Shown here in pieces: positions 1 to 64,000 of a stretch of DNA of 64,000 nt. The notes below the pieces were generated by a model. That model saw only the letters and a list, made by a program, of their open reading frames with translations. It was not told the origin of the DNA and ran no database searches. Origin of the DNA: Phocaeicola vulgatus ATCC 8482 (GTDB taxonomy: Bacteria; Bacteroidota; Bacteroidia; Bacteroidales; Bacteroidaceae); assembly GCF_000012825.1 (NCBI RefSeq), contig NC_009614.1, positions 2,728,001 through 2,792,000 of the forward strand, written 5' to 3'. The number at the start of each line of letters is the position of its first letter. Position 1 is the first letter of the stretch. The position numbers and the translations under genes were made by a program.

Positions 1-3000
1 CGTCCGTTACGCTGTTCCAGGTCGGACGGCCTTCAGGGTATGTCCAGATGATGGATGGCCACGGCACGTTCCTGCGCGTTGACTCCCGTTCCCAGTTTCT
101 GTGTGGACCCGAAAAGGAAACGGATGCGTCCGGAGTTCATATCCTTGAACAGTTCCTTGCGTGCGTTGTCGCTGTTTGCTTCCTGAATGAACTTTATCTG
201 CTTTTCCGGGATATTATGGTCTTCCACGAGCTTGCGCCTTATCTCGCTGTAAATGTTCCACTGGTCAGGCTTATAAGTACTAAGGTCTGAAAAGATGAAT
301 TGCGTTCCCTTTTGGTCGAGATATTTATAGTAATACTCCGCAATCTTGGCCGCGCAATGGGATGCCTTGTTACCCGGACTGTCACCATATTCAGGGTCTA
401 TCAGCCGCATGTCAAGCGACATCTTGTTCGAGTAGTTGGTGGCTATCAGCATCTGTGCCTTTTCCTCCGCTTCGGACAGAGGCTCCCTGTCTATGTAGGT
501 CGCATCCCCGGTTTCTGCGAACTTTATCAGTTTCTGGATGAAAATCTCCTGCTGGGAAGTGGGCGGTATGTGATACAGTTGCTCGTTGAGTTCCGGCCTG
601 TCAACCCCTACGTCCTCGGCTGTCTTGTAATCGGTTATCTCCGCATAGAAATTGGCGAGTTCCGGCACTTTGATAAAATAGCGGAAACGCTCTTTCTGCA
701 CGACCTGGTTGGTTACTGAAAATTCAAAGTCCGTGCTTTTCTTCGCATAGACGGCCGCCCAGCCGTCAAAGCAGGTAATGCCCTGCCGCTCCATTTCCTT
801 CGGACGGAGATATTTGAAAAGGAGATAGAGTTCGGTCAAACTGTTGGAAATGGTCGTACCGGACAAGAATGTGGCTCCCAAGTCCCTGCCCGTGCGTTCC
901 TGTATGGTACGGATGGCGAAGAGCATGTTCATGGCCTTCATGCTTCCTTCGGGATTGCCCATACCGGAAACCCTCGCATGGCGTGTGTTGAACATCAAGT
1001 TCTTGAAATTGTGTGATTCATCAACGAAGAGGTGGTCGATGCCCATTTGCCTGAAGTCGGTCACGTCATCCGTCCGGTCTTTTATATCCTGCTCCAGCTT
1101 TTCAAGTTTGGCCTCAAGGTTCTCCTTCCTTCTTTCCAGCCCCTTCTTTATCCAGCCGCTCACTTCATTGCCCTGCTGCTCGAATACGGCGAGATTCTCT
1201 TCGATACTGTCAATTTCCTGTGTATATATTTCCTGCTGTATTTCGGGAGACTGGGGTATTTTTCCAAACTGGTCGTGTGTCAGGATGATGCAGTCCCAGT
1301 TGTTGTTCTTGATGTCATGGAATATTCCGACACGCTTCTCCGGCGTAAAGTCCTCCTTACCCGGATACAGTACTCTGGCATTCGGATAGGCCCTCTTGAA
1401 CGTGTCGGCTATGTCATGCACATTGCTTTTGAGTCCGATAATCATCGGTTTGTTCGCCAGTCCGAGACGTTTCATCTCAAAGGCGGCCACACACATGATA
1501 AGGGTCTTGCCGGTTCCTACTTGATGGTCAATTATCCCGCCGCCGTTCATCTTCAGCATCCATACGGCATTTCTCTGGCTGTCGTACAAATTCGGTATCC
1601 CCAATCCTTTCAGGTCAAGGAACGGAAAACTTTGCAGGGAACCGTCATAATCGGGACGCACATAGCAGTTGAACTTGCGGTTGTACATGTCGGCAAGATT
1701 CTGCTTGAACTCGGGGAGCTGCTCGTTCAGCCAACCAGTGAAAGCCGACCGAATTTCATTGATTTTGGCATCGGCAAGCTGGATGGCCTCGGCATCCCGT
1801 ACCTTTATATCATTGCCTTCTTCATCCTGCACGGTTTTTGTTATGTCGGGCACCGTGTTATGCAGCGCATGTTTCAGCAGGTCGTTTCCGTAATAACCTC
1901 TTTTTTCCCCTTTCACATAATATCTGTCGGTGATGTTCGCGTTGGTACTCTCGAAGTTCACACTAAACTCGTCGATGGATTCCGTATAATGGATATGGGC
2001 CTTTGTCTCAAAGAGGTATCCGGCAAACTCTTCATATACGGACATGGGTATCCAGCGTTCCCCCAGATTGAAGTCAAGCAACTCGAAGCTGATCGGTTCC
2101 GGTATGGCTTTTCGCAAGGCTTCCAATGATTTTCTGCTTGCATCATCATCGGGATAGTCTTTCAGGTAGTTCTCTATCCATTCGGCTTTGGCTACCACAT
2201 TGCCTGCTATGAAACGGTCTTTGATTTCATAGTTCTTCATCATGGGATTGTAGAAGATACGGGTATCCAGTTGTTTGAGCAACTCCTGTATGTCAATTTC
2301 ACTGAGATTTTCCATATATTCCAGGTTGACCTCTCCGAACTTGTTCAGGGATGCCGCAAGCGCTTCCTGCGGTGTATCCACATGTTTCACTTCACTGGCG
2401 TTGAACGATACGGGAACAGAGAATATATCCGCCTTCTGTATCTTGCCGTTAACGGAACGCTCCAATGAGAGTATTTCCCGCCCTCCGGCATCCATCAGCA
2501 GGAATTTGGCGTTGTCCTTTCCGTTCAATTCCCTGAACATGCGGTAAAAACTGTCATACCGCTTGACCAGTTCTTCCCGCAGTTCCGGTTGTTCCGTTTC
2601 CGTTTCGGCTTCCGTATTGTAGAGGTCATGATAGGCTTCCCGGAGCGGGATGTAGTAGGCGGCCCGGTATTGCTGGGTGACTGTCAGTTTGAGCGGATGG
2701 AATTGTATATCGGGAGTGCCCATACCTCTTAAATACCCGTATTGCTCACCCGACTTCACGATGGAACCGTTCTTGTATTCGGGGCGTATCTCCCCGGTAA
2801 ACGGCCGTGGTTCCATTTCTTTCTTCCGCTCTTCTTCAAATTTTTGTCTGCGCTCCTGCCATTTTGCTTCCGCTGCCGCCCGTTCCCCGGTCATGTCTTC
2901 CTGCGTGGCGGCTTCATCATACATATTCTCTTGCGAGAACAGATTGAACATTTCCGGTTCATCCCCTTTCTTTTTGCGGGATGCTGACGGTACCCGGCTT

Positions 3001-4328
3001 GGGGAAGGCCTGCTTTCCACTGCTTGCACCTCCGCTTCCTCTTCGTCCGCATAGGCGGCAAACAGGTTGAGCATGGGTTCATAGGGTTGTGAGGGACTTT
3101 CTTCCCGCACCTCTTGCCGGTGGTTCTCAACCGCTATTTCCAATGGTGTTTCAAATTCCGGTTCAAGACCGGTAGAAACGGCTGGCCGGGATAGATTGGC
3201 ATCATAGAGTTCCCGGTTAAGATGGTTCTCCACATCTTGCGCCAATAATTGTCTGAGATGTCCAGCGATAGCTTCAATACCACCTGCATGAATAAAATTC
3301 ATGGCCGGTTGTCCGTACATGTTTTTTCCCATAGATACGGAAGTATGGACGATATGGTCCAAACCGGAGTAGCAGTTGTTGATATTGATGCCGCCGGATA
3401 CAAGACGGGTTTCAATAAAGTTCCGTTCCTTTTCGGTCAGTTCTGTTTTTTTTGTATTCTTCTGCAATACGATCAGGTCACTGCCCACTTCCGTACCCGC
3501 ATCAACAAAAAGGTTGTCCGGCAGACGGCTGGCGGAAACAAGATTGGCATGGTTCATCAGCCATTCCCTGACGGGACGGTTCTGTGGAGAGTCCATGACA
3601 CCCGAAGTCGTGATATAGGCCAGTATCCCGCCTTCGCGTAACGTGTCCATACCTTTGAGAAAGAAATAGTTGTGTACAGCAGCGAGTGAGGATTTACGCA
3701 CGGTGTCTTCGCTCCGGTCGAAGTTCCTGTCGTAAACTCTGGTATTTTCAAATGGGATATTGGAAGAAACCATATCGAAGTAACCGTTATAATAGGATTG
3801 TATGGACTGGAAACCGTCTATGGTCACTCTGCTTTTCGGATAGAGGGATGAGAGTATCTTTCCCGTGAGCTTGTCTTTCTCGAAACAATGAACTTCAGGA
3901 ATATCTTTCAACCGGCTGATAAACATGCCCGTTCCGGCGGAAGGGTCAAGGAAACGTCCCGGACGGATTTCCGGTACCTGCAAGGATTCCTGCATGGCCG
4001 CTACCAACGGTTCCGGTGTGTAAAAGGCTGTGAGAACGGAGCTTTTAAGGCTTTGGACGTATGCCTTGTATTCTTTCTCGTCTTTGGAATACTCCCGCAA
4101 CAGTTCATGCAACAGCCGGACTTGGGGAAACAGTTCCCTGTCTGTCGTTCATCTTTCAATGTCCGTGTCTTTCTCTGCCGGATTCAGAATGCACTTCAGC
4201 CCTCCAAAACCCGAATAACCATTTAATACTTTGCGTGCCTCTTCCGTGAGACAAAACTCCGGACGCATGAATATCCATTCAAGAGCGGCTATGTTGTCCG
4301 CCAGATGTTGTCGTTTGTTATATGCCAT
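1..4328 (-). CDS. N6-DNA methylase / SNF2 helicase fusion, partial, with two in-frame TGA (Trp) codons
   Basis: Large DNA-processing protein of Bacteroides conjugative elements; the 3' end lies beyond the window. The N-terminal part carries a methyltransferase-like SAM-binding motif ([11 protein letters not shown]) and a degenerate NPPF-type motif (SSNIPF). The C-terminal half is an SNF2/DEAD-like helicase with Walker A (DHQVGTGKT) and a DESH box. Translation from ATG at 4328 ([16 protein letters not shown]) meets TGA at 4149-4151 (codon 60) and again at 33-35 (codon 1432). Both flanks are fully colinear with the family. The second TGA sits in [19 protein letters not shown], where the family has an almost invariant Trp. 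About ten other Trp residues use TGG. The start overlaps the end of the DUF1896 gene by 11 bases, so the two are probably translationally coupled. The biochemical role in transfer or defence is not established; family assignment is secure. Confidence 0.85.
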
Positions 4329-4764
4329 ATTTTTCGATATAAGATTGTATGAAACCTGTAAGTTCAATGGTAAGCGTATGATAGGACGGGGATGATTCAA
4401 ACCGGTCATCTATGGGGTATTTGTTGAACACCGCTTCTGCGGGTGGCAATACTTTCAGACAGAAACCCGTCCGTTTTTCGGGCCGTACTTCGGGAAACCA
4501 CTCCGACACGACCTCGAAAACCGTATCGAATCTGGAAAAGCGCAAGTCCTGATAGAGAACGGCTTCGACCAGTTGCAAAGCCTGCATAACGGATAAACCG
4601 TCACGTATGGCACGTTCATAACCGGCTGCCGCCTCGTCGGTCCGCGTTCGGACAAGTTCTTTGTCACCGGCAATATGCGGATGGCTTTCCTTTAAATAAA
4701 GAAGGAGAGTCGTCTCAAAATAGGACAATTCTCCGGTTGCGGTATTTTTATCTTGCATAGTCAT
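4318..4764 (-). CDS. DUF1896 family protein
   Basis: Protein of 148 residues resembling the DUF1896 proteins that accompany the methylase-helicase gene in Bacteroides conjugative elements; function unknown. No signal peptide or membrane segment is visible, and it is acidic and probably cytoplasmic. Trp in the SEWFPEVRP stretch is coded by TGG and the gene ends in TAA, with no internal TGA. A second ATG six bases after the first (MTMQ versus MQDK) leaves the start slightly uncertain. The stop overlaps the start of the downstream helicase gene, which argues for one operon read leftwards. Confidence 0.7.
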   Translation of the reverse strand: MTMQDKNTATGELSYFETTLLLYLKESHPHIAGDKELVRTRTDEAAAGYERAIRDGLSVMQALQLVEAVLYQDLRFSRFDTVFEVVSEWFPEVRPEKRTGFCLKVLPPAEAVFNKYPIDDRFESSPSYHTLTIELTGFIQSYIEKYGI

Positions 4765-4854
4765 TTGCTATCGCTTTAAAATATTAATTTGATATTAAAC
4801 ATATACCCGGCTACCATAAAAGAGAACCGGGTATATATTTGATGTAAACATCTA

Positions 4855-6144
4855 TTACATGACTGAAAGGCTCTTTTTTGACTGTGCCTTTACAGATGCC
4901 ACATGGCGGGATGCCTGCTGTTTCACCTCTTTTTTCTTGTCGTTCTTCTTTCCTTCAACAGTTGGTTTGTATTCACGGGCGTTGCGTCCTATCAGCAGTT
5001 GGTTACTCTTGTTGCTGAAACGTACATCATCGGAAAACACCCTGCCTTTGTAGCGCATATTCTCAATGAACACCATTTCATGGTTCTGGAGCATCTTCTT
5101 CTGTTCAGGTGTGATTTTGGCACCCATGATAGTGTCGTTGACCTTCAGTTGTTCGCCGGACTGCTTGAATGCGATGTCCATAATTCTCGGATCGACGAAA
5201 GCTACACCTGAAAGCAGCGTGTCGTTTTTGCGCTGTATGTCGTTGATGGGAAGCTGTCCGCCTGACGCAAGAATTTGCTTCTGTTTGTCATCCAGCCTTT
5301 TTCCGTAGATATAATCGGGTATCTTGATGGCATCCACCGGCATGGTAATGATACGGTTGCTCGGTTCATGGAAGGACACATAACAGTTACAGACCGTTCC
5401 CGTATGGGTATCTTTCATCTCCTTGATTGCCCCCAAAGTTCCGGTGTCTTTAAGCGACTGCTTTTCCTCGTCGGTGAATACTCCTTTATAGGCAGGCAGG
5501 TCATACTGCGGTTTATCGAGCCTGCTTAGAGTTTTCAGTTGTACTTTGCCGTCCTCCCCTTTGACACAGAGGAAACAGGCTTCTCCCATATCCTTCTTTT
5601 CTCCGTTCACTTCCTTGCTGATGGGGAAGGCCATGGAAGTAATCCTTCCTTTCAGCATCTCACCCATGCAGTGGTTGTCAAAGAGTAATTGCTTGTCAAC
5701 TCCCAGTGCGGCGAGTTCTTTCCACGGAAGTTGGTGTTCATCGAACTTATACCGACGGGCAAGTTTGGCGATGCGCCCTTCATCATTGAGCTCGCTATTC
5801 TCCACCAGTTTTTTACCTTCCGCTCCGGGGTCTTCCCCTTTTCGGATCTGGACCACGGCATTCAGTGTCTTTTCCAAAAGGACGAGAGGTACGAGGAAGA
5901 AACTGAAACTCGTGGGATTGTTGTACTGGTTCTTGAAATTCGTGAAGAACAGTTCCAGCGGTGAGGTACGGTCCAGTTTTAGGAAGCTGCTGCTGTTCTT
6001 CTTGTCGGGTGGTACGATTTCGAGACTGCCGTCCTGCTCGTTCATTTTGGAAACGACTGCGGTCTTGTTCGTTCGCTTGTCAAGGATGGCCATTACATGT
6101 TCGTCCTGACTCTGTTCTTGTTGTTCTTGCTTTTTCTTAGCCAT
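4855..6144 (-). CDS. DUF3945-type mobile-element protein
   Basis: Protein of 429 residues with a lysine- and glutamine-rich start (MAKKKQEQQEQ) and a basic tail. The middle contains repeated-looking segments of the kind found in DUF3945 proteins of Bacteroides conjugative elements (for example KGVFTDEEKQSLKDTG and YGKRLDDKQKQILASGG, followed by MGAKITPEQKKMLQ). These segments resemble each other and probably form an internal repeat. No catalytic motif is recognised and the function is unknown. It is intact, ends in TAA and has no in-frame TGA. About 90 bases separate it from the DUF1896 gene downstream on the same strand. Confidence 0.65.
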   Translation of the reverse strand: MAKKKQEQQEQSQDEHVMAILDKRTNKTAVVSKMNEQDGSLEIVPPDKKNSSSFLKLDRTSPLELFFTNFKNQYNNPTSFSFFLVPLVLLEKTLNAVVQIRKGEDPGAEGKKLVENSELNDEGRIAKLARRYKFDEHQLPWKELAALGVDKQLLFDNHCMGEMLKGRITSMAFPISKEVNGEKKDMGEACFLCVKGEDGKVQLKTLSRLDKPQYDLPAYKGVFTDEEKQSLKDTGTLGAIKEMKDTHTGTVCNCYVSFHEPSNRIITMPVDAIKIPDYIYGKRLDDKQKQILASGGQLPINDIQRKNDTLLSGVAFVDPRIMDIAFKQSGEQLKVNDTIMGAKITPEQKKMLQNHEMVFIENMRYKGRVFSDDVRFSNKSNQLLIGRNAREYKPTVEGKKNDKKKEVKQQASRHVASVKAQSKKSLSVM

Positions 6145-6309
6145 AAAATCAATAATTTAAGTGATACAATAATTAATCAATACCGGGTAAACTTTAGCCC
6201 GTCGGTGCGAATGTAGAGGTTTAATTGATAGGTTATTATGGTTTTATTTGTGTAAGGCATAGATGGCGGCGATTGGCGAGAAATGTCCGATTGGAATAAT
6301 GAATACTTT

Positions 6310-7248
6310 TTAAATTTTTGCTTTTAGATAAAAGATGTATATTTGTATAAAAATGTCAAGCAGGCGGATGTTAGACACCACGCCCGTCTTCTGGCGGTTG
6401 ATGTTTATCCACTCGTGTTCATCGAAGTAGGTGCGGATGTTCTCTTCCGTCAAATTGCGCATATCGGCGAATGACAAGCCCGTGAAGGCGCAGAACAGGT
6501 AGAGGTCGCGGTATAGTTCCTGTTTGGCGTTCTTCAGTTTACCTTCCATCAGCAGGCGGATTTCGTCTTTGGTCAGGAAACTGCGTGTCGTTTCCTCCTT
6601 CTTGATTTCATACTCCCTGAACGGGTCGCGTGTGAGCCATTCGTTGTTGATGGCGATGAACACCATCGTCCGAAGTGGGCATACATACAGCCACACGGTA
6701 TTGGTGCAGCAGTGTTTGTCCGTGCGCAGAAACATCTCGAAGTCGGAAATGAAAGCGGGGGTAAGCTCTTTCAACGCGATGTCCTTCACGTGGTAACGGA
6801 TGTTGAGAAACTCTTGCAGGTGCTTGTAAACGGTCTTGTACTTCAAGAGTGTGCCTTTGGCTTTCATGCCTGCTTCCACCTGCTTGGCATAGTCCTCGTT
6901 GTGTTGCTGGAACACCTGCATCAGCGTGTGATAGCGGTGTTCCAGTCCGAGAAAGGCGTTCTTCACCTTCTCTGCCGTGACGAAGTTGTCACGCTCCATG
7001 ATTTCCTGATAGTGCTTGTTGATGCGCACCCGCATCTTGTCAAGCATGCGGTTCGTTTCGAGTGCCGCCGTGCTTCTGCCCGTGACACGTCCCCCTTTGG
7101 TGTCCCACAACTTGGGATCGATGGTCAGTTTGCAACTGAATTGCGTCTGGCTGCCGTCCACCGTGATGCGTCCCATGACGGGAACCGTCCCGTCTTTTTT
7201 CACTACCTGACGTTTGAGGTAGTAAATAACTGAAAATGTACTCTTCAT
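6310..7248 (-). pseudogene. Tyrosine recombinase (integrase), C-terminally truncated
   Basis: Phage-integrase family site-specific recombinase of the Bacteroides conjugative element type. The N-terminal arm-binding domain (DPKLWDTKGGRVTGRS), the SAM-like core-binding domain and the first part of the catalytic domain (LYLFCAFTGLSFADMRNLTEENI, then INRQKTGVVSNIRLLDI) are present. The coding sequence then ends at 312 residues in an unrelated tail. The later catalytic boxes (HxLRH and the active-site Tyr) are missing, against a usual length near 400. It is therefore probably inactive and marks an old recombination junction inside the element. Start chosen at MKSTFSVIYYLKRQ. The stop is TAA. Confidence 0.85.
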
Positions 7249-7567
7249 CGTCCTTAATTTTTTTGTTCAAAATTAGTTGGTGAAGAGCCCTCCTCTGATA
7301 CGCAAATTGCGGAAGAACGGCGCAATCTTTTTTCGTTACCGGATTTTTTGCGTGAGTTGTCAGTAACTCACTAATCCTTAAAGCCTTGTTTCGTTATTCG
7401 TGTCCATTTCGTCACCTATTGAGCGTGGTTACGAACAAGTAACGTAGCTCCGTCTTGATTTGGCTTCGGCGTGGATTGAAATGGCTCTCGGAATAATTGG
7501 CAGCGTAAATGAAACCCCTGTAAATCAAATCCATTACCATATTCTTCCGCATTTCACTTTTTTGTAG
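7249..7567. other. Intergenic gap between integrase remnant and FRG gene
   Basis: No open reading frame with coding character. One short inverted repeat (GAGTT-gtcagt-AACTC) lies near 7353-7368. The stretch could hold remnants of an attachment site next to the broken integrase, but I cannot identify core repeats. Confidence 0.35.
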
Positions 7568-7575
7568 TAACTTTG
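7568..7575 (+). promoter_or_regulatory. Bacteroides -7 promoter element of FRG gene
   Basis: TAACTTTG matches the Bacteroides sigma-70 -7 consensus TAnnTTTG exactly, 34 bases before the ATG of the FRG gene, with T-rich sequence upstream in the -33 area. Confidence 0.55.
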
Positions 7576-7609
7576 TTGTACAAAGAAGCTAACTTTAAAT
7601 TACTTATAT

Positions 7610-8713
7610 ATGAAATCTATAAAACCTCAATTAACCGCTGTACTATTAGCTCATACTATTCCTGATAGAGTTGCATCTGATGATGGATTAATTGTGAATA
7701 GTTATAAAGAACTTAGAAAGTATGTAGCGGAATTATCCTGTAAAAATAAAGATTGTATCTTATTCTATAGGGGACAAAAGGAAGATTATAAAAATAGTAA
7801 AAGTAAATCAACCTTTTATCCTACTATATATAGAGGGGAACCCTTATCTGCTGATGAACTTGCTTTTCGCTGGAGAAAATTAAAATCGGCAAGTAAATTA
7901 TTAGTAGATAAGATTAAAGCTGAAAAGATAAGCGAAAAAGATTTATTAATTAGAAAAAAACTGCTGCAATGGAGTATTATTCAACATTATGAAGTAACCG
8001 AAACTCCTTTGATAGATGTTACTCAATCTTTAAGAGTTGCTTGTTCTTTCGCCCAATTAGATAATGCTAATAATTATGCTTATATATATGCGTTCGCTTT
8101 ACCATATTATACAAATAGAATTTCTGTAAATTCAGAGCAATATTTAACGAACATAAGATTGTTAAGTGTCGCTCCACCTGAAGCACTGAGACCATATTTT
8201 CAGGAAGGCTTTCTCATTGGTGAAGATGAAATAAATGAAACTTATACAAATAAATCAGAATTAGACTTGAATAACCGTTTAATTGCCAAATTTAAAATTC
8301 CTAATAATAATAATTTCTGGGGAATTTCAGAGAAAGCAATATGTAGGGATGATTTATATCCTGACAATGATAAAATGGATGATATATGTCAGGAAATTAA
8401 GGCGGAACTTTACAATAATATTCTACCTAATGAAGTACCATTATCTGATATGGAATTTGGCAGTTTTATGTTGTCTTGGACAAAGTTAGAAGAATTGCTT
8501 ATGCATAATTATTGTACAACAAGCTCCAATAGGCCTACTGTTTTAAATGCAATTCAAAATATAGCAGATCAAAATTTACGTAATAAATTAAATAAAATGA
8601 GAAATTTACGTAATTTACTTGTACACAATCCAAAAGGCTTTGGCGAAAAGATGAGAGCTTCTATTTTAGGTATAGACATGTTACTCAAAGATTTGCAAGA
8701 TTATTATAAATAA
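7610..8713 (+). CDS. FRG-domain protein with HEPN-like C-terminus (probable defence cargo)
   Basis: Protein of 367 residues. Residues about 45-200 match the FRG domain, named for its Phe/Tyr-Arg-Gly motif: LFYRGQKEDY, then IIQHYEVTETPLIDVTQSLRVACSFA, which corresponds to the family QHyG-TxLLDxT-AxxFA block. The last 80 residues are helical and end in RNLRNLLVHNP, an Rx4H motif typical of HEPN ribonucleases. FRG and HEPN domains both recur in anti-phage and toxin systems. The gene is much more AT-rich than the element around it, has its own promoter, is followed by a long inverted repeat and points against the neighbouring mob genes. These features mark an independently acquired cargo gene. 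It has no internal TGA. RNase activity is an inference from the motif. Confidence 0.7.
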   Translation: MKSIKPQLTAVLLAHTIPDRVASDDGLIVNSYKELRKYVAELSCKNKDCILFYRGQKEDYKNSKSKSTFYPTIYRGEPLSADELAFRWRKLKSASKLLVDKIKAEKISEKDLLIRKKLLQWSIIQHYEVTETPLIDVTQSLRVACSFAQLDNANNYAYIYAFALPYYTNRISVNSEQYLTNIRLLSVAPPEALRPYFQEGFLIGEDEINETYTNKSELDLNNRLIAKFKIPNNNNFWGISEKAICRDDLYPDNDKMDDICQEIKAELYNNILPNEVPLSDMEFGSFMLSWTKLEELLMHNYCTTSSNRPTVLNAIQNIADQNLRNKLNKMRNLRNLLVHNPKGFGEKMRASILGIDMLLKDLQDYYK

Positions 8714-8769
8714 TAGTGATTGTTAGTGAGAAATATAATAGTTGTGTATCAAACTATTTGTTAATAATA

Positions 8770-8818
8770 TTACGGTAACTATAATATTAATACTAAATAA
8801 ATATTATAGTTACCGTAA
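8770..8818. terminator. 19-bp perfect inverted repeat, probable bidirectional terminator
   Basis: TTACGGTAACTATAATATT (8770-8788) and its exact reverse complement (8800-8818) are separated by 11 bases, between the convergent FRG and mobC genes. It is AT-rich without a strong T tract, so termination is likely but not certain. Part of the arm recurs (ACTATAGTTAC) at the mobC stop. Confidence 0.55.
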
Positions 8819-8844
8819 GTTGTTAGTTTATTGAAATACTATAG

Positions 8845-10854
8845 TTACATTTCATTGTTCAATAAATATTTGAGTTCCGGGTCGTTCTCTATGCGGATCA
8901 GTTCGTTCTCCACCAATTCAACAATATCCTGTTTGATTTGCCGATAGTTGGCCTGTATCTGCTGCTCCATTGTATCGTTACCGTTCTCGTCCAGAAAACT
9001 GCTGATTTCGGGTATGGGCTGGTAGGCCGCCGTCTCTTTCTGTACGGCTTCATTGTCAACAACTATCTGCGCATGGAAAATTTTCTGTTCTATTGTCTCT
9101 CCGAAGTTGTCTGCTACGGCACCGACAAACATACCTTGCGAGAGTGTACTGATTTTGGATGCAGGTATCAGACTGTCCAGTTGCGTGTTGATGGAAGTGG
9201 ACGTATCGTTGCGGTTGATGCTCATGGACTCTCTTTTTTGCAGGATTTTCCCAAATCTTTCCGACAAGGTTTTGGCCGTTTCACCCACTACCTGACCGCT
9301 AAAAACATTGCCCACAGTTGACATAATTACGGCGGCCTCCTTGTCTCCGTAGTCGCGCTTTAACTGGCTGAAATCCTGAAAACCTAACACAACCGCGACC
9401 TTGTTGCTTCGTGCCGTGGCAATCAGATTATCCAGACCTTTAAAGAAGATGGTCGGTAACTCGTCAATAATCACACAACTTTTCAGTTGTTTCTTCTTAT
9501 TTATCAGCTTAACAATACGGGAGTTATAGAGTCCCAGTGCTGCTCCATAGATTGAAATTCTATCGGGATTGTTGCCCACACATAATACTTTCGGTTCTTT
9601 GGGATTATTAATATCCAACGTAAAATCACTGCCGGACATTACCCAATAGAGTTGCGGACTTATCAGTCTGGATAACGGGATTTTAGCGCTTGCAATCTGG
9701 CCCTGGAGCTGCTCACTCGCTCCGCCTTTCCATGCGTCAATGAACGGGCTGAGATAGTTCTCCAAATCGGGATAACTTGTCAGAATGGTAAAGACGTCTT
9801 CATACCTTTTATTAAGCAATTCAATAGCATGTGGGAACGTACAGAACTTGCCACCTTCATAGATTTTCAAAAACCATATTATCGCCGTAAACAAGACAAT
9901 CGGGGATTCCACGAAGAAGTCCCCCTGCTTTTGCACCCACGACTTATTGAGGTTGAGCATGATGGTGTACGACGATTCGTAAGCATCTGAAATATCCGTC
10001 ATCAGTTCCGGTGCCAATGGATTACAACGGTGGCTTTTCCTCGGATTATCGAAATTGATCACATAAAATTTAGGTGGAACCTTATAGCGGTATCTGTACT
10101 TGAGCAGATGGTTATAAGCGATAACCGACAGGTCATCAAACTTAAAATCATATATATAGAGCGCATAGGATTTCTCTATAGTCTGCTTTATAAACTGGTT
10201 GACAATGGCATAGGACTTCCCGCTGCCCGGTGTTCCCAATATCATTGTCGCTCGAAAAATATTAACAAGGTTGATAAATCCGTTGTAAGTCTTCCCTCTG
10301 TACCAGAATTTGGTCGGTAGATTGACGGAATATTCGTTTTCCATAAGGCGAGTTTCCTGCATGAACGATTCATTCTCAGTATTGAAAACGTCCTCCAGTA
10401 AATTGTTCTTCAACAGACGGCTTATCCACAATCCTGATGCCAACAGACTGAAAAAGCCGCCGACCAATGTCGTGGTATAAAGTATGGCGCATACACCGGA
10501 TGATGCGTCAATGGACAGCAACCACCAGTTCAGGAAAAAGAGTATGGCACCCGCTATGGCCGCAATAATTATTTTCCTTCATGTGATTTCATGCTTCTTC
10601 ACTCCCTTGTTGCCCATGCAGGACAGACCGAGGAAAAGGACACAAAACAGTTTTGTGTAAAGCAAAGATGAAAATAGTCCGGTGGTACGTTGGAAATTTG
10701 ATAGTATTTTATCCACTATGCCAAGCGTTCAGCCCATTTCATGCAGTCAGCCGTAACAAAACCAATAGATGTGTATCGCCAAAAATAAAAAACTGATGGC
10801 CCGCATAAAGTCTGTGACTTTGGCAAGACCTCTTAAATCATCTTCATTCTGCAT
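8845..10854 (-). CDS. mobC: Conjugal coupling protein MobC/VirD4-like, with three in-frame TGA codons
   Basis: Type IV coupling ATPase that delivers the relaxase-DNA complex to the transfer channel at the inner membrane. Read through TGA it has 669 residues, the family length. N-terminal membrane segments (around FLFLAIHIYWFCYG and AGAILFFLNWWLL) are followed by Walker A (GTPGSGKSY) and Walker B (SCVIIDELPTIFF) of the TraG/VirD4 family. TGA codons stand at 10747-10749 (codon 36), 10729-10731 (codon 42) and 10579-10581 (codon 92). The context of the last, HEIT-TGA-RK, matches a family position with Trp. Without readthrough only a 35-residue peptide is made, and the rest would need the internal TTG at 10521. 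Several other Trp codons are TGG. Stop is TAA. It follows mobB by 45 bases in a leftward mob operon. Confidence 0.88.
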
Positions 10855-10899
10855 AATTGTAACTATTAAAATTAAACTTCTTGTTCTATACCTTTTATA

Positions 10900-12219
10900 T
10901 TATAGCCTACGCCTGCGCTTCTTCTTTTTCTTGCGTCCATAGCGGAAAGCCGGATCAATGTACTCGTGTGTATGGTCATCTTCCATAAGTACGGAGAAAA
11001 TGTCAACGGCACCGAGTGCGGATGTGTCAATCAGACTTTCGGAAGTTTCCGGCTGCCGGTGGTATTGTTGTTCCTGCCGTTCTTCAGTCTCTTTTCTTTC
11101 CTCCCGTTCCGTATCTCTGTCTTGCCGGGATACTTCCTGTCCGGTTGGTGGTATCAACCTCTCACGGTCTGCCTCCGGATTATTGAACAGTTCGTTGAAC
11201 ACATTGGCAGAAAAGGGTTTTCCCAAACGCGAGCCGTTGAACACTGTCCGACTGGTATGGTCTATGAAAGTGATGCCGTACAGGCGTCCTTCGGGATTGA
11301 TACGGTAAACCACTTCTATATCCGCCTCTTTCAGCCTGCGGGCAAAATCTTCTTTCGTGCCGATGTCCTGCATGGCTTTGGTGATTTCCTGCCTTGTCCT
11401 TTCTGGGAGGTTGTCCTTTTTCACCTTTTCAGCGGAAGCGGCAAACTTCTTTTGCAGTGCTTCATAACCGAATACCTTGCCGAACTTACTGGATTTGAAA
11501 GGTGTTCCCACCTGCTGTCCGTTATCATCCAAAGCTCCGTACATGATACCGTGGTATTCCTTTCCGTCCACACTTCCCCTTACCTCGTAAACAGTGATGT
11601 TATACAAATTCAGAAGGGTGTTGTATTCGCCAAGTGAATGACAGTTGTAACATTCCAGCAAGGTACGGGCGGTATGCTTTGCTTGCGCTTTCACGTCACC
11701 TTTCGGATAATCCACTTTTTGCAAGGCCAACAGTTCCCGCTCACCGTGTTCTCCGAGTGTGGGATGAAGCCCGTACTTCACTTCCATTTCACGACAGATG
11801 TTCTGTGCCCGGACGGCTTCCCGGTTGTGGTCTATCTTTTCTCCTTTCTCGTTGATGCGTACCGAAACGATGTGCACGTGTTTGCGGTCGATGTCTTCGT
11901 GCAGCCAAACTATATAGGGCTGGTTCCCGTAACCGAACTTTTCCATAAACTCCTGCGCCAGTATGGTCATCTGCTCTTCCGAAAGAATGTCCTTCGGGGA
12001 GGGATTCAATGAGATATGGATAACCGGTTTTCTGACGTGTGAATTGAGTGCAATGTAAGGTTCGAAAGCCTGCACGCAGTTTTCAATTGGAACATTCCCC
12101 GAAGTGTCAGCCGCAATTTTCGGATGTCACAATACCTTTGCCGTACCGTCATCCACCTTTATCTTATTGTAGGCAATCACTCCATAGAATGAACTGCCTG
12201 ATGTAATATTCGGCACCAT
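10900..12219 (-). CDS. mobB: Relaxase MobB, with one in-frame TGA codon
   Basis: Relaxase/mobilization nuclease family protein that would nick oriT and pilot the strand. Translated from ATG at 12219 (MVPNITSGSSFYGVIAYN) with TGA at 12127-12129 (codon 31) read as an amino acid, it gives 439 residues. Visible motifs are the N-terminal segment with conserved Asn, the HISLNPSPKD strand and the two-His metal site in WLHEDIDRKHVHIVSVRIN (histidines at HVH). The C-terminus is highly charged with a run of basic residues. Starting at the first ATG after the TGA would delete the N-terminal catalytic region. The gene starts four bases after the mobA stop and ends in TAA. Confidence 0.87.
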
Positions 12220-12223
12220 AATA

Positions 12224-12658
12224 TTATTCCTTTTTAGTGAGATATTCCTTATCGAACCGCTTTGTCAGTTCGATAATCTGTTTGCAGAGTTCCTCCAGTT
12301 TGCGGGTTTCTTCAGCAAGTTTATAAAGAAACGCAAGCGATTTCTTTTCCCCGTAAATGGTATGGATGGTCTTTACACATTGGTTGTAGTTGTTTCCTAT
12401 CCTTCGGAACTGTTGATAGAAAGCAGTTAATTGGGCATAATACTCCTGCGCTTCCTTATCAATCTTCACTACCTTGAACTCTCAACCGAAGATGCGAGCA
12501 AAGATAAATTCAGCTTTGTTCTTCATGCCGGATTGTTCGAACATGGAGATAAACTTTTCGTCTTCCTCGTCATTTAGACAGAGGTAATAACGGTGCGTGC
12601 GTGGATCGGCCAGCACCTTGCGCCCTGCGGCGCCACGGATTCTTGTTTCATCTTTCAT
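12224..12658 (-). CDS. mobA: Mobilization accessory protein MobA, with one in-frame TGA codon
   Basis: MobA-type auxiliary protein of Bacteroides conjugative elements (144 residues with readthrough), thought to bind oriT and help the relaxase. The N-terminal half looks like a ribbon-helix-helix segment (YYLCLNDEEDEKFISMFEQSG, KAEFIFARIFG). TGA at 12482-12484 (codon 59) sits between ARIFG and EFKVVKID, and homologs run through this point without a gap. The C-terminal part is helical (NYNQCVKTIHTIYGEKKSLAFLYKL), as in the family. First gene of the leftward mobABC operon. Stop is TAA. Confidence 0.82.
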
Positions 12659-12700
12659 AACATGAATAATTTAGGAAGTTCGACTTGGAAGAACTGACAT

Positions 12701-12852
12701 CCCCGAAAGCACTTTCGGGGCGAGACTTTCAGCGGGTGGAAATATTTTCAACCGCTGAAAGTACACCTCGCTATATGCTGACGCATATTAAAATCCGGCT
12801 GGGCCGGATTAAAGGTCTGAAGGGTTTGTTTTACGTTCTCTCTTCGAGAACG
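12701..12852. other. Cluster of five inverted repeats, candidate oriT / mob leader
   Basis: Five hairpins lie just upstream of mobA: CCCCGAAAG-ca-CTTTCGGGG (12701-12720), ACTTTCAGCGG with its complement 16 bases later (12725-12762), ATATGC-tgac-GCATAT (12773-12788), AATCCGGC-tgg-GCCGGATT (12792-12810) and CGTTCTC-tcttc-GAGAACG (12834-12852). In CTnDOT-like elements the nick site lies close to the mob genes, so this is the best oriT candidate. The hairpins could also regulate mob transcription. None folds as a tRNA. Confidence 0.5.
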
Positions 12853-12995
12853 GGCTGCGCTCTCCCGGCGACAAAGGTAGATAGTTTTTTCGTTATGGTC
12901 ATTATCAGGCATCACGCCAACAGCCGCCAACAAATGACTTTGAAACCACAGGTACATTACGGATGCTCTTTTTGAGGTTTATTTGCAGTCGGATA

Positions 12996-13330
12996 GTTAT
13001 TTAGCTACTTATCCGGACAGATAAAAAGATGGTTATCAGGATAACTATGCGGACGGTTTTCTATCTGAATGGCTTTTTGTCTGAATAGCCATTTGATTAA
13101 GTAAGTTTTCAGATAAGCGTTCATAAGGCTATCTATCCGCTTATACAGCCATACATATATAAAGATGTATAGACAAGAATGTGAATATTCGGATAAATGG
13201 ACAGGTAAATAGATTATTAGCTAAATACTTAGATAAACAACCGGATAGCTATGTGGCTACATAGCTATGTAAGTATGTAGCTAAATAGACAAATAGCTTC
13301 ATAGCTAAGTAGCTATATAGCTAAACTGAT
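12996..13330. repeat. AGCTA-type iterons upstream of traA
   Basis: Many copies of TAGCTA or close variants (TTAGCTA, ATAGCTA, GTAGCTA) together with GGATA/TATCC words fill about 330 bases before the ParA-like traA. They are densest at 13245-13327, where units such as ATAGCTATGTGGCTACATAG follow each other. A role as a ParA/ParB centromere or as an operator for the tra promoter is plausible; no protein-coding ORF is present. Confidence 0.55.
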
Positions 13331-13406
13331 AATGAAATGAATGAACGGATAGGTGTCTATCCGCTAAACTATCAATAAATCAAATTATTCACTTAAATTA
13401 GGAACA

Positions 13407-14177
13407 ATGGAAAAGAGAATGAAAACATTATTCGTTTCGTTCGCTACCCAGAAAGGTGGCGTGGGTAAATCAACATTCACCATTTATGCGGCATCGTGAC
13501 TGCATTATGTGAAAGGACTGAATGTAGCTGTGGTGGATTGTGACTATCCGCAGCACTCAATCATCAAACAGAAAAAGCGGGATATGGAAGTGGTGAAGAC
13601 CACACCCGTTTATCAGAACCTCTTGGTGGAGCAGACCGGGCGGTTGAAGAAAAAGGCTTATCCGGTCATTGGAAGTACCCCGCCGGATTGTATGACTGAC
13701 TGAAGGAGATTTGAAGGGAAATCGGACATACATTATGACATGGTACTGTTCGACCTGCCCGGAACTATGGGTAGCGACGGGGTTATCGCTGCAATTAGTG
13801 CGCTCGATTATCTGTTCGTGCCGATAAAGGCAGACCGTCTTGTGCTGGAAAGCACGCTGAACTTTGCCACCACCATTAATGACCGGCTGATAAAGACCGG
13901 CGTGTCCGCACTGAAAGGTCTTCATCTATTCTGGAACATGGTTGACCGCAGGGAACGCACGACATTGTATGATGTGTATCAGCAAGGTTTTTCCCTGTTA
14001 GGGCTGGATTGTCTCAAAACACGTATTCCCGTGCGCAGTAACTTTACCAAGGACTTGTCCGCTATGGGCGGCCCCGTTTACCGGAGTACGCTGTTCTCTC
14101 CCGATGCGGCATTCACCAAAGAGTGCGGCTTCGATACGTTTATGGATGAAATCATATCTGTACTTAAAACCGAATAG
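13407..14177 (+). CDS. traA: ParA-family ATPase TraA, with two in-frame TGA codons
   Basis: First gene of the transfer operon, a ParA/MinD-type ATPase. The deviant Walker A is TQKGGVGKST near residue 13, the switch is VDCDYPQHS, and the later motif is LFDLPGTMGS. TGA codons stand at 13497-13499 (codon 31, AAS-TGA-LHY) and 13701-13703 (codon 99, DCMTD-TGA-RRFEGK). The reading frame and family alignment continue on both sides, giving 256 residues. A conventional reading would leave only fragments lacking either the P-loop or the rest. Stop TAG. Two bases separate it from the DUF3408 gene, and the AGCTA repeats lie upstream. Confidence 0.85.
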
Positions 14178-14179
14178 TC

Positions 14180-14674
14180 ATGGCAAAGAAAACAAGCGGA
14201 CAAAATCCGGTGGATGAAGCGTACCTGCGCAGCCTGATGGCAGGGGTTCCTTCGGAGCCTCCTTTATCATCTGTACCTTCAACCGGCGGAGGTAATGGCG
14301 AAAATAGAGAAACCGCTTTATCCGATGAGAAAGGAAAAGCGGATGGCACTGCAAATGAAACAGTCAGGGATGTTTCCGATGCAGGTGGTGCCGACCGTTC
14401 GGAAGTGGTTACGGAAAAAACGTCACCGAAAACGATTCGCACGGCTCTGGCTGACTTTATACGCAGATTCCTCACCCCTTATAAATGTGAAGGCAGACAG
14501 GGGGTATATATAGACAAGGAACTGCACCAGAAAATATCAGTCATCGTGGGCATTGCCGGAAAACGGCAGTTGACGGTAGGAAACTACATAGACAATGTAT
14601 TGAAGGAGCATTTCGAGAAACATGCGGATGAGGTGAAGACCTATTTACAAAAGAGTTATAACAAAATATTTTAG
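14180..14674 (+). CDS. DUF3408 conjugation protein (TraB-type)
   Basis: Protein of 164 residues. The first half is low-complexity, rich in Ser, Gly and Glu. The C-terminal 75 residues (GVYIDKELHQKISVIVGIAGKRQL, then VGNYIDNVLKEHFEKH) match the DUF3408 domain, which looks like a ribbon-helix-helix DNA-binding fold. It commonly follows the ParA-like gene in Bacteroides conjugative elements. No internal TGA; stop TAG. Start by close coupling to traA. Confidence 0.75.
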   Translation: MAKKTSGQNPVDEAYLRSLMAGVPSEPPLSSVPSTGGGNGENRETALSDEKGKADGTANETVRDVSDAGGADRSEVVTEKTSPKTIRTALADFIRRFLTPYKCEGRQGVYIDKELHQKISVIVGIAGKRQLTVGNYIDNVLKEHFEKHADEVKTYLQKSYNKIF

Positions 14675-14677
14675 GGT

Positions 14678-15610
14678 ATGAATATACAATCAGGTTACTA
14701 TGAAGCCGGAATCGCTCTGTTCTGGCTATTGTTCGCCTATCTGTTCATGGATAAGTTCCTGTTCAAGGGACAGCTTGGCGAAATATGTTTCGGAAAGGCA
14801 CGCCGCCGCATGGCAAAAGCTCTGCGGGGCGTTGCCGGATGGTTCGATCCGGTGAAAGAGGAACAGAAAAAAGGGCGCAGGCGCTCGAAAGGGAAAGCGG
14901 AAAAGAAAGACGTTCTGGTAGCGCCGGAGTCTGAAAAGAGGAATGTCACGACCGCAAAAACGGAAATGAAGGATGACGAAAAGGTAGAAGCTAAGAAAAA
15001 AGCAGAAGGCAAAAATATGGAAAAACCTCCCCAAAAACGCTCTGAAACGGACAGTCTTGTCGTTACAAAAAGCTACGGGATACGTCAACGGCCGCCAATA
15101 AACGTCACCGGTTCCGGAACTATTGCAGGTAAAGAAAATGCCTCTACTTTTGCTGGCAGAAACGAAGATACAGCGCCACAAAAGGTAGCACAAGTGCCGC
15201 CGGAGCGCATTCCGGAACTGTTCCGGGACAAGCGCGTGGAAGAGTGGAGGGCTTCTTCGGATGAGAGTTCCGGCAAGCCGGATGGCGATAGCGGACAGGG
15301 AGGAAACGGTGACGAAGTGGATACAGATGAGTTGAACGAGGAACTGGATGATTTGAACTGTATCCGCGAAGAGTATTCGGGCGAGGCAACCGGCATAGGG
15401 CCGGAAGAGATTGACCTGATTATCGACCTCTGCAACGGCAAGGATATTCCGACAGACAAACGATTGTCCCTTTTAAGGGCGATCCACCATATCAAAGATA
15501 CGCAGATTGAACGCTCGATACTGGAAAGTATCAATGGCAGCGACAGCCGTATCAGCAAATTTCTGGATGAAGCCGAGCAAATGGGCGGGGCTGCTCCGGA
15601 CAGAGATTAA
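14678..15610 (+). CDS. DUF4122 conjugation protein
   Basis: Protein of 310 residues with one N-terminal membrane segment (ALFWLLFAYLFMDKFLF), a strongly charged middle and a conserved acidic C-terminal domain (ELNEELDDLNCIREEYSGEATG, LLRAIHHIKDT, ISKFLDEAEQM). This is the DUF4122 family found between traB and traE genes of Bacteroides elements; role unknown. The Trp codons it uses are TGG, and it ends in TAA, with no internal TGA. The short UGA-containing peptides begin 22 bases downstream. Confidence 0.72.
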   Translation: MNIQSGYYEAGIALFWLLFAYLFMDKFLFKGQLGEICFGKARRRMAKALRGVAGWFDPVKEEQKKGRRRSKGKAEKKDVLVAPESEKRNVTTAKTEMKDDEKVEAKKKAEGKNMEKPPQKRSETDSLVVTKSYGIRQRPPINVTGSGTIAGKENASTFAGRNEDTAPQKVAQVPPERIPELFRDKRVEEWRASSDESSGKPDGDSGQGGNGDEVDTDELNEELDDLNCIREEYSGEATGIGPEEIDLIIDLCNGKDIPTDKRLSLLRAIHHIKDTQIERSILESINGSDSRISKFLDEAEQMGGAAPDRD

Positions 15611-15632
15611 CCAATTAAAAAAGGAGGTAACA

Positions 15633-15680
15633 ATGACAAGAGGTTATTTTGATACGGGTTGACAGCCCGTATCACCTTAA
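15633..15680 (+). CDS. Short peptide P1, YFDTG-UGA-QPVSP
   Basis: Preceded by an unusually strong Shine-Dalgarno AAGGAGG. Encodes MTRGYFDTG, then TGA at 15660-15662, then QPVSP and TAA. The TGA lies in the loop of a perfect 8-bp hairpin, GATACGGG/CCCGTATC (15650-15672). It shares the Y-aromatic-D-[ST]-G-TGA pattern with four other short ORFs in the next 1.4 kb. Read as Trp it gives a 15-residue peptide. Whether it is a leader peptide or a modified product is unknown. Confidence 0.6.
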
Positions 15681-15728
15681 AGAGAGAAATTCGCTATGGT
15701 ATTAATGACTGAATAAACCAACAAAACC

Positions 15729-15761
15729 ATGTATATGACTTATTTCGATTCGGGTTGATAA
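15729..15761 (+). CDS. Short peptide P2, YFDSG-UGA
   Basis: MYMTYFDSG followed by TGA at 15756-15758 and immediately by TAA. It shares the YFDSG core with the other peptides but has no extension after the TGA codon. No strong ribosome binding site is visible. Just downstream lies a small hairpin (GTTCCC...GGGAAC, 15768-15787). Confidence 0.5.
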
Positions 15762-15838
15762 ATGGATGTTCCCGCCTGGTAAGGGAACACTCCAATCAAG
15801 AAGAGACAATACCTTTGGTAACTTACTTATAAAACAGA

Positions 15839-15973
15839 ATGGCTATGACAAAAGGCTATTACGATTCGGGATGACAGACCGCCTGCGGCATTCACCCGGT
15901 AAGGCAACAAGAACTATTCACCATTAAATTTTATCCGTATGAATATAGGACTGGTAGATGTGGACGGACATAA
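15839..15973 (+). CDS. Short peptide P3, YYDSG-UGA-QTACG
   Basis: MAMTKGYYDSG (ATG at 15839, or 15845 for the inner Met), TGA at 15872-15874, then QTACGIHPV and further codons. With readthrough, translation would run to TAA at 15971-15973, out of frame across the start of the radical SAM gene at 15939, so readthrough could affect its initiation. The residues after the TGA resemble those of P1 (QPVS) and P4 (FTSC). Without readthrough it is an 11-residue peptide. Confidence 0.5.
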
Positions 15974-16844
15974 CTTCCCCAATTTTGCGCTGATGCGCCT
16001 TTCAGCTTATTACAAGGCAAAAGGGCATCGGGTGGAATGGGCAGAACCGACGGGACGGTATGATAAGGTGCTGGCAAGCAAAGTGTTCACTTTTAGTTCT
16101 GACTATGATTACAATCTGCTGGATGCGAAGGAAATCATAAAGGGCGGAACGGGATATGATATTGCCGGCAGGCTTCCCGAAGCTGTGGAAAACAGCCGGA
16201 TGATGGATTATTCCATTTACCCCCAATATCCTTTTTCCCTTCAGTTCTTTTCAAGGGGCTGCATCCGTAAATGCCCCTTCTGTCTCGTCCGTGGGAAGGA
16301 AGGATACATTCAGGCCGTGGAGCCGGTGGAGCTGAACCCGAAAGGGAAATGGATTGAGGTGCTGGATAACAATTTCTTTGCCAATCCGCAGTGAAGATCG
16401 GCGGTAGATTATTTGATGAAGGCCCGGCAACCCGTTAAACTGCACGGTGTGGATGTGAGGATTATGAATGAGGAACAGGCCTGGCATCTAAACCGGATGA
16501 AGATGAAGCAGAACATCCATATTGCGTGGGATTTGCCCCGGCTGGATCTGACCGACCGCCTGAAAGAGATGGTCAGGCATGTGAAACCTTACAAGATAAC
16601 CTGCTACGTGCTGATAGGATTCAATTCGACCGTTGAGCAGGATTTGTTCAGGTTGAACGTACTGAGGGAACTGGGGATTACTCCCTTTGTTATCCCTTTC
16701 CGGGATTATGCAAACAAGCGGACGCCTACGCAATACGAGCGTGACCTTGCCCGATGGGCGAACCGGATGTGGCTATTCAAGTCTACCTCCTTTGAAGACT
16801 ATACACCCCGCAAGGGTTTCAAGTGCGGGGAATATCTGAAATAA
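15939..16844 (+). CDS. Radical SAM protein with cobalamin-binding-like N-terminus, one in-frame TGA codon
   Basis: Protein of 301 residues when TGA at 16392-16394 (codon 152) is read. The N-terminal region (GLVDVDGHNFPNFALMRLSAYYKAKGH) resembles small radical SAM proteins carried by phages and conjugative elements. The cluster-binding motif is GCIRKCPFC (CxxxCxxC), close to residue 108-115. The TGA lies in NNFFANPQ-TGA-RSAVDYLMKA, where I expect Trp from the family pattern (NPxW). Both halves are needed for the barrel. Substrate unknown. Its position between short peptides of conserved sequence invites a peptide-modifying role, but the family is also seen without such peptides. Stop TAA. Confidence 0.75.
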
Positions 16845-16873
16845 CCTGATAAAGACAAGACACAATAGAGACA

Positions 16874-17029
16874 ATGAGAACAAACGGTTATTACGATTCG
16901 GGATGATTCACATCCTGCTTTCAAGAGAGAATTAACAAGAATGTTTCACCACCAAATCAAGTGACAATGCAAATAGCATATTATGACTCCGGCTGATTTC
17001 CGGCCGGAACTTACCCCCTGAATCAGTAA
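16874..17029 (+). CDS. Tandem short peptides P4 and P5, both YYDSG-UGA
   Basis: P4 starts at 16874 (MRTNGYYDSG, TGA at 16904-16906, then FTSCFQERIN). P5 starts at 16967 in the same frame (MQIAYYDSG, TGA at 16994-16996, then FPAGTYPLNQ) and ends with TAA at 17027-17029. Reading both TGA codons gives one 51-residue product holding two YYDSG motifs. Each TGA is followed by local complementarity (GGATG/CATCC at P4; CCGGC/GCCGG at P5). The terminal TAA is only 10 bases from the stem of the terminator ahead of traE, the spacing expected of an attenuation leader. Confidence 0.58.
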
Positions 17030-17038
17030 ACCATAAAC

Positions 17039-17089
17039 GGCCACGGCTGCCTTATGGGGATAGTGAAAGGGGGCAGTCCGTGGCTTTTT
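17039..17089 (+). terminator. Rho-independent terminator / attenuator upstream of traE
   Basis: GGCCACGGCTGCC (17039-17051) pairs with GGCAGTCCGTGGC (17072-17084) with one bulged T, followed by TTTTT (17085-17089). It lies within the transfer operon, 27 bases before the traE ATG. Read constitutively it would cut off traE to DUF3872, so conditional termination is likely. Confidence 0.78.
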
Positions 17090-17116
17090 AAATCATTTAA
17101 AAAATCACAGAAATAA

Positions 17117-17314
17117 ATGAAAAAGAAAAGATTGATTATGATGCTGGCCGCTGTTGCGGCGGCAAGTGCGGCAATGGCACAAGGAAACGGGCAGGCAGGT
17201 ATCACCGAAGCGACACAACTCGTGACCGGATATTTCGATCCCGGCACAAAACTGATTTATGCAATCGGTGCCGTAATCGGCCTCGTCGGTGGAATCAAGG
17301 TCTATCAGAAGTTC
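17117..17314 (+). CDS. traE: TraE (DUF4134), exon 1 upstream of group II intron
   Basis: Codons 1-66 of the small TraE protein of Bacteroides transfer systems, a VirB2-like candidate. A signal sequence (MLAAVAAASAAMAQG) is followed by a membrane segment (LIYAIGAVIGLVGGIKVYQKF). The family sequence continues SSGDPDTSKTA, which is found only after the intron, at 19744. Joining 17314 to 19744 restores a 99-residue protein in frame, the usual family length. Unspliced translation instead adds VRREVA and stops. Confidence 0.9.
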
Positions 17315-19743
17315 GTGCGACGTGAAGTTGCGTAAGTGATTGTGTAACATCAAGATTACACCTCCAGTTCCGTCTGGAGTAGCCTACGGACACGTGCATT
17401 GGGAGTAATCCTTTTGTACGGAGCTGTCCCGACAAGGTAGCCTTTCCAAAAGGAGAAGATTGAACCGTGAGGGGAAATCAACGGCTGATAACACCATTCA
17501 GCACGAGGAGCTTGGCTTAGCGGTATGGTCAACGAAAGTGAACTGTCCGATAAACATCGTAAGGTATAACGAGCCAAAGGCTGTTGACAGGCTCGGACCA
17601 AAAGGTAAGCAGTCGGCTGTCCTCTTGAACTTTGGGGGCACACGGACATTAGCACTGCCGGTGGAATAGACAGGACCTAACCCGCTTATTTATCACTTAT
17701 GTAAAACACGGTAAGCCCGTATCTCTCCAGTTCATCAGAGCTGGTAAGCAAGCCGCAAGGCAAGCCTACATGGGGTGTGGGTATAGGATAGCGGAAAAAG
17801 CGAATGCCTCCCTGTAATGGGGAGGATACGGATTGAGCCAATATCACGGGTTGGTAAAGGTAACATCATCCGACACGAAAGTGGGCAGACTTCCGCCTAT
17901 GGTGACACTTTACAAGATAGTTTACAGAACTTTTAAAGAAAGGAAAGCAAATGAACGCAAAGAAATTGGCGTGTGCGCCCGAAGACATAGACATTCACGA
18001 ACTCTGGTCGAAAATCGACTGGGACAAATGTGAGCGTTTTGTCCAAAAGCTGCAAGCACGTATTGTAAAGGCTCAAAGGGAAGGCAGAAATAACAAGGTG
18101 AAAGCCCTGCAATGGATGCTTACCCACTCGTTCTACGCCAAAGCATTGGCGGTAAAACGAGTTACGACTAACAAAGGAAAATCTACTTCCGGCGTTGACA
18201 AGATTACATGGTCTTCTCCATTGGCGAAAGCCAAAGCCATATTCACTCTGAAAAGACATGGCTACAAGCCACAACCTTTAAAACGTGTAAATATCAAAAA
18301 GAAGAACGGGAAATTACGCCCACTCGGAATACCAACGATGAAAGACCGTGCGATGCAGGCATTGTACCTAATGGCACTTGACCCGATAGCGGAAACCACT
18401 GGCGACAGCCATTCCTACGGATTCCGCAGACATCGCTGTACACATGATGCCATCGAGCAATGCTACATCGTTCTTTCTCGTTCGGTCGCTCCCGAATGGA
18501 TTCTTGAGGGGGACATCAAAGGATGCTTCGACCATATCAGCCATGCGTGGTTAATCAACAATATCCCTATGGATAAGGAGATACTACGCAAATGGCTCGA
18601 ATGCGGATATGTGTTCAATGGAGAACTCTTTCCTACGGAAGAGGGAACCCCACAAGGTGGCATAATATCCCCAACTCTTGCAAACATGGCACTTGACGGA
18701 CTGCAAGATTTGTTGGAAAAGAGTGTCAAGAAATATCAGGTGAACTACAAAAAGATAGTTCCTAAGATACATCTTGTACGATATGCAGATGATTTCATTG
18801 TAACGGCAAAGGATAAGGAAACGATAGAACAGGTTATACTTCCATTAGTACGTAAGTTCCTTGCGGAAAGAGGTCTGACACTATCAGAAGAAAAGACAAA
18901 AATCACACATATAAATGAGGGATTTGACTTTCTCGGTTTCAATATCCGAAAGTTCCGCAATAATACGCTGCTGACAACTCCATCCAAAGATGCGCAAAAG
19001 AGGTTTTGCGAAAAAATCCGCAAGACGATAGAAGCCAACAAGTGTGTAAAACAGAAGTCACTTATTATGATGCTGAATCCAATCATAAAAGGTTGGGGTA
19101 ATTATTATAAATATGGTACTTCTGCGAATGTATTCCACCGAATGGATTGGGAAATCTTCAAGAAAATATGGCAATGGGCAAGACGCAGACATCCGCAGAA
19201 ATGTAAAGGATGGGTAAAGGATAAGTATTTCAGAACACTAAATGGGCACTCGTGGAGATTTGCGGCAGATATGGGCAAGAAAGATAAGATTGATTATCTC
19301 GAACTGACCTATCTACCAACCATCCACCATGAGAAATTCGTCAAGGTTCGGCATTATGCCAATCCGTATGACCCATCAGATAAATCGTACTACGAATGGA
19401 GAGAAACCTACCGAATGAAGCAAACGCTGAAAGGCAGGCAATCTCTAATAAACATTTGGAAACGACAGAATAAAGTATGTCCTGTATGTGGAGAGCGTAT
19501 TGACAGGGAAAGACCTTGGAGTATCACTGAACAAATAGTCAGTGGACGAAAGGTAAGAACTCTTGTACATACCAGTTGTAAACGTAAAATGCAAAGTAGA
19601 TTATGAATATGAAAGTCGAAAATGAGATGGCTCTACCGATAACAAAGTCGGTAACGGTCATGTTGCTTGAGCCGTATGCGGGGAAACTCGCACGTACGGT
19701 TCTTAGAGGGGAAAGCTCCCGTAAGGGGGCTGACCTACTCGAC
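17315..19743 (+). mobile_element. Group II intron 1, inserted in traE
   Basis: The intron starts with GTGCGAC (the GUGYG 5' rule) directly after the traE codon for Phe66. It ends with CTACTCGAC before AGTTCGGGCGAC, which resumes traE. Domain V is recognisable at 19670-19704 (GAGCCGTATG ... CGTACGGTTC) and domain VI follows (AGCTCCC-gtaa-GGGGGCT). The 5' ribozyme part precedes a reverse transcriptase ORF. Splicing exactly restores traE, so the intron is likely active. Confidence 0.93.
17951..19606 (+). CDS. ltrA: Group II intron 1 reverse transcriptase/maturase with HNH domain
   Basis: Intron-encoded protein of 551 residues. Reverse transcriptase blocks are clear: RPLGIPTMKDRAMQALY, GDIKGCFDHISH, EEGTPQGGIISP and the catalytic LVRYADDF. 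The maturase domain X follows (LNPIIKGWGNYYKYG), and then a zinc-binding HNH endonuclease (VCPVCGERIDRERPW ... LVHTSCKRK). It would splice and mobilise its intron. Its stop codon is TGA (19604-19606), unlike the recoded transfer genes around it, so the intron was written in the standard code and arrived separately. Confidence 0.93.
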   Translation: MNAKKLACAPEDIDIHELWSKIDWDKCERFVQKLQARIVKAQREGRNNKVKALQWMLTHSFYAKALAVKRVTTNKGKSTSGVDKITWSSPLAKAKAIFTLKRHGYKPQPLKRVNIKKKNGKLRPLGIPTMKDRAMQALYLMALDPIAETTGDSHSYGFRRHRCTHDAIEQCYIVLSRSVAPEWILEGDIKGCFDHISHAWLINNIPMDKEILRKWLECGYVFNGELFPTEEGTPQGGIISPTLANMALDGLQDLLEKSVKKYQVNYKKIVPKIHLVRYADDFIVTAKDKETIEQVILPLVRKFLAERGLTLSEEKTKITHINEGFDFLGFNIRKFRNNTLLTTPSKDAQKRFCEKIRKTIEANKCVKQKSLIMMLNPIIKGWGNYYKYGTSANVFHRMDWEIFKKIWQWARRRHPQKCKGWVKDKYFRTLNGHSWRFAADMGKKDKIDYLELTYLPTIHHEKFVKVRHYANPYDPSDKSYYEWRETYRMKQTLKGRQSLINIWKRQNKVCPVCGERIDRERPWSITEQIVSGRKVRTLVHTSCKRKMQSRL

Positions 19744-19845
19744 AGTTCGGGCGACCCCGACACGAGTAAAACTGCCAGTTCGTGGTTCGGAGCCTGTATC
19801 TTTCTGATAGTCGCCGCCACCATTCTGAGGTCGTTCTTCCTCTAA
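19744..19845 (+). CDS. traE: TraE (DUF4134), exon 2
   Basis: Codons 67-99 and stop (TAA) of traE: SSGDPDTSKTASSWFGACIF followed by a second membrane segment (LIVAATILRSFF). No own start codon or ribosome binding site; it is expressed only after splicing to exon 1. Confidence 0.88.
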   Translation, partial: SSGDPDTSKTASSWFGACIFLIVAATILRSFFL

Positions 19846-19868
19846 AAACATAAAAAAGACAATAACTT

Positions 19869-20189
19869 ATGGCTGATTTTGAAATAAATAAAGGGGTGGG
19901 CCGTGAAGTTGAGTTCAAGGGACTCCGGGCACAGTACCTGTTTATTTTCGCCACCGGACTGCTTGCCGTATTCGTGATGTTCGTCATCATGTATATGGCG
20001 GGTGTCGGACAGTGAATCTGCATCGGTTTCGGAGTATCGGCGGCTACGGTACTGGTATGGCTGACCTTTACGCTGAACCGTAAATACGGCAGCCACGGAC
20101 TGATGAAGCTGTTCGCGGCCCGGCAACATCCCCGGAGAATCCTCTCACGAAAACGTATCACACGTCTGATCAACAAACAACAATCGTAA
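19869..20189 (+). CDS. traF: TraF (DUF4133), with one in-frame TGA codon
   Basis: Protein of 106 residues when the TGA at 20013-20015 (codon 49) is read. It begins MADFEINKGVGREVEFKGL and has two membrane segments flanking the TGA: LFIFATGLLAVFVMFVIMYM before, and ICIGFGVSAATVLVWLTF after. The site is VGQ-TGA-ICIGFG, where DUF4133 relatives have Trp. TraF probably corresponds to the VirB3 component of the transfer channel. The other Trp (VLVWL) uses TGG. Stop TAA, three bases before traG. Confidence 0.86.
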
Positions 20190-20192
20190 ATT

Positions 20193-22217
20193 ATGAGAAG
20201 TATATTAAAAGCATCCACACTAGAAAGCAAGTTTCCCATCATGGCGGTGGAACACGGCTGCATCGTCAGCAAGGACGCCGACATCACGGTCGCTTTCCGG
20301 GTCACACTGCCGGAAGTATTTTCGGTATCATCCGCAGAATATGAGGCGATGCACGCCACATGAGCGAAGGCAATCAAGGTGTTGCCGAACTATTCAATCC
20401 TGCACAAACAGGATATTTTCATCACGGAGAAATACGAGCCGGACATTCGCCGGGACGAACTCAGCTTTCTCTCCCGCAGTTTTGAACGCCACTTCAACGA
20501 ACGTCCCTACCTGCACCACGCCTGCTACCTGTTCCTCACCAAGACCACCAAAGAGCGCTCCCGGCAGCAAAGCAACTGGAACACGCTTTGCCGTGGTTTT
20601 CTGGTGCCGAAGGAAATCAGGGACAAGGAAATGGTGGAACGCTTCATGGAAGCGGTGGGACAGTTTGAAAGTATCGTTAACGACAGCGGACTTGTCAGGC
20701 TGGAACGGCTGACCACGGAAGAGATTACGGGAACGGAGAACGAACCGGGTATTATCGAACGGTACCTTACGCTCTCGGCCGACGGAACGAGCATGTTGCA
20801 GGACATGCAATTGAATCCGGACGAAATGCGTATCGGTGACAAGCGGCTCTGCCTGCATACACTTTCCGACCTCGATGACCTGCCGGGAAAGGTAAGGACG
20901 GACGGGCGATACGAACGCCTCTCGACAGACCGTTCGGACTGCCGTTTGAGTTATGCCGCCCCCGTGGGCGTAATGCTGCCCTGCGACCATATCTACAACC
21001 AGTGGATATTCATAGATGACAGCAACGAAAACCTTTCCCGTTTCGAGAAGATGGCGAAGAACATGCAGTCGCTTTCCCGGTACAGCCGCAGCAACCAGAT
21101 CAACAAGGAGTGGCTGGATGAATACCTGAATGAGGCGCATAGCAACGGACTGCAATCCGTGCGCTGCCATTGTAACATCATCGCATGGGCGGAAAACGGG
21201 GACGAACTCCGGCGGGTGAAGAACGATGTGGGAAGCGCACTGGCATTGATGGAATGTACTCCGCACCATAACACGACCGACCTTCCGGCTCTCTATTGGG
21301 CGGGCATACCGGGAAATGAAGCGGACTTTCCGGCCGAAGAGACGTTCTACACGTTTACCGGGCAGGCGCTCTGTTTCTTCACGGCTGAAACCTGTTACCG
21401 GAACTCGCTCTCTCCCTTCGGCATCCGCATGGTGGACAGGCTGACGGGAAAGCCCGTCTTCCTCGACATATCGGATTTGCCCATGAAAAAAGGGGTGGTG
21501 ACTAACAGAAACAAATTCATACTCGGCCCCAGCGGCAGCGGGAAAAGTTTCTTTACCAATCATCTCGTGAGGCAGTACTGGGAACAAGGGACGCATATCC
21601 TGCTGGTGGACACCGGAAATTCATACAAGGGACTCTGTGACCTGATACATCAGAAGACCGGAGGGGACGACGGGATTTATTTTACATACAAGGAAAATGA
21701 TCCGATTTCTTTCAATCCGTTTTTCACGGAGGATTACCGGTATGACATCGAGAAGCGGGACAGCATCAAGACACTGATACTCACCCTTTGGAAAAGGGAG
21801 GACGAACCGCCCCGACGTTCGGAAGAGGTGGCGCTCTCGAATGCGGTCAGCCTGTATATCGAAAAGATAAAGAAGAACCGGAAGATAAAGCCGAACTTCA
21901 ACTCGTTCTATGACTTTGTAAGGAAGGACTACCGCAAGATACTGGCAGACAAGAACGTGCGGGAGAAGGACTTTGATGTGGACGGTTTTCTGAACGTGCT
22001 GGAACCTTATTATAAGAACGGTGAATACGGGTATCTGCTGAACTCGGACAAGGAACTGGATTTACTGAACAAACGGTTTATTGTATTTGAGTTGGATGTT
22101 GTGAAGGATAATCCAATCCTCTTTCCGGTTGTCACCATCATTATCATGGAGACGTTTATAAATAAAATGAGACGTTTGCAAGGTATCCGCAAGATGATAC
22201 TGATTGAGGAAGCTTGG
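20193..22217 (+). CDS. traG: TraG (VirB4-type ATPase), exon 1, with one in-frame TGA codon
   Basis: Conjugation ATPase that energises the type IV secretion channel. ATG at 20193 gives MRSILKASTLESKFPIMAVE, and TGA at 20361-20363 (codon 57) lies in EYEAMHAT-TGA-AKAIKVLP, a Trp position in relatives. Walker A is FILGPSGSGKSFFTNH and Walker B is RKMILIEEAW. The reading frame is interrupted right after Walker B by a group II intron. Exon 1 plus exon 2 (24619-25098) give 834 residues, the family length. Nine other Trp residues over the two exons use TGG. The exact splice point may differ by two bases (see intron 2). Confidence 0.9.
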
Positions 22218-24618
22218 CTGTGACATGTAAGTCTTGTATATGATTGTTCAACTTTCATTCCACGAGTTGGAAATAGAACGATTGAACCTGTTGTTCCGTC
22301 AACAGTAGCCTATGGGAACGTGCGGTATTAAGCAATGACCCCGTGCGGTAACAGAACCAACAATGAAGCCCTTCCGAAAGGAGAAGTCTGAACCGTGAGG
22401 GAATGACAACTGCTGTTAGTATCGAATGGCAGGGGAGCTAGGCTGAATGGTATGAATAACGTAATGTGAACCGTTGATAAACGTCGTAACTTCGAATGAG
22501 CTACTAATGATACTAGGCTCTAACCCAAAAGGGATGCAGTCGGATAACCTTCTCCATGCTAAGGTTACACGGACATAACGACTGCCGGCGGATAGACGGA
22601 TTCTAACCCATTCGTTTGTCATATACAAGAAACATGGTAAACCCGTACTTCTCCTGTGTAACAGCAGGTAAGCAGACCGTAAGTGAAGCCGAATGGAGTG
22701 CGGGCAGAGGAATGCGGAGAAAGCGAATGCCGTTCTGTAATGGGACGGATAGAGGTTGAAACATCACCTCACACGAAAGTGGGCAGACTTCCGCATGGTG
22801 GATGTTTTACAAGAAACTTATAGAACTTATTAAAGGAGAAAAGCAAATGAACGAAATTAAAACATCGTGTGCATCTACTGACCGGAAATGGAACACTTGG
22901 GAAAGCATAGACTGGAACAAGTGTGAGATAGCGGTTAATAAGCTACAAGCACGTATTGTAAAAGCTCAAAAGGCGGGCAAACACGGCAGGGTGAAATCCT
23001 TGCAGTGGGTGCTGACGCATTCGTTTTACGCTAAGGCTTTAGCCGTAAAGCGTGTTACATCAAACAGTGGCAGTGACACCGCAGGTGTTGACAAGGTGAA
23101 ATGGTCAACTCCCAATGCCAGATTCAAGGCTATCGGTGAACTGAAAAGAAGAGGCTACAAGCCCCAGCCGTTAAAAAGGGTCAATATCAAAAAGAGTAAT
23201 GGGAAACTACGTCCTTTAGGTATCCCGACAATGAAAGATAGGGCTATGCAGGCATTATATCTGCTTGCGTTGGAACCTGTATCGGAAACAACTGCGGACA
23301 GTAATTCCTACGGTTTCCGTAAAGAAAGAAGCACTAGAGATGCAAGGGAACAATGTTTTTGTGTCCTTGCAAAGAAAGCTTCTCCCGAATGGATTATGGA
23401 GGGTGACATCAAAGGTTGTTTCGACCACATCAGCCATGAATGGCTGCTGAACAATATCCCTATGGATAAAGTGATGCTGCGAAAATGGCTCAAATGCGGT
23501 TTCGTCTTCAACAAGGAGCTATTCCCTACGGAAGAGGGTACTCCACAGGGCGGTATCATTTCACCAACTCTTGCGAATATGACACTGGACGGACTGCAAA
23601 CTATGCTTGCAGAGAAGTATCACAAGAAATTTGTAAACAGGAAAACGACCTACTATCCCAAAGTACATCTTGTACGCTATGCGGATGATTTTATCATCAC
23701 GGGTAGAAGCAAGGAAGCTTTGGAAGAAATCAAACCGTTAGTAGTGGACTTTCTCAAAGAAAGGGGATTAACCCTGTCGGAAGAGAAAACAAAGATTACA
23801 CACATTGATGACGGATTTGATTTTCTTGGGTACAATATCCGAAAATACAAAGGAGTGCTTCTAATCAAACCGTCCAAAAAGAGCCTGAAGAAATTCATGC
23901 AGAAAATCCGGGGAATCATTGATTCCAATAAAGGAAGCAAACAGGAATCACTTATAAGGCTCTTGAATCCTGTGATAACAGGCTGGGTAAACTACTATAA
24001 GAATTGTGTGGCTTCTGACACATTCAGAAAAGCTGACTACCTGATATTTGAAAAGTTATGGCAATGGGCTAAGAGACGACACCCCAAGAAAGGCAAATAT
24101 TGGATTGCCGACCGATACTTTACACGGGTAAAAAACCGTAACTGGTGCTTCGTGGCAAACTTCAAGAAAGGCAAGACTGATGACAGGATTGCACTGAAAA
24201 GGCTGTATGACACAAAGATTACCCGATATGTCAAGGTAAAAGGTGAAGCAAATCCCTTTGACCCCGAATGGACAGAATATTTTGAAAAGCGCAAGACTTA
24301 CAAGATGTTACAGTCGCTCAACGGTAGAAAATCGTTGCTGTACATGTGGGAAAGACAGAACCATTTATGTCCCGTATGTGGTAAACCCATAGACAAGGAA
24401 CATCCTTGGGGAACTTCCCAACAAATAGTCAACGGCAAGAAAGTAAATTTTCTGCTGCATGACAGTTGTAGAAGAAAAGTCATTCAAACTAATAAGATGT
24501 AACTATGAGCTGGTTTCTATTAAATAGAAATTTAACACTGCTTGAGCCGTATGATTGGAAACTTTCATGTACGGTTCTGAGGGGGGAAAGGGGCAGTAAT
24601 GCCCCTGACCTACCCGGC
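22218..24618 (+). mobile_element. Group II intron 2, inserted in traG
   Basis: Related to intron 1 but clearly diverged. Domain V is at 24544-24579 (GAGCCGTATG ... TGTACGGTTC), domain VI follows (GGGGC-agtaat-GCCCC), and the 3' end aligns with that of intron 1 (CCTACCCGGC). The 3' exon AAGGCAATCGCC restores the expected K-A-I-A after TraG Walker B. At the 5' side, a join after TGG (22217) keeps the family sequence EEAWKAIAK but makes the intron begin CTGTGAC. A canonical GTG start at 22220 with 3' exon from 24618 would insert one Leu. Both keep the frame. Confidence 0.88.
22847..24502 (+). CDS. ltrA: Group II intron 2 reverse transcriptase/maturase with HNH domain
   Basis: Intron-encoded protein of 551 residues from ATG 22847, which has GGAG nine bases upstream; an upstream in-frame ATG at 22802 is less likely. 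Reverse transcriptase motifs (RPLGIPTMKDRAMQALY, GDIKGCFDHISH, EGTPQGGIISP, LVRYADDF), domain X (NPVITGWVNYYK) and an HNH zinc motif (LCPVCGKPIDKEHPW ... LLHDSCRRK) are intact. It is similar to the intron 1 protein along its length. Stop TAA. Presumably splices its host intron and supports retrohoming. Confidence 0.93.
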   Translation: MNEIKTSCASTDRKWNTWESIDWNKCEIAVNKLQARIVKAQKAGKHGRVKSLQWVLTHSFYAKALAVKRVTSNSGSDTAGVDKVKWSTPNARFKAIGELKRRGYKPQPLKRVNIKKSNGKLRPLGIPTMKDRAMQALYLLALEPVSETTADSNSYGFRKERSTRDAREQCFCVLAKKASPEWIMEGDIKGCFDHISHEWLLNNIPMDKVMLRKWLKCGFVFNKELFPTEEGTPQGGIISPTLANMTLDGLQTMLAEKYHKKFVNRKTTYYPKVHLVRYADDFIITGRSKEALEEIKPLVVDFLKERGLTLSEEKTKITHIDDGFDFLGYNIRKYKGVLLIKPSKKSLKKFMQKIRGIIDSNKGSKQESLIRLLNPVITGWVNYYKNCVASDTFRKADYLIFEKLWQWAKRRHPKKGKYWIADRYFTRVKNRNWCFVANFKKGKTDDRIALKRLYDTKITRYVKVKGEANPFDPEWTEYFEKRKTYKMLQSLNGRKSLLYMWERQNHLCPVCGKPIDKEHPWGTSQQIVNGKKVNFLLHDSCRRKVIQTNKM

Positions 24619-25098
24619 AAGGCAATCGCCAAGGAAGGTATGGCAAACTACATCCGTTATCTTTTTAAAACAGTCAGAAAGTTTTACGGAGAGGCGGTTG
24701 TAGTGACGCAGGAAGTGGATGATATTATCTCTTCCCCCGTTGTGAAAGAGACGATTATCAACAACAGTGACTGCAAAATACTGCTCGATCAGCGGAAGTA
24801 TCAGAACAAGTTCGACCAGATACAGAACCTGCTCGGCCTGACGGACAAGGAACGCAGCCAGATACTTTCTATCAATCTTGCCAATGCAGCGAACCGCCTT
24901 TATAAAGAGGTCTGGATTGGGCTTGGCGGTACGCAAAGTGCGGTATATGCGACAGAAGTTTCGGCTGAAGAGTACCTTTGCTACACCACCGAAGAGACTG
25001 AGAAACTGGAACTTACCCACCTTACGGAAAAGCTGGGCGGAAACATCGAGCTGGCTATCAAACAACTTGCCGAAAGCAAACGGCAGGAAAACAAGTAA
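24619..25098 (+). CDS. traG: TraG (VirB4-type ATPase), exon 2
   Basis: C-terminal 159 residues of TraG: KAIAKEGMANYIRYLFKTVR, VVVTQEVDDII, SDCKILLDQRKYQNKF and the conserved VWIGLGGTQSAVY. No plausible start of its own at the junction. It needs splicing of intron 2. Ends in TAA. The part contains no TGA in frame. Confidence 0.88.
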   Translation, partial: KAIAKEGMANYIRYLFKTVRKFYGEAVVVTQEVDDIISSPVVKETIINNSDCKILLDQRKYQNKFDQIQNLLGLTDKERSQILSINLANAANRLYKEVWIGLGGTQSAVYATEVSAEEYLCYTTEETEKLELTHLTEKLGGNIELAIKQLAESKRQENK

Positions 25099-25120
25099 CC
25101 ATATTAATCTATAGACAACA

Positions 25121-25528
25121 ATGAGTAAGAAAGATTTATTAAGCCAATGCAGGGAAGCACTCGGAGATGCGACCCTGACCAATCTGGATCTGCTGAACCT
25201 GATCGGAGAAATGAAGAAGGAACTGGAACACGACCGCATCTGCGGTCACTGAATGAACAAGGAAGGCGGCTCCACGCTGACAATCCGTAAATCCAACCAT
25301 GTGACGGACGGATTCAAGGGATACAAGGCTACGCTGTTCGCCGGAGAAATGAGTTATACCGAAATCAATATCCCGCTTCGGAAAGGGGACGACCTTTTCC
25401 TGCACGGGAACAAGGATGCCGGATGTATCGGGTATTTCAGCGGAAGCGAGGTATTGCTGTTCGGCTGTTACGGACTGTTTGCCCGTGATGACGACAGCCG
25501 GTATTTACTTACCAAAGAAAGGAGATAG
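25121..25528 (+). CDS. DUF3876 conjugation protein, with one in-frame TGA codon
   Basis: Protein of 135 residues with readthrough of TGA at 25250-25252 (codon 44). The N-terminal part is helical (MSKKDLLSQCREALGDATLT). The beta-rich domain starts at RICGH-TGA-MNKEGGSTLTIRK, matching the DUF3876 pattern GxW-n near its first strand. It lies between traG and traI as in related elements. An ATG directly after the TGA (25253) could start a shorter protein, so residual expression without readthrough is possible. Function unknown. Stop TAG. Confidence 0.75.
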
Positions 25529-25532
25529 ACGC

Positions 25533-26162
25533 ATGAAAAAGAGACTACTAATTCTATTCATGGCAATGCTGTCCCTTTCGGTAACAAGCAAAGCACAATG
25601 GGCAGTGATAGACCCTACGAACCTTGCTCAAGGCATTGTAAACTCGGCCAATGAAATTGTACAGACTTCCACAACGGCACAGAACATGTGAAGTAACTTT
25701 CAGGAGACTGTAAAGATTTACCAGCAGGGAAAGGCCTACTACGATGCTTTGAAATCCGTACACGATCTCGTAAAAGGGGCACGCAAGGTACAACAGACTA
25801 TCCTTCTGGTAGGTGACATCAGCGATATTTACGTGACCAATTTCAATACGATGATGGGCGACCCGAATTTTACCGTGGAAGAACTCTCGGCCATTGCTTT
25901 CGGGTATAACCGGTTGCTTGAAGAAAGCAGCAACCTGCTGCTGGACTTGAAGGAAGTGACCACGGCTACCGGACTCTCGATGACCGACAAGGAACGGCTG
26001 GACATCATCAACCGGATATATGGCGAAGTGCTGGAATACAAGAACCTGACATGGTACTATACCCGAAAGAATATCGGCATATCGTACCTGCGCAGCAAGA
26101 AGAAGGGGGATTCCCGGCGGGTGCTTGCCCTGTACGGGACACACGACCAGCGTTACTGGTAA
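25533..26162 (+). CDS. traI: TraI (DUF4141), with one in-frame TGA codon
   Basis: Periplasmic VirB5-like candidate of 209 residues. A signal peptide (MKKRLLILFMAMLSLSVTSKA) is followed by helical sequence (DPTNLAQGIVNSANEIVQTS) and TGA at 25689-25691 (codon 53, TTAQNM-TGA-SNFQETVKIY), then the conserved KAYYDALKSVHDLV segment. The frame is open on both sides and the family runs through. TGG is used for Trp at QWAVIDP and at the end (RYW). Stop TAA. Confidence 0.85.
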
Positions 26163-26190
26163 TCATTCATCCTTAAAAAACAGATAGACT

Positions 26191-27204
26191 ATGGTATTAC
26201 TATCAATAGACTGGACGAACCTACATGAGTTGTTGCGTTCGCTTTACGATGAAATGATGCCGCTGTGCGAGGATATGGCCAGTGTGGCAAAGGGAGTGGC
26301 CGGTATCGGTGCCCTGTTCTACGTGGCCTACCGGGTGTGGCAGTCCCTTTCAAGGGCGGAAGAGATAGACGTGTTCCCACTCTTCAGACCATTTGTGCTG
26401 GGCCTTTGCATCATGTTCTTTCCTACTATGGTGCTGGGGACAATCAACGGGATTCTTTCCCCCGTATGCAGTGCCACTTCCTCACTGGTGGAACAGCAGA
26501 CTTTCGACATGAAGAAGTATCAGGAAGAGAAGGACGAACTGGAACGGGAAGCGATGCTCCGTGACCCGGCAAAGGCTTTCCTTGTGAGTGATGAGGAATT
26601 TGACAAGAAGATAGACGAGCTTGGCTGGTCGCTGGGGGACATGGACACGATGATAAACATGTACGGGCAGAAGGCGGTGTATGACATGGGGGAAAAGGTG
26701 AGGCAATGGTTCCGGGAACTGCTGGAACTCTTCTTTCAGGCAGCCTCGCTGCTGATAGACACGCTGAGGACTTTCTTTCTGATTGTCCTTTCCATACTGG
26801 GGCCTATCTCTTTTGCACTGGCCGTCTATGACGGGTTCCAGAGTACGCTCACCACATGGTTGTCACGCTATATCTGTATTTACTTATGGCTACCCGTGGG
26901 CGACCTGTTCGGGGCTATCCTCTCACGCATACAGGTTCTGATGTTGCAGCAGGACATCAAACAGATGCAGGATCCGACATTCATACCGGACGCATCGGGC
27001 AGTGTGTATTGTATATTCATGATTATAGGTATCATCGGTTATTTCTGCGTTCCCACGGTGTCCTCGTGGATTATCCAGGCAGGCGGTGCGGGAGCTTACG
27101 GGCAGAAAGCTAACGGTGCCGGGAAGATGGCAGGAAACGGTGCGGCAGCAGTCGGAGGCGCAGTCGGAGGATCGGTTGCAGGGCGCATCAAGAAAATGTT
27201 TTAA
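26191..27204 (+). CDS. traJ: TraJ, inner membrane conjugation protein
   Basis: VirB6-like protein of 337 residues with several hydrophobic segments (VAGIGALFYVAYRVW, FVLGLCIMFFPTMVLG, FFLIVLSILGPISFALAVYD, CIFMIIGIIGYFCVP) and a Gly/Ala-rich C-terminus. Matches TraJ of CTnDOT-type elements by position and topology. No in-frame TGA although it has several TGG codons, so recoding is not universal in the operon. Stop TAA. Confidence 0.88.
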   Translation: MVLLSIDWTNLHELLRSLYDEMMPLCEDMASVAKGVAGIGALFYVAYRVWQSLSRAEEIDVFPLFRPFVLGLCIMFFPTMVLGTINGILSPVCSATSSLVEQQTFDMKKYQEEKDELEREAMLRDPAKAFLVSDEEFDKKIDELGWSLGDMDTMINMYGQKAVYDMGEKVRQWFRELLELFFQAASLLIDTLRTFFLIVLSILGPISFALAVYDGFQSTLTTWLSRYICIYLWLPVGDLFGAILSRIQVLMLQQDIKQMQDPTFIPDASGSVYCIFMIIGIIGYFCVPTVSSWIIQAGGAGAYGQKANGAGKMAGNGAAAVGGAVGGSVAGRIKKMF

Positions 27205-27228
27205 CGGACTATTAATTAACAAAAAAAC

Positions 27229-27852
27229 ATGGAATTTAAATCATTAAAAAACATCGAGACATCGTTCCGGCAGCTACGGCTGTTCGGAATGGTATTCCTG
27301 GGAGTATGCGCACTGGTAACGGTCTTCGCTACCTGAAAGGCATACGAGTTCGCCGAGGCGCAGCGGCAGAAAATTTATGTGTTGGACAGCGGAAAGTCAC
27401 TGATGCTGGCACTCTCGCAGGATGTGCAGCAGAATCGCCCCGTGGAAGCGAGGGAACATATCAGACGTTTCCACGAACTGTTCTTCTCCTTGTCACCGGA
27501 CAAGAGCGCCATTGAAAGCAACATCCAGCGTGCCCTTTACCTCTCGGATGAAAGTGCCATCGGTTACTACCGGAACTTGCAGGAGAAAGGCTACTTCAAC
27601 CGGATGATAGCGGGAAACATCTCGCAGACGCTGACGGTGGACAGCATACAGGGGAACTTCAACAGTTATCCATACGAGATGAAGACCTATAGCCGGCAGC
27701 ACATCATCCGTTCGAGCAGCGTTACCGAAAGGTCGCTTGTCACCACCTGCCGTCTGAGGAATGTAACCCGGAGCGACAACAATCCGCAGGGCTTTCTGAT
27801 AGAGAGTTTTACCATCATCGAAAACAGGGACATCGGACAGTATGAAAGATAA
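27229..27852 (+). CDS. traK: TraK, with one in-frame TGA codon
   Basis: VirB8-like protein of 207 residues, the usual TraK length, when TGA at 27334-27336 (codon 36) is read. It starts MEFKSLKNIETSFRQLRLF; the single membrane segment (MVFLGVCALVTVFAT) runs straight into the TGA, followed by KAYEFAEAQRQKIYVLDSGKS as in the family. Without readthrough only the anchor would be made. Ends in TAA and overlaps traL by 11 bases. Confidence 0.87.
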
Positions 27853-28132
27853 CGGTATAAAAAAGGTCTTCCACTCGTTCAGAACGGAGAAAGACCGACA
27901 TACAGCAAAACTCCGCAGGCGGTGGCAACGGCTGAGCTACCGGCAGCAAAGGATGATCATCCTTTACCTGCTCGGACTCTTCGCCGCCATCGATCTTGCC
28001 TACATCGTGGGCGGTTTCTGCGGGACAGACAAATTTCCGATTGAGGTACAGCATCTCCAAAGGATTGCGCTTCCCCAAACGGGCAGTATCCAACCATTAA
28101 AAAACAATGTATCCAATGACACAATCCGATAA
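27842..28132 (+). CDS. traL: TraL (DUF3989-type), small membrane protein
   Basis: Protein of 96 residues with a basic N-terminus (LRRRWQRLSYRQQRM) and one membrane segment (IILYLLGLFAAIDLAYIVG). It lies between traK and traM and overlaps both, as in CTnDOT-like operons. No TGA in frame; stop TAA. Confidence 0.8.
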   Translation: MKDNGIKKVFHSFRTEKDRHTAKLRRRWQRLSYRQQRMIILYLLGLFAAIDLAYIVGGFCGTDKFPIEVQHLQRIALPQTGSIQPLKNNVSNDTIR

Positions 28133-29384
28133 GAAAGAAGAAAAGAATAAAAAAATGCAGAAAGCGGAACCTGCATCCGAAAAGGAGAAGAAGTTAAACC
28201 GCAAGGTTACCGACAAGCTGAAATTCTATGGCGTAGTGACATTCCTTTCCCTGCTTTGCGCCGGGTTCATCTGGTTTATCTTCAAACCGGACGCACCCGA
28301 AACGGTGGAAGGGACGGCAGGCATCAATACGACGATACCCGACGCTATCGCACCGGAGACAATGGCCGACAAACAGAAGGCTTACGAACTGGAAGAGATG
28401 AAGAAACGCAGGCAAGAAAAAGTGAGAACCTTGCAGGATGTGGCCGGGGGCTACCTAATGCCGGACACAACGGACGGGCTGAAACCGGAAGAAGATGTAC
28501 CGAAAGCGGATGCTATCCGGGAGTCCAGAGAAAAACAGCGGCAGATTTCAAGGCAGATCACCTCGTTCTATCAGGAACCGAAGGAGAGTCCGAGGGTGGA
28601 CGAACTGGAACGGCAGGTGAAGGAGCTTAACGAAAAGCTGGAACATGAACGGAAAGGACAAGACCCGCTGGAACTGATGGAAAAGTCGTATGAGATGGCG
28701 GCACGCTATTTCCCCGGACAGATGGGCGGACAGGTGAAAAACATACAGCCTGCGGGCGTTACGGGCGGTTCATCCGGTAATCCTGCCGCCATAGCTGCCG
28801 GACGTGCTACGGAGAATGTGGTTTCGTCACTGGCCGTACCTCCGGTCCCCGACACGATACCCCGCAATTACGGTTTTGCCACTGCCGTGGGCGGCGGACA
28901 GCTTGCCGGAGCCAATACGATACGTGCCTGCGTGGCTGAAGACCAGACAGTGACCACCGGAGCATGACTGAAGTTCCGGTTGCTGGAACCGCTGCAAGTG
29001 GGCGGTGTGCTTGTACCTGCCAATACTCCGCTATATGGTACGGTGCGTATCGAAGGGCAACGGATGGCAGTCACAGTAAACTCCATAGAGAGTGGCGGCA
29101 ATATCCTGCCGGTGGAACTAACGGCTTACGATATGGACGGGCAGGCCGGACTTTTTGTTCCGAATACCGCAGAACGTACCGCCATGAAAGAAGCCGCCGC
29201 CAATATCGGAGGCAGTTTCGGAACAAGCATCTCGTTCGCACGCAGTGCCTCGCAACAACTCGTCATGGACGTGACAAGGGGCGTGCTTGGCGGCGGATCA
29301 CAATATCTGGCCACAAAGATGCGTGAGGTGAAGGTGGCCGTGAAAGCTAATTATCAACTTTTATTAATATCCAAAAAGCAGTAA
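28116..29384 (+). CDS. traM: TraM, with one in-frame TGA codon
   Basis: VirB10-like protein of 422 residues from ATG 28116 (an in-frame ATG at 28107 adds three residues). Basic cytoplasmic start, one membrane segment (FYGVVTFLSLLCAGFIWFIF), long charged linker, then the conserved C-terminal domain. TGA at 28965-28967 (codon 284) stands in DQTVTTGA-TGA-LKFRLLEPLQVGG, inside this domain. The remainder (VRIEGQRMAVTVNSIE and SASQQLVMDVTRGVLGGGSQY) is intact. Stopping at the TGA would remove the channel-forming part. Stop TAA. Confidence 0.86.
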
Positions 29385-29388
29385 TCAG

Positions 29389-30288
29389 ATGAAGACAAGA
29401 TTTATTCTATCAATAGTCATGCTTTTAACCGTATTGTCGGTAAAGGCTCAGGAACCGGTGGAAACAAGGATTTTCCCCACCAACCGGATTATCTCACCGC
29501 ATAAGATTGAGGTGACTTTTCAGAAAACCGTACATATCCTTTTCCCTTCCGAAGTGAAATATGTGGATTTGGGTTCGTTCGACATCATAGCGGACAAGGC
29601 CACGGGAGCGGAAAATGTGGTACGCATCAAGGCGGCGGTGAAAGGTTTTGAAGGGGAAACGAACTTCTCCGTCATCACTGCCGACGGTTGTTTCTATTCT
29701 TTTAATGTGGTTTATAAGGACGAACCGGCCTGGCTTTCCATCGAGATGGAAGACTGGCTCCGGGACAATCCCGAAGGCGGGATTGCGGGCGACCGCATGT
29801 TCGTGAAGCTGAAAGAACTCGGCGGGGAGACACCGCTGGTGGTGAACCGTATTATGTACACGCTGTATAAAAAGAACAAAAGGGATATCAGGCATATCGG
29901 TTGCAAGAAGTACGGCATACAGACACTGCTCAAAGGGCTTTATATCAACAATGACCTGCTGTACCTGCATACTTCCCTGCGCAACAGTTCGGATATATCG
30001 TTCGACATCGACTACATCCGTTTCAAAATTATCGACAAGAAGGTGGCCAAGCGCACGGCCATGCAGGAGAACTTCATAGAACCGGTAAGGACATACAACC
30101 GTCTGACAACGGTGGACGGAAAAGCCACGGTACGTAACATATTCGTGCTGCCCAAGCTCACCCTGCCGGATGACAAACTGCTCGTGGTGGAGGTTTACGA
30201 AAAGGGCGGTGCCCGTCACCAGTCGTTCCGCATAGAGAACACAGACCTTGTGGCGGCAAAACCAATCAGTGAACTGCATCTGAAATAA
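29389..30288 (+). CDS. traN: TraN (DUF4138), conjugation channel protein
   Basis: Protein of 299 residues with a signal peptide (MKTRFILSIVMLLTVLSVKA) and a beta-rich body (FPTNRIISPHKIEVTFQKTVHILFPSEVKYVDLG). Corresponds to VirB9-like TraN of Bacteroides elements and probably interacts with TraM in the outer membrane complex. No internal TGA; stop TAA. Confidence 0.87.
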   Translation: MKTRFILSIVMLLTVLSVKAQEPVETRIFPTNRIISPHKIEVTFQKTVHILFPSEVKYVDLGSFDIIADKATGAENVVRIKAAVKGFEGETNFSVITADGCFYSFNVVYKDEPAWLSIEMEDWLRDNPEGGIAGDRMFVKLKELGGETPLVVNRIMYTLYKKNKRDIRHIGCKKYGIQTLLKGLYINNDLLYLHTSLRNSSDISFDIDYIRFKIIDKKVAKRTAMQENFIEPVRTYNRLTTVDGKATVRNIFVLPKLTLPDDKLLVVEVYEKGGARHQSFRIENTDLVAAKPISELHLK

Positions 30289-30306
30289 TAACCTATATAT
30301 AATATA

Positions 30307-30897
30307 ATGTATATGCAAAGAATACTATTCATACTGACAGTTGCCATGTTGTCGCTCTTTGCGGGCGAAGCATACGCGCAGCGTGACCTGCCGGGACAGA
30401 CGGGTGTACAATTTACAACAGGGGGAGTCAATCATTTCCTTTCATGGAAGAGTGGCGGCGAACGCCACTACTTCACCTCGCTGGCCTTTACACATACCAA
30501 CCGTAACCGTACCTGCTGGCTGTATGGTCTGGATTATCAGATAAAGGAGTACACCTACGAAAATAAGGCAATACCCAAAGCGCAGTTCACGGGGGAACTC
30601 GGCTATTTTATTCCCGTATTGTCGGACAAGGGCCGGAACGTCTGTTTCCGTATCGGACTTTCCGTTTTGGGCGGCTTCGAGACAGTCAACTGGGGAACCT
30701 CCCTGCTTCCTGACGGAGCGGCGGTGACAAACGGTGACTGCTTTATTTATGGCGGCGGTCTGACGGCGGCTTTCGATGTCTGGCTGACAGACCGGATTAT
30801 CCTGCTGATGCAGGTAAAGGAAAGGGCGTTCTTCGGAACGGATGCGGGTAACTTCCATACCCAGATAGGATTGGGCGTTCGCCTTATTATTAACTAA
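30307..30897 (+). CDS. traO: TraO
   Basis: Protein of 196 residues with signal peptide (FILTVAMLLSLFA-like stretch ending EAYA) and beta-strand-rich sequence ending in an aromatic-rich strand, consistent with an outer membrane barrel of the TraO family. Sits between traN and the DUF3872 gene as in CTnDOT-type operons. The traP primase gene usually found next is absent here. No TGA in frame; stop TAA. Confidence 0.83.
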   Translation: MYMQRILFILTVAMLSLFAGEAYAQRDLPGQTGVQFTTGGVNHFLSWKSGGERHYFTSLAFTHTNRNRTCWLYGLDYQIKEYTYENKAIPKAQFTGELGYFIPVLSDKGRNVCFRIGLSVLGGFETVNWGTSLLPDGAAVTNGDCFIYGGGLTAAFDVWLTDRIILLMQVKERAFFGTDAGNFHTQIGLGVRLIIN

Positions 30898-30922
30898 TAA
30901 AAAGAGAAAGGAGAAACAAAAA

Positions 30923-31384
30923 ATGAAAAACGTATTATATAAATGTATAGGTGCACTGCTTGCGGCGCTGGCCTTCAATTCTTGTAACGACGGGATAGAC
31001 ATCCGGCAGGATTATGATTTCAGCCTCTCGTCATGGTATCTGCAAAAGCAGATTGCAACGGGTGAAACGGTGGAGATACGCTTTTATCTTGACCGTGAAG
31101 GAGACTATGAAAAGGCGGAGTATGAAATAGGTTACATCCAGATGGAAGGCAAGGGAGAGGTGTCCGACAGTGAAGGCATAAAACTTGTGAACCGGGAAGT
31201 GAGGCCGCTGGCAGAGGTGCCGGGACTGGATACGGAAAATCCGGTGAAGCAGGTATTCACCCTCTTTTACCGTTCGACAAGTGCCAAACGCTCGGAACTG
31301 AAATTCTTTGTCCGGGATAATTTTGGCAGGGAAAGAGAAATGACGGTGACGTTCGATTTAGAAAGCACTACGGCAAAGGAATAA
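30923..31384 (+). CDS. traQ: DUF3872 lipoprotein (TraQ)
   Basis: Protein of 153 residues with a lipoprotein signal (ALLAALAFNSCNDG, Cys as lipid attachment site) followed by DIRQDYDFSLSSWYLQKQIATGETVEIRF, characteristic of DUF3872 (TraQ) proteins. Last gene of the transfer operon, preceding a hairpin terminator. Trp uses TGG; stop TAA. Confidence 0.83.
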   Translation: MKNVLYKCIGALLAALAFNSCNDGIDIRQDYDFSLSSWYLQKQIATGETVEIRFYLDREGDYEKAEYEIGYIQMEGKGEVSDSEGIKLVNREVRPLAEVPGLDTENPVKQVFTLFYRSTSAKRSELKFFVRDNFGREREMTVTFDLESTTAKE

Positions 31385-31405
31385 CTGCTACCATTATCTA
31401 TCAAG

Positions 31406-31438
31406 AAAGACGGTGGGGAAACCTATCGTCTTTGTTTT
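31406..31438 (+). terminator. Terminator of the transfer operon
   Basis: AAAGACG (31406-31412) pairs with CGTCTTT (31427-31433), followed by GTTTT. It is modest in stem length but lies 21 bases after the DUF3872 stop. Confidence 0.55.
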
Positions 31439-31540
31439 ATGAAATTTGCTTAATGAAAACAAATGAATAAGTAATTGTTTCGGATTGCACAAAATTTGTT
31501 TTTATATTTAGCCGGAAGTTAATAGTTCAATCATATACGC

Positions 31541-32452
31541 ATGAAAACAACACTCAGAATATTCCGTATCATCAGCAAGCTGTTGCTGCTGGCTTATGTC
31601 ACGATAGTGAATTTTGTCTTTATTACGGTGTTTTACGCATTGCTACTTTCAATCTTGCGCCATATATGGCCGGCATATATACCGGGGCTGTTTGATGAGG
31701 GGGTGATTCCGTATTTAGTCAATACGTTACCGTATTATCTTTTGCTGTTATTCATCCTTTATTCCATTTCTCCGCTAAATGTGTGGGTGCTACGCAGAAA
31801 AGAAGGATACCGTCCTTTGAACAGTTCCGATCGCATGAGGCTGGAACGGTTGCTTTCAGAAATGGGTATGAACCGGAGGCTGAAACTTTATCGTAACAAT
31901 GACGCACGGGTAAATGCCGCCGCATTCGGTTTCAATACGATAGGACTGACGGGCGGAGTACTCGCCGCAGCTTCGGATGAGGAGCTGAAGGGCATCATCA
32001 GTCATGAAGTGGGGCATATCTCCCATTACGACTTCGTCTATCAGGTGCTTTTATTCTCGATGGAGTCGTTCGGTTACCGCTGCCTTTATGGTATATTTCT
32101 TATTCCGGCTCTGATATTCGGGATAATTGGCAGCATGGTGTTCGCATTGGTTCCGGCTTTGGGCCTTGTAGGTGAACTCATAGCGAAGTTATGGTGGGCC
32201 GTTTACAAACTGCTTCACCGGATTATATACGGCATCAGCCGGATAACTGACGTGAATATCAATAAATATGCCGAGTACCGTTGTGATGCCTATGCAGTGA
32301 AATATGGTTGCGGCGAAGGATTGCTTTCTTTCCTCCGCCGGTTGAAAAGGACGGAAAACGTTTACGGTGAGCATCCGACTTTCACCGAATATATCATGAG
32401 TACGCATCCGTCCACCGAAAAACGGATTGCACGGCTGGAGAAACTGCTGTAA
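31541..32452 (+). CDS. M48-family membrane metalloprotease
   Basis: Protein of 303 residues with two N-terminal membrane segments, the zinc motif HEVGH in IISHEVGHISHYDF, further membrane segments (IFLIPALIFGIIGSMVFALV) and the third-ligand region EYRCDAYAV. This is the HtpX/M48 layout with the active site at the cytoplasmic face. Separated from the tra operon by a terminator and its own upstream AT-rich leader. Possible role in protein turnover during transfer; no direct evidence. No TGA in frame; stop TAA. Confidence 0.8.
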   Translation: MKTTLRIFRIISKLLLLAYVTIVNFVFITVFYALLLSILRHIWPAYIPGLFDEGVIPYLVNTLPYYLLLLFILYSISPLNVWVLRRKEGYRPLNSSDRMRLERLLSEMGMNRRLKLYRNNDARVNAAAFGFNTIGLTGGVLAAASDEELKGIISHEVGHISHYDFVYQVLLFSMESFGYRCLYGIFLIPALIFGIIGSMVFALVPALGLVGELIAKLWWAVYKLLHRIIYGISRITDVNINKYAEYRCDAYAVKYGCGEGLLSFLRRLKRTENVYGEHPTFTEYIMSTHPSTEKRIARLEKLL

Positions 32453-32473
32453 CCTGCGGTAAAGAATGTGTGC

Positions 32474-32935
32474 CTATATCATTTTACGGATATTGGTATA
32501 GGGAGTACCGGATGCGCATATCTGCTGCATTTCTGTGGAAAAGTCATCGTAATAACAGATGATATGACCACCGACAAGCGCATTGCCAAAAAACTCTTTT
32601 TCCGGAAGTATTTTTTTATTGTCCGCCTGCTTTATCAGGTCGTCATACAAGGCACAATACACCTTGTCGGTATCTGCCGGAAAAGCGGTTTCCGGTATGG
32701 CTACTGAAAGGATTATCTCCGGGCATTTGCCCGCTTCACGCAGCATGACTATCGTATCCGCACCTAATAATCCGATATAGGAATGCGGATTGCAGGTGAA
32801 TGTGCGATAACCTTCATTATAAAGTGGAAGGATTATCCGGTAGAGTTCCATACGGATTTTATCTTCCCTGAATTGGTCGTATTTGGTTGTCTTTTCAATG
32901 GTACTGCCGGTAATGGCAACGTTCTTGTTGTACAT
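32474..32935 (-). CDS. SLOG-family protein (DUF1273/YpsA-like)
   Basis: Protein of 153 residues with the Rossmann-like pattern of SLOG nucleotide-binding proteins: VAITGSTIEKTTKYD at the start, GYRTFTCNPHSYIGLLGADT in the middle and ALVGGHIICYYDD near the end. Related proteins are common cargo on Bacteroides conjugative elements; function unknown. Convergent with the M48 gene, 21 bases apart. Stop TAG. Confidence 0.6.
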   Translation of the reverse strand: MYNKNVAITGSTIEKTTKYDQFREDKIRMELYRIILPLYNEGYRTFTCNPHSYIGLLGADTIVMLREAGKCPEIILSVAIPETAFPADTDKVYCALYDDLIKQADNKKILPEKEFFGNALVGGHIICYYDDFSTEMQQICASGTPYTNIRKMI

Positions 32936-33011
32936 CTTCCTGTGATTTTTGAGTAATACCTTGTCCGTAACTTCCTGTTATGTACCAAAAATACACGGAA
33001 CTTAACAGGTT

Positions 33012-33131
33012 CTACTCTCCGGTACGACCAAGCACCCATGCAGGAAACGAGTTAAGACCGTGCCATTGGTGTATGACAAGGACTCTGCCCGTTTATTCTC
33101 CTGCATTGAATTTGGTCGTTTCGAGAGTAAG
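33012..33131. repeat. Imperfect 33-bp inverted repeat pair
   Basis: A stretch at 33012-33045 (containing ACTCTCCGGTACGACCAA and ATGCAGGA) reappears in inverted form at 33099-33131 (TCCTGCAT and TTGGTCGTTTCGAGAGT). About 53 bases separate the arms. No ORF lies between or around them in 32936-33294. Could be a recombination or transfer site, or the footprint of a small mobile unit. Confidence 0.5.
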
Positions 33132-33220
33132 AACAAACAGCTAAAAGCTATTCTAATATGTTATCATTCAAAATCTTTAATCTTATAACTTTCTTTTTTG
33201 GTTCAACCCTGCAAAAATAG

Positions 33221-33261
33221 AAAAAAGCCGGGCAACTGCATAGGGATTGCCCGACTTTTTT
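33221..33261. terminator. Bidirectional terminator
   Basis: AAAAAAGCCGGGCAA (33221-33235) and TTGCCCGACTTTTTT (33247-33261) form a stem with one mismatch, with A and T tracts on both sides. It ends the minus-strand small gene and shields it from rightward transcription. Confidence 0.72.
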
Positions 33262-33294
33262 AAGAGGATGTATTCAAGTGTGGGGTGTGGCAGG

Positions 33295-33534
33295 TCAGTC
33301 CACGGGTTCGCCGCCATAGCGAAGGCGGCAGATGTCCTTGTGGATTTCACACATGATATGCATCTGCATCTGCTTGCTGATATGGCGGCTTTGGGAACGC
33401 ATGAACAGACGGTTCTCTACCAGACTGCAAAACTTTGTACCTTCCCTGCTCACGATGCAGAGGATTTGATGTTCAAGGAAAAACTCCCTGTCGGTGGAAT
33501 ACTCCACGTTAGGGGACATTTTTATATATTTCAT
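33295..33534 (-). CDS. Hypothetical protein, 79 residues
   Basis: Small, Met- and His-rich soluble protein (SRHISKQMQMHIMCEIHKD). No recognised domain. It lies downstream of parB on the same strand, just ahead of a bidirectional terminator, and ends in TGA, so this module uses TGA as a stop. Confidence 0.5.
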   Translation of the reverse strand: MKYIKMSPNVEYSTDREFFLEHQILCIVSREGTKFCSLVENRLFMRSQSRHISKQMQMHIMCEIHKDICRLRYGGEPVD

Positions 33535-33616
33535 ATGCTGATATTTTTAAAGGTTTTACGGTGGCGGTGTGGGTGGGGTCGTCCGGCCCTGCCCTCTGTT
33601 CTCTTGGAGGGTGGTG

Positions 33617-33649
33617 AAAAAGATGTGCCGGATGTTGTCTCCGGCACAT
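33617..33649 (-). terminator. Terminator downstream of parB
   Basis: ATGTGCCGGA and TCCGGCACAT form a perfect 10-bp stem with a 7-base loop; on the minus strand it is followed by CTTTTT. It lies 16 bases beyond the parB stop. Confidence 0.72.
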
Positions 33650-33664
33650 GCTTTCTGTTCGGCT

Positions 33665-35599
33665 TCAGGCGGCTTTTCCGCTTTCGGGCTTCTCCGTTTT
33701 CGGGGCGGTGACTTTCTTCTCCGTCTTTTCTGCCGTCTGCTGTTTTTCCGCTTCTTTGGCTGCTTTCTTTTCCGCTTTCTTCATTTCCTTTATCCTTTCT
33801 TCCAAACGTTCATGCCGTTTCTGATATTCTTCCTCGTGGGTGGCTTTGGCAAGTCCGTACTGGTCGGGAAAGTGCATGTTTGCGAAGTCTCTTAACAGTT
33901 TGGATGCGTTGTTGTCTCCGTGGCCGTTCTCACAAAGGAAGTGGCTGATGAAGTCCCGTTTGATTACCGTCTTTTGTGCGTCCGTCAGTTTGGCAACGAT
34001 TTTCATCCGCTGTTTCTCGTCCAATGCGAAAGGCTGGTCCTTGATGCCAAAAAGCGAAAAATGCTTCCTTTGCAGTTGGGTAAGCATGGCGAAATAAATC
34101 ATGCCGTCCTCGTACTGCGTGAACGGACTTTCGGGATAGTCGTTCTCCCGGACAATCTTTTTCGTGTCGGCAACGGTTTTTTCGATAGAAAGCTGTTTGA
34201 AACGCTTGTCCCTCTCCTGCAATGTCCCGATAGTGACGGGGGCGGTTTCCTTCCTGTTTATCTCCACGTAGCAGAGTTCGGGTTCCGTCTGCCCTACCTT
34301 CACATAGGTCTTTATCCTGCCTTCCTCCTTCATGCGGTCAAGTTCCTCCACCTTTCGGGCATATTCCTCGTTTCTGCGCTCAAATGTCTGCACCGCCTGT
34401 TCGTACTCTTTCGCTTGGGGGAACTGCTCTTTCTTCGGTGCTTCGGGGGCTTTTGGAAATTCCCTTGCCGATACGTTGTAGTCAAGTTCCTTGATTTCAT
34501 GCCCTTTCTTGTCCAATTTCTGTAGTGCCATATCGTTACGGCTTCCGTAGTAGGGGCGTGCGACAACCAGCTTCGGATCGGATTTCAAAAGTTTCTCCGT
34601 CTCTTTTGCCACATGGGCGGCATTCTTGGTTTCCAGACATTTGCGGTTTGTGCAGTGTCCGCATCCGTTATGCTCGGCAAAGAGATTGTAATTGGCTGCG
34701 TTGTGTACGCATGCCTTGCATTCCGTCTTGTCGAATTTGTATTGCTCAAGGTCGGTTGTGTAGTATTTCTCAAAATATTTCTTGAACAGATTGAGCGTGT
34801 AACCGCTCCAATCGTCCTTGTTGTCTGACTTGAGGTGGTTCTCATACACGTCCTTTTGGATATTTGCTTCATAGGTGCTTATCTCTTCGGCTACGCTGAT
34901 AGTAATTGTTTCATTGTCTAACAGTTCACCGATAGGCGCATAGAGTTCGTTCAGTTTCAATCGGGTATAGATATACTTCTCGCTTCGTCCGAAACGGCTG
35001 ACAAGTGAATACATATCATACCTGCCCTTTTCAAGCAGGCGTTTGAAGGCTTTCGCTTCTTCGGTGGGGCGTACCTGCTCACGCTGCAAATTTTCACTCA
35101 GTGACATATCTTCCGCTTCATCATCTGTTATATTATTATAGATAGTTGCCTTTATCGTCTTTGCTCCTGCAAGCAGTGAGGCACGATAACGGCGTTCTCC
35201 GTAAATGATTTCGTAACCTCCTGCCGTGTGGGGGCGTACTGCGATAGCCTGCAAAATGCCAACTTCCCGAATACTTTCCGCAAGTTCCTGCAAAGATGCG
35301 TTATTGAACGTCTTGCGGTGGTTGTCTGCGCTCGGATGCACGGTGGTAATATCAAGGTCTGTTTCGGCTGTGGCCGTTGCAAGCGGTGTCTTGAACGTGA
35401 CCTGCTGCGGTGCTTCTTCCGTAACGGTGGGAACGGTTGCCGTTTCGGGTGCTTCCGCCACTTCGGTAGCCGTGGGCACGTCCTGCGGTGTGAGTAACAT
35501 TATCGGCTTCGGGATAACTGCCAAAGCAGTTACTTTTACTGCATTTTCTTTCTCTGATTTCTGTACGCTGTTCTTCTGTACTTTTTTGTTCGTCTTCAT
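33665..35599 (-). CDS. parB: ParB/RepB/Spo0J-family protein
   Basis: Protein of 644 residues. The ParB-like nuclease domain is clear: DNHRKTFNNASLQELAESIR, GILQAIAVRP, YEIIYGERRYRASLLAGA, and SLSENLQREQVRP. A helix-turn-helix region follows (SLVSRFGRSEKYIYTRLKL), then a cysteine-rich segment (CKACVHNAANYNLFAEHNGCGHC) that may bind zinc. The tail is long, charged and Lys/Glu-rich. Proteins of this kind maintain or regulate conjugative elements and could work with the ParA-like TraA. Stop codon is TGA and no TGA occurs inside, in contrast to the transfer module. Confidence 0.83.
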   Translation of the reverse strand: MKTNKKVQKNSVQKSEKENAVKVTALAVIPKPIMLLTPQDVPTATEVAEAPETATVPTVTEEAPQQVTFKTPLATATAETDLDITTVHPSADNHRKTFNNASLQELAESIREVGILQAIAVRPHTAGGYEIIYGERRYRASLLAGAKTIKATIYNNITDDEAEDMSLSENLQREQVRPTEEAKAFKRLLEKGRYDMYSLVSRFGRSEKYIYTRLKLNELYAPIGELLDNETITISVAEEISTYEANIQKDVYENHLKSDNKDDWSGYTLNLFKKYFEKYYTTDLEQYKFDKTECKACVHNAANYNLFAEHNGCGHCTNRKCLETKNAAHVAKETEKLLKSDPKLVVARPYYGSRNDMALQKLDKKGHEIKELDYNVSAREFPKAPEAPKKEQFPQAKEYEQAVQTFERRNEEYARKVEELDRMKEEGRIKTYVKVGQTEPELCYVEINRKETAPVTIGTLQERDKRFKQLSIEKTVADTKKIVRENDYPESPFTQYEDGMIYFAMLTQLQRKHFSLFGIKDQPFALDEKQRMKIVAKLTDAQKTVIKRDFISHFLCENGHGDNNASKLLRDFANMHFPDQYGLAKATHEEEYQKRHERLEERIKEMKKAEKKAAKEAEKQQTAEKTEKKVTAPKTEKPESGKAA

Positions 35600-35625
35600 A
35601 ATGGTAAGTTTTTAAATGTTGATAA

Positions 35626-36216
35626 TTAATTGAATAGTTTTCCGTCTGAAAGGTATTCCCAACCGTTGGCGTTGCTTTCTTCCGTGAAGTATTCCAAAGT
35701 CTGGGTGCTTTCCATATCATCCCGACAAGCACGGAAAAAGCTGTCGAGACATTTGTTCATAAGGTTATCAAACGTGACATTCCCGGTGGGGGATTTCAAG
35801 AACTTATAAATCGGATCAAGAATGCAGTCATCTATGTAGTAGCCCGTAAGAGGGCAACAAATATCTACAAATATCCTGCTTTTTCGTCCTTTCATCCCTT
35901 TCCAAAAATATTTGGGGGTGTATAGGTCGTTCCAATGGTTGTTCATCAAATAGGCCATCAATCGCCAACCGCTCAGGCTGTCTATACAATCTTTCTGCCT
36001 GCTACGGTAGTCATAGCTGTAATTGCATGCGTCATATCTCCAATTACGGCACACAATGCCGAAGCGTTCACAAAAGGTGTCAAGAGTTTGGCGGTTCTCG
36101 TGCGTCCAACCGTAAAAGTATCCATTGCATAACCACTGGTTATACGCCTTTTCTTTGGCTTCCTCGGATAACTCGGTTATCCGATAGAGGGTGTATGTTC
36201 TTGTTTCTGTTCTCAT
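35626..36216 (-). CDS. Hypothetical protein, 196 residues
   Basis: Aromatic- and cysteine-rich soluble protein beginning MRTETRTYTLYRITELSEEAKEKAYNQW. This start resembles phage-type and mobile-element proteins of unknown role that open with a short helical segment. Seven or so Trp residues are all TGG; stop TAA. Located 26 bases upstream of parB on the same strand. Confidence 0.55.
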   Translation of the reverse strand: MRTETRTYTLYRITELSEEAKEKAYNQWLCNGYFYGWTHENRQTLDTFCERFGIVCRNWRYDACNYSYDYRSRQKDCIDSLSGWRLMAYLMNNHWNDLYTPKYFWKGMKGRKSRIFVDICCPLTGYYIDDCILDPIYKFLKSPTGNVTFDNLMNKCLDSFFRACRDDMESTQTLEYFTEESNANGWEYLSDGKLFN

Positions 36217-36280
36217 GTCGTTACTTTTTTATGGGTTTATTGATAGGTGGGCGGATTGCTCCGCCCTGCCGTTCATGCTG

Positions 36281-37294
36281 TCATACATGGATGCACGTGG
36301 CGAGTGCTTCCCTTACTTTCAGCTCCTGCTTCTTGGAATATATCCACCCTGCACGCCTTTCGCCCTTATAAGTGAGGTTTGCACGGAACAGACCGTTCAA
36401 GTTTTTCAGAACGTCCTTTATCGGCTTGGTGTCACCGAATACGGCAATCGCCTTTTCGCTGTATTCCACGATTTCAAGACTGAGGGTTGAAGGGTCTGCG
36501 GTTGCTGTCGGCTGTTGTGCTTCGTTTTCCCTCTGCGGTGCTTTCATGCAAAGGTTGGCTTCATCCCCTGCGGTGTGCGCATACCGTTCTATGAACTTTT
36601 CAAGGTCGTAGATAGGCTCTTTCTCAATCGTCCAACCGCTGTACTTGTTCCTGCCCAAATACATGCCGTCCCCCATGCTGTAATTTTCACGGTGTTCGTA
36701 ATCTGCGTTATATTCTGCCAAATAGGCCGTTTCCTCAAAATTGGCGGCATGCTTGCGCATTTCTGAAAAGAGGTTGCGTGTATGTTTGGAAAAGCCTAAA
36801 ATGACGGTTCTTGCTATACTATAGTCGTAATAGTCCGTATAACTGTCGCATTCGTTCACTCTCAATGTGCCGATAATGACCGCCTTTGCATCCGTCGGGA
36901 TAAGGGGGCGCAAACGTTCCGCACCGATTTTGGCGATACGTTCGTATTCCTCTCTTGCTTCCTTCGCTTTCTTTTCTTCTTCGGCTTTCTTCTCTTTCGC
37001 TTTGGTCAGTAAAGCGGCTGTTTCCAACGGATCCAAAAACTTGGGGTTCGCATCATCGTAATAGATGCCTATTCCGAATTTCTCTGATAATGGCCGGATA
37101 AGGTCGGAAGTGTGAAACTCGTGTGTCCGCAAATTGACAAGATGATAGGTTATTCCCCACTTGTCACGGGTTACTTCATACACAACATAGCTGTCATAGC
37201 TGTAGCCTTCCAATACTACCACTTGATTGACTGAAACGGTCTGAACGCTTCTGTCGTAACTTTTGTTAGCTCCCAATAAATGTACTTTAGTCAT
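36281..37294 (-). CDS. Hypothetical element protein, 337 residues
   Basis: Starts MTKVHLLGANKSYDRSVQTV and contains a Lys/Glu-rich coiled-coil-like stretch (TKAKEKKAEEEKKAKEAREE). It ends with a domain often seen in Bacteroides element proteins (AIAVFGDTKPIKDVLKNLNG ... RAGWIYSKKQELKVREAL), whose function is unknown. Stop codon TGA. Part of the leftward parB module. Confidence 0.6.
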   Translation of the reverse strand: MTKVHLLGANKSYDRSVQTVSVNQVVVLEGYSYDSYVVYEVTRDKWGITYHLVNLRTHEFHTSDLIRPLSEKFGIGIYYDDANPKFLDPLETAALLTKAKEKKAEEEKKAKEAREEYERIAKIGAERLRPLIPTDAKAVIIGTLRVNECDSYTDYYDYSIARTVILGFSKHTRNLFSEMRKHAANFEETAYLAEYNADYEHRENYSMGDGMYLGRNKYSGWTIEKEPIYDLEKFIERYAHTAGDEANLCMKAPQRENEAQQPTATADPSTLSLEIVEYSEKAIAVFGDTKPIKDVLKNLNGLFRANLTYKGERRAGWIYSKKQELKVREALATCIHV

Positions 37295-37326
37295 AATGAT
37301 TTAATTTAAAAATGATTAATATTCTG

Positions 37327-37620
37327 TCAGAGTATCACGCAAAGAACAAGGATGAGAAGAGCGAGCACGCAAAGGGAAAGGAAAGCGGAAAGGATGCGCC
37401 ACACGGCACGGATGAGGAAAAACACCACCGCCAAAACTGCCAACATGGGCAACTCACCGCCCAAGCCAACCACTACACCACCGACAAAGGCACACACGAA
37501 ACGTACTGCCACATAGACCATGAAACCGACCGACAACCACTTCACCAAATTTTTAATGCCGGTTGGAGCGAAGCCGAAGCCTCGTTTCAAATCTTGTTGT
37601 ATTTCAGTTCTCTTTTTCAT
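37327..37620 (-). CDS. Small membrane protein, 97 residues
   Basis: Start placed at ATG 37620 (MKKRTEIQQDLKRGFGFAP); the longer open frame upstream runs through structured non-coding DNA. Two or three membrane segments (WLSVGFMVYVAVRFVCAFVG, LPMLAVLAVVFFLI, LCVLALLILVLCVIL). Unknown function. Stop TGA. First gene of the leftward module. Confidence 0.6.
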   Translation of the reverse strand: MKKRTEIQQDLKRGFGFAPTGIKNLVKWLSVGFMVYVAVRFVCAFVGGVVVGLGGELPMLAVLAVVFFLIRAVWRILSAFLSLCVLALLILVLCVIL

Positions 37621-37708
37621 AACATTGACTTTTTTTTTATGCCTTGTCGGTGGCCTCACCTTGCTCGTTTCAGGGGGCAGATACGGACGGGGAGAAAATA
37701 TGCAAGGC

Positions 37709-37765
37709 TTTTGGTGAAAAATTTTCAACCGCCCCACTGGACGGATTGAAAATTTTTCGCCAAAA
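37709..37765. repeat. Long inverted repeat upstream of the leftward module
   Basis: TTTTGGTGAAAAATTTTCAA (from 37709) pairs with TTGAAAATTTTTCGCCAAAA (to 37765) through a 10-base centre region. It is followed by further dyads, CCCGC/GCGGG at about 37766-37785 and GTAGCT...AGCTAC up to about 37850. Structure this dense resembles a replication, transfer or end-processing site. Confidence 0.5.
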
Positions 37766-37860
37766 CCCGCAGGGCGCGAAGCGGGCTTGCAGATTTTTAG
37801 GGGACCCGGACGTAGCTTTGCACCCTGAACCACGCAAGGTGGAGCTACTGACGGGATAAT

Positions 37861-38796
37861 AAAAATGGGGAAATCGTTATAAAGGGAAAAAAGAACTGAA
37901 ATATGGCAGGATTCGAGAATTAGGCTAAATAGGCACATAATAGTGTGTATTGAGCTTGGGGGCTACATCTTGCGGTGGTAATAGTTTATATGTATTGATA
38001 TACAACATTGTTTCAATAAGATTTAGAAACTATTTTGATTCTTCTTTTAGAAGTTTAATAAGTCTCCTTACAAGAGCTCTTTTATCTATTTCCCTCTGTC
38101 ACATAGCCTATTATATTATTTTGAAAAAATAGATAAATCCTCAAAATAACTTTCGAGAGTAAGCTGAAATAAAATAAAAAAACAGCTTTTTAATATGCTT
38201 ATACATAATGTAAGTACTTTGTCTTTTATATGAATCCTCGTTAGTGCCTGTAAAATAATAAGCATAAAATTGTATAATATGAATGGATGATATTAAGGTG
38301 TATATTAGTTGTGGTTTTTCTTAGTTTTGAATTATAGCAATTCAAAAGTTCTTAGTTACTTGGTGTGGTAGAAAATATTGACTATATTGATAGTCTGCTA
38401 TATTATAAATTTATTAATAAAAAAACGTTGTAAAGTTTATTTTTATCTGAAACTTATATTTTAATGGGTATCTTAACTAACTTTACCTCTTAAAGTGGCA
38501 AAGAACTAATTCAAATCTGTCTATTTCAAATAGACTATATTGCGTTAATTGTTAATATTATGCAACAGATTTCTAGTTGTTTGTTTGATATTAATTATCT
38601 CTAAAGAACTTATTTAGAGTCTATTTAAATTTTCTTCAAAAAGTTTTTTATTCTGTTTCTTCCTAAGTTTCTTTTCGGTCTGTTTTCCTCTTTTTATTCG
38701 TTAAATAGCTTGCTATGCTTCTCGTAAAACAGAAAAACATCCTCAAAAAGAACTCTCAAAAGAATGCTAAATAAAATTTAAATAGGCTCTTATCTT
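37861..38796. other. AT-rich intergenic region between element and PUL
   Basis: No credible coding sequence. The composition becomes strongly AT-rich after about 37.95 kb. The right end of the element probably lies in this stretch, but I could not identify an attachment site or flanking direct repeat. Confidence 0.4.
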
Positions 38797-41700
38797 TTAT
38801 TTTCTATGGCGTTTGATATATTCCGACGGAGATACGTTGAACTCCTTGAAAAAACAGTCGCGGAAATGGGGCATGTTGTTAAAGCCTGTTCTAAAGGCTG
38901 CATCCGAAACATTATATTCCCCGGTCTGTAATAAAAGGGCACAATTTCTTAATTTGATTTTTCGGACGAACTCGTTAGGTGTGAGTTCGGTCAATGCTTT
39001 TACTTTACGATAGAATGCCGAATAGCTCATATTCATGCGGTCTGTCATAAAGGCAATATCTATTTTTTCCTGCTCCAGATTATTTTCTATTAAAGAAGTC
39101 AATTTGGTAAGAAAAGCCTCATCCAGTTTGTTCAATTGTGGCTGGGTGGAAGATGGCGTTTGCAAATCGTTGGACTCTTCTGTTATTGTAGTTGGGACGT
39201 TTGCTATAAACCGTTTGGCTAAGCGTTTCTGGATTTCCAATAAATTGTTGATCCGGCTTCTTAGTAGTTTAGCACTGAAAGGCTTAGTCAGGTAAGAATC
39301 CGCTCCGCTGTTATAACCTTCCTCTTTATCTTGTATAGAATCTTTGGCTGTCAGTAAAATGACCGGTATATGACTGGTGTTCATGTCGCTTTTAATAGCC
39401 TTACATAAGGCTATTCCATTCATGTTGGGCATCATTATGTCGCTTACTATGATATTAGGAGTATATTTCAATGCTAAGGCTAACCCCTCTTTCCCGTCAT
39501 CGGCTTGCAATATTCTATAGGTATCTTGCAGTTCGTTTGCAATATATTCCCGGATATCTCTGTTATCTTCCACGACCAGTAGGATAGGAAGTGTGTTTTC
39601 GGGGTCTTCTTCCACAATTTCTTTTGCAGGAATTGCTGAATCCTCTTCTTCTTTATGCAGTGCCTCGGGGTAATCATAGTCAGTCTTTATGCGAAAGAAG
39701 AAAGTGGTTCCTTTTTCAAGCACGCTTTCTACGTCCAATGAGCCATGATGCAAATCAACGAGTGACTTCACCAATGCCAGTCCGATGCCGGTACCCGAAG
39801 CTTGGTGCTTACCTTTCGCCTGATAGTATCGGTCGTAGATGTGTGGCAAAGACTCGGCATCGATGCCATAGCCGGTATCTGCCACGACCATTTCTACATA
39901 ACTCGTGCCGTTTGCCTTTATCTGGTGCATAGAGAGAGTTATCTGGCCTGCCGGTGTATATTTGATGGCATTGGACAGTAGATTGTTGAGTATGATGGTG
40001 ATGATTTCAGCATCGAAATAGACAGTCTTTTTCATAGGTTCTACTTCGATGTTGAAAGTCACATGTTCATTCCTGTTCAGTTCTTTGTATTTCAATCCTA
40101 TCTCTGTAACCAAGTTGTTTAGATTTCCTTTGACTACTGTCAGTTGGCGGTTTTGAGTTTCTGTCTTGCGGAACTCCATTAGCTGGTTGATAAGATTGAG
40201 CAGTTGTACGGCACTACGATAGATGGTCTGTATCTTTGTGCGGAAAGGAGTAGGCATGCTTCTGTTGTCCTTTAAATCTTCCAATGGACCGATAATCAGC
40301 GTGAGCGGTGTGCGTAGCTCGTGTGCAATGTTTGTATAAAAACGCAGCCGCTCACTGTTCAGTTCGTGTTCCTTTTGCCGATTCTTTTTTTCCATTTCCA
40401 AGGACTTTTTCTCTATGTCCAAAGAATTTTGCAGTAAAAGTCTCTTTTTATATGAGCGGAAAATGAAATATATCAAAATCAATGCCAGCAATGTATAAAA
40501 CAAATAGGCATACCAGGCTCTCCAAAACGGAGGATTGACAATGATGTGTAGAGGAACAATGTTGTCCTCATTCCATCCTCCGTTTTTTAGGCGTGCCTTT
40601 ATCTTGAATGTATATTTGCCTGGCGTGACATTGCGGAAAGTAATGGTATTGTCATCTTCTGTATTATACCAAGAGTTATCCATTCCTTCCATCATATAAG
40701 CATATTCCACTTGCCCATTCTGTGCATAGTCTGCTGTGGAAAATGAAATGCGAAATGTGTTCCGGTCATAAGGTAAACGAATGAATCCCTCGTTGTCCGG
40801 TGTCATTGTTTCCGATTTTCGTCCTCCCTCTTGTGTATTGAAGCTTTCACAGGATATGATTTCTATAGAAGAAACGGTTTCGTTGGCTTCAATTGTTTGC
40901 GGATTGAAATAGCAAACTCCATGTAACGAACCAAAATAGATAGTGCCATCTGGTGTTATGGTTGCCGAGCCCTCTACAAATCCTCCCATAGGAACTCCAT
41001 CCTGATAATCATAATTATGGAATTTTTGCTGATAAGCATTCCAACAGGCTATGCCGGTATAGGTACTGACCCATATATTCCCCATCTTATCCTGTTGAAT
41101 GGCCCGGATATGACTGTCTGCCAACCCATTTTTTTCATCATAGACCTCTATTTGCTCCGGATAGTTGGAGTCTTTTACATAGGCTAATCCTTTATAAGTT
41201 GCAATCCATAATCCTCCTTGCCTGTCTTTGTATATTTGGTTAATGTTGTTGGAACAGAAATTCTTATCTTCATGCAGATGTATAAGCTCTTTATTATTGG
41301 CATCAAGAATGTATATACCGGAACCTAATGTGCCCATCCATGTCTTCTGTTGCTTGTCCTTCATTATGGCAAAAACTGTAGGTGGCCAGTTTTTCCAGCT
41401 ATTCATCGCAATCTTGTTTATAGTCCCTTTACTATAAGTATATAACCCTATTTCACTGCCTATCAGCATTGTCCCGTCCTCATCTTCATAGAAAACACGG
41501 ATATCCAAGTTATCCACATCCAAATCCACATGGCTGAAAAAGTCTTTTTGTGGATTGTAGCACATGACTCCTTCATCGTTGATTCCCAGCCAAAGATTAT
41601 TGTTTTTATCTTTTTCTATGGTATAAATGACCGAATAGGAACGATACATATATGTGGAAAGATTCACGCGTCTGGATATCTGATGTCCGTCATATAGGGA

Positions 41701-42867
41701 CAATTCATTTTCTCCTCCCAACCATACAGTGCCATCCGGATTGGCTTTTACTCCATAAATTCGTTTCCGGATTTTTGTTTCACCTATTTCATAGAAATAA
41801 GGTATGATATGAAAGTTTGATTGGTTATGGCTGATAAAATCAAGACCGGAACTGTAGTTGCCAATCCATACATTGCCAAATTTATCTTCTTGTATCATTC
41901 GTGTGTTGGGAGAAGACAGACTGCTGTTAAGATGGGTAATATTCTTAAACTCTAAATTCTCAACATTTTGAGTACTAAAATTATGTAAATCCAGTAGGCT
42001 GATTCCTCCTAAATCGGAAGCTATCCAAAGATTTTCATCCTTCGTCTCTGTGATGCAATGAATGTTGTCTCCTACCAGTGAATGCTCATTTTTGTTGTCG
42101 TGTCGGAAACAGGTGAATGTCTCTGTCATCGGATTGAACAAAGCCAGTCCGCCATTGGTTCCCACCCATATATTTTTCAGGTGGTCTATGAAGATGGAGC
42201 GTACATTATCTCCGGGAATACTTTGAGGATCATCTGGTTCATGAAGATATTTTTTTGCAGTTTTCTCCTTTAAGTTGATTATTGTCATTCCATTCCCTAT
42301 GTGACCTACGTATAAAGCTCCGTTCTTGTCATCTCTGCAACAGCGGTTTCTTCCGGTCAATCCCGGAATGTTTCGGCTATTGTATGAGATGATTTTCTTT
42401 GTCTGTTTGTCATAGAAGTCTATTTCCCCACTTAAATATGCAATCCATACGCCTTTATCCCCAGCTGCCGGCATAATGTCGGTTACACTATTGCTGGACA
42501 ATCCTTCATCTGTTGTGAAATCTTTGAATTGTTGCGTCCGGCAGTCGAACAGACTGATACCTTCTTGTCTGGAGCCAACCCATAGTATATTCTCGGATGG
42601 ATCATAATACAAGGAGGTAAGTTCATTACTTACCAGTCCGGAATTACTTTCCTTATATACAATATTGCTCCCATTGCCGACCCATTTATTCAACCCCGCT
42701 TCCGTTGCAACCCAAACACATCCTTGTTGGTCAATTGCCATATCCAATACAAAATCGTTGGACAAGCCGTTTTGCGAACTGATGTGCTTAAAGTTGTAAG
42801 TTGCTTGTCCGGCCAAATTTTGGAGTATGGACAAGCTGATGATAAGATATGTCAATAGATTCTTCAT
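38797..42867 (-). CDS. Hybrid two-component system regulator (HTCS) 1
   Basis: One-protein sensor-regulator of 1356 residues that controls PULs. In order: signal peptide; periplasmic two-component-regulator propeller repeats over about 700 residues (for example NIWVGTNGGLALFNPMTE); a Y_Y_Y domain (about 720-790); one membrane segment (AYLFYTLLALILIYFIF); HisKA (IAHELRTPLTLIIGPLEDL, phospho-His); HATPase (NNLLSNAIKYT, DTGYGID, GTGIGLAL); receiver (VVEDN, phospho-Asp in IVSDIMMP, TKPF); and an AraC-type helix-turn-helix at the C-terminus. Stop TAA. Divergent from the 43111 gene; shares most of its sequence with the second HTCS at 59645. Confidence 0.95.
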   Translation of the reverse strand: MKNLLTYLIISLSILQNLAGQATYNFKHISSQNGLSNDFVLDMAIDQQGCVWVATEAGLNKWVGNGSNIVYKESNSGLVSNELTSLYYDPSENILWVGSRQEGISLFDCRTQQFKDFTTDEGLSSNSVTDIMPAAGDKGVWIAYLSGEIDFYDKQTKKIISYNSRNIPGLTGRNRCCRDDKNGALYVGHIGNGMTIINLKEKTAKKYLHEPDDPQSIPGDNVRSIFIDHLKNIWVGTNGGLALFNPMTETFTCFRHDNKNEHSLVGDNIHCITETKDENLWIASDLGGISLLDLHNFSTQNVENLEFKNITHLNSSLSSPNTRMIQEDKFGNVWIGNYSSGLDFISHNQSNFHIIPYFYEIGETKIRKRIYGVKANPDGTVWLGGENELSLYDGHQISRRVNLSTYMYRSYSVIYTIEKDKNNNLWLGINDEGVMCYNPQKDFFSHVDLDVDNLDIRVFYEDEDGTMLIGSEIGLYTYSKGTINKIAMNSWKNWPPTVFAIMKDKQQKTWMGTLGSGIYILDANNKELIHLHEDKNFCSNNINQIYKDRQGGLWIATYKGLAYVKDSNYPEQIEVYDEKNGLADSHIRAIQQDKMGNIWVSTYTGIACWNAYQQKFHNYDYQDGVPMGGFVEGSATITPDGTIYFGSLHGVCYFNPQTIEANETVSSIEIISCESFNTQEGGRKSETMTPDNEGFIRLPYDRNTFRISFSTADYAQNGQVEYAYMMEGMDNSWYNTEDDNTITFRNVTPGKYTFKIKARLKNGGWNEDNIVPLHIIVNPPFWRAWYAYLFYTLLALILIYFIFRSYKKRLLLQNSLDIEKKSLEMEKKNRQKEHELNSERLRFYTNIAHELRTPLTLIIGPLEDLKDNRSMPTPFRTKIQTIYRSAVQLLNLINQLMEFRKTETQNRQLTVVKGNLNNLVTEIGLKYKELNRNEHVTFNIEVEPMKKTVYFDAEIITIILNNLLSNAIKYTPAGQITLSMHQIKANGTSYVEMVVADTGYGIDAESLPHIYDRYYQAKGKHQASGTGIGLALVKSLVDLHHGSLDVESVLEKGTTFFFRIKTDYDYPEALHKEEEDSAIPAKEIVEEDPENTLPILLVVEDNRDIREYIANELQDTYRILQADDGKEGLALALKYTPNIIVSDIMMPNMNGIALCKAIKSDMNTSHIPVILLTAKDSIQDKEEGYNSGADSYLTKPFSAKLLRSRINNLLEIQKRLAKRFIANVPTTITEESNDLQTPSSTQPQLNKLDEAFLTKLTSLIENNLEQEKIDIAFMTDRMNMSYSAFYRKVKALTELTPNEFVRKIKLRNCALLLQTGEYNVSDAAFRTGFNNMPHFRDCFFKEFNVSPSEYIKRHRK

Positions 42868-42955
42868 GCACTGTATTTTTCAATGATACAAAATTAAGCA
42901 TTTGCCATTGATATGGCATAATAATTTGAATAAAGAAAGAAAAACAACCCTAAAA

Positions 42956-43040
42956 GATGGATTTCCATCTTCTTTAACGCCTTTATAGGCGTGGAATAGT
43001 ATTTAGAAAGAATACTAACTTCAAAAAAGAACTTTCCATC
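42956..43040. promoter_or_regulatory. Candidate operator region between HTCS 1 and the divergent gene
   Basis: Contains the palindrome GATGGATTTCCATC (42956-42969), a hairpin ACGCCT-ttat-AGGCGT, the word TATTTAGAAAGAATA (43000-43014) and TTTCCATC (43033-43040). The same TTTCCATC and ATTTAGAAAGAATA words recur upstream of HTCS 2 (63866-63950), which points to a shared regulator. Confidence 0.5.
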
Positions 43041-43063
43041 CCCCTTGTTCACGGTAAAACCTA

Positions 43064-43071
43064 TAATTTTG
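43064..43071 (+). promoter_or_regulatory. -7 promoter element of the 43111 gene
   Basis: TAATTTTG matches the Bacteroides TAnnTTTG element, 40 bases before the start codon. Confidence 0.5.
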
Positions 43072-43110
43072 TAGGGTCACTTTTGACATAACTCTTAATA
43101 CATATATTTT

Positions 43111-45225
43111 ATGACAAGAAAAACATTGCTGGTATTTCTCAGCTTCCTGCTTGCAACGGGTATCAATGCCCGTTCAGTTGGTTTGTTCGGACATGACAAG
43201 CTGGATGTGTCCGATACCGTTCGGTTTGCGGTCAATCCGTTTACCGGTGCCATTGACGAATTGACTGTTGAAGGCGACAAGCATCACATGAACTGGATAG
43301 TGAAAACTGACGGCAGTCAATACCCTTGGATTACGGAAAGATACAGTTGGGGATTGGGTTATTTCACGCAAGTAAAAGGACATGAAAGCCTGAAAAAGGA
43401 ATGGATGCGCCCTCTTGTAGTAGAGGACGAAGGAAAAAAGGTTCTCTATAAGGAGGGTGACGTACTTATCCGTGCCGAACGCAGCATGGATGGTGGTGAT
43501 TTGATAGAAGAGTACACTTTTACGAACAAGGGCGGAGAGCGGATCTGGTTGTACGATATAGGCATTTACACTCCATTTAATGATAATTATCCGAATTCTC
43601 AAACCTGCATCACCAATCGTTGCCATGCGCATGTATGGAATGGCGGAAGCGGTGCATACGTCAATGCGTTGCGAATGGGTTTTGAAGCCCCCCATGTAGG
43701 GATGATGCTGACCGAAGGAGCCATTGATAGCTATGAGATATGGGGACGGGGCAGGAAAACGAGCAGTTCGCACATGCGTGGTATATTTGCCATGAACCTG
43801 CCGGACATGCGTCTGAATCCGGGAGAGTCGTATCGCCTGAAATGGCGGTTGTTCTCGCATGGGGGAAAAGCGGACTTTCGTGACAAAATGTTGGACAAAG
43901 GCGGTGTGCTTGTCTCATCAGATAAATATGTATATGAAATAGGTGAAATGGCTTACGTTACTATGCGATGCAATTCTCCGCTCCGAAACTGTACTGCAAA
44001 GATAAATGGTATCCCCGTCAAAGTCTATCATGCAAACGGCATATGGACGGTAAAACACAAAATGGAGCAGGCGGGAGAAATGAGGGTGGAGTTCTGCTAT
44101 GGCAACGGAAAGAGAACCCATGCCGACTTACTGGTAATAGATAATGTAAAAGATTTGGTGAACAAACGCATATCGTTTATCCGCAATCGTCAGCAGATGA
44201 ACAATCCTCGCGACTTGCGCGACGGGGCGTATATGGTTTATGACTGCGAGGCCGACAGCATTTATCCGAACAACACGCCCAACTGTAACCCGGTGGACCG
44301 TGACGAAGGTGCCGAGCGTGTAGGTATGGGCGTGCTGTTGGCCAAGCAATACCTCTTGTCCGACAAAAAAGACAATGATTTGAAATCCTCTCTTCTCCGC
44401 TATGCAAAATTTCTCCGTACCCGTTTGCAGACACCCGAATACGTCACCTATTCCAGTGTGGATCAAAAGAACCGGAACCGGGCATACAACTATGTCTGGA
44501 TTGCCGAATTCTATTTCTATATGTATCGGGCTACGGGAAACAGACAGTTTGTCCGTGACGGTTACGAAACGCTTCGTTCCATGTTTCGCCAGTTCGGTCA
44601 TGGCTTTTACGGCATCGGTTATCCGGTATGTTTAGGGTTGCAATGTTTGAAAGAAGCCAAGATGGAGAACGAACACCAGCTACTGCTGGATGACTTCAAA
44701 ACGATTGGTGACAAATTCATAGCCAACGGGGTGAACTATCCGGCCAGTGAAGTGAATTATGAACAGAGCATCGTGGCCCCGGCCCTGCAACTGCTCGCTC
44801 AAGTCTATTTGGAAACCAAGGAGCGGAGATATCTGGACGAGGTCAAGCGGCAACTTCCCGTTGTGGAGGCGTTCAACGGTTTTCAGCCCAGTTTCCACCT
44901 GAACGAGATAGCTATCCGCCATTGGGACGGGCATTGGTTTGGCAAATACGAGCTTTTTGGCGATACTTTTCCTCACTATTGGAGTACGGTTACTGCATCG
45001 GTTTACCATTATTATGCTTTGTGTACCGGCGATACATCTTATCAGAAGTTGGCCGAAGAGATTGTGCGCAATAACCTCTGCTTGTTTTTTGAAGACGGGA
45101 AGGCTTCCTGCGCCTACATGTATCCGCATAAGGTCAATGGAGAAAAAGCGCATTTCTATGACCCTTATGCCAACGACCAAGATTGGGCATTGGTATATTG
45201 GCTACAGGTGATGAAGAATCTGTAA
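43111..45225 (+). CDS. Putative secreted glycosidase with six-hairpin-like C-terminal domain
   Basis: Protein of 704 residues with a signal peptide (TLLVFLSFLLATGINA). The first half is beta-rich and the C-terminal 320 residues are helical and rich in Trp and Tyr (NRAYNYVWIAEFYFYMYRATGN, FRQFGHGFYGIGYP, IAIRHWDGHWFGKYELFGDTFPHYW), typical of an alpha/alpha barrel glycosidase or uronidase. I cannot fix the family; GH154-type uronidase-like proteins are one possibility. It opens the PUL next to a divergent HTCS and ends in a strong terminator. Likely periplasmic. Confidence 0.6.
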   Translation: MTRKTLLVFLSFLLATGINARSVGLFGHDKLDVSDTVRFAVNPFTGAIDELTVEGDKHHMNWIVKTDGSQYPWITERYSWGLGYFTQVKGHESLKKEWMRPLVVEDEGKKVLYKEGDVLIRAERSMDGGDLIEEYTFTNKGGERIWLYDIGIYTPFNDNYPNSQTCITNRCHAHVWNGGSGAYVNALRMGFEAPHVGMMLTEGAIDSYEIWGRGRKTSSSHMRGIFAMNLPDMRLNPGESYRLKWRLFSHGGKADFRDKMLDKGGVLVSSDKYVYEIGEMAYVTMRCNSPLRNCTAKINGIPVKVYHANGIWTVKHKMEQAGEMRVEFCYGNGKRTHADLLVIDNVKDLVNKRISFIRNRQQMNNPRDLRDGAYMVYDCEADSIYPNNTPNCNPVDRDEGAERVGMGVLLAKQYLLSDKKDNDLKSSLLRYAKFLRTRLQTPEYVTYSSVDQKNRNRAYNYVWIAEFYFYMYRATGNRQFVRDGYETLRSMFRQFGHGFYGIGYPVCLGLQCLKEAKMENEHQLLLDDFKTIGDKFIANGVNYPASEVNYEQSIVAPALQLLAQVYLETKERRYLDEVKRQLPVVEAFNGFQPSFHLNEIAIRHWDGHWFGKYELFGDTFPHYWSTVTASVYHYYALCTGDTSYQKLAEEIVRNNLCLFFEDGKASCAYMYPHKVNGEKAHFYDPYANDQDWALVYWLQVMKNL

Positions 45226-45251
45226 GAATGGTGTAACAGACATAGATGATA

Positions 45252-45297
45252 GGATTGGGAATCTTTCATGATAGCGAAAGATTCCCAATCCTTTTTT
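45252..45297 (+). terminator. Strong rho-independent terminator
   Basis: GGATTGGGAATCTTTC (45252-45267) and GAAAGATTCCCAATCC (45276-45291) form a perfect 16-bp stem, followed by six T. It ends the 43111 transcript. Confidence 0.92.
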
Positions 45298-45369
45298 GTG
45301 CCCTTTTATTTAGAAAGAAATGAACCCTTTTTAGAAACATTACAAATTACGGCTTGTGCTTATTATAAC

Positions 45370-45377
45370 TAATTTTG
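45370..45377 (+). promoter_or_regulatory. -7 promoter element before the 45426 gene
   Basis: TAATTTTG, a full match to TAnnTTTG. A TTATTTAGAAAGAAA word like the HTCS-associated motif lies upstream at 45306-45320. Confidence 0.45.
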
Positions 45378-45425
45378 TCACAACTTGAAATAATATTTCC
45401 AACGTTAACAAAAGACTATGAAAAT

Positions 45426-45761
45426 ATGGCAAAAAATGTATTGAAAGCATGGCCGGTGGACAACACCGTGACTACCGATGACAAGGCGGACAAGATTTTC
45501 TCTTTGGAGACTACCCACAGCATCGACAAGGGAAATCATACTGGATCGCATGGTGGCAAAGAATCCTGGCGTGCGGTGCGAGACGATGGCGAATATACGC
45601 TTACAGTGACTACGCAGTACAGGGGCGGTGGCGGCGACCTGCTGAAGACACCCCGCAGCACTTCCCATACCATTTACATAGGTAAAGCACCTGAAGGCAG
45701 TGGCTCCACCGAGAAACCGGGCGGCAGTGACGGAGATTCTGATGACTCTCCGATGGACTAA
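45426..45761 (+). pseudogene. Fragment resembling the C-terminus of a HU-DUF4469 protein
   Basis: From MAKNVLKAWPVDN the ORF encodes 111 residues. The stretch DGEYTLTVTTQYRGGGGDLL then KTPRS resembles the end of the Ig-like DUF4469 domain that follows an HU-like domain in Bacteroides DNA-binding proteins. The HU domain is missing and the tail is acidic low-complexity (GGSDGDSDDSPMD). It is either a degraded remnant or a short stand-alone protein. Function unknown. Confidence 0.45.
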
Positions 45762-45873
45762 AAAACACTCATCGTATAGACAAAAAATATAATAGGATAA
45801 GACATAGGCTTTTAAAGGTAAAAGGGAGTATTCAGGATAACACTTTGCTTCCGCTATATTTCGGGGCAGATTC

Positions 45874-45923
45874 TTGACCAAGGTAGTCAAGCACTTTGAC
45901 TAAGGTAGTCACGACCTTTGACC
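45874..45923. promoter_or_regulatory. 22-bp-period direct repeats upstream of susC
   Basis: TTGAC starts at 45874, 45896 and 45918, exactly 22 bases apart. The first two are extended as TTGACCAAGGTAGTCA and TTGACTAAGGTAGTCA. Two helical turns of spacing put the copies on one DNA face, as expected for an activator operator, about 60-110 bases before the susC start. Confidence 0.6.
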
Positions 45924-45981
45924 AATCCAGGGGCGTTCAAACAGGAACCAAATTTATTAATCTAATTTTAATACCAGAACA

Positions 45982-48900
45982 ATGAAAACAGAGACTTTTA
46001 AATTCTCCCGTAAGGCGACGACAGCCTTATTGCTCTGCACGGGGCTTGTGGCAAGCCAGCCGCTATCCTTGTGGGCAGAGAATGATTCCGGTGCCGTGCA
46101 GATTGTACAGCAACAGAAAATCACCGTGAAAGGCACAGTGAACGATGCCATGGGACCCGTCATCGGGGCCAGCGTTGTGGAAAAGGGCAACTCTTCCAAT
46201 GGTACGATTACCGACATGGATGGTAATTTCTCCTTGTCGGTGCAGCCGGGAACTGTACTCGTCGTATCGTACATAGGATACAAGACACAAGAGGTGACGG
46301 CCACTGTCGGCAAGGCAATTAACGTTACACTGCAAGAAGACAATGAGATGCTGGACGAAGTGGTTGTGGTGGGTTTCGGTACGCAGAAGAAAGTCAATCT
46401 GACCGGCTCGGTTGGCATTGCCACAGCCAAAGAAATAGAATCCCGTCCGGTAACATCAGCGGTTCAGGCCTTACAAGGTCTAGTCCCCGGTCTGAAAATC
46501 AGTACGAGCACCGGAGAGTTGGATAAGAACATGAGTATTTCTGTCCGTGGTACAGGAACTGTAGGCAGCTATTCAAGTGGTAGCCCGTTGATATTGATTG
46601 ACGGCACGGAAGGGGACTTGAACACCATCAATCCACAAGATATTGAGAACATATCTGTTTTGAAAGATGCGGCAGCTTCCTCCATTTATGGTTCACGTGC
46701 ACCGTTCGGTGTGATTCTTGTCACGACCAAGAGTGGTAAAGCCGGGAAAACTTCCGTAAACTACAACAACAGCTTCCGTATAGGCAGCCCTATCAATATG
46801 CCGGAATCGATGGATTCATACTCTTTTGCCGTGATGTTCAATGAAACTTACAAAAATCAAAAGGGAAGTGGACAGGTTTTTACGGACGAGGTGATGCAGA
46901 AGATGCTGGATTTTCAAGCCGGAAAACTTACCGGAGGAATGGATTCTGATCCGGCAAATCCGAATGCATGGAACTATCCGTGGTACAATGCGTATGCCAA
47001 CGTAGACATATACAGTGAAATGTTTAAAAGCAGCGTATTCTCTCAGGAGCATAATGTAAGCGTGAACGGAGGATCGGAAAAGGTGACTTATTATGCTTCT
47101 TTCAATTATTTGGATCAGGGTGGTTTGCTGGAATACGGTGAAGATGGATTGAGCCGCTACAACGTGGCTGCTAAAATCAATGCCAATATCACAAAATGGC
47201 TGAAATTCAATTACAGTACACGTTTTACGCGTAATGATGTTTGGCGACCGACATCCTTCAACTCACAGTTTTATGACTATTTTGGCCGTATGACTTGGCC
47301 AAATATGCCTATGTACGATCCGAACGGGTATCCATACGGAGAGGTTAGGAATATCGCGGAAGGCGGGCAACGCGATGTACAAACTGATCGGCACTACCAT
47401 CAGGCGACGTTGATTATCGAACCGATAAAAAATTGGGTCACTAATATCGAACTCAATTATCGCATTACGGACGGCGGTGTCAAGGAGACTACATTGCCCG
47501 CATACAACCATTTGCCGGATGGTTCCGTCGATGATACAAAAGCGAATTCGAGCCTGTACCAGGAAGATACAAAGGAAAACTATTTGAATTTCAATGCTTA
47601 TACGTCTTATTTGCATACTTTTAATGACACGCACAACCTGAAGGTTATGCTCGGATTTCAGTCAGAAGAAACGAAATACGATTTCTCATCCACTAAGAAA
47701 TACGGTCTGATGGTTAATGGTCTCCCCCAATTTGACCTGACTACCGGACTGGACGGTACAGGAAACAAGAAAGACACGGAAGTAAGTGGATATCATAATG
47801 AATGGGCTACGGTAGGCTTTTTCGGCCGTCTCAACTATGACTATAAGGGACGCTATTTGGCGGAAGTGAATATGCGTTATGACGGGACATCTCGCTTTCG
47901 TCGAGGTTCCAGATGGCAATTGTCTCCTTCTTTCTCTTTAGGGTGGAACATAGCGCAAGAAGAGTTTTGGAAACCAATAGAGAATATAGCCAACTTGTTG
48001 AAAGTCCGTTTTTCTTACGGTGAACTGGGAAACCAGAATATCAACAATTGGTATCCTACTTATCGAACAATTTCTATTGGTTCACTGAATGGAGACTGGT
48101 TGCAAAATGGATTATCTCCTAATACTTCATCTGTCGGCGGCCTGATAAATACGGCTCTTACTTGGGAAAAGGTCCGTACATGGGATGTTGGCGTGGATTA
48201 CGGACTATTCAATAATCGCTTAACCGGTTCTTTTGATTACTTTGTCCGTTTCACAGAAGGTATGGTAGGCCCTTCTGCCGAACTGCCTGCAACATTGGGC
48301 ATATCAACTCCCAGTTCCAACAACAGCGACTTACGGACGAAAGGCTGGGAAGTGTCAATTGGCTGGAAAGACCGTCTGAAAAATGGTTTGGGATATGGCA
48401 TTAACTTGTCATTGTCAGATCAAATCACGATGATTGACTCTTATCCGGACAACAAGACATTGTCCATCGACTCCTATCTGCCAGGATACAAGGATGGACT
48501 TATTTGGGGATATGAAACCATCGGCATAGCCAAAAGCGATGAAGAAATGCAGGCACACCTGGCTTCTCTGCCTAAAGGAGGACAAGATGCAGTGGGCTCG
48601 CAATGGGCAGCCGGTGACATCATGTATAAAGACTTGAACGGTGATGGCAAAATCAGCGAGGGAGCACGTACCTTGGGAGATCATGGCGATTTGAAGATAC
48701 TGGGAGACACTTATTCGCACTACTTCTTTGGAATAGATCTGAATGCCGATTGGAAAGGATTCGATTTCCGGGCTTTCTTCCAAGGCGTTTTGAAACACGA
48801 CTATTGGGGTAGTGGAAACTTCACTGGCATGTTGTTCGGTGTACGCGGCGGATACAGCCGCTGGCATACACGAGGATTCAAACAGCATGAAGATTATTTT

Positions 48901-49272
48901 CGTGCAGAACCCGCCGGGCTGGAAGGGCATGAGCTTCCCGCTAACCTCGATTCGTACTATCCACGGCCTATTTTCTCCGATTCATCCGATGGAACCAGCT
49001 TCGGAGCAAAGAATCAAAAGGTACAGAGTCGTTATGTGCAGGATGCTTCCTACATACGCTTGAAGAACTTGCAGTTTGGTTACACCCTACCTGCTAAATT
49101 TACAAATAAGTTCGGGATAAACCGTTTGCGCATATTCGTTTCTGGTGAAAACGTTTGGACCGGGACTGGTTTGACCAAGTTGTTCGATCCGGAAACCATT
49201 AGCGGCGGTAATGGAGGAAATGCTTATCCGTTGTCACGCACGTGGTCTTTTGGCTTAAGTTTAACTTTATAA
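45982..49272 (+). CDS. susC: SusC-like TonB-dependent outer membrane transporter
   Basis: Glycan importer of 1096 residues. It has a signal peptide (ALLLCTGLVASQPLSLWA), a CarboxypepD_reg-like domain (VKGTVNDAMGPVIGASVVEK, YIGYKTQEV), a TonB box region (DEVVVVGFGTQKK), a plug (ALQGLVPGLKIST, VLKDAAASSIYGSRAPFGVILV) and a beta-barrel ending with an aromatic strand (TWSFGLSLTL). Pairs with the SusD gene 12 bases downstream. The upstream 22-bp repeats are the likely control region. Confidence 0.96.
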   Translation: MKTETFKFSRKATTALLLCTGLVASQPLSLWAENDSGAVQIVQQQKITVKGTVNDAMGPVIGASVVEKGNSSNGTITDMDGNFSLSVQPGTVLVVSYIGYKTQEVTATVGKAINVTLQEDNEMLDEVVVVGFGTQKKVNLTGSVGIATAKEIESRPVTSAVQALQGLVPGLKISTSTGELDKNMSISVRGTGTVGSYSSGSPLILIDGTEGDLNTINPQDIENISVLKDAAASSIYGSRAPFGVILVTTKSGKAGKTSVNYNNSFRIGSPINMPESMDSYSFAVMFNETYKNQKGSGQVFTDEVMQKMLDFQAGKLTGGMDSDPANPNAWNYPWYNAYANVDIYSEMFKSSVFSQEHNVSVNGGSEKVTYYASFNYLDQGGLLEYGEDGLSRYNVAAKINANITKWLKFNYSTRFTRNDVWRPTSFNSQFYDYFGRMTWPNMPMYDPNGYPYGEVRNIAEGGQRDVQTDRHYHQATLIIEPIKNWVTNIELNYRITDGGVKETTLPAYNHLPDGSVDDTKANSSLYQEDTKENYLNFNAYTSYLHTFNDTHNLKVMLGFQSEETKYDFSSTKKYGLMVNGLPQFDLTTGLDGTGNKKDTEVSGYHNEWATVGFFGRLNYDYKGRYLAEVNMRYDGTSRFRRGSRWQLSPSFSLGWNIAQEEFWKPIENIANLLKVRFSYGELGNQNINNWYPTYRTISIGSLNGDWLQNGLSPNTSSVGGLINTALTWEKVRTWDVGVDYGLFNNRLTGSFDYFVRFTEGMVGPSAELPATLGISTPSSNNSDLRTKGWEVSIGWKDRLKNGLGYGINLSLSDQITMIDSYPDNKTLSIDSYLPGYKDGLIWGYETIGIAKSDEEMQAHLASLPKGGQDAVGSQWAAGDIMYKDLNGDGKISEGARTLGDHGDLKILGDTYSHYFFGIDLNADWKGFDFRAFFQGVLKHDYWGSGNFTGMLFGVRGGYSRWHTRGFKQHEDYFRAEPAGLEGHELPANLDSYYPRPIFSDSSDGTSFGAKNQKVQSRYVQDASYIRLKNLQFGYTLPAKFTNKFGINRLRIFVSGENVWTGTGLTKLFDPETISGGNGGNAYPLSRTWSFGLSLTL

Positions 49273-49284
49273 ATTTAGAATACA

Positions 49285-51330
49285 ATGAAGATAAGACATC
49301 TATTTTTGACAGCTGCATCTATTTTGTGTGGCAGCATTTTTATCTCTTGTGAGGATTTCCTAGATCGGGAACCGGAATCGTCCATCTCTCCGGAAATATA
49401 TTTTACCGATGCTAGCCAGTTGCAGTCATGGGCCGATAAGTTTTATTCTGCCATATTGCCCTCTTCCGGCAAAAACAGCTACGGATTTTATGCCGAAGAT
49501 AAACATACGGACAATCAGATAGCTTCTGATACTCCTAATCGCTTGACTAAAACACTGTGGAAAGTACCGCAGGACGATAGCAACTGGAAATTCGAGAATA
49601 TTTATCAATTGAATTACTTCTTGGATAATGTCCTTCCTAAATTCGGTGAAAATTTAGATGGATCGCAGAACCAGATTTCGGGCGATTTACAATCTATCCG
49701 CCACTACATAGGCGAAATCTACTTTCTTCGTGCGCTCGATTACTTTAACCGCTACCAGAAGTTCGGAGATTTCCCTATCGTTGAACATGCACTGACAGAT
49801 GACATGGAGGCTACCACCGAGGCAAGTAAACGCAGTCCGCGCAACGAGGTGGCTCGTTTTATCCTTTCCGACCTAGACAAGGCTGCCACGTTGATGGATG
49901 GGATAGACTTTGCCACCACCCGGATTAACCGCGACTTGGCACTGCTGCTTAAATCACGTGTAGCCCTATATGAAGGGACATTCCTGAAATATTTCAAAGG
50001 GACAGCTTTTGTTCCCAATGGCGAAGGATGGCCAGGTAAAAGCAAAGAATACAATGCCAATTATGAATATCCGAGCGGAAACATAGATAACGAGATAAAT
50101 TTTTTCTTGGATGAGGCAATGGCCGCCTCTAAGGAAGTGGCCGAGAAATACAAAGGGCAGCTGACCGCCAACACCGGAATGCTGCAACAGGCTGCGGACG
50201 ATCCGGAGAATCCCTACTATAACATGTTCTGCGATGAAGATTTGTCCAGTTATCCCGAAGTGCTGCTGTGGAGACAATATACAATGAACAAGGGAAATGA
50301 TATTGCCTTGGCAGCCAACATGGGGAATTGGGGCGTTGGAATTACTCGCTCTTTTGTACAGAATTTCCTGATGGCTGACGGTACTCCCGTATATACACAT
50401 GGAACGTACGCGGACGGTGATGGCTACTATATGGGCGACCAGACGATAGCCGATGTCCGTACCAACCGTGACAGTCGTTTGTCTCTCTTTTTGAAAGAGC
50501 CCGGGCAAACGAACATCGTGTGGGATGACCAGCCCGGACAGAGCCTCAATTTGATAGAACCCGTACCTAATATTATCGTAGGCGATATGCAACGTGCTTA
50601 TACCACCGGATATGCTTTGCGCAAAGGCGGAGCACTCAATTCAAAATACTGCATACAGCTTAAGGGATACGTTGCATTGGTGTGCTATCGGGCTGTTGAG
50701 GCCTTGCTTAACTATATGGAAGCAAGCTACGAAAGGACTGGGACACTAGATGCCACTGCTCTCGGCTACTGGCAGGCTATTCGCAGTCGCGCCGGGATAA
50801 GCACGGACATCGATGCCACCATTGCAGCTACCGAGATGGATAAGGAAGCAGAGAACGATTGGGGGGCTTATTCCGGTGGAAAGCTACTTACTGACAAGAC
50901 ATTGTATAACATCCGTCGCGAACGGCGGTGTGAAATGCTGGCCGAAGCTTTGCGCAACATGGATGTCTGCCGTTGGAGAGCAATGGATCAATTGATAACC
51001 AGCCCCTATGTACCCCAAGGATTTCACTTGTGGAATACGCCGATGGAGCATTGGTATGACAATAGTGACGGTACATCGGCTCTGGTATCCGATGGTACAA
51101 GCAACTCCAATGTATCGCCGTCTAGCTACAGCGAATATCTTTGCCCATTCCAAAAGACATCGAACCAGATAGGATATGGTGGATTTACTTGGAACATGGC
51201 TCATTATCTGTATCCGATACCTATAAAGCAGTTCCTGCTGACTTCACCGGATGGTACCAATGTAGAAGAATCCGTCATTTATCAGAATCCATACTGGCCA
51301 ATCAAGGCTGATGCCTCAGCTGAAAAATAG
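49285..51330 (+). CDS. susD: SusD-like surface glycan-binding lipoprotein
   Basis: Protein of 681 residues with a lipoprotein signal (GSIFISCEDFLDREPES, lipid-bearing Cys near residue 22) followed by the SusD/RagB helical fold (IYQLNYFLDNVLPKFG, IGEIYFLRALDYFNRYQKFGD, RRERRCEMLAEALRNMDVCRW). It acts with SusC at the cell surface. Stop TAG, followed by an inverted repeat. Confidence 0.95.
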   Translation: MKIRHLFLTAASILCGSIFISCEDFLDREPESSISPEIYFTDASQLQSWADKFYSAILPSSGKNSYGFYAEDKHTDNQIASDTPNRLTKTLWKVPQDDSNWKFENIYQLNYFLDNVLPKFGENLDGSQNQISGDLQSIRHYIGEIYFLRALDYFNRYQKFGDFPIVEHALTDDMEATTEASKRSPRNEVARFILSDLDKAATLMDGIDFATTRINRDLALLLKSRVALYEGTFLKYFKGTAFVPNGEGWPGKSKEYNANYEYPSGNIDNEINFFLDEAMAASKEVAEKYKGQLTANTGMLQQAADDPENPYYNMFCDEDLSSYPEVLLWRQYTMNKGNDIALAANMGNWGVGITRSFVQNFLMADGTPVYTHGTYADGDGYYMGDQTIADVRTNRDSRLSLFLKEPGQTNIVWDDQPGQSLNLIEPVPNIIVGDMQRAYTTGYALRKGGALNSKYCIQLKGYVALVCYRAVEALLNYMEASYERTGTLDATALGYWQAIRSRAGISTDIDATIAATEMDKEAENDWGAYSGGKLLTDKTLYNIRRERRCEMLAEALRNMDVCRWRAMDQLITSPYVPQGFHLWNTPMEHWYDNSDGTSALVSDGTSNSNVSPSSYSEYLCPFQKTSNQIGYGGFTWNMAHYLYPIPIKQFLLTSPDGTNVEESVIYQNPYWPIKADASAEK

Positions 51331-51393
51331 ATATGCTTAACAGCATACGTGTGATAGAATAGAATATGGTGTTTGGAAAACATATTCCCAGTC

Positions 51394-51439
51394 AAGACAG
51401 AAATAGAGATGAATTTATCCTCGTCTCTATTTCTGTCTT
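51394..51439 (+). terminator. Probable terminator after susD
   Basis: AAGACAGAAATAGAGA (51394-51409) and TCTCTATTTCTGTCTT (51424-51439) form a perfect 16-bp stem. Only a weak T run follows. Confidence 0.6.
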
Positions 51440-51467
51440 AATTGAGAATCCGACTACCACCATAAGG

Positions 51468-51687
51468 GAAGATATCTTTTATAGAAGATTATCAACCTTT
51501 CTGCTATTAGCCCGGTATTTAGGTGGTATTCCATCCCTTTTAGACAGATTTTTCACCTATTCATATCCCCTTCCTTCTATAATTTTGCAGGAACCATATA
51601 ATGTACAACTTTATTAATATCACGAATTGAAATAAATGTGAAATAGAGATTGGTAGTATTATCATTATGCTATTGCCGTATGAACTG
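51468..51687. repeat. Duplicated leader, degenerate copy (A)
   Basis: About 220 bases closely resemble 53516-53740, including the promoter word CTATAATTTTG and the bases that in the other copy encode the start of the 53691 gene. Here the start is lost (GTGAAATAG), leaving a vestigial gene start in front of the CE12-CE4-like gene. Confidence 0.8.
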
Positions 51688-51744
51688 TAATTGTACATTA
51701 TCATATATCTTATTTTTATGTTCTTTCTTGTTAAAAAATATATC

Positions 51745-53445
51745 ATGAGAAAGTTGAATTCGAAATTACTATATGTATTTTGTGCGCTTCTTTTCTTTTC
51801 CGCTTTTACTAGCGGAAAGAAGGATATAATCACCATTTTTATGATAGGTGATTCTACTATGGCGAATAAAAGTCTGAAGAATGGAAATATTGAACGTGGT
51901 TGGGGACAGATGCTTCCTGAATTTTTGATTGGCGATGTACGGGTGGACAATCATGCCATGAATGGTCGGAGTTCACAGAGTTTTATCGATGAAGGACGTT
52001 GGGATGTCGTACTCTCCAAATTGAAGAGCGGAGACTATGTATTTATCCAGTTCGGTCATAATGATGAGAAATCTGCCGAAGAGCTACATACTATTCCCGG
52101 AAGCACTTTCGATGAAAACTTGCGTAGATTTGTAAGGGAGACGCGAGCAAAGGGAGCTTATCCGGTGCTGTTTAATTCAATTGTGCGCCGGAATTTTCCA
52201 CCGGAAGGGACCATTGGGCATAAAGGCAGTTATGAGACGGAGGGAAGCACATTGGTAGACACTCATGGAGAGTATTTGGAATCACCAAGAAGAGTGGCAA
52301 AAGAAATGGATGTTCCTTTTGTAGATTTGAATAAGCTGACGTATGATTTGGTAGTCAGTATGGGGGTAGAGAAGTCAAAAAGCCTTTTCATGTGGGTACC
52401 TACGGGAATATATGATTTCTGCCCAAAAGGAAAAATTGATAACACCCATCTGAACATTTCTGGTGGAAAGGTGGTGGCGGGAATCGCGATGGAAGCTGTT
52501 GCCAAAGTTGTGCCGGAACTAGCTGCATATATGCGTTCTCACGATTCGGAAGTATATGTGGCAGATTATAAGGACGATAAGCAATGTGCTATCAGCTATA
52601 CTTTCGATGATGGTCTGGAAGAACACTATACGCTTGTTTTCCCGGAAATGGAAAAAGTAGGTTTCAAAGGGACTTTTTGGATATGGGGAAAAGGGATAGA
52701 GAATGTGACGGAGCAGCAAGATAAACCACGTATGACTTGGACGCAAATGAAAGAAATGTTTGATAAAGGGCATGAAATATCCAGTCACGGTTGGTCACAT
52801 GCAGATTTGAGGCATCTTAGTCTGGAAGAAGTGAAAGCGGAAGTTGGCAGGAATGATAGCATTATTCAGGCTGAAATAGGCGAAAGGCCGCTAACCTTCT
52901 GTTATCCGTTTAATTCTTATAATGAAGATGTACGGCGGATTGTTTCAGAAAATAGAATAGGTACACGTATCAAACAATATGCCATAGGAGGTGAGAAATC
53001 AAAATCAACGGTTGAATCGCTGGATAAATGGGTAAAGGAGCTCATGATTTCCAATGATTGGGGAGTGACTATGATACATGGAATTTCTACCGGTTATGAT
53101 GCCTTCACTTCCCCGGATATATTATGGGAACATTTTCGTAGAGTGAAAAATCAGGAATACGATATTTGGGTAGGTACTTTTCGCGAGGTAGCGGCATATG
53201 TTAAAGAGCGGAGGAATGTACAACTGGATATTGTGAAAAAGGAATCGCAGTGGGCAGTTATACCTCGTTTGTTACTGGACAAGGAATTATTTAATGAACC
53301 TTTGACAATGGTGCTGAATAAGAAAGGAAAGGGAAAAGTGAAGGTGTATCAAAACGGAAAGAGACTGTTAGTAAAAAAACGGGATGATAAACAGGTCTTT
53401 GATTTCAATCCGTATGGGGGAACTATAAGAATAAGTTTTTTTTGA
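51745..53445 (+). CDS. Rhamnogalacturonan acetylesterase-like / polysaccharide deacetylase-like fusion
   Basis: Start at ATG 51745 (MRKLNSKLLYVFCALLFFSA), which gives a proper signal peptide; the open frame upstream is the duplicated leader. Residues about 25-255 are an SGNH/GDSL esterase of CE12 type: FMIGDSTMANK (Ser), NHAMNGRSSQSF, FIQFGHND and DNTHLN (Asp/His). Residues about 265-510 match a NodB/CE4 deacetylase: ISYTFDDGLEEHYTLVFPEM, GHEISSHGWSHADLR (metal His) and MIHGIS. Stop TGA. Such a two-esterase enzyme would strip acetyl groups from a decorated pectic chain in the periplasm. Confidence 0.82.
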   Translation: MRKLNSKLLYVFCALLFFSAFTSGKKDIITIFMIGDSTMANKSLKNGNIERGWGQMLPEFLIGDVRVDNHAMNGRSSQSFIDEGRWDVVLSKLKSGDYVFIQFGHNDEKSAEELHTIPGSTFDENLRRFVRETRAKGAYPVLFNSIVRRNFPPEGTIGHKGSYETEGSTLVDTHGEYLESPRRVAKEMDVPFVDLNKLTYDLVVSMGVEKSKSLFMWVPTGIYDFCPKGKIDNTHLNISGGKVVAGIAMEAVAKVVPELAAYMRSHDSEVYVADYKDDKQCAISYTFDDGLEEHYTLVFPEMEKVGFKGTFWIWGKGIENVTEQQDKPRMTWTQMKEMFDKGHEISSHGWSHADLRHLSLEEVKAEVGRNDSIIQAEIGERPLTFCYPFNSYNEDVRRIVSENRIGTRIKQYAIGGEKSKSTVESLDKWVKELMISNDWGVTMIHGISTGYDAFTSPDILWEHFRRVKNQEYDIWVGTFREVAAYVKERRNVQLDIVKKESQWAVIPRLLLDKELFNEPLTMVLNKKGKGKVKVYQNGKRLLVKKRDDKQVFDFNPYGGTIRISFF

Positions 53446-53515
53446 TAATCCAGCACAGCTAAAGGAACATCCCGTTGGTGGAATTTATCTCGAACTTGAT
53501 TCTGCCAATAGGTAG

Positions 53516-53740
53516 GAGAAAATATCGTTTATAAGAGCAGATTAGCAACCTTTCTGTTATTAGTCCGGTATTTAGGTAGTATTCCATCCCTTTTAGACGG
53601 ATTTTCCACCTATTCATATCTTCTTCCTTCTATAATTTTGTAGAAACAATATCATGTATAACTTTATTAATGTCACGAATTGAAATAAGTATGAAACACA
53701 GATTGGTAGTATTATCATTATGTTATTGCTGCATGAACTG
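53516..53740. repeat. Duplicated leader, intact copy (B)
   Basis: Partner of 51468-51687. It contains CTATAATTTTG (promoter -7 at about 53631) and the functional start of the 53691 gene. The two copies flank the CE12-CE4-like gene. Confidence 0.8.
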
Positions 53741-55664
53741 GTCGGCAATGGCAAACGCGAAAAATGTTGTTCCTACAGAAAGGAAGCAACAGGTCATTTC
53801 AAATGTAGACACAAGCCTTGAAGGTACACAGAAGTATGTGCTTCGGGTGACAGGTACGCCGTTTTATATGACCAATATACAGTTGCGGCTGGATTTGCTG
53901 AGATATTCTGAAGAATGGAGCATGGACTTGTGTGAAAAACTTGTTGCGCAAGTGGCGGCAGACGGATTCAATACAGTGTCTGTTCCGGTACATTGGTATG
54001 AGGTGGAGCCGAAAAAGGACCGGTTCGATTGGACTATCCTGGACAGTTATCTGAAGCTGGTGAATAAATATGGGTTAAAAATGGAAATGCTCTGGTTTGG
54101 TGCAAACAGCGGAGGGCATGTGCAATGGCTGGGACGTCCTAATAAAAATGCCGTACACTTACGCACACCGGACTATGTGCTTTATTCCCCTTCACCATCT
54201 TCTAAAGAAACAACTAGTGAATTTACCATCCGGAGAGATATGTCTGACTACACGTTGGATATTGCAGATGACCGTTTGCGCGAAAGGGAAACCTATGTGT
54301 TGAAAGAAGTAATGAACCACATAGCCGATTGGGATGCTGCCAATGAGAAGAAGCATCCTGTAATCGGTGTGCAAATCAATAATGAATTCATTGGGATGCG
54401 AACCACGTTTCCCAATTCGTTAGCTATTTCTTATCTGAATGGAGTGGCCGGTGCGGTGAAACAATCGGATTATGTTGTATGGACCCGTGCCAATTGTGTG
54501 TTTTGGAACGTTGCCGGACGGATCCAAGAGAATGAAGCCCACAGGCTTTCAGGGGAAAAGACTAATCTTGATTTTGTAGGAATTGACACTTACCGGCATC
54601 ATTTTGCTTCGGATGCCTCATTCATTGCCAGTATGCGTAACAATGTCCCATACGTTGGCAAGAATTTCCGGATGATAATGGAAACCAATTCGGGTATTCC
54701 TATCTCTGCCCAGATGCATTTGGCTGCCTTGTCGGGCAATGCTGCTTTCGACTATTATAGTATAGAAGCGCTCTATGGCAGGAATGGGAACAAGATTGTT
54801 CCGCTGGTAGGGCACTTGGACGACATACGGCGCATGAACAAGATTTTACAGAGCGACCCGGTGGACCTTGCTACCAAGACGCATGGTTACGGATTGTTTG
54901 TACACAATTGGGAAGGCGTTGATGGAGGTACGAGTACTGCCAACAGCGGAATATCATACTCCCCTATTTATCCGACATCGCAAGGTATCAGTATTCTGCG
55001 TAGTGATACGGAGGTAGTTTTGATGAGCACCGGTGGAGGACGTTTCACATTGCCTGTTGGCATGCAAGTGGAAAGCGCATCGTATGGTTATTTCGATAAA
55101 GGTAATCAGTGGGTGGGACAAGGTAACGTCAGCTTGGGACAAACGGAATTGTTCGACACGGCATCTGACAAAAATCCGTCGGTATTCGTGGAGGCAGGCA
55201 CTACCGTGTTACTGAAATGCAAAGGGACCTTGTTCCCGAAACCTTATCAGATAGTCCAGGCAGAGTTTGTATCGCTCAGTTCGGATGCTGTTGCGGAATA
55301 TGACATCCAGAATATTGGGTTTGCCGGGAATGGTTATGTGAAATTGCCTTCTCATGAGGGTGCATATATTACTTGGGAACAACTGGACGGTAAGGAAGGG
55401 GGCGAACATATCATCCGCATCCGTTATTCTTTGGAGGACAACCGGCAGGCCAGCCATATTCTGACTGTGAACGGGAAATCTTATCGGATAAAACTGGAAC
55501 CTACAGGAGGAGGCACTAAATATAATTATTTCAGTATTTCTGTACCGTTGCAGAAGGGGAAAAACAATACCATTCATTTGGAAACGACAGGTAACTATTA
55601 TCGTCCTAATAGGGTTGTTGTGCCAGCTCCTGCAGGAAATATCGATGAAATACAGATACTATGA
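53691..55664 (+). CDS. GH-A clan glycosidase (beta-galactosidase-like)
   Basis: ATG at 53691 (MKHRLVVLSLCYCCMNWSAM) chosen for its signal peptide; about 657 residues. The TIM barrel resembles GH35/GH42-type enzymes: DGFNTVSVPVHWYEVEPKKD, the general acid region GVQINNEF, and a likely nucleophile in IMETNSGIP. The C-terminal 250 residues are beta-sandwich-like. The exact family and sugar specificity are not certain. Stop TGA. Followed by the GH2 gene after 33 bases. Confidence 0.75.
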   Translation: MKHRLVVLSLCYCCMNWSAMANAKNVVPTERKQQVISNVDTSLEGTQKYVLRVTGTPFYMTNIQLRLDLLRYSEEWSMDLCEKLVAQVAADGFNTVSVPVHWYEVEPKKDRFDWTILDSYLKLVNKYGLKMEMLWFGANSGGHVQWLGRPNKNAVHLRTPDYVLYSPSPSSKETTSEFTIRRDMSDYTLDIADDRLRERETYVLKEVMNHIADWDAANEKKHPVIGVQINNEFIGMRTTFPNSLAISYLNGVAGAVKQSDYVVWTRANCVFWNVAGRIQENEAHRLSGEKTNLDFVGIDTYRHHFASDASFIASMRNNVPYVGKNFRMIMETNSGIPISAQMHLAALSGNAAFDYYSIEALYGRNGNKIVPLVGHLDDIRRMNKILQSDPVDLATKTHGYGLFVHNWEGVDGGTSTANSGISYSPIYPTSQGISILRSDTEVVLMSTGGGRFTLPVGMQVESASYGYFDKGNQWVGQGNVSLGQTELFDTASDKNPSVFVEAGTTVLLKCKGTLFPKPYQIVQAEFVSLSSDAVAEYDIQNIGFAGNGYVKLPSHEGAYITWEQLDGKEGGEHIIRIRYSLEDNRQASHILTVNGKSYRIKLEPTGGGTKYNYFSISVPLQKGKNNTIHLETTGNYYRPNRVVVPAPAGNIDEIQIL

Positions 55665-55697
55665 AAGAGTTGAAACATATCATAATATTAATCACTT

Positions 55698-58034
55698 ATG
55701 CAGAAACGTAATTTATTAATAATCATTTTATTCTTGTTTACCGGGACAATAGGATGGTCTGCCGAACGTATCTGGCAGAATTTTGATTTCGATTGGCAGT
55801 TCCGTTTGGGAGAACAAGGTATCTATAAACCTGTCCAGCTTCCGCATGACTGGAGTATTGAACTGGACTTTAACGAAGAGGTGGGTCCTGAAAGTGGATA
55901 TTTGCCGGGGGGTATAGGTTATTATAAGAAAGATTTCAATGTGCCTGCGTCTTACAAAGGTAAGCGGGTCAGCATTGTGTTCGATGGCATCTATCATAAA
56001 GCTACCATCTATCTGAACGGACAGGAGGTAGATTACCATCGTTACGGATATACTTCATTTGAAACTGACTTGACTCCTTACTTGAAATATGGAGGAAAGA
56101 ATACATTGAGCGTGAAGGTAGATCATTCGGAGAAATCGCGCTGGTACACTGGCTCGGGTATTTATCGCCACGTATGGATGCAAGTAACCAATCCGATACA
56201 TGTCAAGATGTGGGGTACATATATTACCACTCCCCGAGTGTCGGCAGAATCGGCCATCGTATCTTGTGTAACAACTGTAGCCAATACTTCGGCATTGACC
56301 GGTGAAATAGAAATTATGCAACGAATAGTGGATGCACAAGGCAATCTGTTGAAGATAAACGGCAAGCAGTATGCAGCCCGAACAGAGGTTGTGATGCCGG
56401 AAAACGGGACAAAAGATATTGCACAGTCTTTCACGCTGTCCAACCCACAATTGTGGAATTTGGAAAAACCTTATCTTTATCGTTTGGAAACAATATTGAA
56501 ACAAAAGGGAAAGGTGATAGACCGTTACACGACCCGTTTCGGGGTGCGGACCATCGGTTTCGATAAGGACAAAGGCTTCTTCTTGAACGGGAAGAATATC
56601 AAGATGAAAGGTGCGTGCCTGCATCAGGATGCTGGATGCTTGGGGGTTGCCGTTCCAAACCGTTCATACGAACGCCGTCTGACTATCTTAAAGGAGTTTG
56701 GAGCAAATGCCATCCGCTGTTCACACAATCCGCCTTCACCGGAGTTCTTGAATTATTGTGATTCCATTGGTTTCTTAGTCGTTGACGAGGCTTTCGACAA
56801 GTGGAAGTCGGGATATTATGAGCAGTTCTTTGATGAATGTTGGCAACAAGATATTCGTGACATGATTGTGCGCGACCGTAACCATCCTTCCATCGTCCTT
56901 TGGAGTATCGGCAATGAATTGGCAGAAGCCACCCGTAAGGACAACGTGGGTGTGGAACGTGCCACCTTGTTGCGTGACTTCGTACATAAATTAGAACCGA
57001 CACGTCCAACCATGTTGGCACTGGCACCGGCATACCAAGATAAGTTTGCTTCAGTAACTGATGTGGTAGGGTATAATTATAGCGAACTATCTTATATAGA
57101 GGACAAGAAAAAGCATCCTGAACGAATCGGCCTGATAAGTGAAAGTTATCCCTATTATAGCGGATTGAGACCTTATGAGGCAAGGGATTACTCTCCCAAG
57201 AATCCGTGGAATTATGTGATGGAAAATGATTACTTTTGTGGATCGTTTGTTTGGGCCGGAGTCGATTATATCGGAGAAAGCATGGGTTGGCCGAGTAAGG
57301 GATGGGCTGCTACGCTTTTCGATATGTGCATGGACGAGAAGCCTCGTGCCGCCTATTTCCGTGCGATGTGGACAGACAAGCCTGTCTTGAAAATGGCTGT
57401 CGTGGACTATAGCATAGATGAAGATCCGGGTAAGGACCACTGGCAGACACCGCCTATGGTGCATGACTGGACTTTTCCATATACCGATTCACGTGTGTTG
57501 CCAATTCATACCCCATCTAATTGTGACGAAGTGGTACTGATAGATCCACGTGGAAAGAAATATGGACCGCGCAAACCGAAAGACTATCTGAATAATACCA
57601 TTATTTGGAATCAGCCTTATCGACCTGGGAAGGTGGTTGCTATCGGATACAAGGATGGTAAAGAGGTGTGCCGCGACAGCATTCAGACAAGTAAAATTAA
57701 AGCAGCATGTTTCACACTTACACCTGACAAAACCGTATTGCAAGCAGACGGACAAGACCTTGCTTTCATTGCTTTACAATTATTTGATGAAAATGGGGTG
57801 CCTGTAAGGATAAACGACCGTGTGGTAAATGCAACAGTGGAAGGCACTGGAAAATTGCTGGGGATAGATAGTGGAGAAATGCGTCGAGCATATCGTTTCA
57901 ACAGCCATGAGCTTCCTACTTATCAGGGCAGGTGCATGCTGGTGATACAGGCTGGACGAAGTAAGGGGATGATGAGCGTAAAGGTTTGCGTAGAAGGCCT
58001 TCCTGAACAAACAATAACGATAAAAGTACACTAA
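55698..58034 (+). CDS. GH2 family glycoside hydrolase
   Basis: Protein of 778 residues. Signal peptide, sugar-binding domain (LPHDWSIELDFNEE, GGIGYYKKDFNVP), immunoglobulin-like domain, TIM barrel with general acid Glu in WSIGNELAE and probable nucleophile Glu in LISESYP, then a DUF4982-like domain (VHDWTFPYTDSRVLPI ... NCDEVVLI) and a C-terminal Ig-like module. Beta-galactosidase or beta-glucuronidase activity is most likely. Stop TAA. Confidence 0.9.
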   Translation: MQKRNLLIIILFLFTGTIGWSAERIWQNFDFDWQFRLGEQGIYKPVQLPHDWSIELDFNEEVGPESGYLPGGIGYYKKDFNVPASYKGKRVSIVFDGIYHKATIYLNGQEVDYHRYGYTSFETDLTPYLKYGGKNTLSVKVDHSEKSRWYTGSGIYRHVWMQVTNPIHVKMWGTYITTPRVSAESAIVSCVTTVANTSALTGEIEIMQRIVDAQGNLLKINGKQYAARTEVVMPENGTKDIAQSFTLSNPQLWNLEKPYLYRLETILKQKGKVIDRYTTRFGVRTIGFDKDKGFFLNGKNIKMKGACLHQDAGCLGVAVPNRSYERRLTILKEFGANAIRCSHNPPSPEFLNYCDSIGFLVVDEAFDKWKSGYYEQFFDECWQQDIRDMIVRDRNHPSIVLWSIGNELAEATRKDNVGVERATLLRDFVHKLEPTRPTMLALAPAYQDKFASVTDVVGYNYSELSYIEDKKKHPERIGLISESYPYYSGLRPYEARDYSPKNPWNYVMENDYFCGSFVWAGVDYIGESMGWPSKGWAATLFDMCMDEKPRAAYFRAMWTDKPVLKMAVVDYSIDEDPGKDHWQTPPMVHDWTFPYTDSRVLPIHTPSNCDEVVLIDPRGKKYGPRKPKDYLNNTIIWNQPYRPGKVVAIGYKDGKEVCRDSIQTSKIKAACFTLTPDKTVLQADGQDLAFIALQLFDENGVPVRINDRVVNATVEGTGKLLGIDSGEMRRAYRFNSHELPTYQGRCMLVIQAGRSKGMMSVKVCVEGLPEQTITIKVH

Positions 58035-58054
58035 TTTTTATAATAGCAGTAAGA

Positions 58055-59470
58055 ATGACAACATTAAAAGATTTATTTGCTGGTTTGCTTCTTGTTATCT
58101 TCTTTCCCATTAGCTCATGGGCTGAAGGGGTGAAGCTTCAGCCGGTGGAGGTAGAGGCTCCTTTCCCTATGGACTCTGTATTTTTGTGTATATTCCCACA
58201 GAGGGATTTCTTGATAACCAAATATGGAGCTAAGGCAGGAGGAAAAAAACTGAATACAAAGGCAATAGCCAAGGCAATCACTGCCTGTCATTTGGTAGGT
58301 GGCGGTCGTGTAGTCATTCCCAAAGGAGAATGGCTGACTGGTCCTATCCACTTGAAAAGCAATATAAACCTCTACATGGAGGAAGGAGCGGTATTGCGTT
58401 TTACAGACACTCCTTCGGATTATCTTCCGGCGGTAATGACCTCATGGGAAGGCATGGAGTGTTATAACTACTCTCCGCTAATTTATGCATCTGATTGCGA
58501 AAACATCGCCATTACAGGAAAAGGAGTATTGGCTCCCAAGATGGATACATGGAGAATATGGTTTGCCCGTCCGCAAGCTCACATGGAGGCTTTGAGGAAG
58601 TTATATACAATGGCTTCCACTGATGTTCCTGTGGAAGAAAGGCAAATGGCTGTTGGTGAGAATAACCTCCGTCCTCATCTGATTCATCTGAACCGTTGCA
58701 GGAATGTGTTGCTTGACGGCTTTAAGATCAGGGAAAGTCCCTTTTGGACTATACACCTTTATATGTGCAAGGGTGGCATTGTCCGTGGTCTTGATGTCAA
58801 GGCGAACGGCCACAACAACGATGGCATAGATTTGGAAATGAGCCGTAATTTCCTGATAGAGAATTGCAAGTTTGACCAGGGAGATGATGCTGTAGTTATT
58901 AAATCGGGGCGAAACCGAGATGCGTGGAGATTGGGCACCCCTTGTGAGAATATCGTTGTACGTAATTGTCAGGTAATGGAAGGACATACTCTATTGGGCA
59001 TTGGCAGTGAACTGTCTGGAGGTGTGCGAAACGTTTATATGCATCATTGTGATGTACCCGCATCTGTGCATTGCTTATTCTTTATCAAAACCAACCGAAG
59101 GCGGGGTGGAATTGTGGAAAACATCTACTTGGAAGATGTTACGTGCAAGGATACTGAATATTTGGTTGGGTTGGACATGGATATTCTCTATCAATGGCGG
59201 GAGTTGGTTCCTACTTATGAGGAACGTCTTACCCGTATCGAGGGAATTCATGTGAAGGACATTCGGTGTGGTTCCGCGGATTTTGTCTATGAGTTGTGCG
59301 GTGACGAAAGGTTGCCACCCAAGGACATTACTATTCGAAACATTGTAGTGGATAATTCCAAGGGAGTCCCCAATCAGAGCCATCATATTACAGGACTTAC
59401 ATTGGATAGTATTTGTTATTCTCATATTCGGCCGGATATGGTGACAAAACCACGGAAAAGATGGCGCTGA
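58055..59470 (+). CDS. GH28 polygalacturonase-like enzyme
   Basis: Protein of 471 residues with signal peptide and parallel beta-helix repeats. The GH28 catalytic pattern is present: NGHNNDGIDLEMS (Asp), DQGDDAVVIKSGR (two Asp) and GHTLLGIGSELSGG (His). Acts on galacturonic-acid-containing chains, exo- or endo-mode not determined. Stop TGA. Last enzyme gene of the operon, convergent with HTCS 2. Confidence 0.9.
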   Translation: MTTLKDLFAGLLLVIFFPISSWAEGVKLQPVEVEAPFPMDSVFLCIFPQRDFLITKYGAKAGGKKLNTKAIAKAITACHLVGGGRVVIPKGEWLTGPIHLKSNINLYMEEGAVLRFTDTPSDYLPAVMTSWEGMECYNYSPLIYASDCENIAITGKGVLAPKMDTWRIWFARPQAHMEALRKLYTMASTDVPVEERQMAVGENNLRPHLIHLNRCRNVLLDGFKIRESPFWTIHLYMCKGGIVRGLDVKANGHNNDGIDLEMSRNFLIENCKFDQGDDAVVIKSGRNRDAWRLGTPCENIVVRNCQVMEGHTLLGIGSELSGGVRNVYMHHCDVPASVHCLFFIKTNRRRGGIVENIYLEDVTCKDTEYLVGLDMDILYQWRELVPTYEERLTRIEGIHVKDIRCGSADFVYELCGDERLPPKDITIRNIVVDNSKGVPNQSHHITGLTLDSICYSHIRPDMVTKPRKRWR

Positions 59471-59514
59471 AGGCTGTGCTATTGTGTTGTCAAGAATGAA
59501 TAATATTCACAAGG

Positions 59515-59620
59515 GCTAAGAAGTTAGAAGAAGTTGTCGCCCGCTCCGGGCGAGCTTAGAAGTTAAAGTCAATAGACAATATATTGGCAGCAATGTATCG
59601 GCTTAACTTCCTAACTTCTT
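59515..59620. terminator. Bidirectional terminator region
   Basis: AAGAAGTTAG (59518-59527) pairs with CTAACTTCTT (59611-59620), enclosing CGCCCG-ctc-CGGGCG (59538-59552). It lies between the convergent GH28 and HTCS 2 genes. Confidence 0.6.
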
Positions 59621-59644
59621 TCTGCCCCTCCTCCGGTATCAAGT

Positions 59645-62600
59645 TTACCCCTGTCTATATCGTTTCTGATATTCGGATGGAGGAATGCCATATTCTTTTT
59701 TGAAACAATCGCGGAAGTGTGCCATATTGTTAAAGCCGGTCATTGAGGCGGCTTCTGACACATTATGTTCTCCTGTAAGTAATAGATGTGCACTATTTCT
59801 TAGCTTAATCTTTCGAACAAATTCATTGGGACTAAGTTCTGTCAAAGCTTTTACTTTACGATAGAAGGCAGAATAACTCATGTTCATACAATCAATCATA
59901 AAAGCGGTGTCTATTTTCTCTACATCCAGATTATCTTCTATCAATGAAGTCAATTTAGAGAGAAAGGCTTCGTCCAATCTGTTCAATTGCGGATGAGGGG
60001 ATGAAGTAGATTGTCGCTTTTCGGTGTTCTTGACCACCGTAGACGGAACATTTTCCACAATTTGCCGGGCAAGGCGTTTCCGCATCTCCAACAAGTTCTT
60101 GATGCGACTCCTCAATAGTTTCGCACTGAAAGGTTTGGTCAAGTAAGAGTCGGCTCCACTGTCGTACCCCTCTTCTTTATCTTGTATGGAGTCCTTGGCT
60201 GTAAGGAGGATGACAGGGATGTGGCTGGTATTCATGTTCTCCTTGATGCCCTTGCACATGGCTATGCCATCCATTTCCGGCATCATGATGTCACTCACTA
60301 TAATATTTGGAGTGTATCTTAACGCCAAAATCAGACCCTCCTTTCCGTTATTGGCTTGCAATATTTTATATGTATCTTGTAATTCATTGGCTATATATTC
60401 CCGGATGTCAGCATTGTCTTCCACCACCAACAGAATAGGGAATGCACTTTCCGGTTCGGCATCTTCTGCCATTTCCTTTACAACAGTAACCACTTTTTCT
60501 TCCTTGTGCAATGCCTCGGGGTAATTGTAATCGGTTTGTATGCGGAAGCGGAAAGTCGTTCCTTTCTCCACGGCACTTTCCACCTCCAGTGAACCGTGGT
60601 GCAAATCAACGAGCGACTTCACCAATGCCAGCCCGATACCGGTACCCGAAGCCTGGTGCTTGCCCTTCGCTTGATAGTATCGGTCGTAAATGTGCGGCAA
60701 GGACTCTGCGTCAATTCCATAGCCAGTATCTGCCACTATCATTTCTACATAGCTTATGCCATTTGCCTTTATTCGGTGCATGGAGAGTGTGATATGTCCT
60801 GCCCGAGTGTATTTGATGGCATTGGACAACAGATTGTTAAGTATGATCGTGATGATATCCGCATCGAAATAGATATTTTCCTGTACAGGTTCCACTTTGA
60901 CATTGATTCTTACATGCTCATTTTGATTCAGCTCCTTATATCTCAATCCTATTTCTGTAATCAGATTGCTCAGGTTGCCTTTACCCACAGTCAGTTGTCT
61001 GTTTTGAGTTTCGGTCTTGCGGAATTCCATCAGTTGGTTGATAAGATTGAGCAGTTGCACGGCACTGCGGTATATGGTCTGTATTTTTGTACGGAAAGCG
61101 GCGGGTATGCCTTTGTTATCCTTTAAATCCTCCAACGGACCGATAATCAGCGTAAGCGGAGTACGTAATTCATGTGCGATATTTGTATAGAAGCGAAGCC
61201 GTTCATTGTGCAGTTCTTGTTCTTTCTGCCGATTTCTCTTTTCCATCTCCAGCGAGTTTTTCTCCACCTTTAAAGAACTCTTCAGCAGCAGTCTTTTTTT
61301 GTATGAACGGAAGATGAGATAAATAATGCACAATATTAATAAGGTATATAATGATTTGGCATACCATGTTGCCCAAATCGGCGGATTAATGACAATGTGT
61401 ATGGATGCAGTATTTTTTTCATCCCATTCACCATTTTTCAGCCGTGCTTTAACTCGGAAGATATATTTACCCGGATCTATGTTTCGGAAGGTTATTTGTT
61501 GTTCTCCTTCGGTATCATACCACGTTCTGTCCAGTCCCTCCATTTGGTAGGCATACTCAACTAGACCTTCTTGTGCGTAATCTGGTACGGTGAATAAAAA
61601 GCGGAATGTATTGCGGTAATAAGGCAGGCTGATTACCCCTTTGTCATTGGGAACTGTTGTTTCTGCTTTTCTGTTTATTACCTTACGGTCAAAACTTTCG
61701 CAAGCGATGAGTTGGATAGGGGAGACAATATCCGTATTATTGATAAGTTGTGGATTGAAAGAACAGACACCATGTAAAGAACCGAAGCAGATAGTTCCGT
61801 CCGGCAAGATAGTTGCCGAGCCTTCGATAAAGCCTCCTGCAGGTATCCCGTTGTGATAATCATAATTGTAGAATTTCTGGCGGTAAACATTAAAACAGGC
61901 AATCCCCGTATAGGTACTTACCCAAATATTACCCAGTTTGTCTTGCTGGATGGCTCGGATATGGTTGTCGGCAAGTCCATACGCCTCATCGTATAATATA
62001 GTCTGTTCCGGTTGGTCGGTATCTTTCACATAGACCAGTCCATTATATGTAGCTATCCACAGTCCGTCATCCCGGTCTCGGTAAATTTGATTGATGTTAT
62101 TGGTACGCAGGCGATTGCCGTCATACAGTCTTGTCAATTGTTTATGGTTTGCATCAACAACGTAGATTCCTACTCCCAATGTCCCTATCCATATTTTTCG
62201 TTGTTTATCTTGCATAAGAGCGAATGCAATCGGATTCCACCGTTTCCACTCCGGTACATTCCATCTTTGGATGCTATCATGGTGGCTGATATAGACTCCT
62301 TCCTCACTTCCTATCCACATTTGTCCTTGTTCATCTTCGTAAAAAGTGCGTACATCTATATTCTCCATACCCAAATCAATACGCTTGAAAGTATCATTCT
62401 TGGGATCATAGCGTAGTACTCCTTCGTCATCAATACCCATCCAAAGTCTACCTTGGCTGTCTTGTTTCATACTATAAATAACGGAATAAGCATGTGACAA
62501 GTGTGAAGAAACATTCCATTGCTTTTTTACTTTGTTGCCCTGCCAGCAGGTTAACGTATTTTCTCCTCCCAGCCATATTTCCCCTCCGCTATTCGCTTCT

Positions 62601-63712
62601 ATGCTATACACTCGGCTGGGTGTTTTCACTCCATCCTTTTCACTATAGAAGGGCAGGGTATGGAAAAGGGGGCGGTTGTTCTCTATGAAGTCAACGCCAG
62701 TACTATGGTTACCTATCCAGATATGGCCGAATTTATCCTGCATTATGACACGCGTGTTGGGGGATGAAAGTCCGCTATTGATGTGAGTGATGTTCTCAAG
62801 GTGTAATTGGTCTTCCTGTCTCTTTAGCTCAAAATTGTTTAAGTCGAGTGTGCTGATTCCTCCTAAATCCGAGGCTATCCACAATACATTGTTTGTTGTT
62901 TCCGTGATATGATGTACATTGTCTCCAACCAAAGATTGGAGATTGTCGTCTTCATGGCGAAAGGAGGTAAACTCTTCTGTCATCGGATTAAATAATGCAA
63001 GCCCACCATTTGTCCCTACCCATATATTTTTTTTATGGTCTATGTAAATGCTTCGTACATTGTTTCCTGGCAAACTTTGGGGATTTTGGGCATCATGATA
63101 GAATTTTTTCACCGTTTTATTTTTCAGGTTGATTATGCTCATCCCTTCAGTAATATGTCCTACATACAAATAACCGTTGTTGTCATCTCTGCAACAACGA
63201 TTGCAGTCTTTCAATCCTGATAGTGTAGAAGAATTATAGACATATATCTTGTGCGTATTTCGGTTGTAATAACTTATTCCGTTATCCACATGAGTAATCC
63301 ATAAACCTTCATCACCAGCAGGCATGATATCTGTGATAGCATCACTGGCAAGTCCTTCTTTGGTACTCAGGTGGCTGAATTGCGATGTATGGCAGTCGAA
63401 TATGCTTATGCCTTTTTGTCTGGAGCCTGCCCATACGCTATTGCTCTTCGCATCATAGTACACGGTTGTCAATTCATTGCTTGCCAATCCGGAGTTGTTT
63501 TCCCGGTATATGGTATTTCCGTTGCCAGTCCATCGGTTCAGTCCCTCTTCGGTGGCAATCCAAATAAACCCTTTTCCGTCCACGTCCATATCCCGTACAA
63601 AATCATTCGATAACCCATCGCGACTACTGATGTTCTTAAACAAGTAGTCAGACTGTGCGATGATGGGTATACATGAAATTGTAAGAAATAATAGTATTAG
63701 TACTTTTTTCAT
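59645..63712 (-). CDS. Hybrid two-component system regulator (HTCS) 2
   Basis: Protein of 1355 residues with the same order as HTCS 1: propeller repeats, Y_Y_Y domain, membrane segment, HisKA (IAHELRTPLTLIIGPLEDL), HATPase (NNLLSNAIKYT, DTGYGID), receiver (VVEDN, IVSDIMMP) and AraC helix-turn-helix. The cytoplasmic half is almost the same as HTCS 1; the periplasmic half is more diverged, which suggests the two sense related but different oligosaccharides. Stop TAA. Confidence 0.95.
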   Translation of the reverse strand: MKKVLILLFLTISCIPIIAQSDYLFKNISSRDGLSNDFVRDMDVDGKGFIWIATEEGLNRWTGNGNTIYRENNSGLASNELTTVYYDAKSNSVWAGSRQKGISIFDCHTSQFSHLSTKEGLASDAITDIMPAGDEGLWITHVDNGISYYNRNTHKIYVYNSSTLSGLKDCNRCCRDDNNGYLYVGHITEGMSIINLKNKTVKKFYHDAQNPQSLPGNNVRSIYIDHKKNIWVGTNGGLALFNPMTEEFTSFRHEDDNLQSLVGDNVHHITETTNNVLWIASDLGGISTLDLNNFELKRQEDQLHLENITHINSGLSSPNTRVIMQDKFGHIWIGNHSTGVDFIENNRPLFHTLPFYSEKDGVKTPSRVYSIEANSGGEIWLGGENTLTCWQGNKVKKQWNVSSHLSHAYSVIYSMKQDSQGRLWMGIDDEGVLRYDPKNDTFKRIDLGMENIDVRTFYEDEQGQMWIGSEEGVYISHHDSIQRWNVPEWKRWNPIAFALMQDKQRKIWIGTLGVGIYVVDANHKQLTRLYDGNRLRTNNINQIYRDRDDGLWIATYNGLVYVKDTDQPEQTILYDEAYGLADNHIRAIQQDKLGNIWVSTYTGIACFNVYRQKFYNYDYHNGIPAGGFIEGSATILPDGTICFGSLHGVCSFNPQLINNTDIVSPIQLIACESFDRKVINRKAETTVPNDKGVISLPYYRNTFRFLFTVPDYAQEGLVEYAYQMEGLDRTWYDTEGEQQITFRNIDPGKYIFRVKARLKNGEWDEKNTASIHIVINPPIWATWYAKSLYTLLILCIIYLIFRSYKKRLLLKSSLKVEKNSLEMEKRNRQKEQELHNERLRFYTNIAHELRTPLTLIIGPLEDLKDNKGIPAAFRTKIQTIYRSAVQLLNLINQLMEFRKTETQNRQLTVGKGNLSNLITEIGLRYKELNQNEHVRINVKVEPVQENIYFDADIITIILNNLLSNAIKYTRAGHITLSMHRIKANGISYVEMIVADTGYGIDAESLPHIYDRYYQAKGKHQASGTGIGLALVKSLVDLHHGSLEVESAVEKGTTFRFRIQTDYNYPEALHKEEKVVTVVKEMAEDAEPESAFPILLVVEDNADIREYIANELQDTYKILQANNGKEGLILALRYTPNIIVSDIMMPEMDGIAMCKGIKENMNTSHIPVILLTAKDSIQDKEEGYDSGADSYLTKPFSAKLLRSRIKNLLEMRKRLARQIVENVPSTVVKNTEKRQSTSSPHPQLNRLDEAFLSKLTSLIEDNLDVEKIDTAFMIDCMNMSYSAFYRKVKALTELSPNEFVRKIKLRNSAHLLLTGEHNVSEAASMTGFNNMAHFRDCFKKEYGIPPSEYQKRYRQG

Positions 63713-63865
63713 AATATATTCGATTAGGCTATTTTTTTATTATCTTTTCTTTTTATGTAGACAAATATTGCTTTGACAATGACAAAGATAATGTTTCATG
63801 GTGAAAGGAACAAAAAAATGGAAATGAAGAGTATTGTCTGCCATACTTGTGTCGAAGAAAAAAGA

Positions 63866-63950
63866 TTTCCATCGCTTTGTGAAAGATTTCCATCGTTACC
63901 GTTATTGTTTTTCCATCTGTCGTCATGCTTCTAAATATTTAGAAAGAATA
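63866..63950. promoter_or_regulatory. Candidate operator region upstream of HTCS 2
   Basis: Three TTTCCATC words at 63866, 63887 and 63910 (21 and 23 bases apart) and a TATTTAGAAAGAATA word at 63936-63950, the same set seen upstream of HTCS 1. May serve HTCS 2 or a gene beyond the window edge. Confidence 0.5.
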
Positions 63951-64000
63951 GTAGCGGCATAAGGAAGATTTACCTCTCATTCGTACCTCTCATTTTCTAT

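What the first reader, a model, noticed from the sequence alone, without database searches (positions are those of the whole stretch)
1..29384. UGA appears to be a sense codon for tryptophan throughout the conjugation genes
Twelve genes hold 16 in-frame TGA codons: helicase 4149 and 33; mobA 12482; mobB 12127; mobC 10747, 10729, 10579; traA 13497, 13701; radical SAM 16392; traF 20013; traG 20361; DUF3876 25250; traI 25689; traK 27334; traM 28965. In each gene, sequence before and after the TGA is intact and in the same frame. No TAG, TAA or frameshift lesion is seen. Several sites are family Trp positions, most clearly HLDIP-TGA-RPSDLEQ in the helicase, KHEIT-TGA-RK in mobC, HAT-TGA-AKAIKVLP in traG and VGQ-TGA-ICIG in traF. 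TGG is also used, so both codons mean Trp. A transfer module partly written in another code inside a standard-code host would restrict expression to cells, or conditions, that can read UGA. I know of no described case in Bacteroides conjugative elements.
Basis: partly seen in the sequence, partly recalled or inferred. Interest (0 to 1): 0.96.

Follow-up and report, generated by a model that had tools for sequence, protein, structure and literature searches.

The report
UGA recoded inside conjugation genes
In a family of mobile DNA elements of gut Bacteroides and Phocaeicola, the DNA-transfer genes hold the stop codon UGA inside conserved reading frames, where it is likely read as tryptophan although other genes of the same element and host use UGA as a stop, so one codon would carry two meanings in one cell and could work as a switch on DNA transfer.

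Summary
In detail: 16 in-frame TGAs in 12 genes, with no TAA, TAG or frameshift. They are not decay. Six named relatives (traG 91-99% identical; Phocaeicola sartorii and five Bacteroides) and an eighth, unnamed element share most sites; 73 of 74 more distant relatives have none. Sequence after the first TGA is under strong purifying selection (dN/dS 0.05-0.09). Eight of 16 sites are Trp columns in outside homologues; own TGAs that differ in the six relatives are TGG in 10 of 13 cases. These genes avoid TGA as terminator (1 of 90 against 102 of 672), yet six other genes of the element end in TGA, as do tra genes of two other conjugative elements in the genome: UGA has two meanings. No UCA tRNA was found; both tRNA-Trp genes are CCA. 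A clade-specific array of mini-ORFs, M..GY[YF]D[ST]G, ends in UGA in 31 of 31 matched copies, and a scan for it led to the eighth element. My reading: conditional UGA=Trp confined to the transfer module. The decoding mechanism is unproven; mini-ORFs acting on RF2 is the boldest idea left open.

The parts
1..4328 (-). N-6 methylase/helicase gene (runs on to window -1071, stop TAA); sense TGAs at 4149-4151 (codon 60) and 33-35 (codon 1432)
   Evidence: both TGAs kept in 5 of 5 other copies; Trp in outside helicases 1/1 and 4/4
8845..10854 (-). mobC (TraG/TraD-like coupling protein); sense TGAs at 10747, 10729, 10579 (codons 36, 42, 92)
10900..12219 (-). mobB relaxase; sense TGA at 12127 (codon 31); codon 105 is TGG here and TGA in P. 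sartorii
12224..12658 (-). mobA; sense TGA at 12482 (codon 59)
13407..14177 (+). traA (ParA-like); sense TGAs at 13497 and 13701 (codons 31, 99)
15633..15662 (+). mini-ORF 1, MTRGYFDTG-TGA
15729..15758 (+). mini-ORF 2, MYMTYFDSG-TGA
15839..15874 (+). mini-ORF 3, MAMTKGYYDSG-TGA
15939..16844 (+). radical SAM protein (phrog_9298); sense TGA at 16392 (codon 152)
   Evidence: Trp in 120 of the 120 best homologues
16874..16906 (+). mini-ORF 4, MRTNGYYDSG-TGA
16967..16996 (+). mini-ORF 5, MQIAYYDSG-TGA
19869..20189 (+). traF; sense TGA at 20013 (codon 49)
20193..25098 (+). traG in two exons (20193 to about 22217, 24619-25098) around a group II intron; sense TGA at 20361 (codon 57)
   Evidence: Trp in 74 of 74 outside relatives
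25121..25528 (+). DUF3876-type gene; sense TGA at 25250 (codon 44)
25536..26162 (+). traI; sense TGA at 25689 (codon 52 of the frame as counted here)
27229..27852 (+). traK; sense TGA at 27334 (codon 36)
28107..29384 (+). traM; sense TGA at 28965 (codon 287)
33665..35599 (-). parB-like gene that ends in TGA, here and in five other copies: UGA as stop in the same element
36281..37294 (-). unknown gene ending in TGA (TGA in four of five other copies, TAA in B. timonensis)
37327..37938 (-). unknown gene ending in TGA

Best explanation
In this family of Bacteroidaceae integrative conjugative elements the helicase, mobilisation and transfer genes hold UGA inside conserved open frames, where it is likely read as tryptophan by the host's ordinary tRNA-Trp(CCA), while UGA ends other genes of the same element and of the same genome. 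Shown: the frames, their conservation in other species, Trp columns at half of the sites, TGG/TGA exchange, avoidance of TGA as terminator in the module, and its use as terminator outside it. Inferred: that the residue is Trp at every site; that decoding is by tRNA-Trp(CCA) in competition with RF2, helped by an A after UGA; and that the reading is conditional, so that UGAs lying early in many transfer genes would keep the module silent until UGA is read well. Predicted and untested: the clade-specific mini-ORFs M..GY[YF]D[ST]G-UGA in the tra operon are part of that control, for instance by holding RF2 at their UGA when the operon is on.
For: 16 TGAs in 12 genes. Six named relatives carry 12, 13, 7, 10, 10 and 4 in-frame TGAs in the aligned genes; 73 of 74 other relatives carry none and one carries one; own and the six form one clade in a traG tree (SH-aLRT 100, quick method). 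Own TGA against the six: 53 TGA, 10 TGG, 3 other; own TGG against the six: 229 TGG, 2 TGA, 10 other. Outside columns: traG57 Trp 74/74, rSAM152 120/120 of the best 120, mobC92 34/36, traK36 50/64, traF49 49/72, helicase1432 4/4, helicase60 1/1, DUF3876-44 1/1. dN/dS after the first TGA 0.05-0.09 at dS 0.34-0.79. Terminators: TGA 1 of 90 in the clade, apparently a traK alignment that ends early, against 102 of 672 outside, p=2.4e-5. Two other conjugative elements in the same genome: 0 in-frame TGA against 34 and 28 TGG, and TGA terminators at 3 and 6 genes. Six accessory or cargo genes of this element end in TGA. No UCA tRNA found; two identical tRNA-Trp(CCA) genes in the host and two CCA genes in each of six relatives' hosts. 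Base after UGA: A at 10 of 16 sense sites, against 18 of 61 TGG sites (p=0.02) and 1 of 11 own stop UGAs (p=0.008).
Against: No expression, proteome or transfer data. Five of 16 sites (mobB31, mobA59, traA31, traA99, traM287) have no Trp evidence. TGG to TGA changes are rare (2 of 231 comparisons), so UGA is not freely interchangeable; TGA sites are kept about as well as other A-ending codons, so selection to keep UGA as such is not shown. How an ordinary tRNA-Trp(CCA) with a 5-bp anticodon stem could read three UGAs in mobC well is unexplained. The parB stop UGA is followed by A, like many sense UGAs. Two relatives' copies are damaged or broken up in assembly: the B. xylanisolvens XB1A helicase and traC and several genes of the P. 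sartorii draft. The mini-ORF link is correlation only. The helicase, mobA, mobB and mobC lie on the other strand, outside the tra operon.
Confidence: 0.74

Rival explanations
1. Plain leakiness: tRNA-Trp(CCA) always reads some UGA in Bacteroidaceae, transfer proteins are needed in small amounts, and the UGAs are simply tolerated dampers with no switch.
For: No dedicated factor was found; TGG to TGA gains are rare, as if UGA were costly; most sense UGAs are followed by A.
Against: mobC has three UGAs and helicase and traA two each, so low reading would multiply to almost nothing; strict avoidance of TGA as terminator in these genes suggests that UGA is read well there; 73 of 74 relatives, and two in the same genome, never do this.
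Confidence: 0.25
2. A suppressor tRNA or an edited or modified tRNA-Trp that I could not see reads UGA, as in recoded phages.
For: This is the usual way for recoded phages (passages). The session's tools do not see RNA editing or modification. A loose scan found one weak UCA-like structure, in the B. faecalis locus L051 only.
Against: No tRNA in the own element by ARAGORN, Rfam at a loose threshold or a loose scan; of 82 tRNA matches in the complete genome, the 69 read include no UCA anticodon, and the pattern GGTCTTCAAAACC is absent. Genes of two other conjugative elements there end in TGA.
Confidence: 0.15
3. The genes are decaying, through a mutation bias that turns TGG into TGA.
For: By genetics alone, UGA is a stop in this host; XB1A and P. 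sartorii copies show some other damage.
Against: dN/dS 0.05-0.09 after the first TGA; the same sites in eight elements; 72 TGA against 1 TAG and no TAA; half of the sites are not TGG in outside relatives.
Confidence: 0.02
4. The mini-ORFs have nothing to do with decoding: they are a leader-peptide attenuator of the tra operon or substrates of the radical SAM enzyme between them.
For: Three lie before and two after the radical SAM gene; short UGA-ended leader peptides that stall ribosomes are known (TnaC, search listing).
Against: The radical SAM family is widespread without them: none next to it in 19 viral loci; P. sartorii keeps four mini-ORFs where the radical SAM gene is missing; every copy ends in UGA although the module otherwise avoids UGA as stop.
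Confidence: 0.5

Closest known systems
UGA-to-Trp recoded gut phages (crAss-like and others, translation table 4)
   Same: Mobile DNA in the gut read with UGA as Trp; structural and lysis genes carry many of the sites in such phages (passages of PMC12386605 and PMC10746230).
   Different: This is a conjugative element; I found no suppressor tRNA in it and saw no TrpRS or release factor among the proteins scanned; other modules keep UGA as stop. In one survey 11 of 73 table-4 phages carried the UCA suppressor, so lack of it is not unique (PMC11210395 passage).
[quoted passage not shown]
   Same: Shows that a CCA anticodon can read UGA (PMC13092985, abstract and passages).
   Different: The tRNA-Trp genes here have a 5-bp stem, and the host uses UGA as stop.
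CTnDOT-type conjugative transposons of Bacteroidetes
   Same: Relaxase, MobA, coupling protein and tra genes of this type (gene order recalled).
   Different: 73 of 74 relatives compared here have no in-frame TGA.
TnaC-type leader peptides that block release at UGA
   Same: A short conserved peptide ends at UGA (PMC8429421, search listing and start of abstract only; block of RF2 recalled).
   Different: No sequence likeness was tested; shorter, in several tandem copies, and no effect on RF2 shown.

Membership tests
UGA=Trp recoding (table 4 type) | In-frame UGA at conserved Trp columns | tested here: met
   8 of 16 sites
UGA=Trp recoding (table 4 type) | UGA avoided as terminator | tested here: met
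   In the transfer module only: 1 of 90 against 102 of 672 outside
UGA=Trp recoding (table 4 type) | UGA is sense throughout the genome or element | tested here: not met
   6 of 18 other genes of the element examined end in TGA; so it is not filed as code 4
UGA=Trp recoding (table 4 type) | tRNA-Trp(UCA) | tested here: not met
   69 of 82 genomic tRNA matches read
UGA=Trp recoding (table 4 type) | Trp in the protein at the UGA | not testable with these tools
   needs mass spectrometry
Recoded phages of standard-code hosts | Phage structural genes | tested here: not met
   The genes that hold TGA are conjugation, mobilisation, helicase and radical SAM genes
CTnDOT-type conjugative element | Relaxase and MobA | tested here: met
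   Pfam Relaxase 89.5 bits; NCBIfam Bacteroid_MobA 173 bits, cut-off 150
CTnDOT-type conjugative element | TraG, TraJ, TraN, TraO | tested here: met
CTnDOT-type conjugative element | Tyrosine integrase at one end and defined att sites | tested here: inconclusive
   Integrase beside a tRNA-Ser; no repeat of the tRNA end found in the window
UGA decoding by 4-bp-stem tRNA-Trp(CCA) | 4-bp anticodon stem | tested here: not met
   5-bp stem in the host genes and in those of six relatives' hosts

The most novel reading that the evidence does not exclude
The tra operon carries its own switch for the genetic code: tandem mini-ORFs ending GY[YF]D[ST]G-UGA trap RF2 on ribosomes when the operon is transcribed, so that ordinary tRNA-Trp(CCA) then reads UGA as tryptophan and the whole transfer module, written with early UGAs, is translated only then: a code change made by a nascent peptide, with no new tRNA.
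Probability: 0.18. Interest if true: 0.98.

Novelty: new variant of a known kind. Interest (0 to 1): 0.9.

Why it matters
UGA-to-Trp reading is known for whole genomes and for phages, most often with a suppressor tRNA. Here it is confined to one set of genes of an integrated element, in a genome and an element that otherwise use UGA as stop, and without a tRNA of its own that I could find. If true, one codon has two meanings in one cell, conjugation has a translational gate, and genes of this kind that annotation may call broken are intact. Eight elements, several in named culture-collection strains, make it testable. That no such conjugative element is in print rests only on searches (820 papers matched, 12 listed) and 96 of an open-access library.

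Tried and rejected
Decay by biased mutation: rejected on dN/dS and shared sites.

Suppressor tRNA on the element: ARAGORN on the window, L008 and the clade loci, Rfam with a loose threshold and an own loose scan gave none in the own element; the scan gave one weak structure, in B. faecalis locus L051 only. Host: two identical tRNA-Trp(CCA) genes. Three odd tRNA-like genes (L135, L166) show no UCA in the loop by eye. The pattern GGTCTTCAAAACC is absent from the own genome; 35 of 399 family genomes have it and were not followed up. Only two genes of the RF-1 family were found.

Radical SAM gene as decoding factor: unlikely, as the family is common in gut phages, plasmids and metagenomes (5105 homologues) and is missing from this region in P. 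sartorii.

Mini-ORFs as read-through peptides YYDSGW: set aside, because an indel follows the TGA of mini-ORF 1 in B. faecalis and the frame beyond mini-ORF 4 changes there mostly at first and second codon positions, by eye. One B. timonensis copy (the fourth) does not match the motif from an ATG and is left out of the 31.

The claim that UGA marks the first Trp codon of a gene: 7 of 18 genes, p=0.04 on free shuffling but p=0.36 within genes; the early position of UGA holds better (median codon 54.5 against 190; within-gene p=0.03). Split radical SAM gene of a B. fragilis plasmid: a frameshift, not recoding. Plasmid and phage collections: no close copy; distant traG matches 38, none above 80% identity. 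One search (traJ in viral contigs) found nothing and (CTTCAAA) was uninformative. The six single viral hits of the mini-ORF motif look like chance by my own estimate. In one search my coordinates for the two HTH genes were wrong; one search replaces them. In one search the helicase and traI frames were mis-set; one search replaces them.


Full report
Setting. The window is bases 2,728,001-2,792,000 of a single-contig genome of 5.16 Mb. Its genus holds a genome with the P. sartorii contig, so it is probably a Phocaeicola (inferred). The element starts beside a tRNA-Ser and an integrase about 17 kb left of the window and is shared with P. sartorii up to window 37,919. Its right end was not defined: no repeat of the tRNA end was found in the window. 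It carries a CTnDOT-type helicase, mob and tra set, Avs-like anti-phage cargo below the model cut-offs and a ParB-like module.

Observation. The 16 TGAs are real and in frame in the 12 named genes; each gene then runs to TAA or TAG. There are 61 TGG beside them.

Relatives. A scan of one genome for each of 84,980 species gave 128 relatives of TraG, of which the best 80 were kept. Six are close (91-99%): P. sartorii, B. xylanisolvens XB1A, B. timonensis, B. propionicigenes, B. faecalis and B. nordii. They hold 12, 13, 7, 10, 10 and 4 in-frame TGAs in 18, 19, 14, 17, 19 and 12 aligned genes; one of XB1A's, in traC, is at a Met column, and XB1A has one TAG. Of the other 74, 73 hold none and one holds a single TGA, at a Leu column of traF; ten of the 74 hold one to three in-frame TAA or TAG. 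Own and the six form one clade on a long stem in a traG tree (quick method). The two helicase TGAs are kept in 5 of 5 other copies.

Which residue. Against the six named relatives, own TGAs are TGA 53 times, TGG 10 times and something else three times (ATT, CGT, TTG); own TGGs are TGG 229 times, TGA twice and something else 10 times. Outside the clade the column is Trp for traG57 (74/74), radical SAM 152 (120/120 of the best 120 of 5105 homologues, found with a query read as Trp there), mobC92 (34/36), traK36 (50/64), traF49 (49/72), helicase1432 (4/4), helicase60 (1/1) and DUF3876-44 (1/1). The other eight columns are never Trp outside. Three of these (mobC36, mobC42, traI52) alternate with TGG inside the clade; five (mobB31, mobA59, traA31, traA99, traM287) have no Trp evidence.

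Not decay. Codons beyond the first TGA show dN/dS 0.049-0.094 at dS 0.34-0.79 between own and the six relatives; codons before it 0.09-0.15, and TGA-free genes 0.10-0.23. XB1A has a TAG and gaps in its helicase, and the P. sartorii draft gives several truncated alignments, so single copies may be damaged; the family is not.

Two meanings. In the transfer genes of the six relatives, terminators are 74 TAA, 15 TAG and 1 TGA (apparently P. sartorii traK, whose alignment ends early), against 102 TGA of 672 outside; own has 0 of 19. In the same element an HTH gene, parB, two unknown genes and two cargo genes end in TGA, 6 of 18 examined; parB does so in all five other copies found. Two other conjugative elements of the same genome have no in-frame TGA (34 and 28 TGG) and end three and six tra or mob genes in TGA. 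So this host does not seem to read every UGA as sense, and the module does not treat these UGAs as stops.

Decoding. No tRNA lies in the element apart from the tRNA-Ser at its end. The host has two identical tRNA-Trp(CCA) genes with 5-bp stems; six relatives' hosts also have two each, all CCA, 11 of these 12 identical to own. Of 82 tRNA matches in the genome (150 of 288 candidates scored) 69 were read; the 13 left out have the scores of the Ile/Ala pair and the tRNA-Ser that were read. A 13-base pattern for a UCA version of tRNA-Trp is absent from the genome. Two release-factor-family genes were found. Sense UGAs are followed by A in 10 of 16 cases, TGG in 18 of 61 (p=0.02), own stop UGAs in 1 of 11 (p=0.008); samples are small and parB's stop is followed by A. 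That a following A favours reading of UGA by tRNA-Trp is recalled, from no call. UGAs lie early in genes (median codon 54.5 against 190 for TGG, p=0.001; within-gene p=0.03) and in 12 of 18 Trp-holding genes (9.3 expected, p=0.05). TGG to TGA changes are rarer than other G to A third-position changes, while TGA to TGG is in or near the usual range. This fits UGA being an old but costly Trp codon.

Mini-ORFs. Between traC and traE lie five short frames, M..GY[YF]D[ST]G, each ending in TGA. In the seven elements in which the region was read, all 31 copies that match the motif end in TGA, followed by T (21) or C (10), never A (the motif allowed TGA, TAA, TAG or TGG). The frame beyond is not conserved as protein, so they end there. 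No such copy followed by TGA is in the 74 outside loci or in 19 viral loci with the radical SAM gene. A motif scan of 399 family genomes gave six with a match; the three with two or more are recoded elements, one of them found only this way, and the three single hits have no match to the transfer genes within the 18 kb read around each. Conserved UGA-ended peptides inside a module that otherwise avoids UGA as stop, tied to the recoded clade, are my best lead for control of UGA reading. TnaC is the precedent I have in mind (search listing; its action on RF2 recalled). This is untested.

Literature. Searches showed no conjugative element with in-frame UGA; one search matched 820 papers of which 12 were listed, and the library is open-access only. 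Recoded phages are the nearest kind (passages of PMC11210395, PMC12386605 and PMC10746230). The main phage paper (Borges 2022) is not held and is known to me only by recall and citation.

Verdict. UGA as a sense codon in this module: about 0.95. As Trp: about 0.9. By the host's ordinary tRNA-Trp: about 0.6. Conditional through the mini-ORFs: about 0.2. These are my judgements.

Noticed in passing
window 17315-19742 and about 22218-24618: Two group II introns with maturases interrupt traE and traG; the P. sartorii copy lacks both, and G318 has a 2.4-kb gap between the traG exon matches.
   Followed up: partly
L008:4307-9686: Avs1a-like and Avs2-like anti-phage genes beside the integrase as cargo, below the NCBIfam cut-offs.
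   Followed up: no
window 15939-16844: Radical SAM protein of phrog_9298: 5105 homologues in metagenomes, with relatives in phages and plasmids; function unknown.
   Followed up: partly
L135:202-275 and L135:1603-1672 (G000:C1:3633854 and 3635252): Two tRNA-like genes with shortened anticodon loops; ARAGORN gave one a two-base anticodon and did not list the other.
   Followed up: no
L166:53-147 (G000:C1:3958542): A 95-base tRNA match with an insert, not listed by ARAGORN.
   Followed up: no
window 6310-7248 and 7610-8713: A second, short integrase-like gene and an FRG-domain gene between DUF3945 and mobC.
   Followed up: no
L186:12001-12914 (B. fragilis pBFO17_1): Radical SAM homologue split by a frameshift.
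   Followed up: yes
window 14678-15610 and 17117-17314: traC begins MNIQSGYYEAG and traE holds TGYFDPG, which look like the mini-ORF motif GYYDSG.
   Followed up: no
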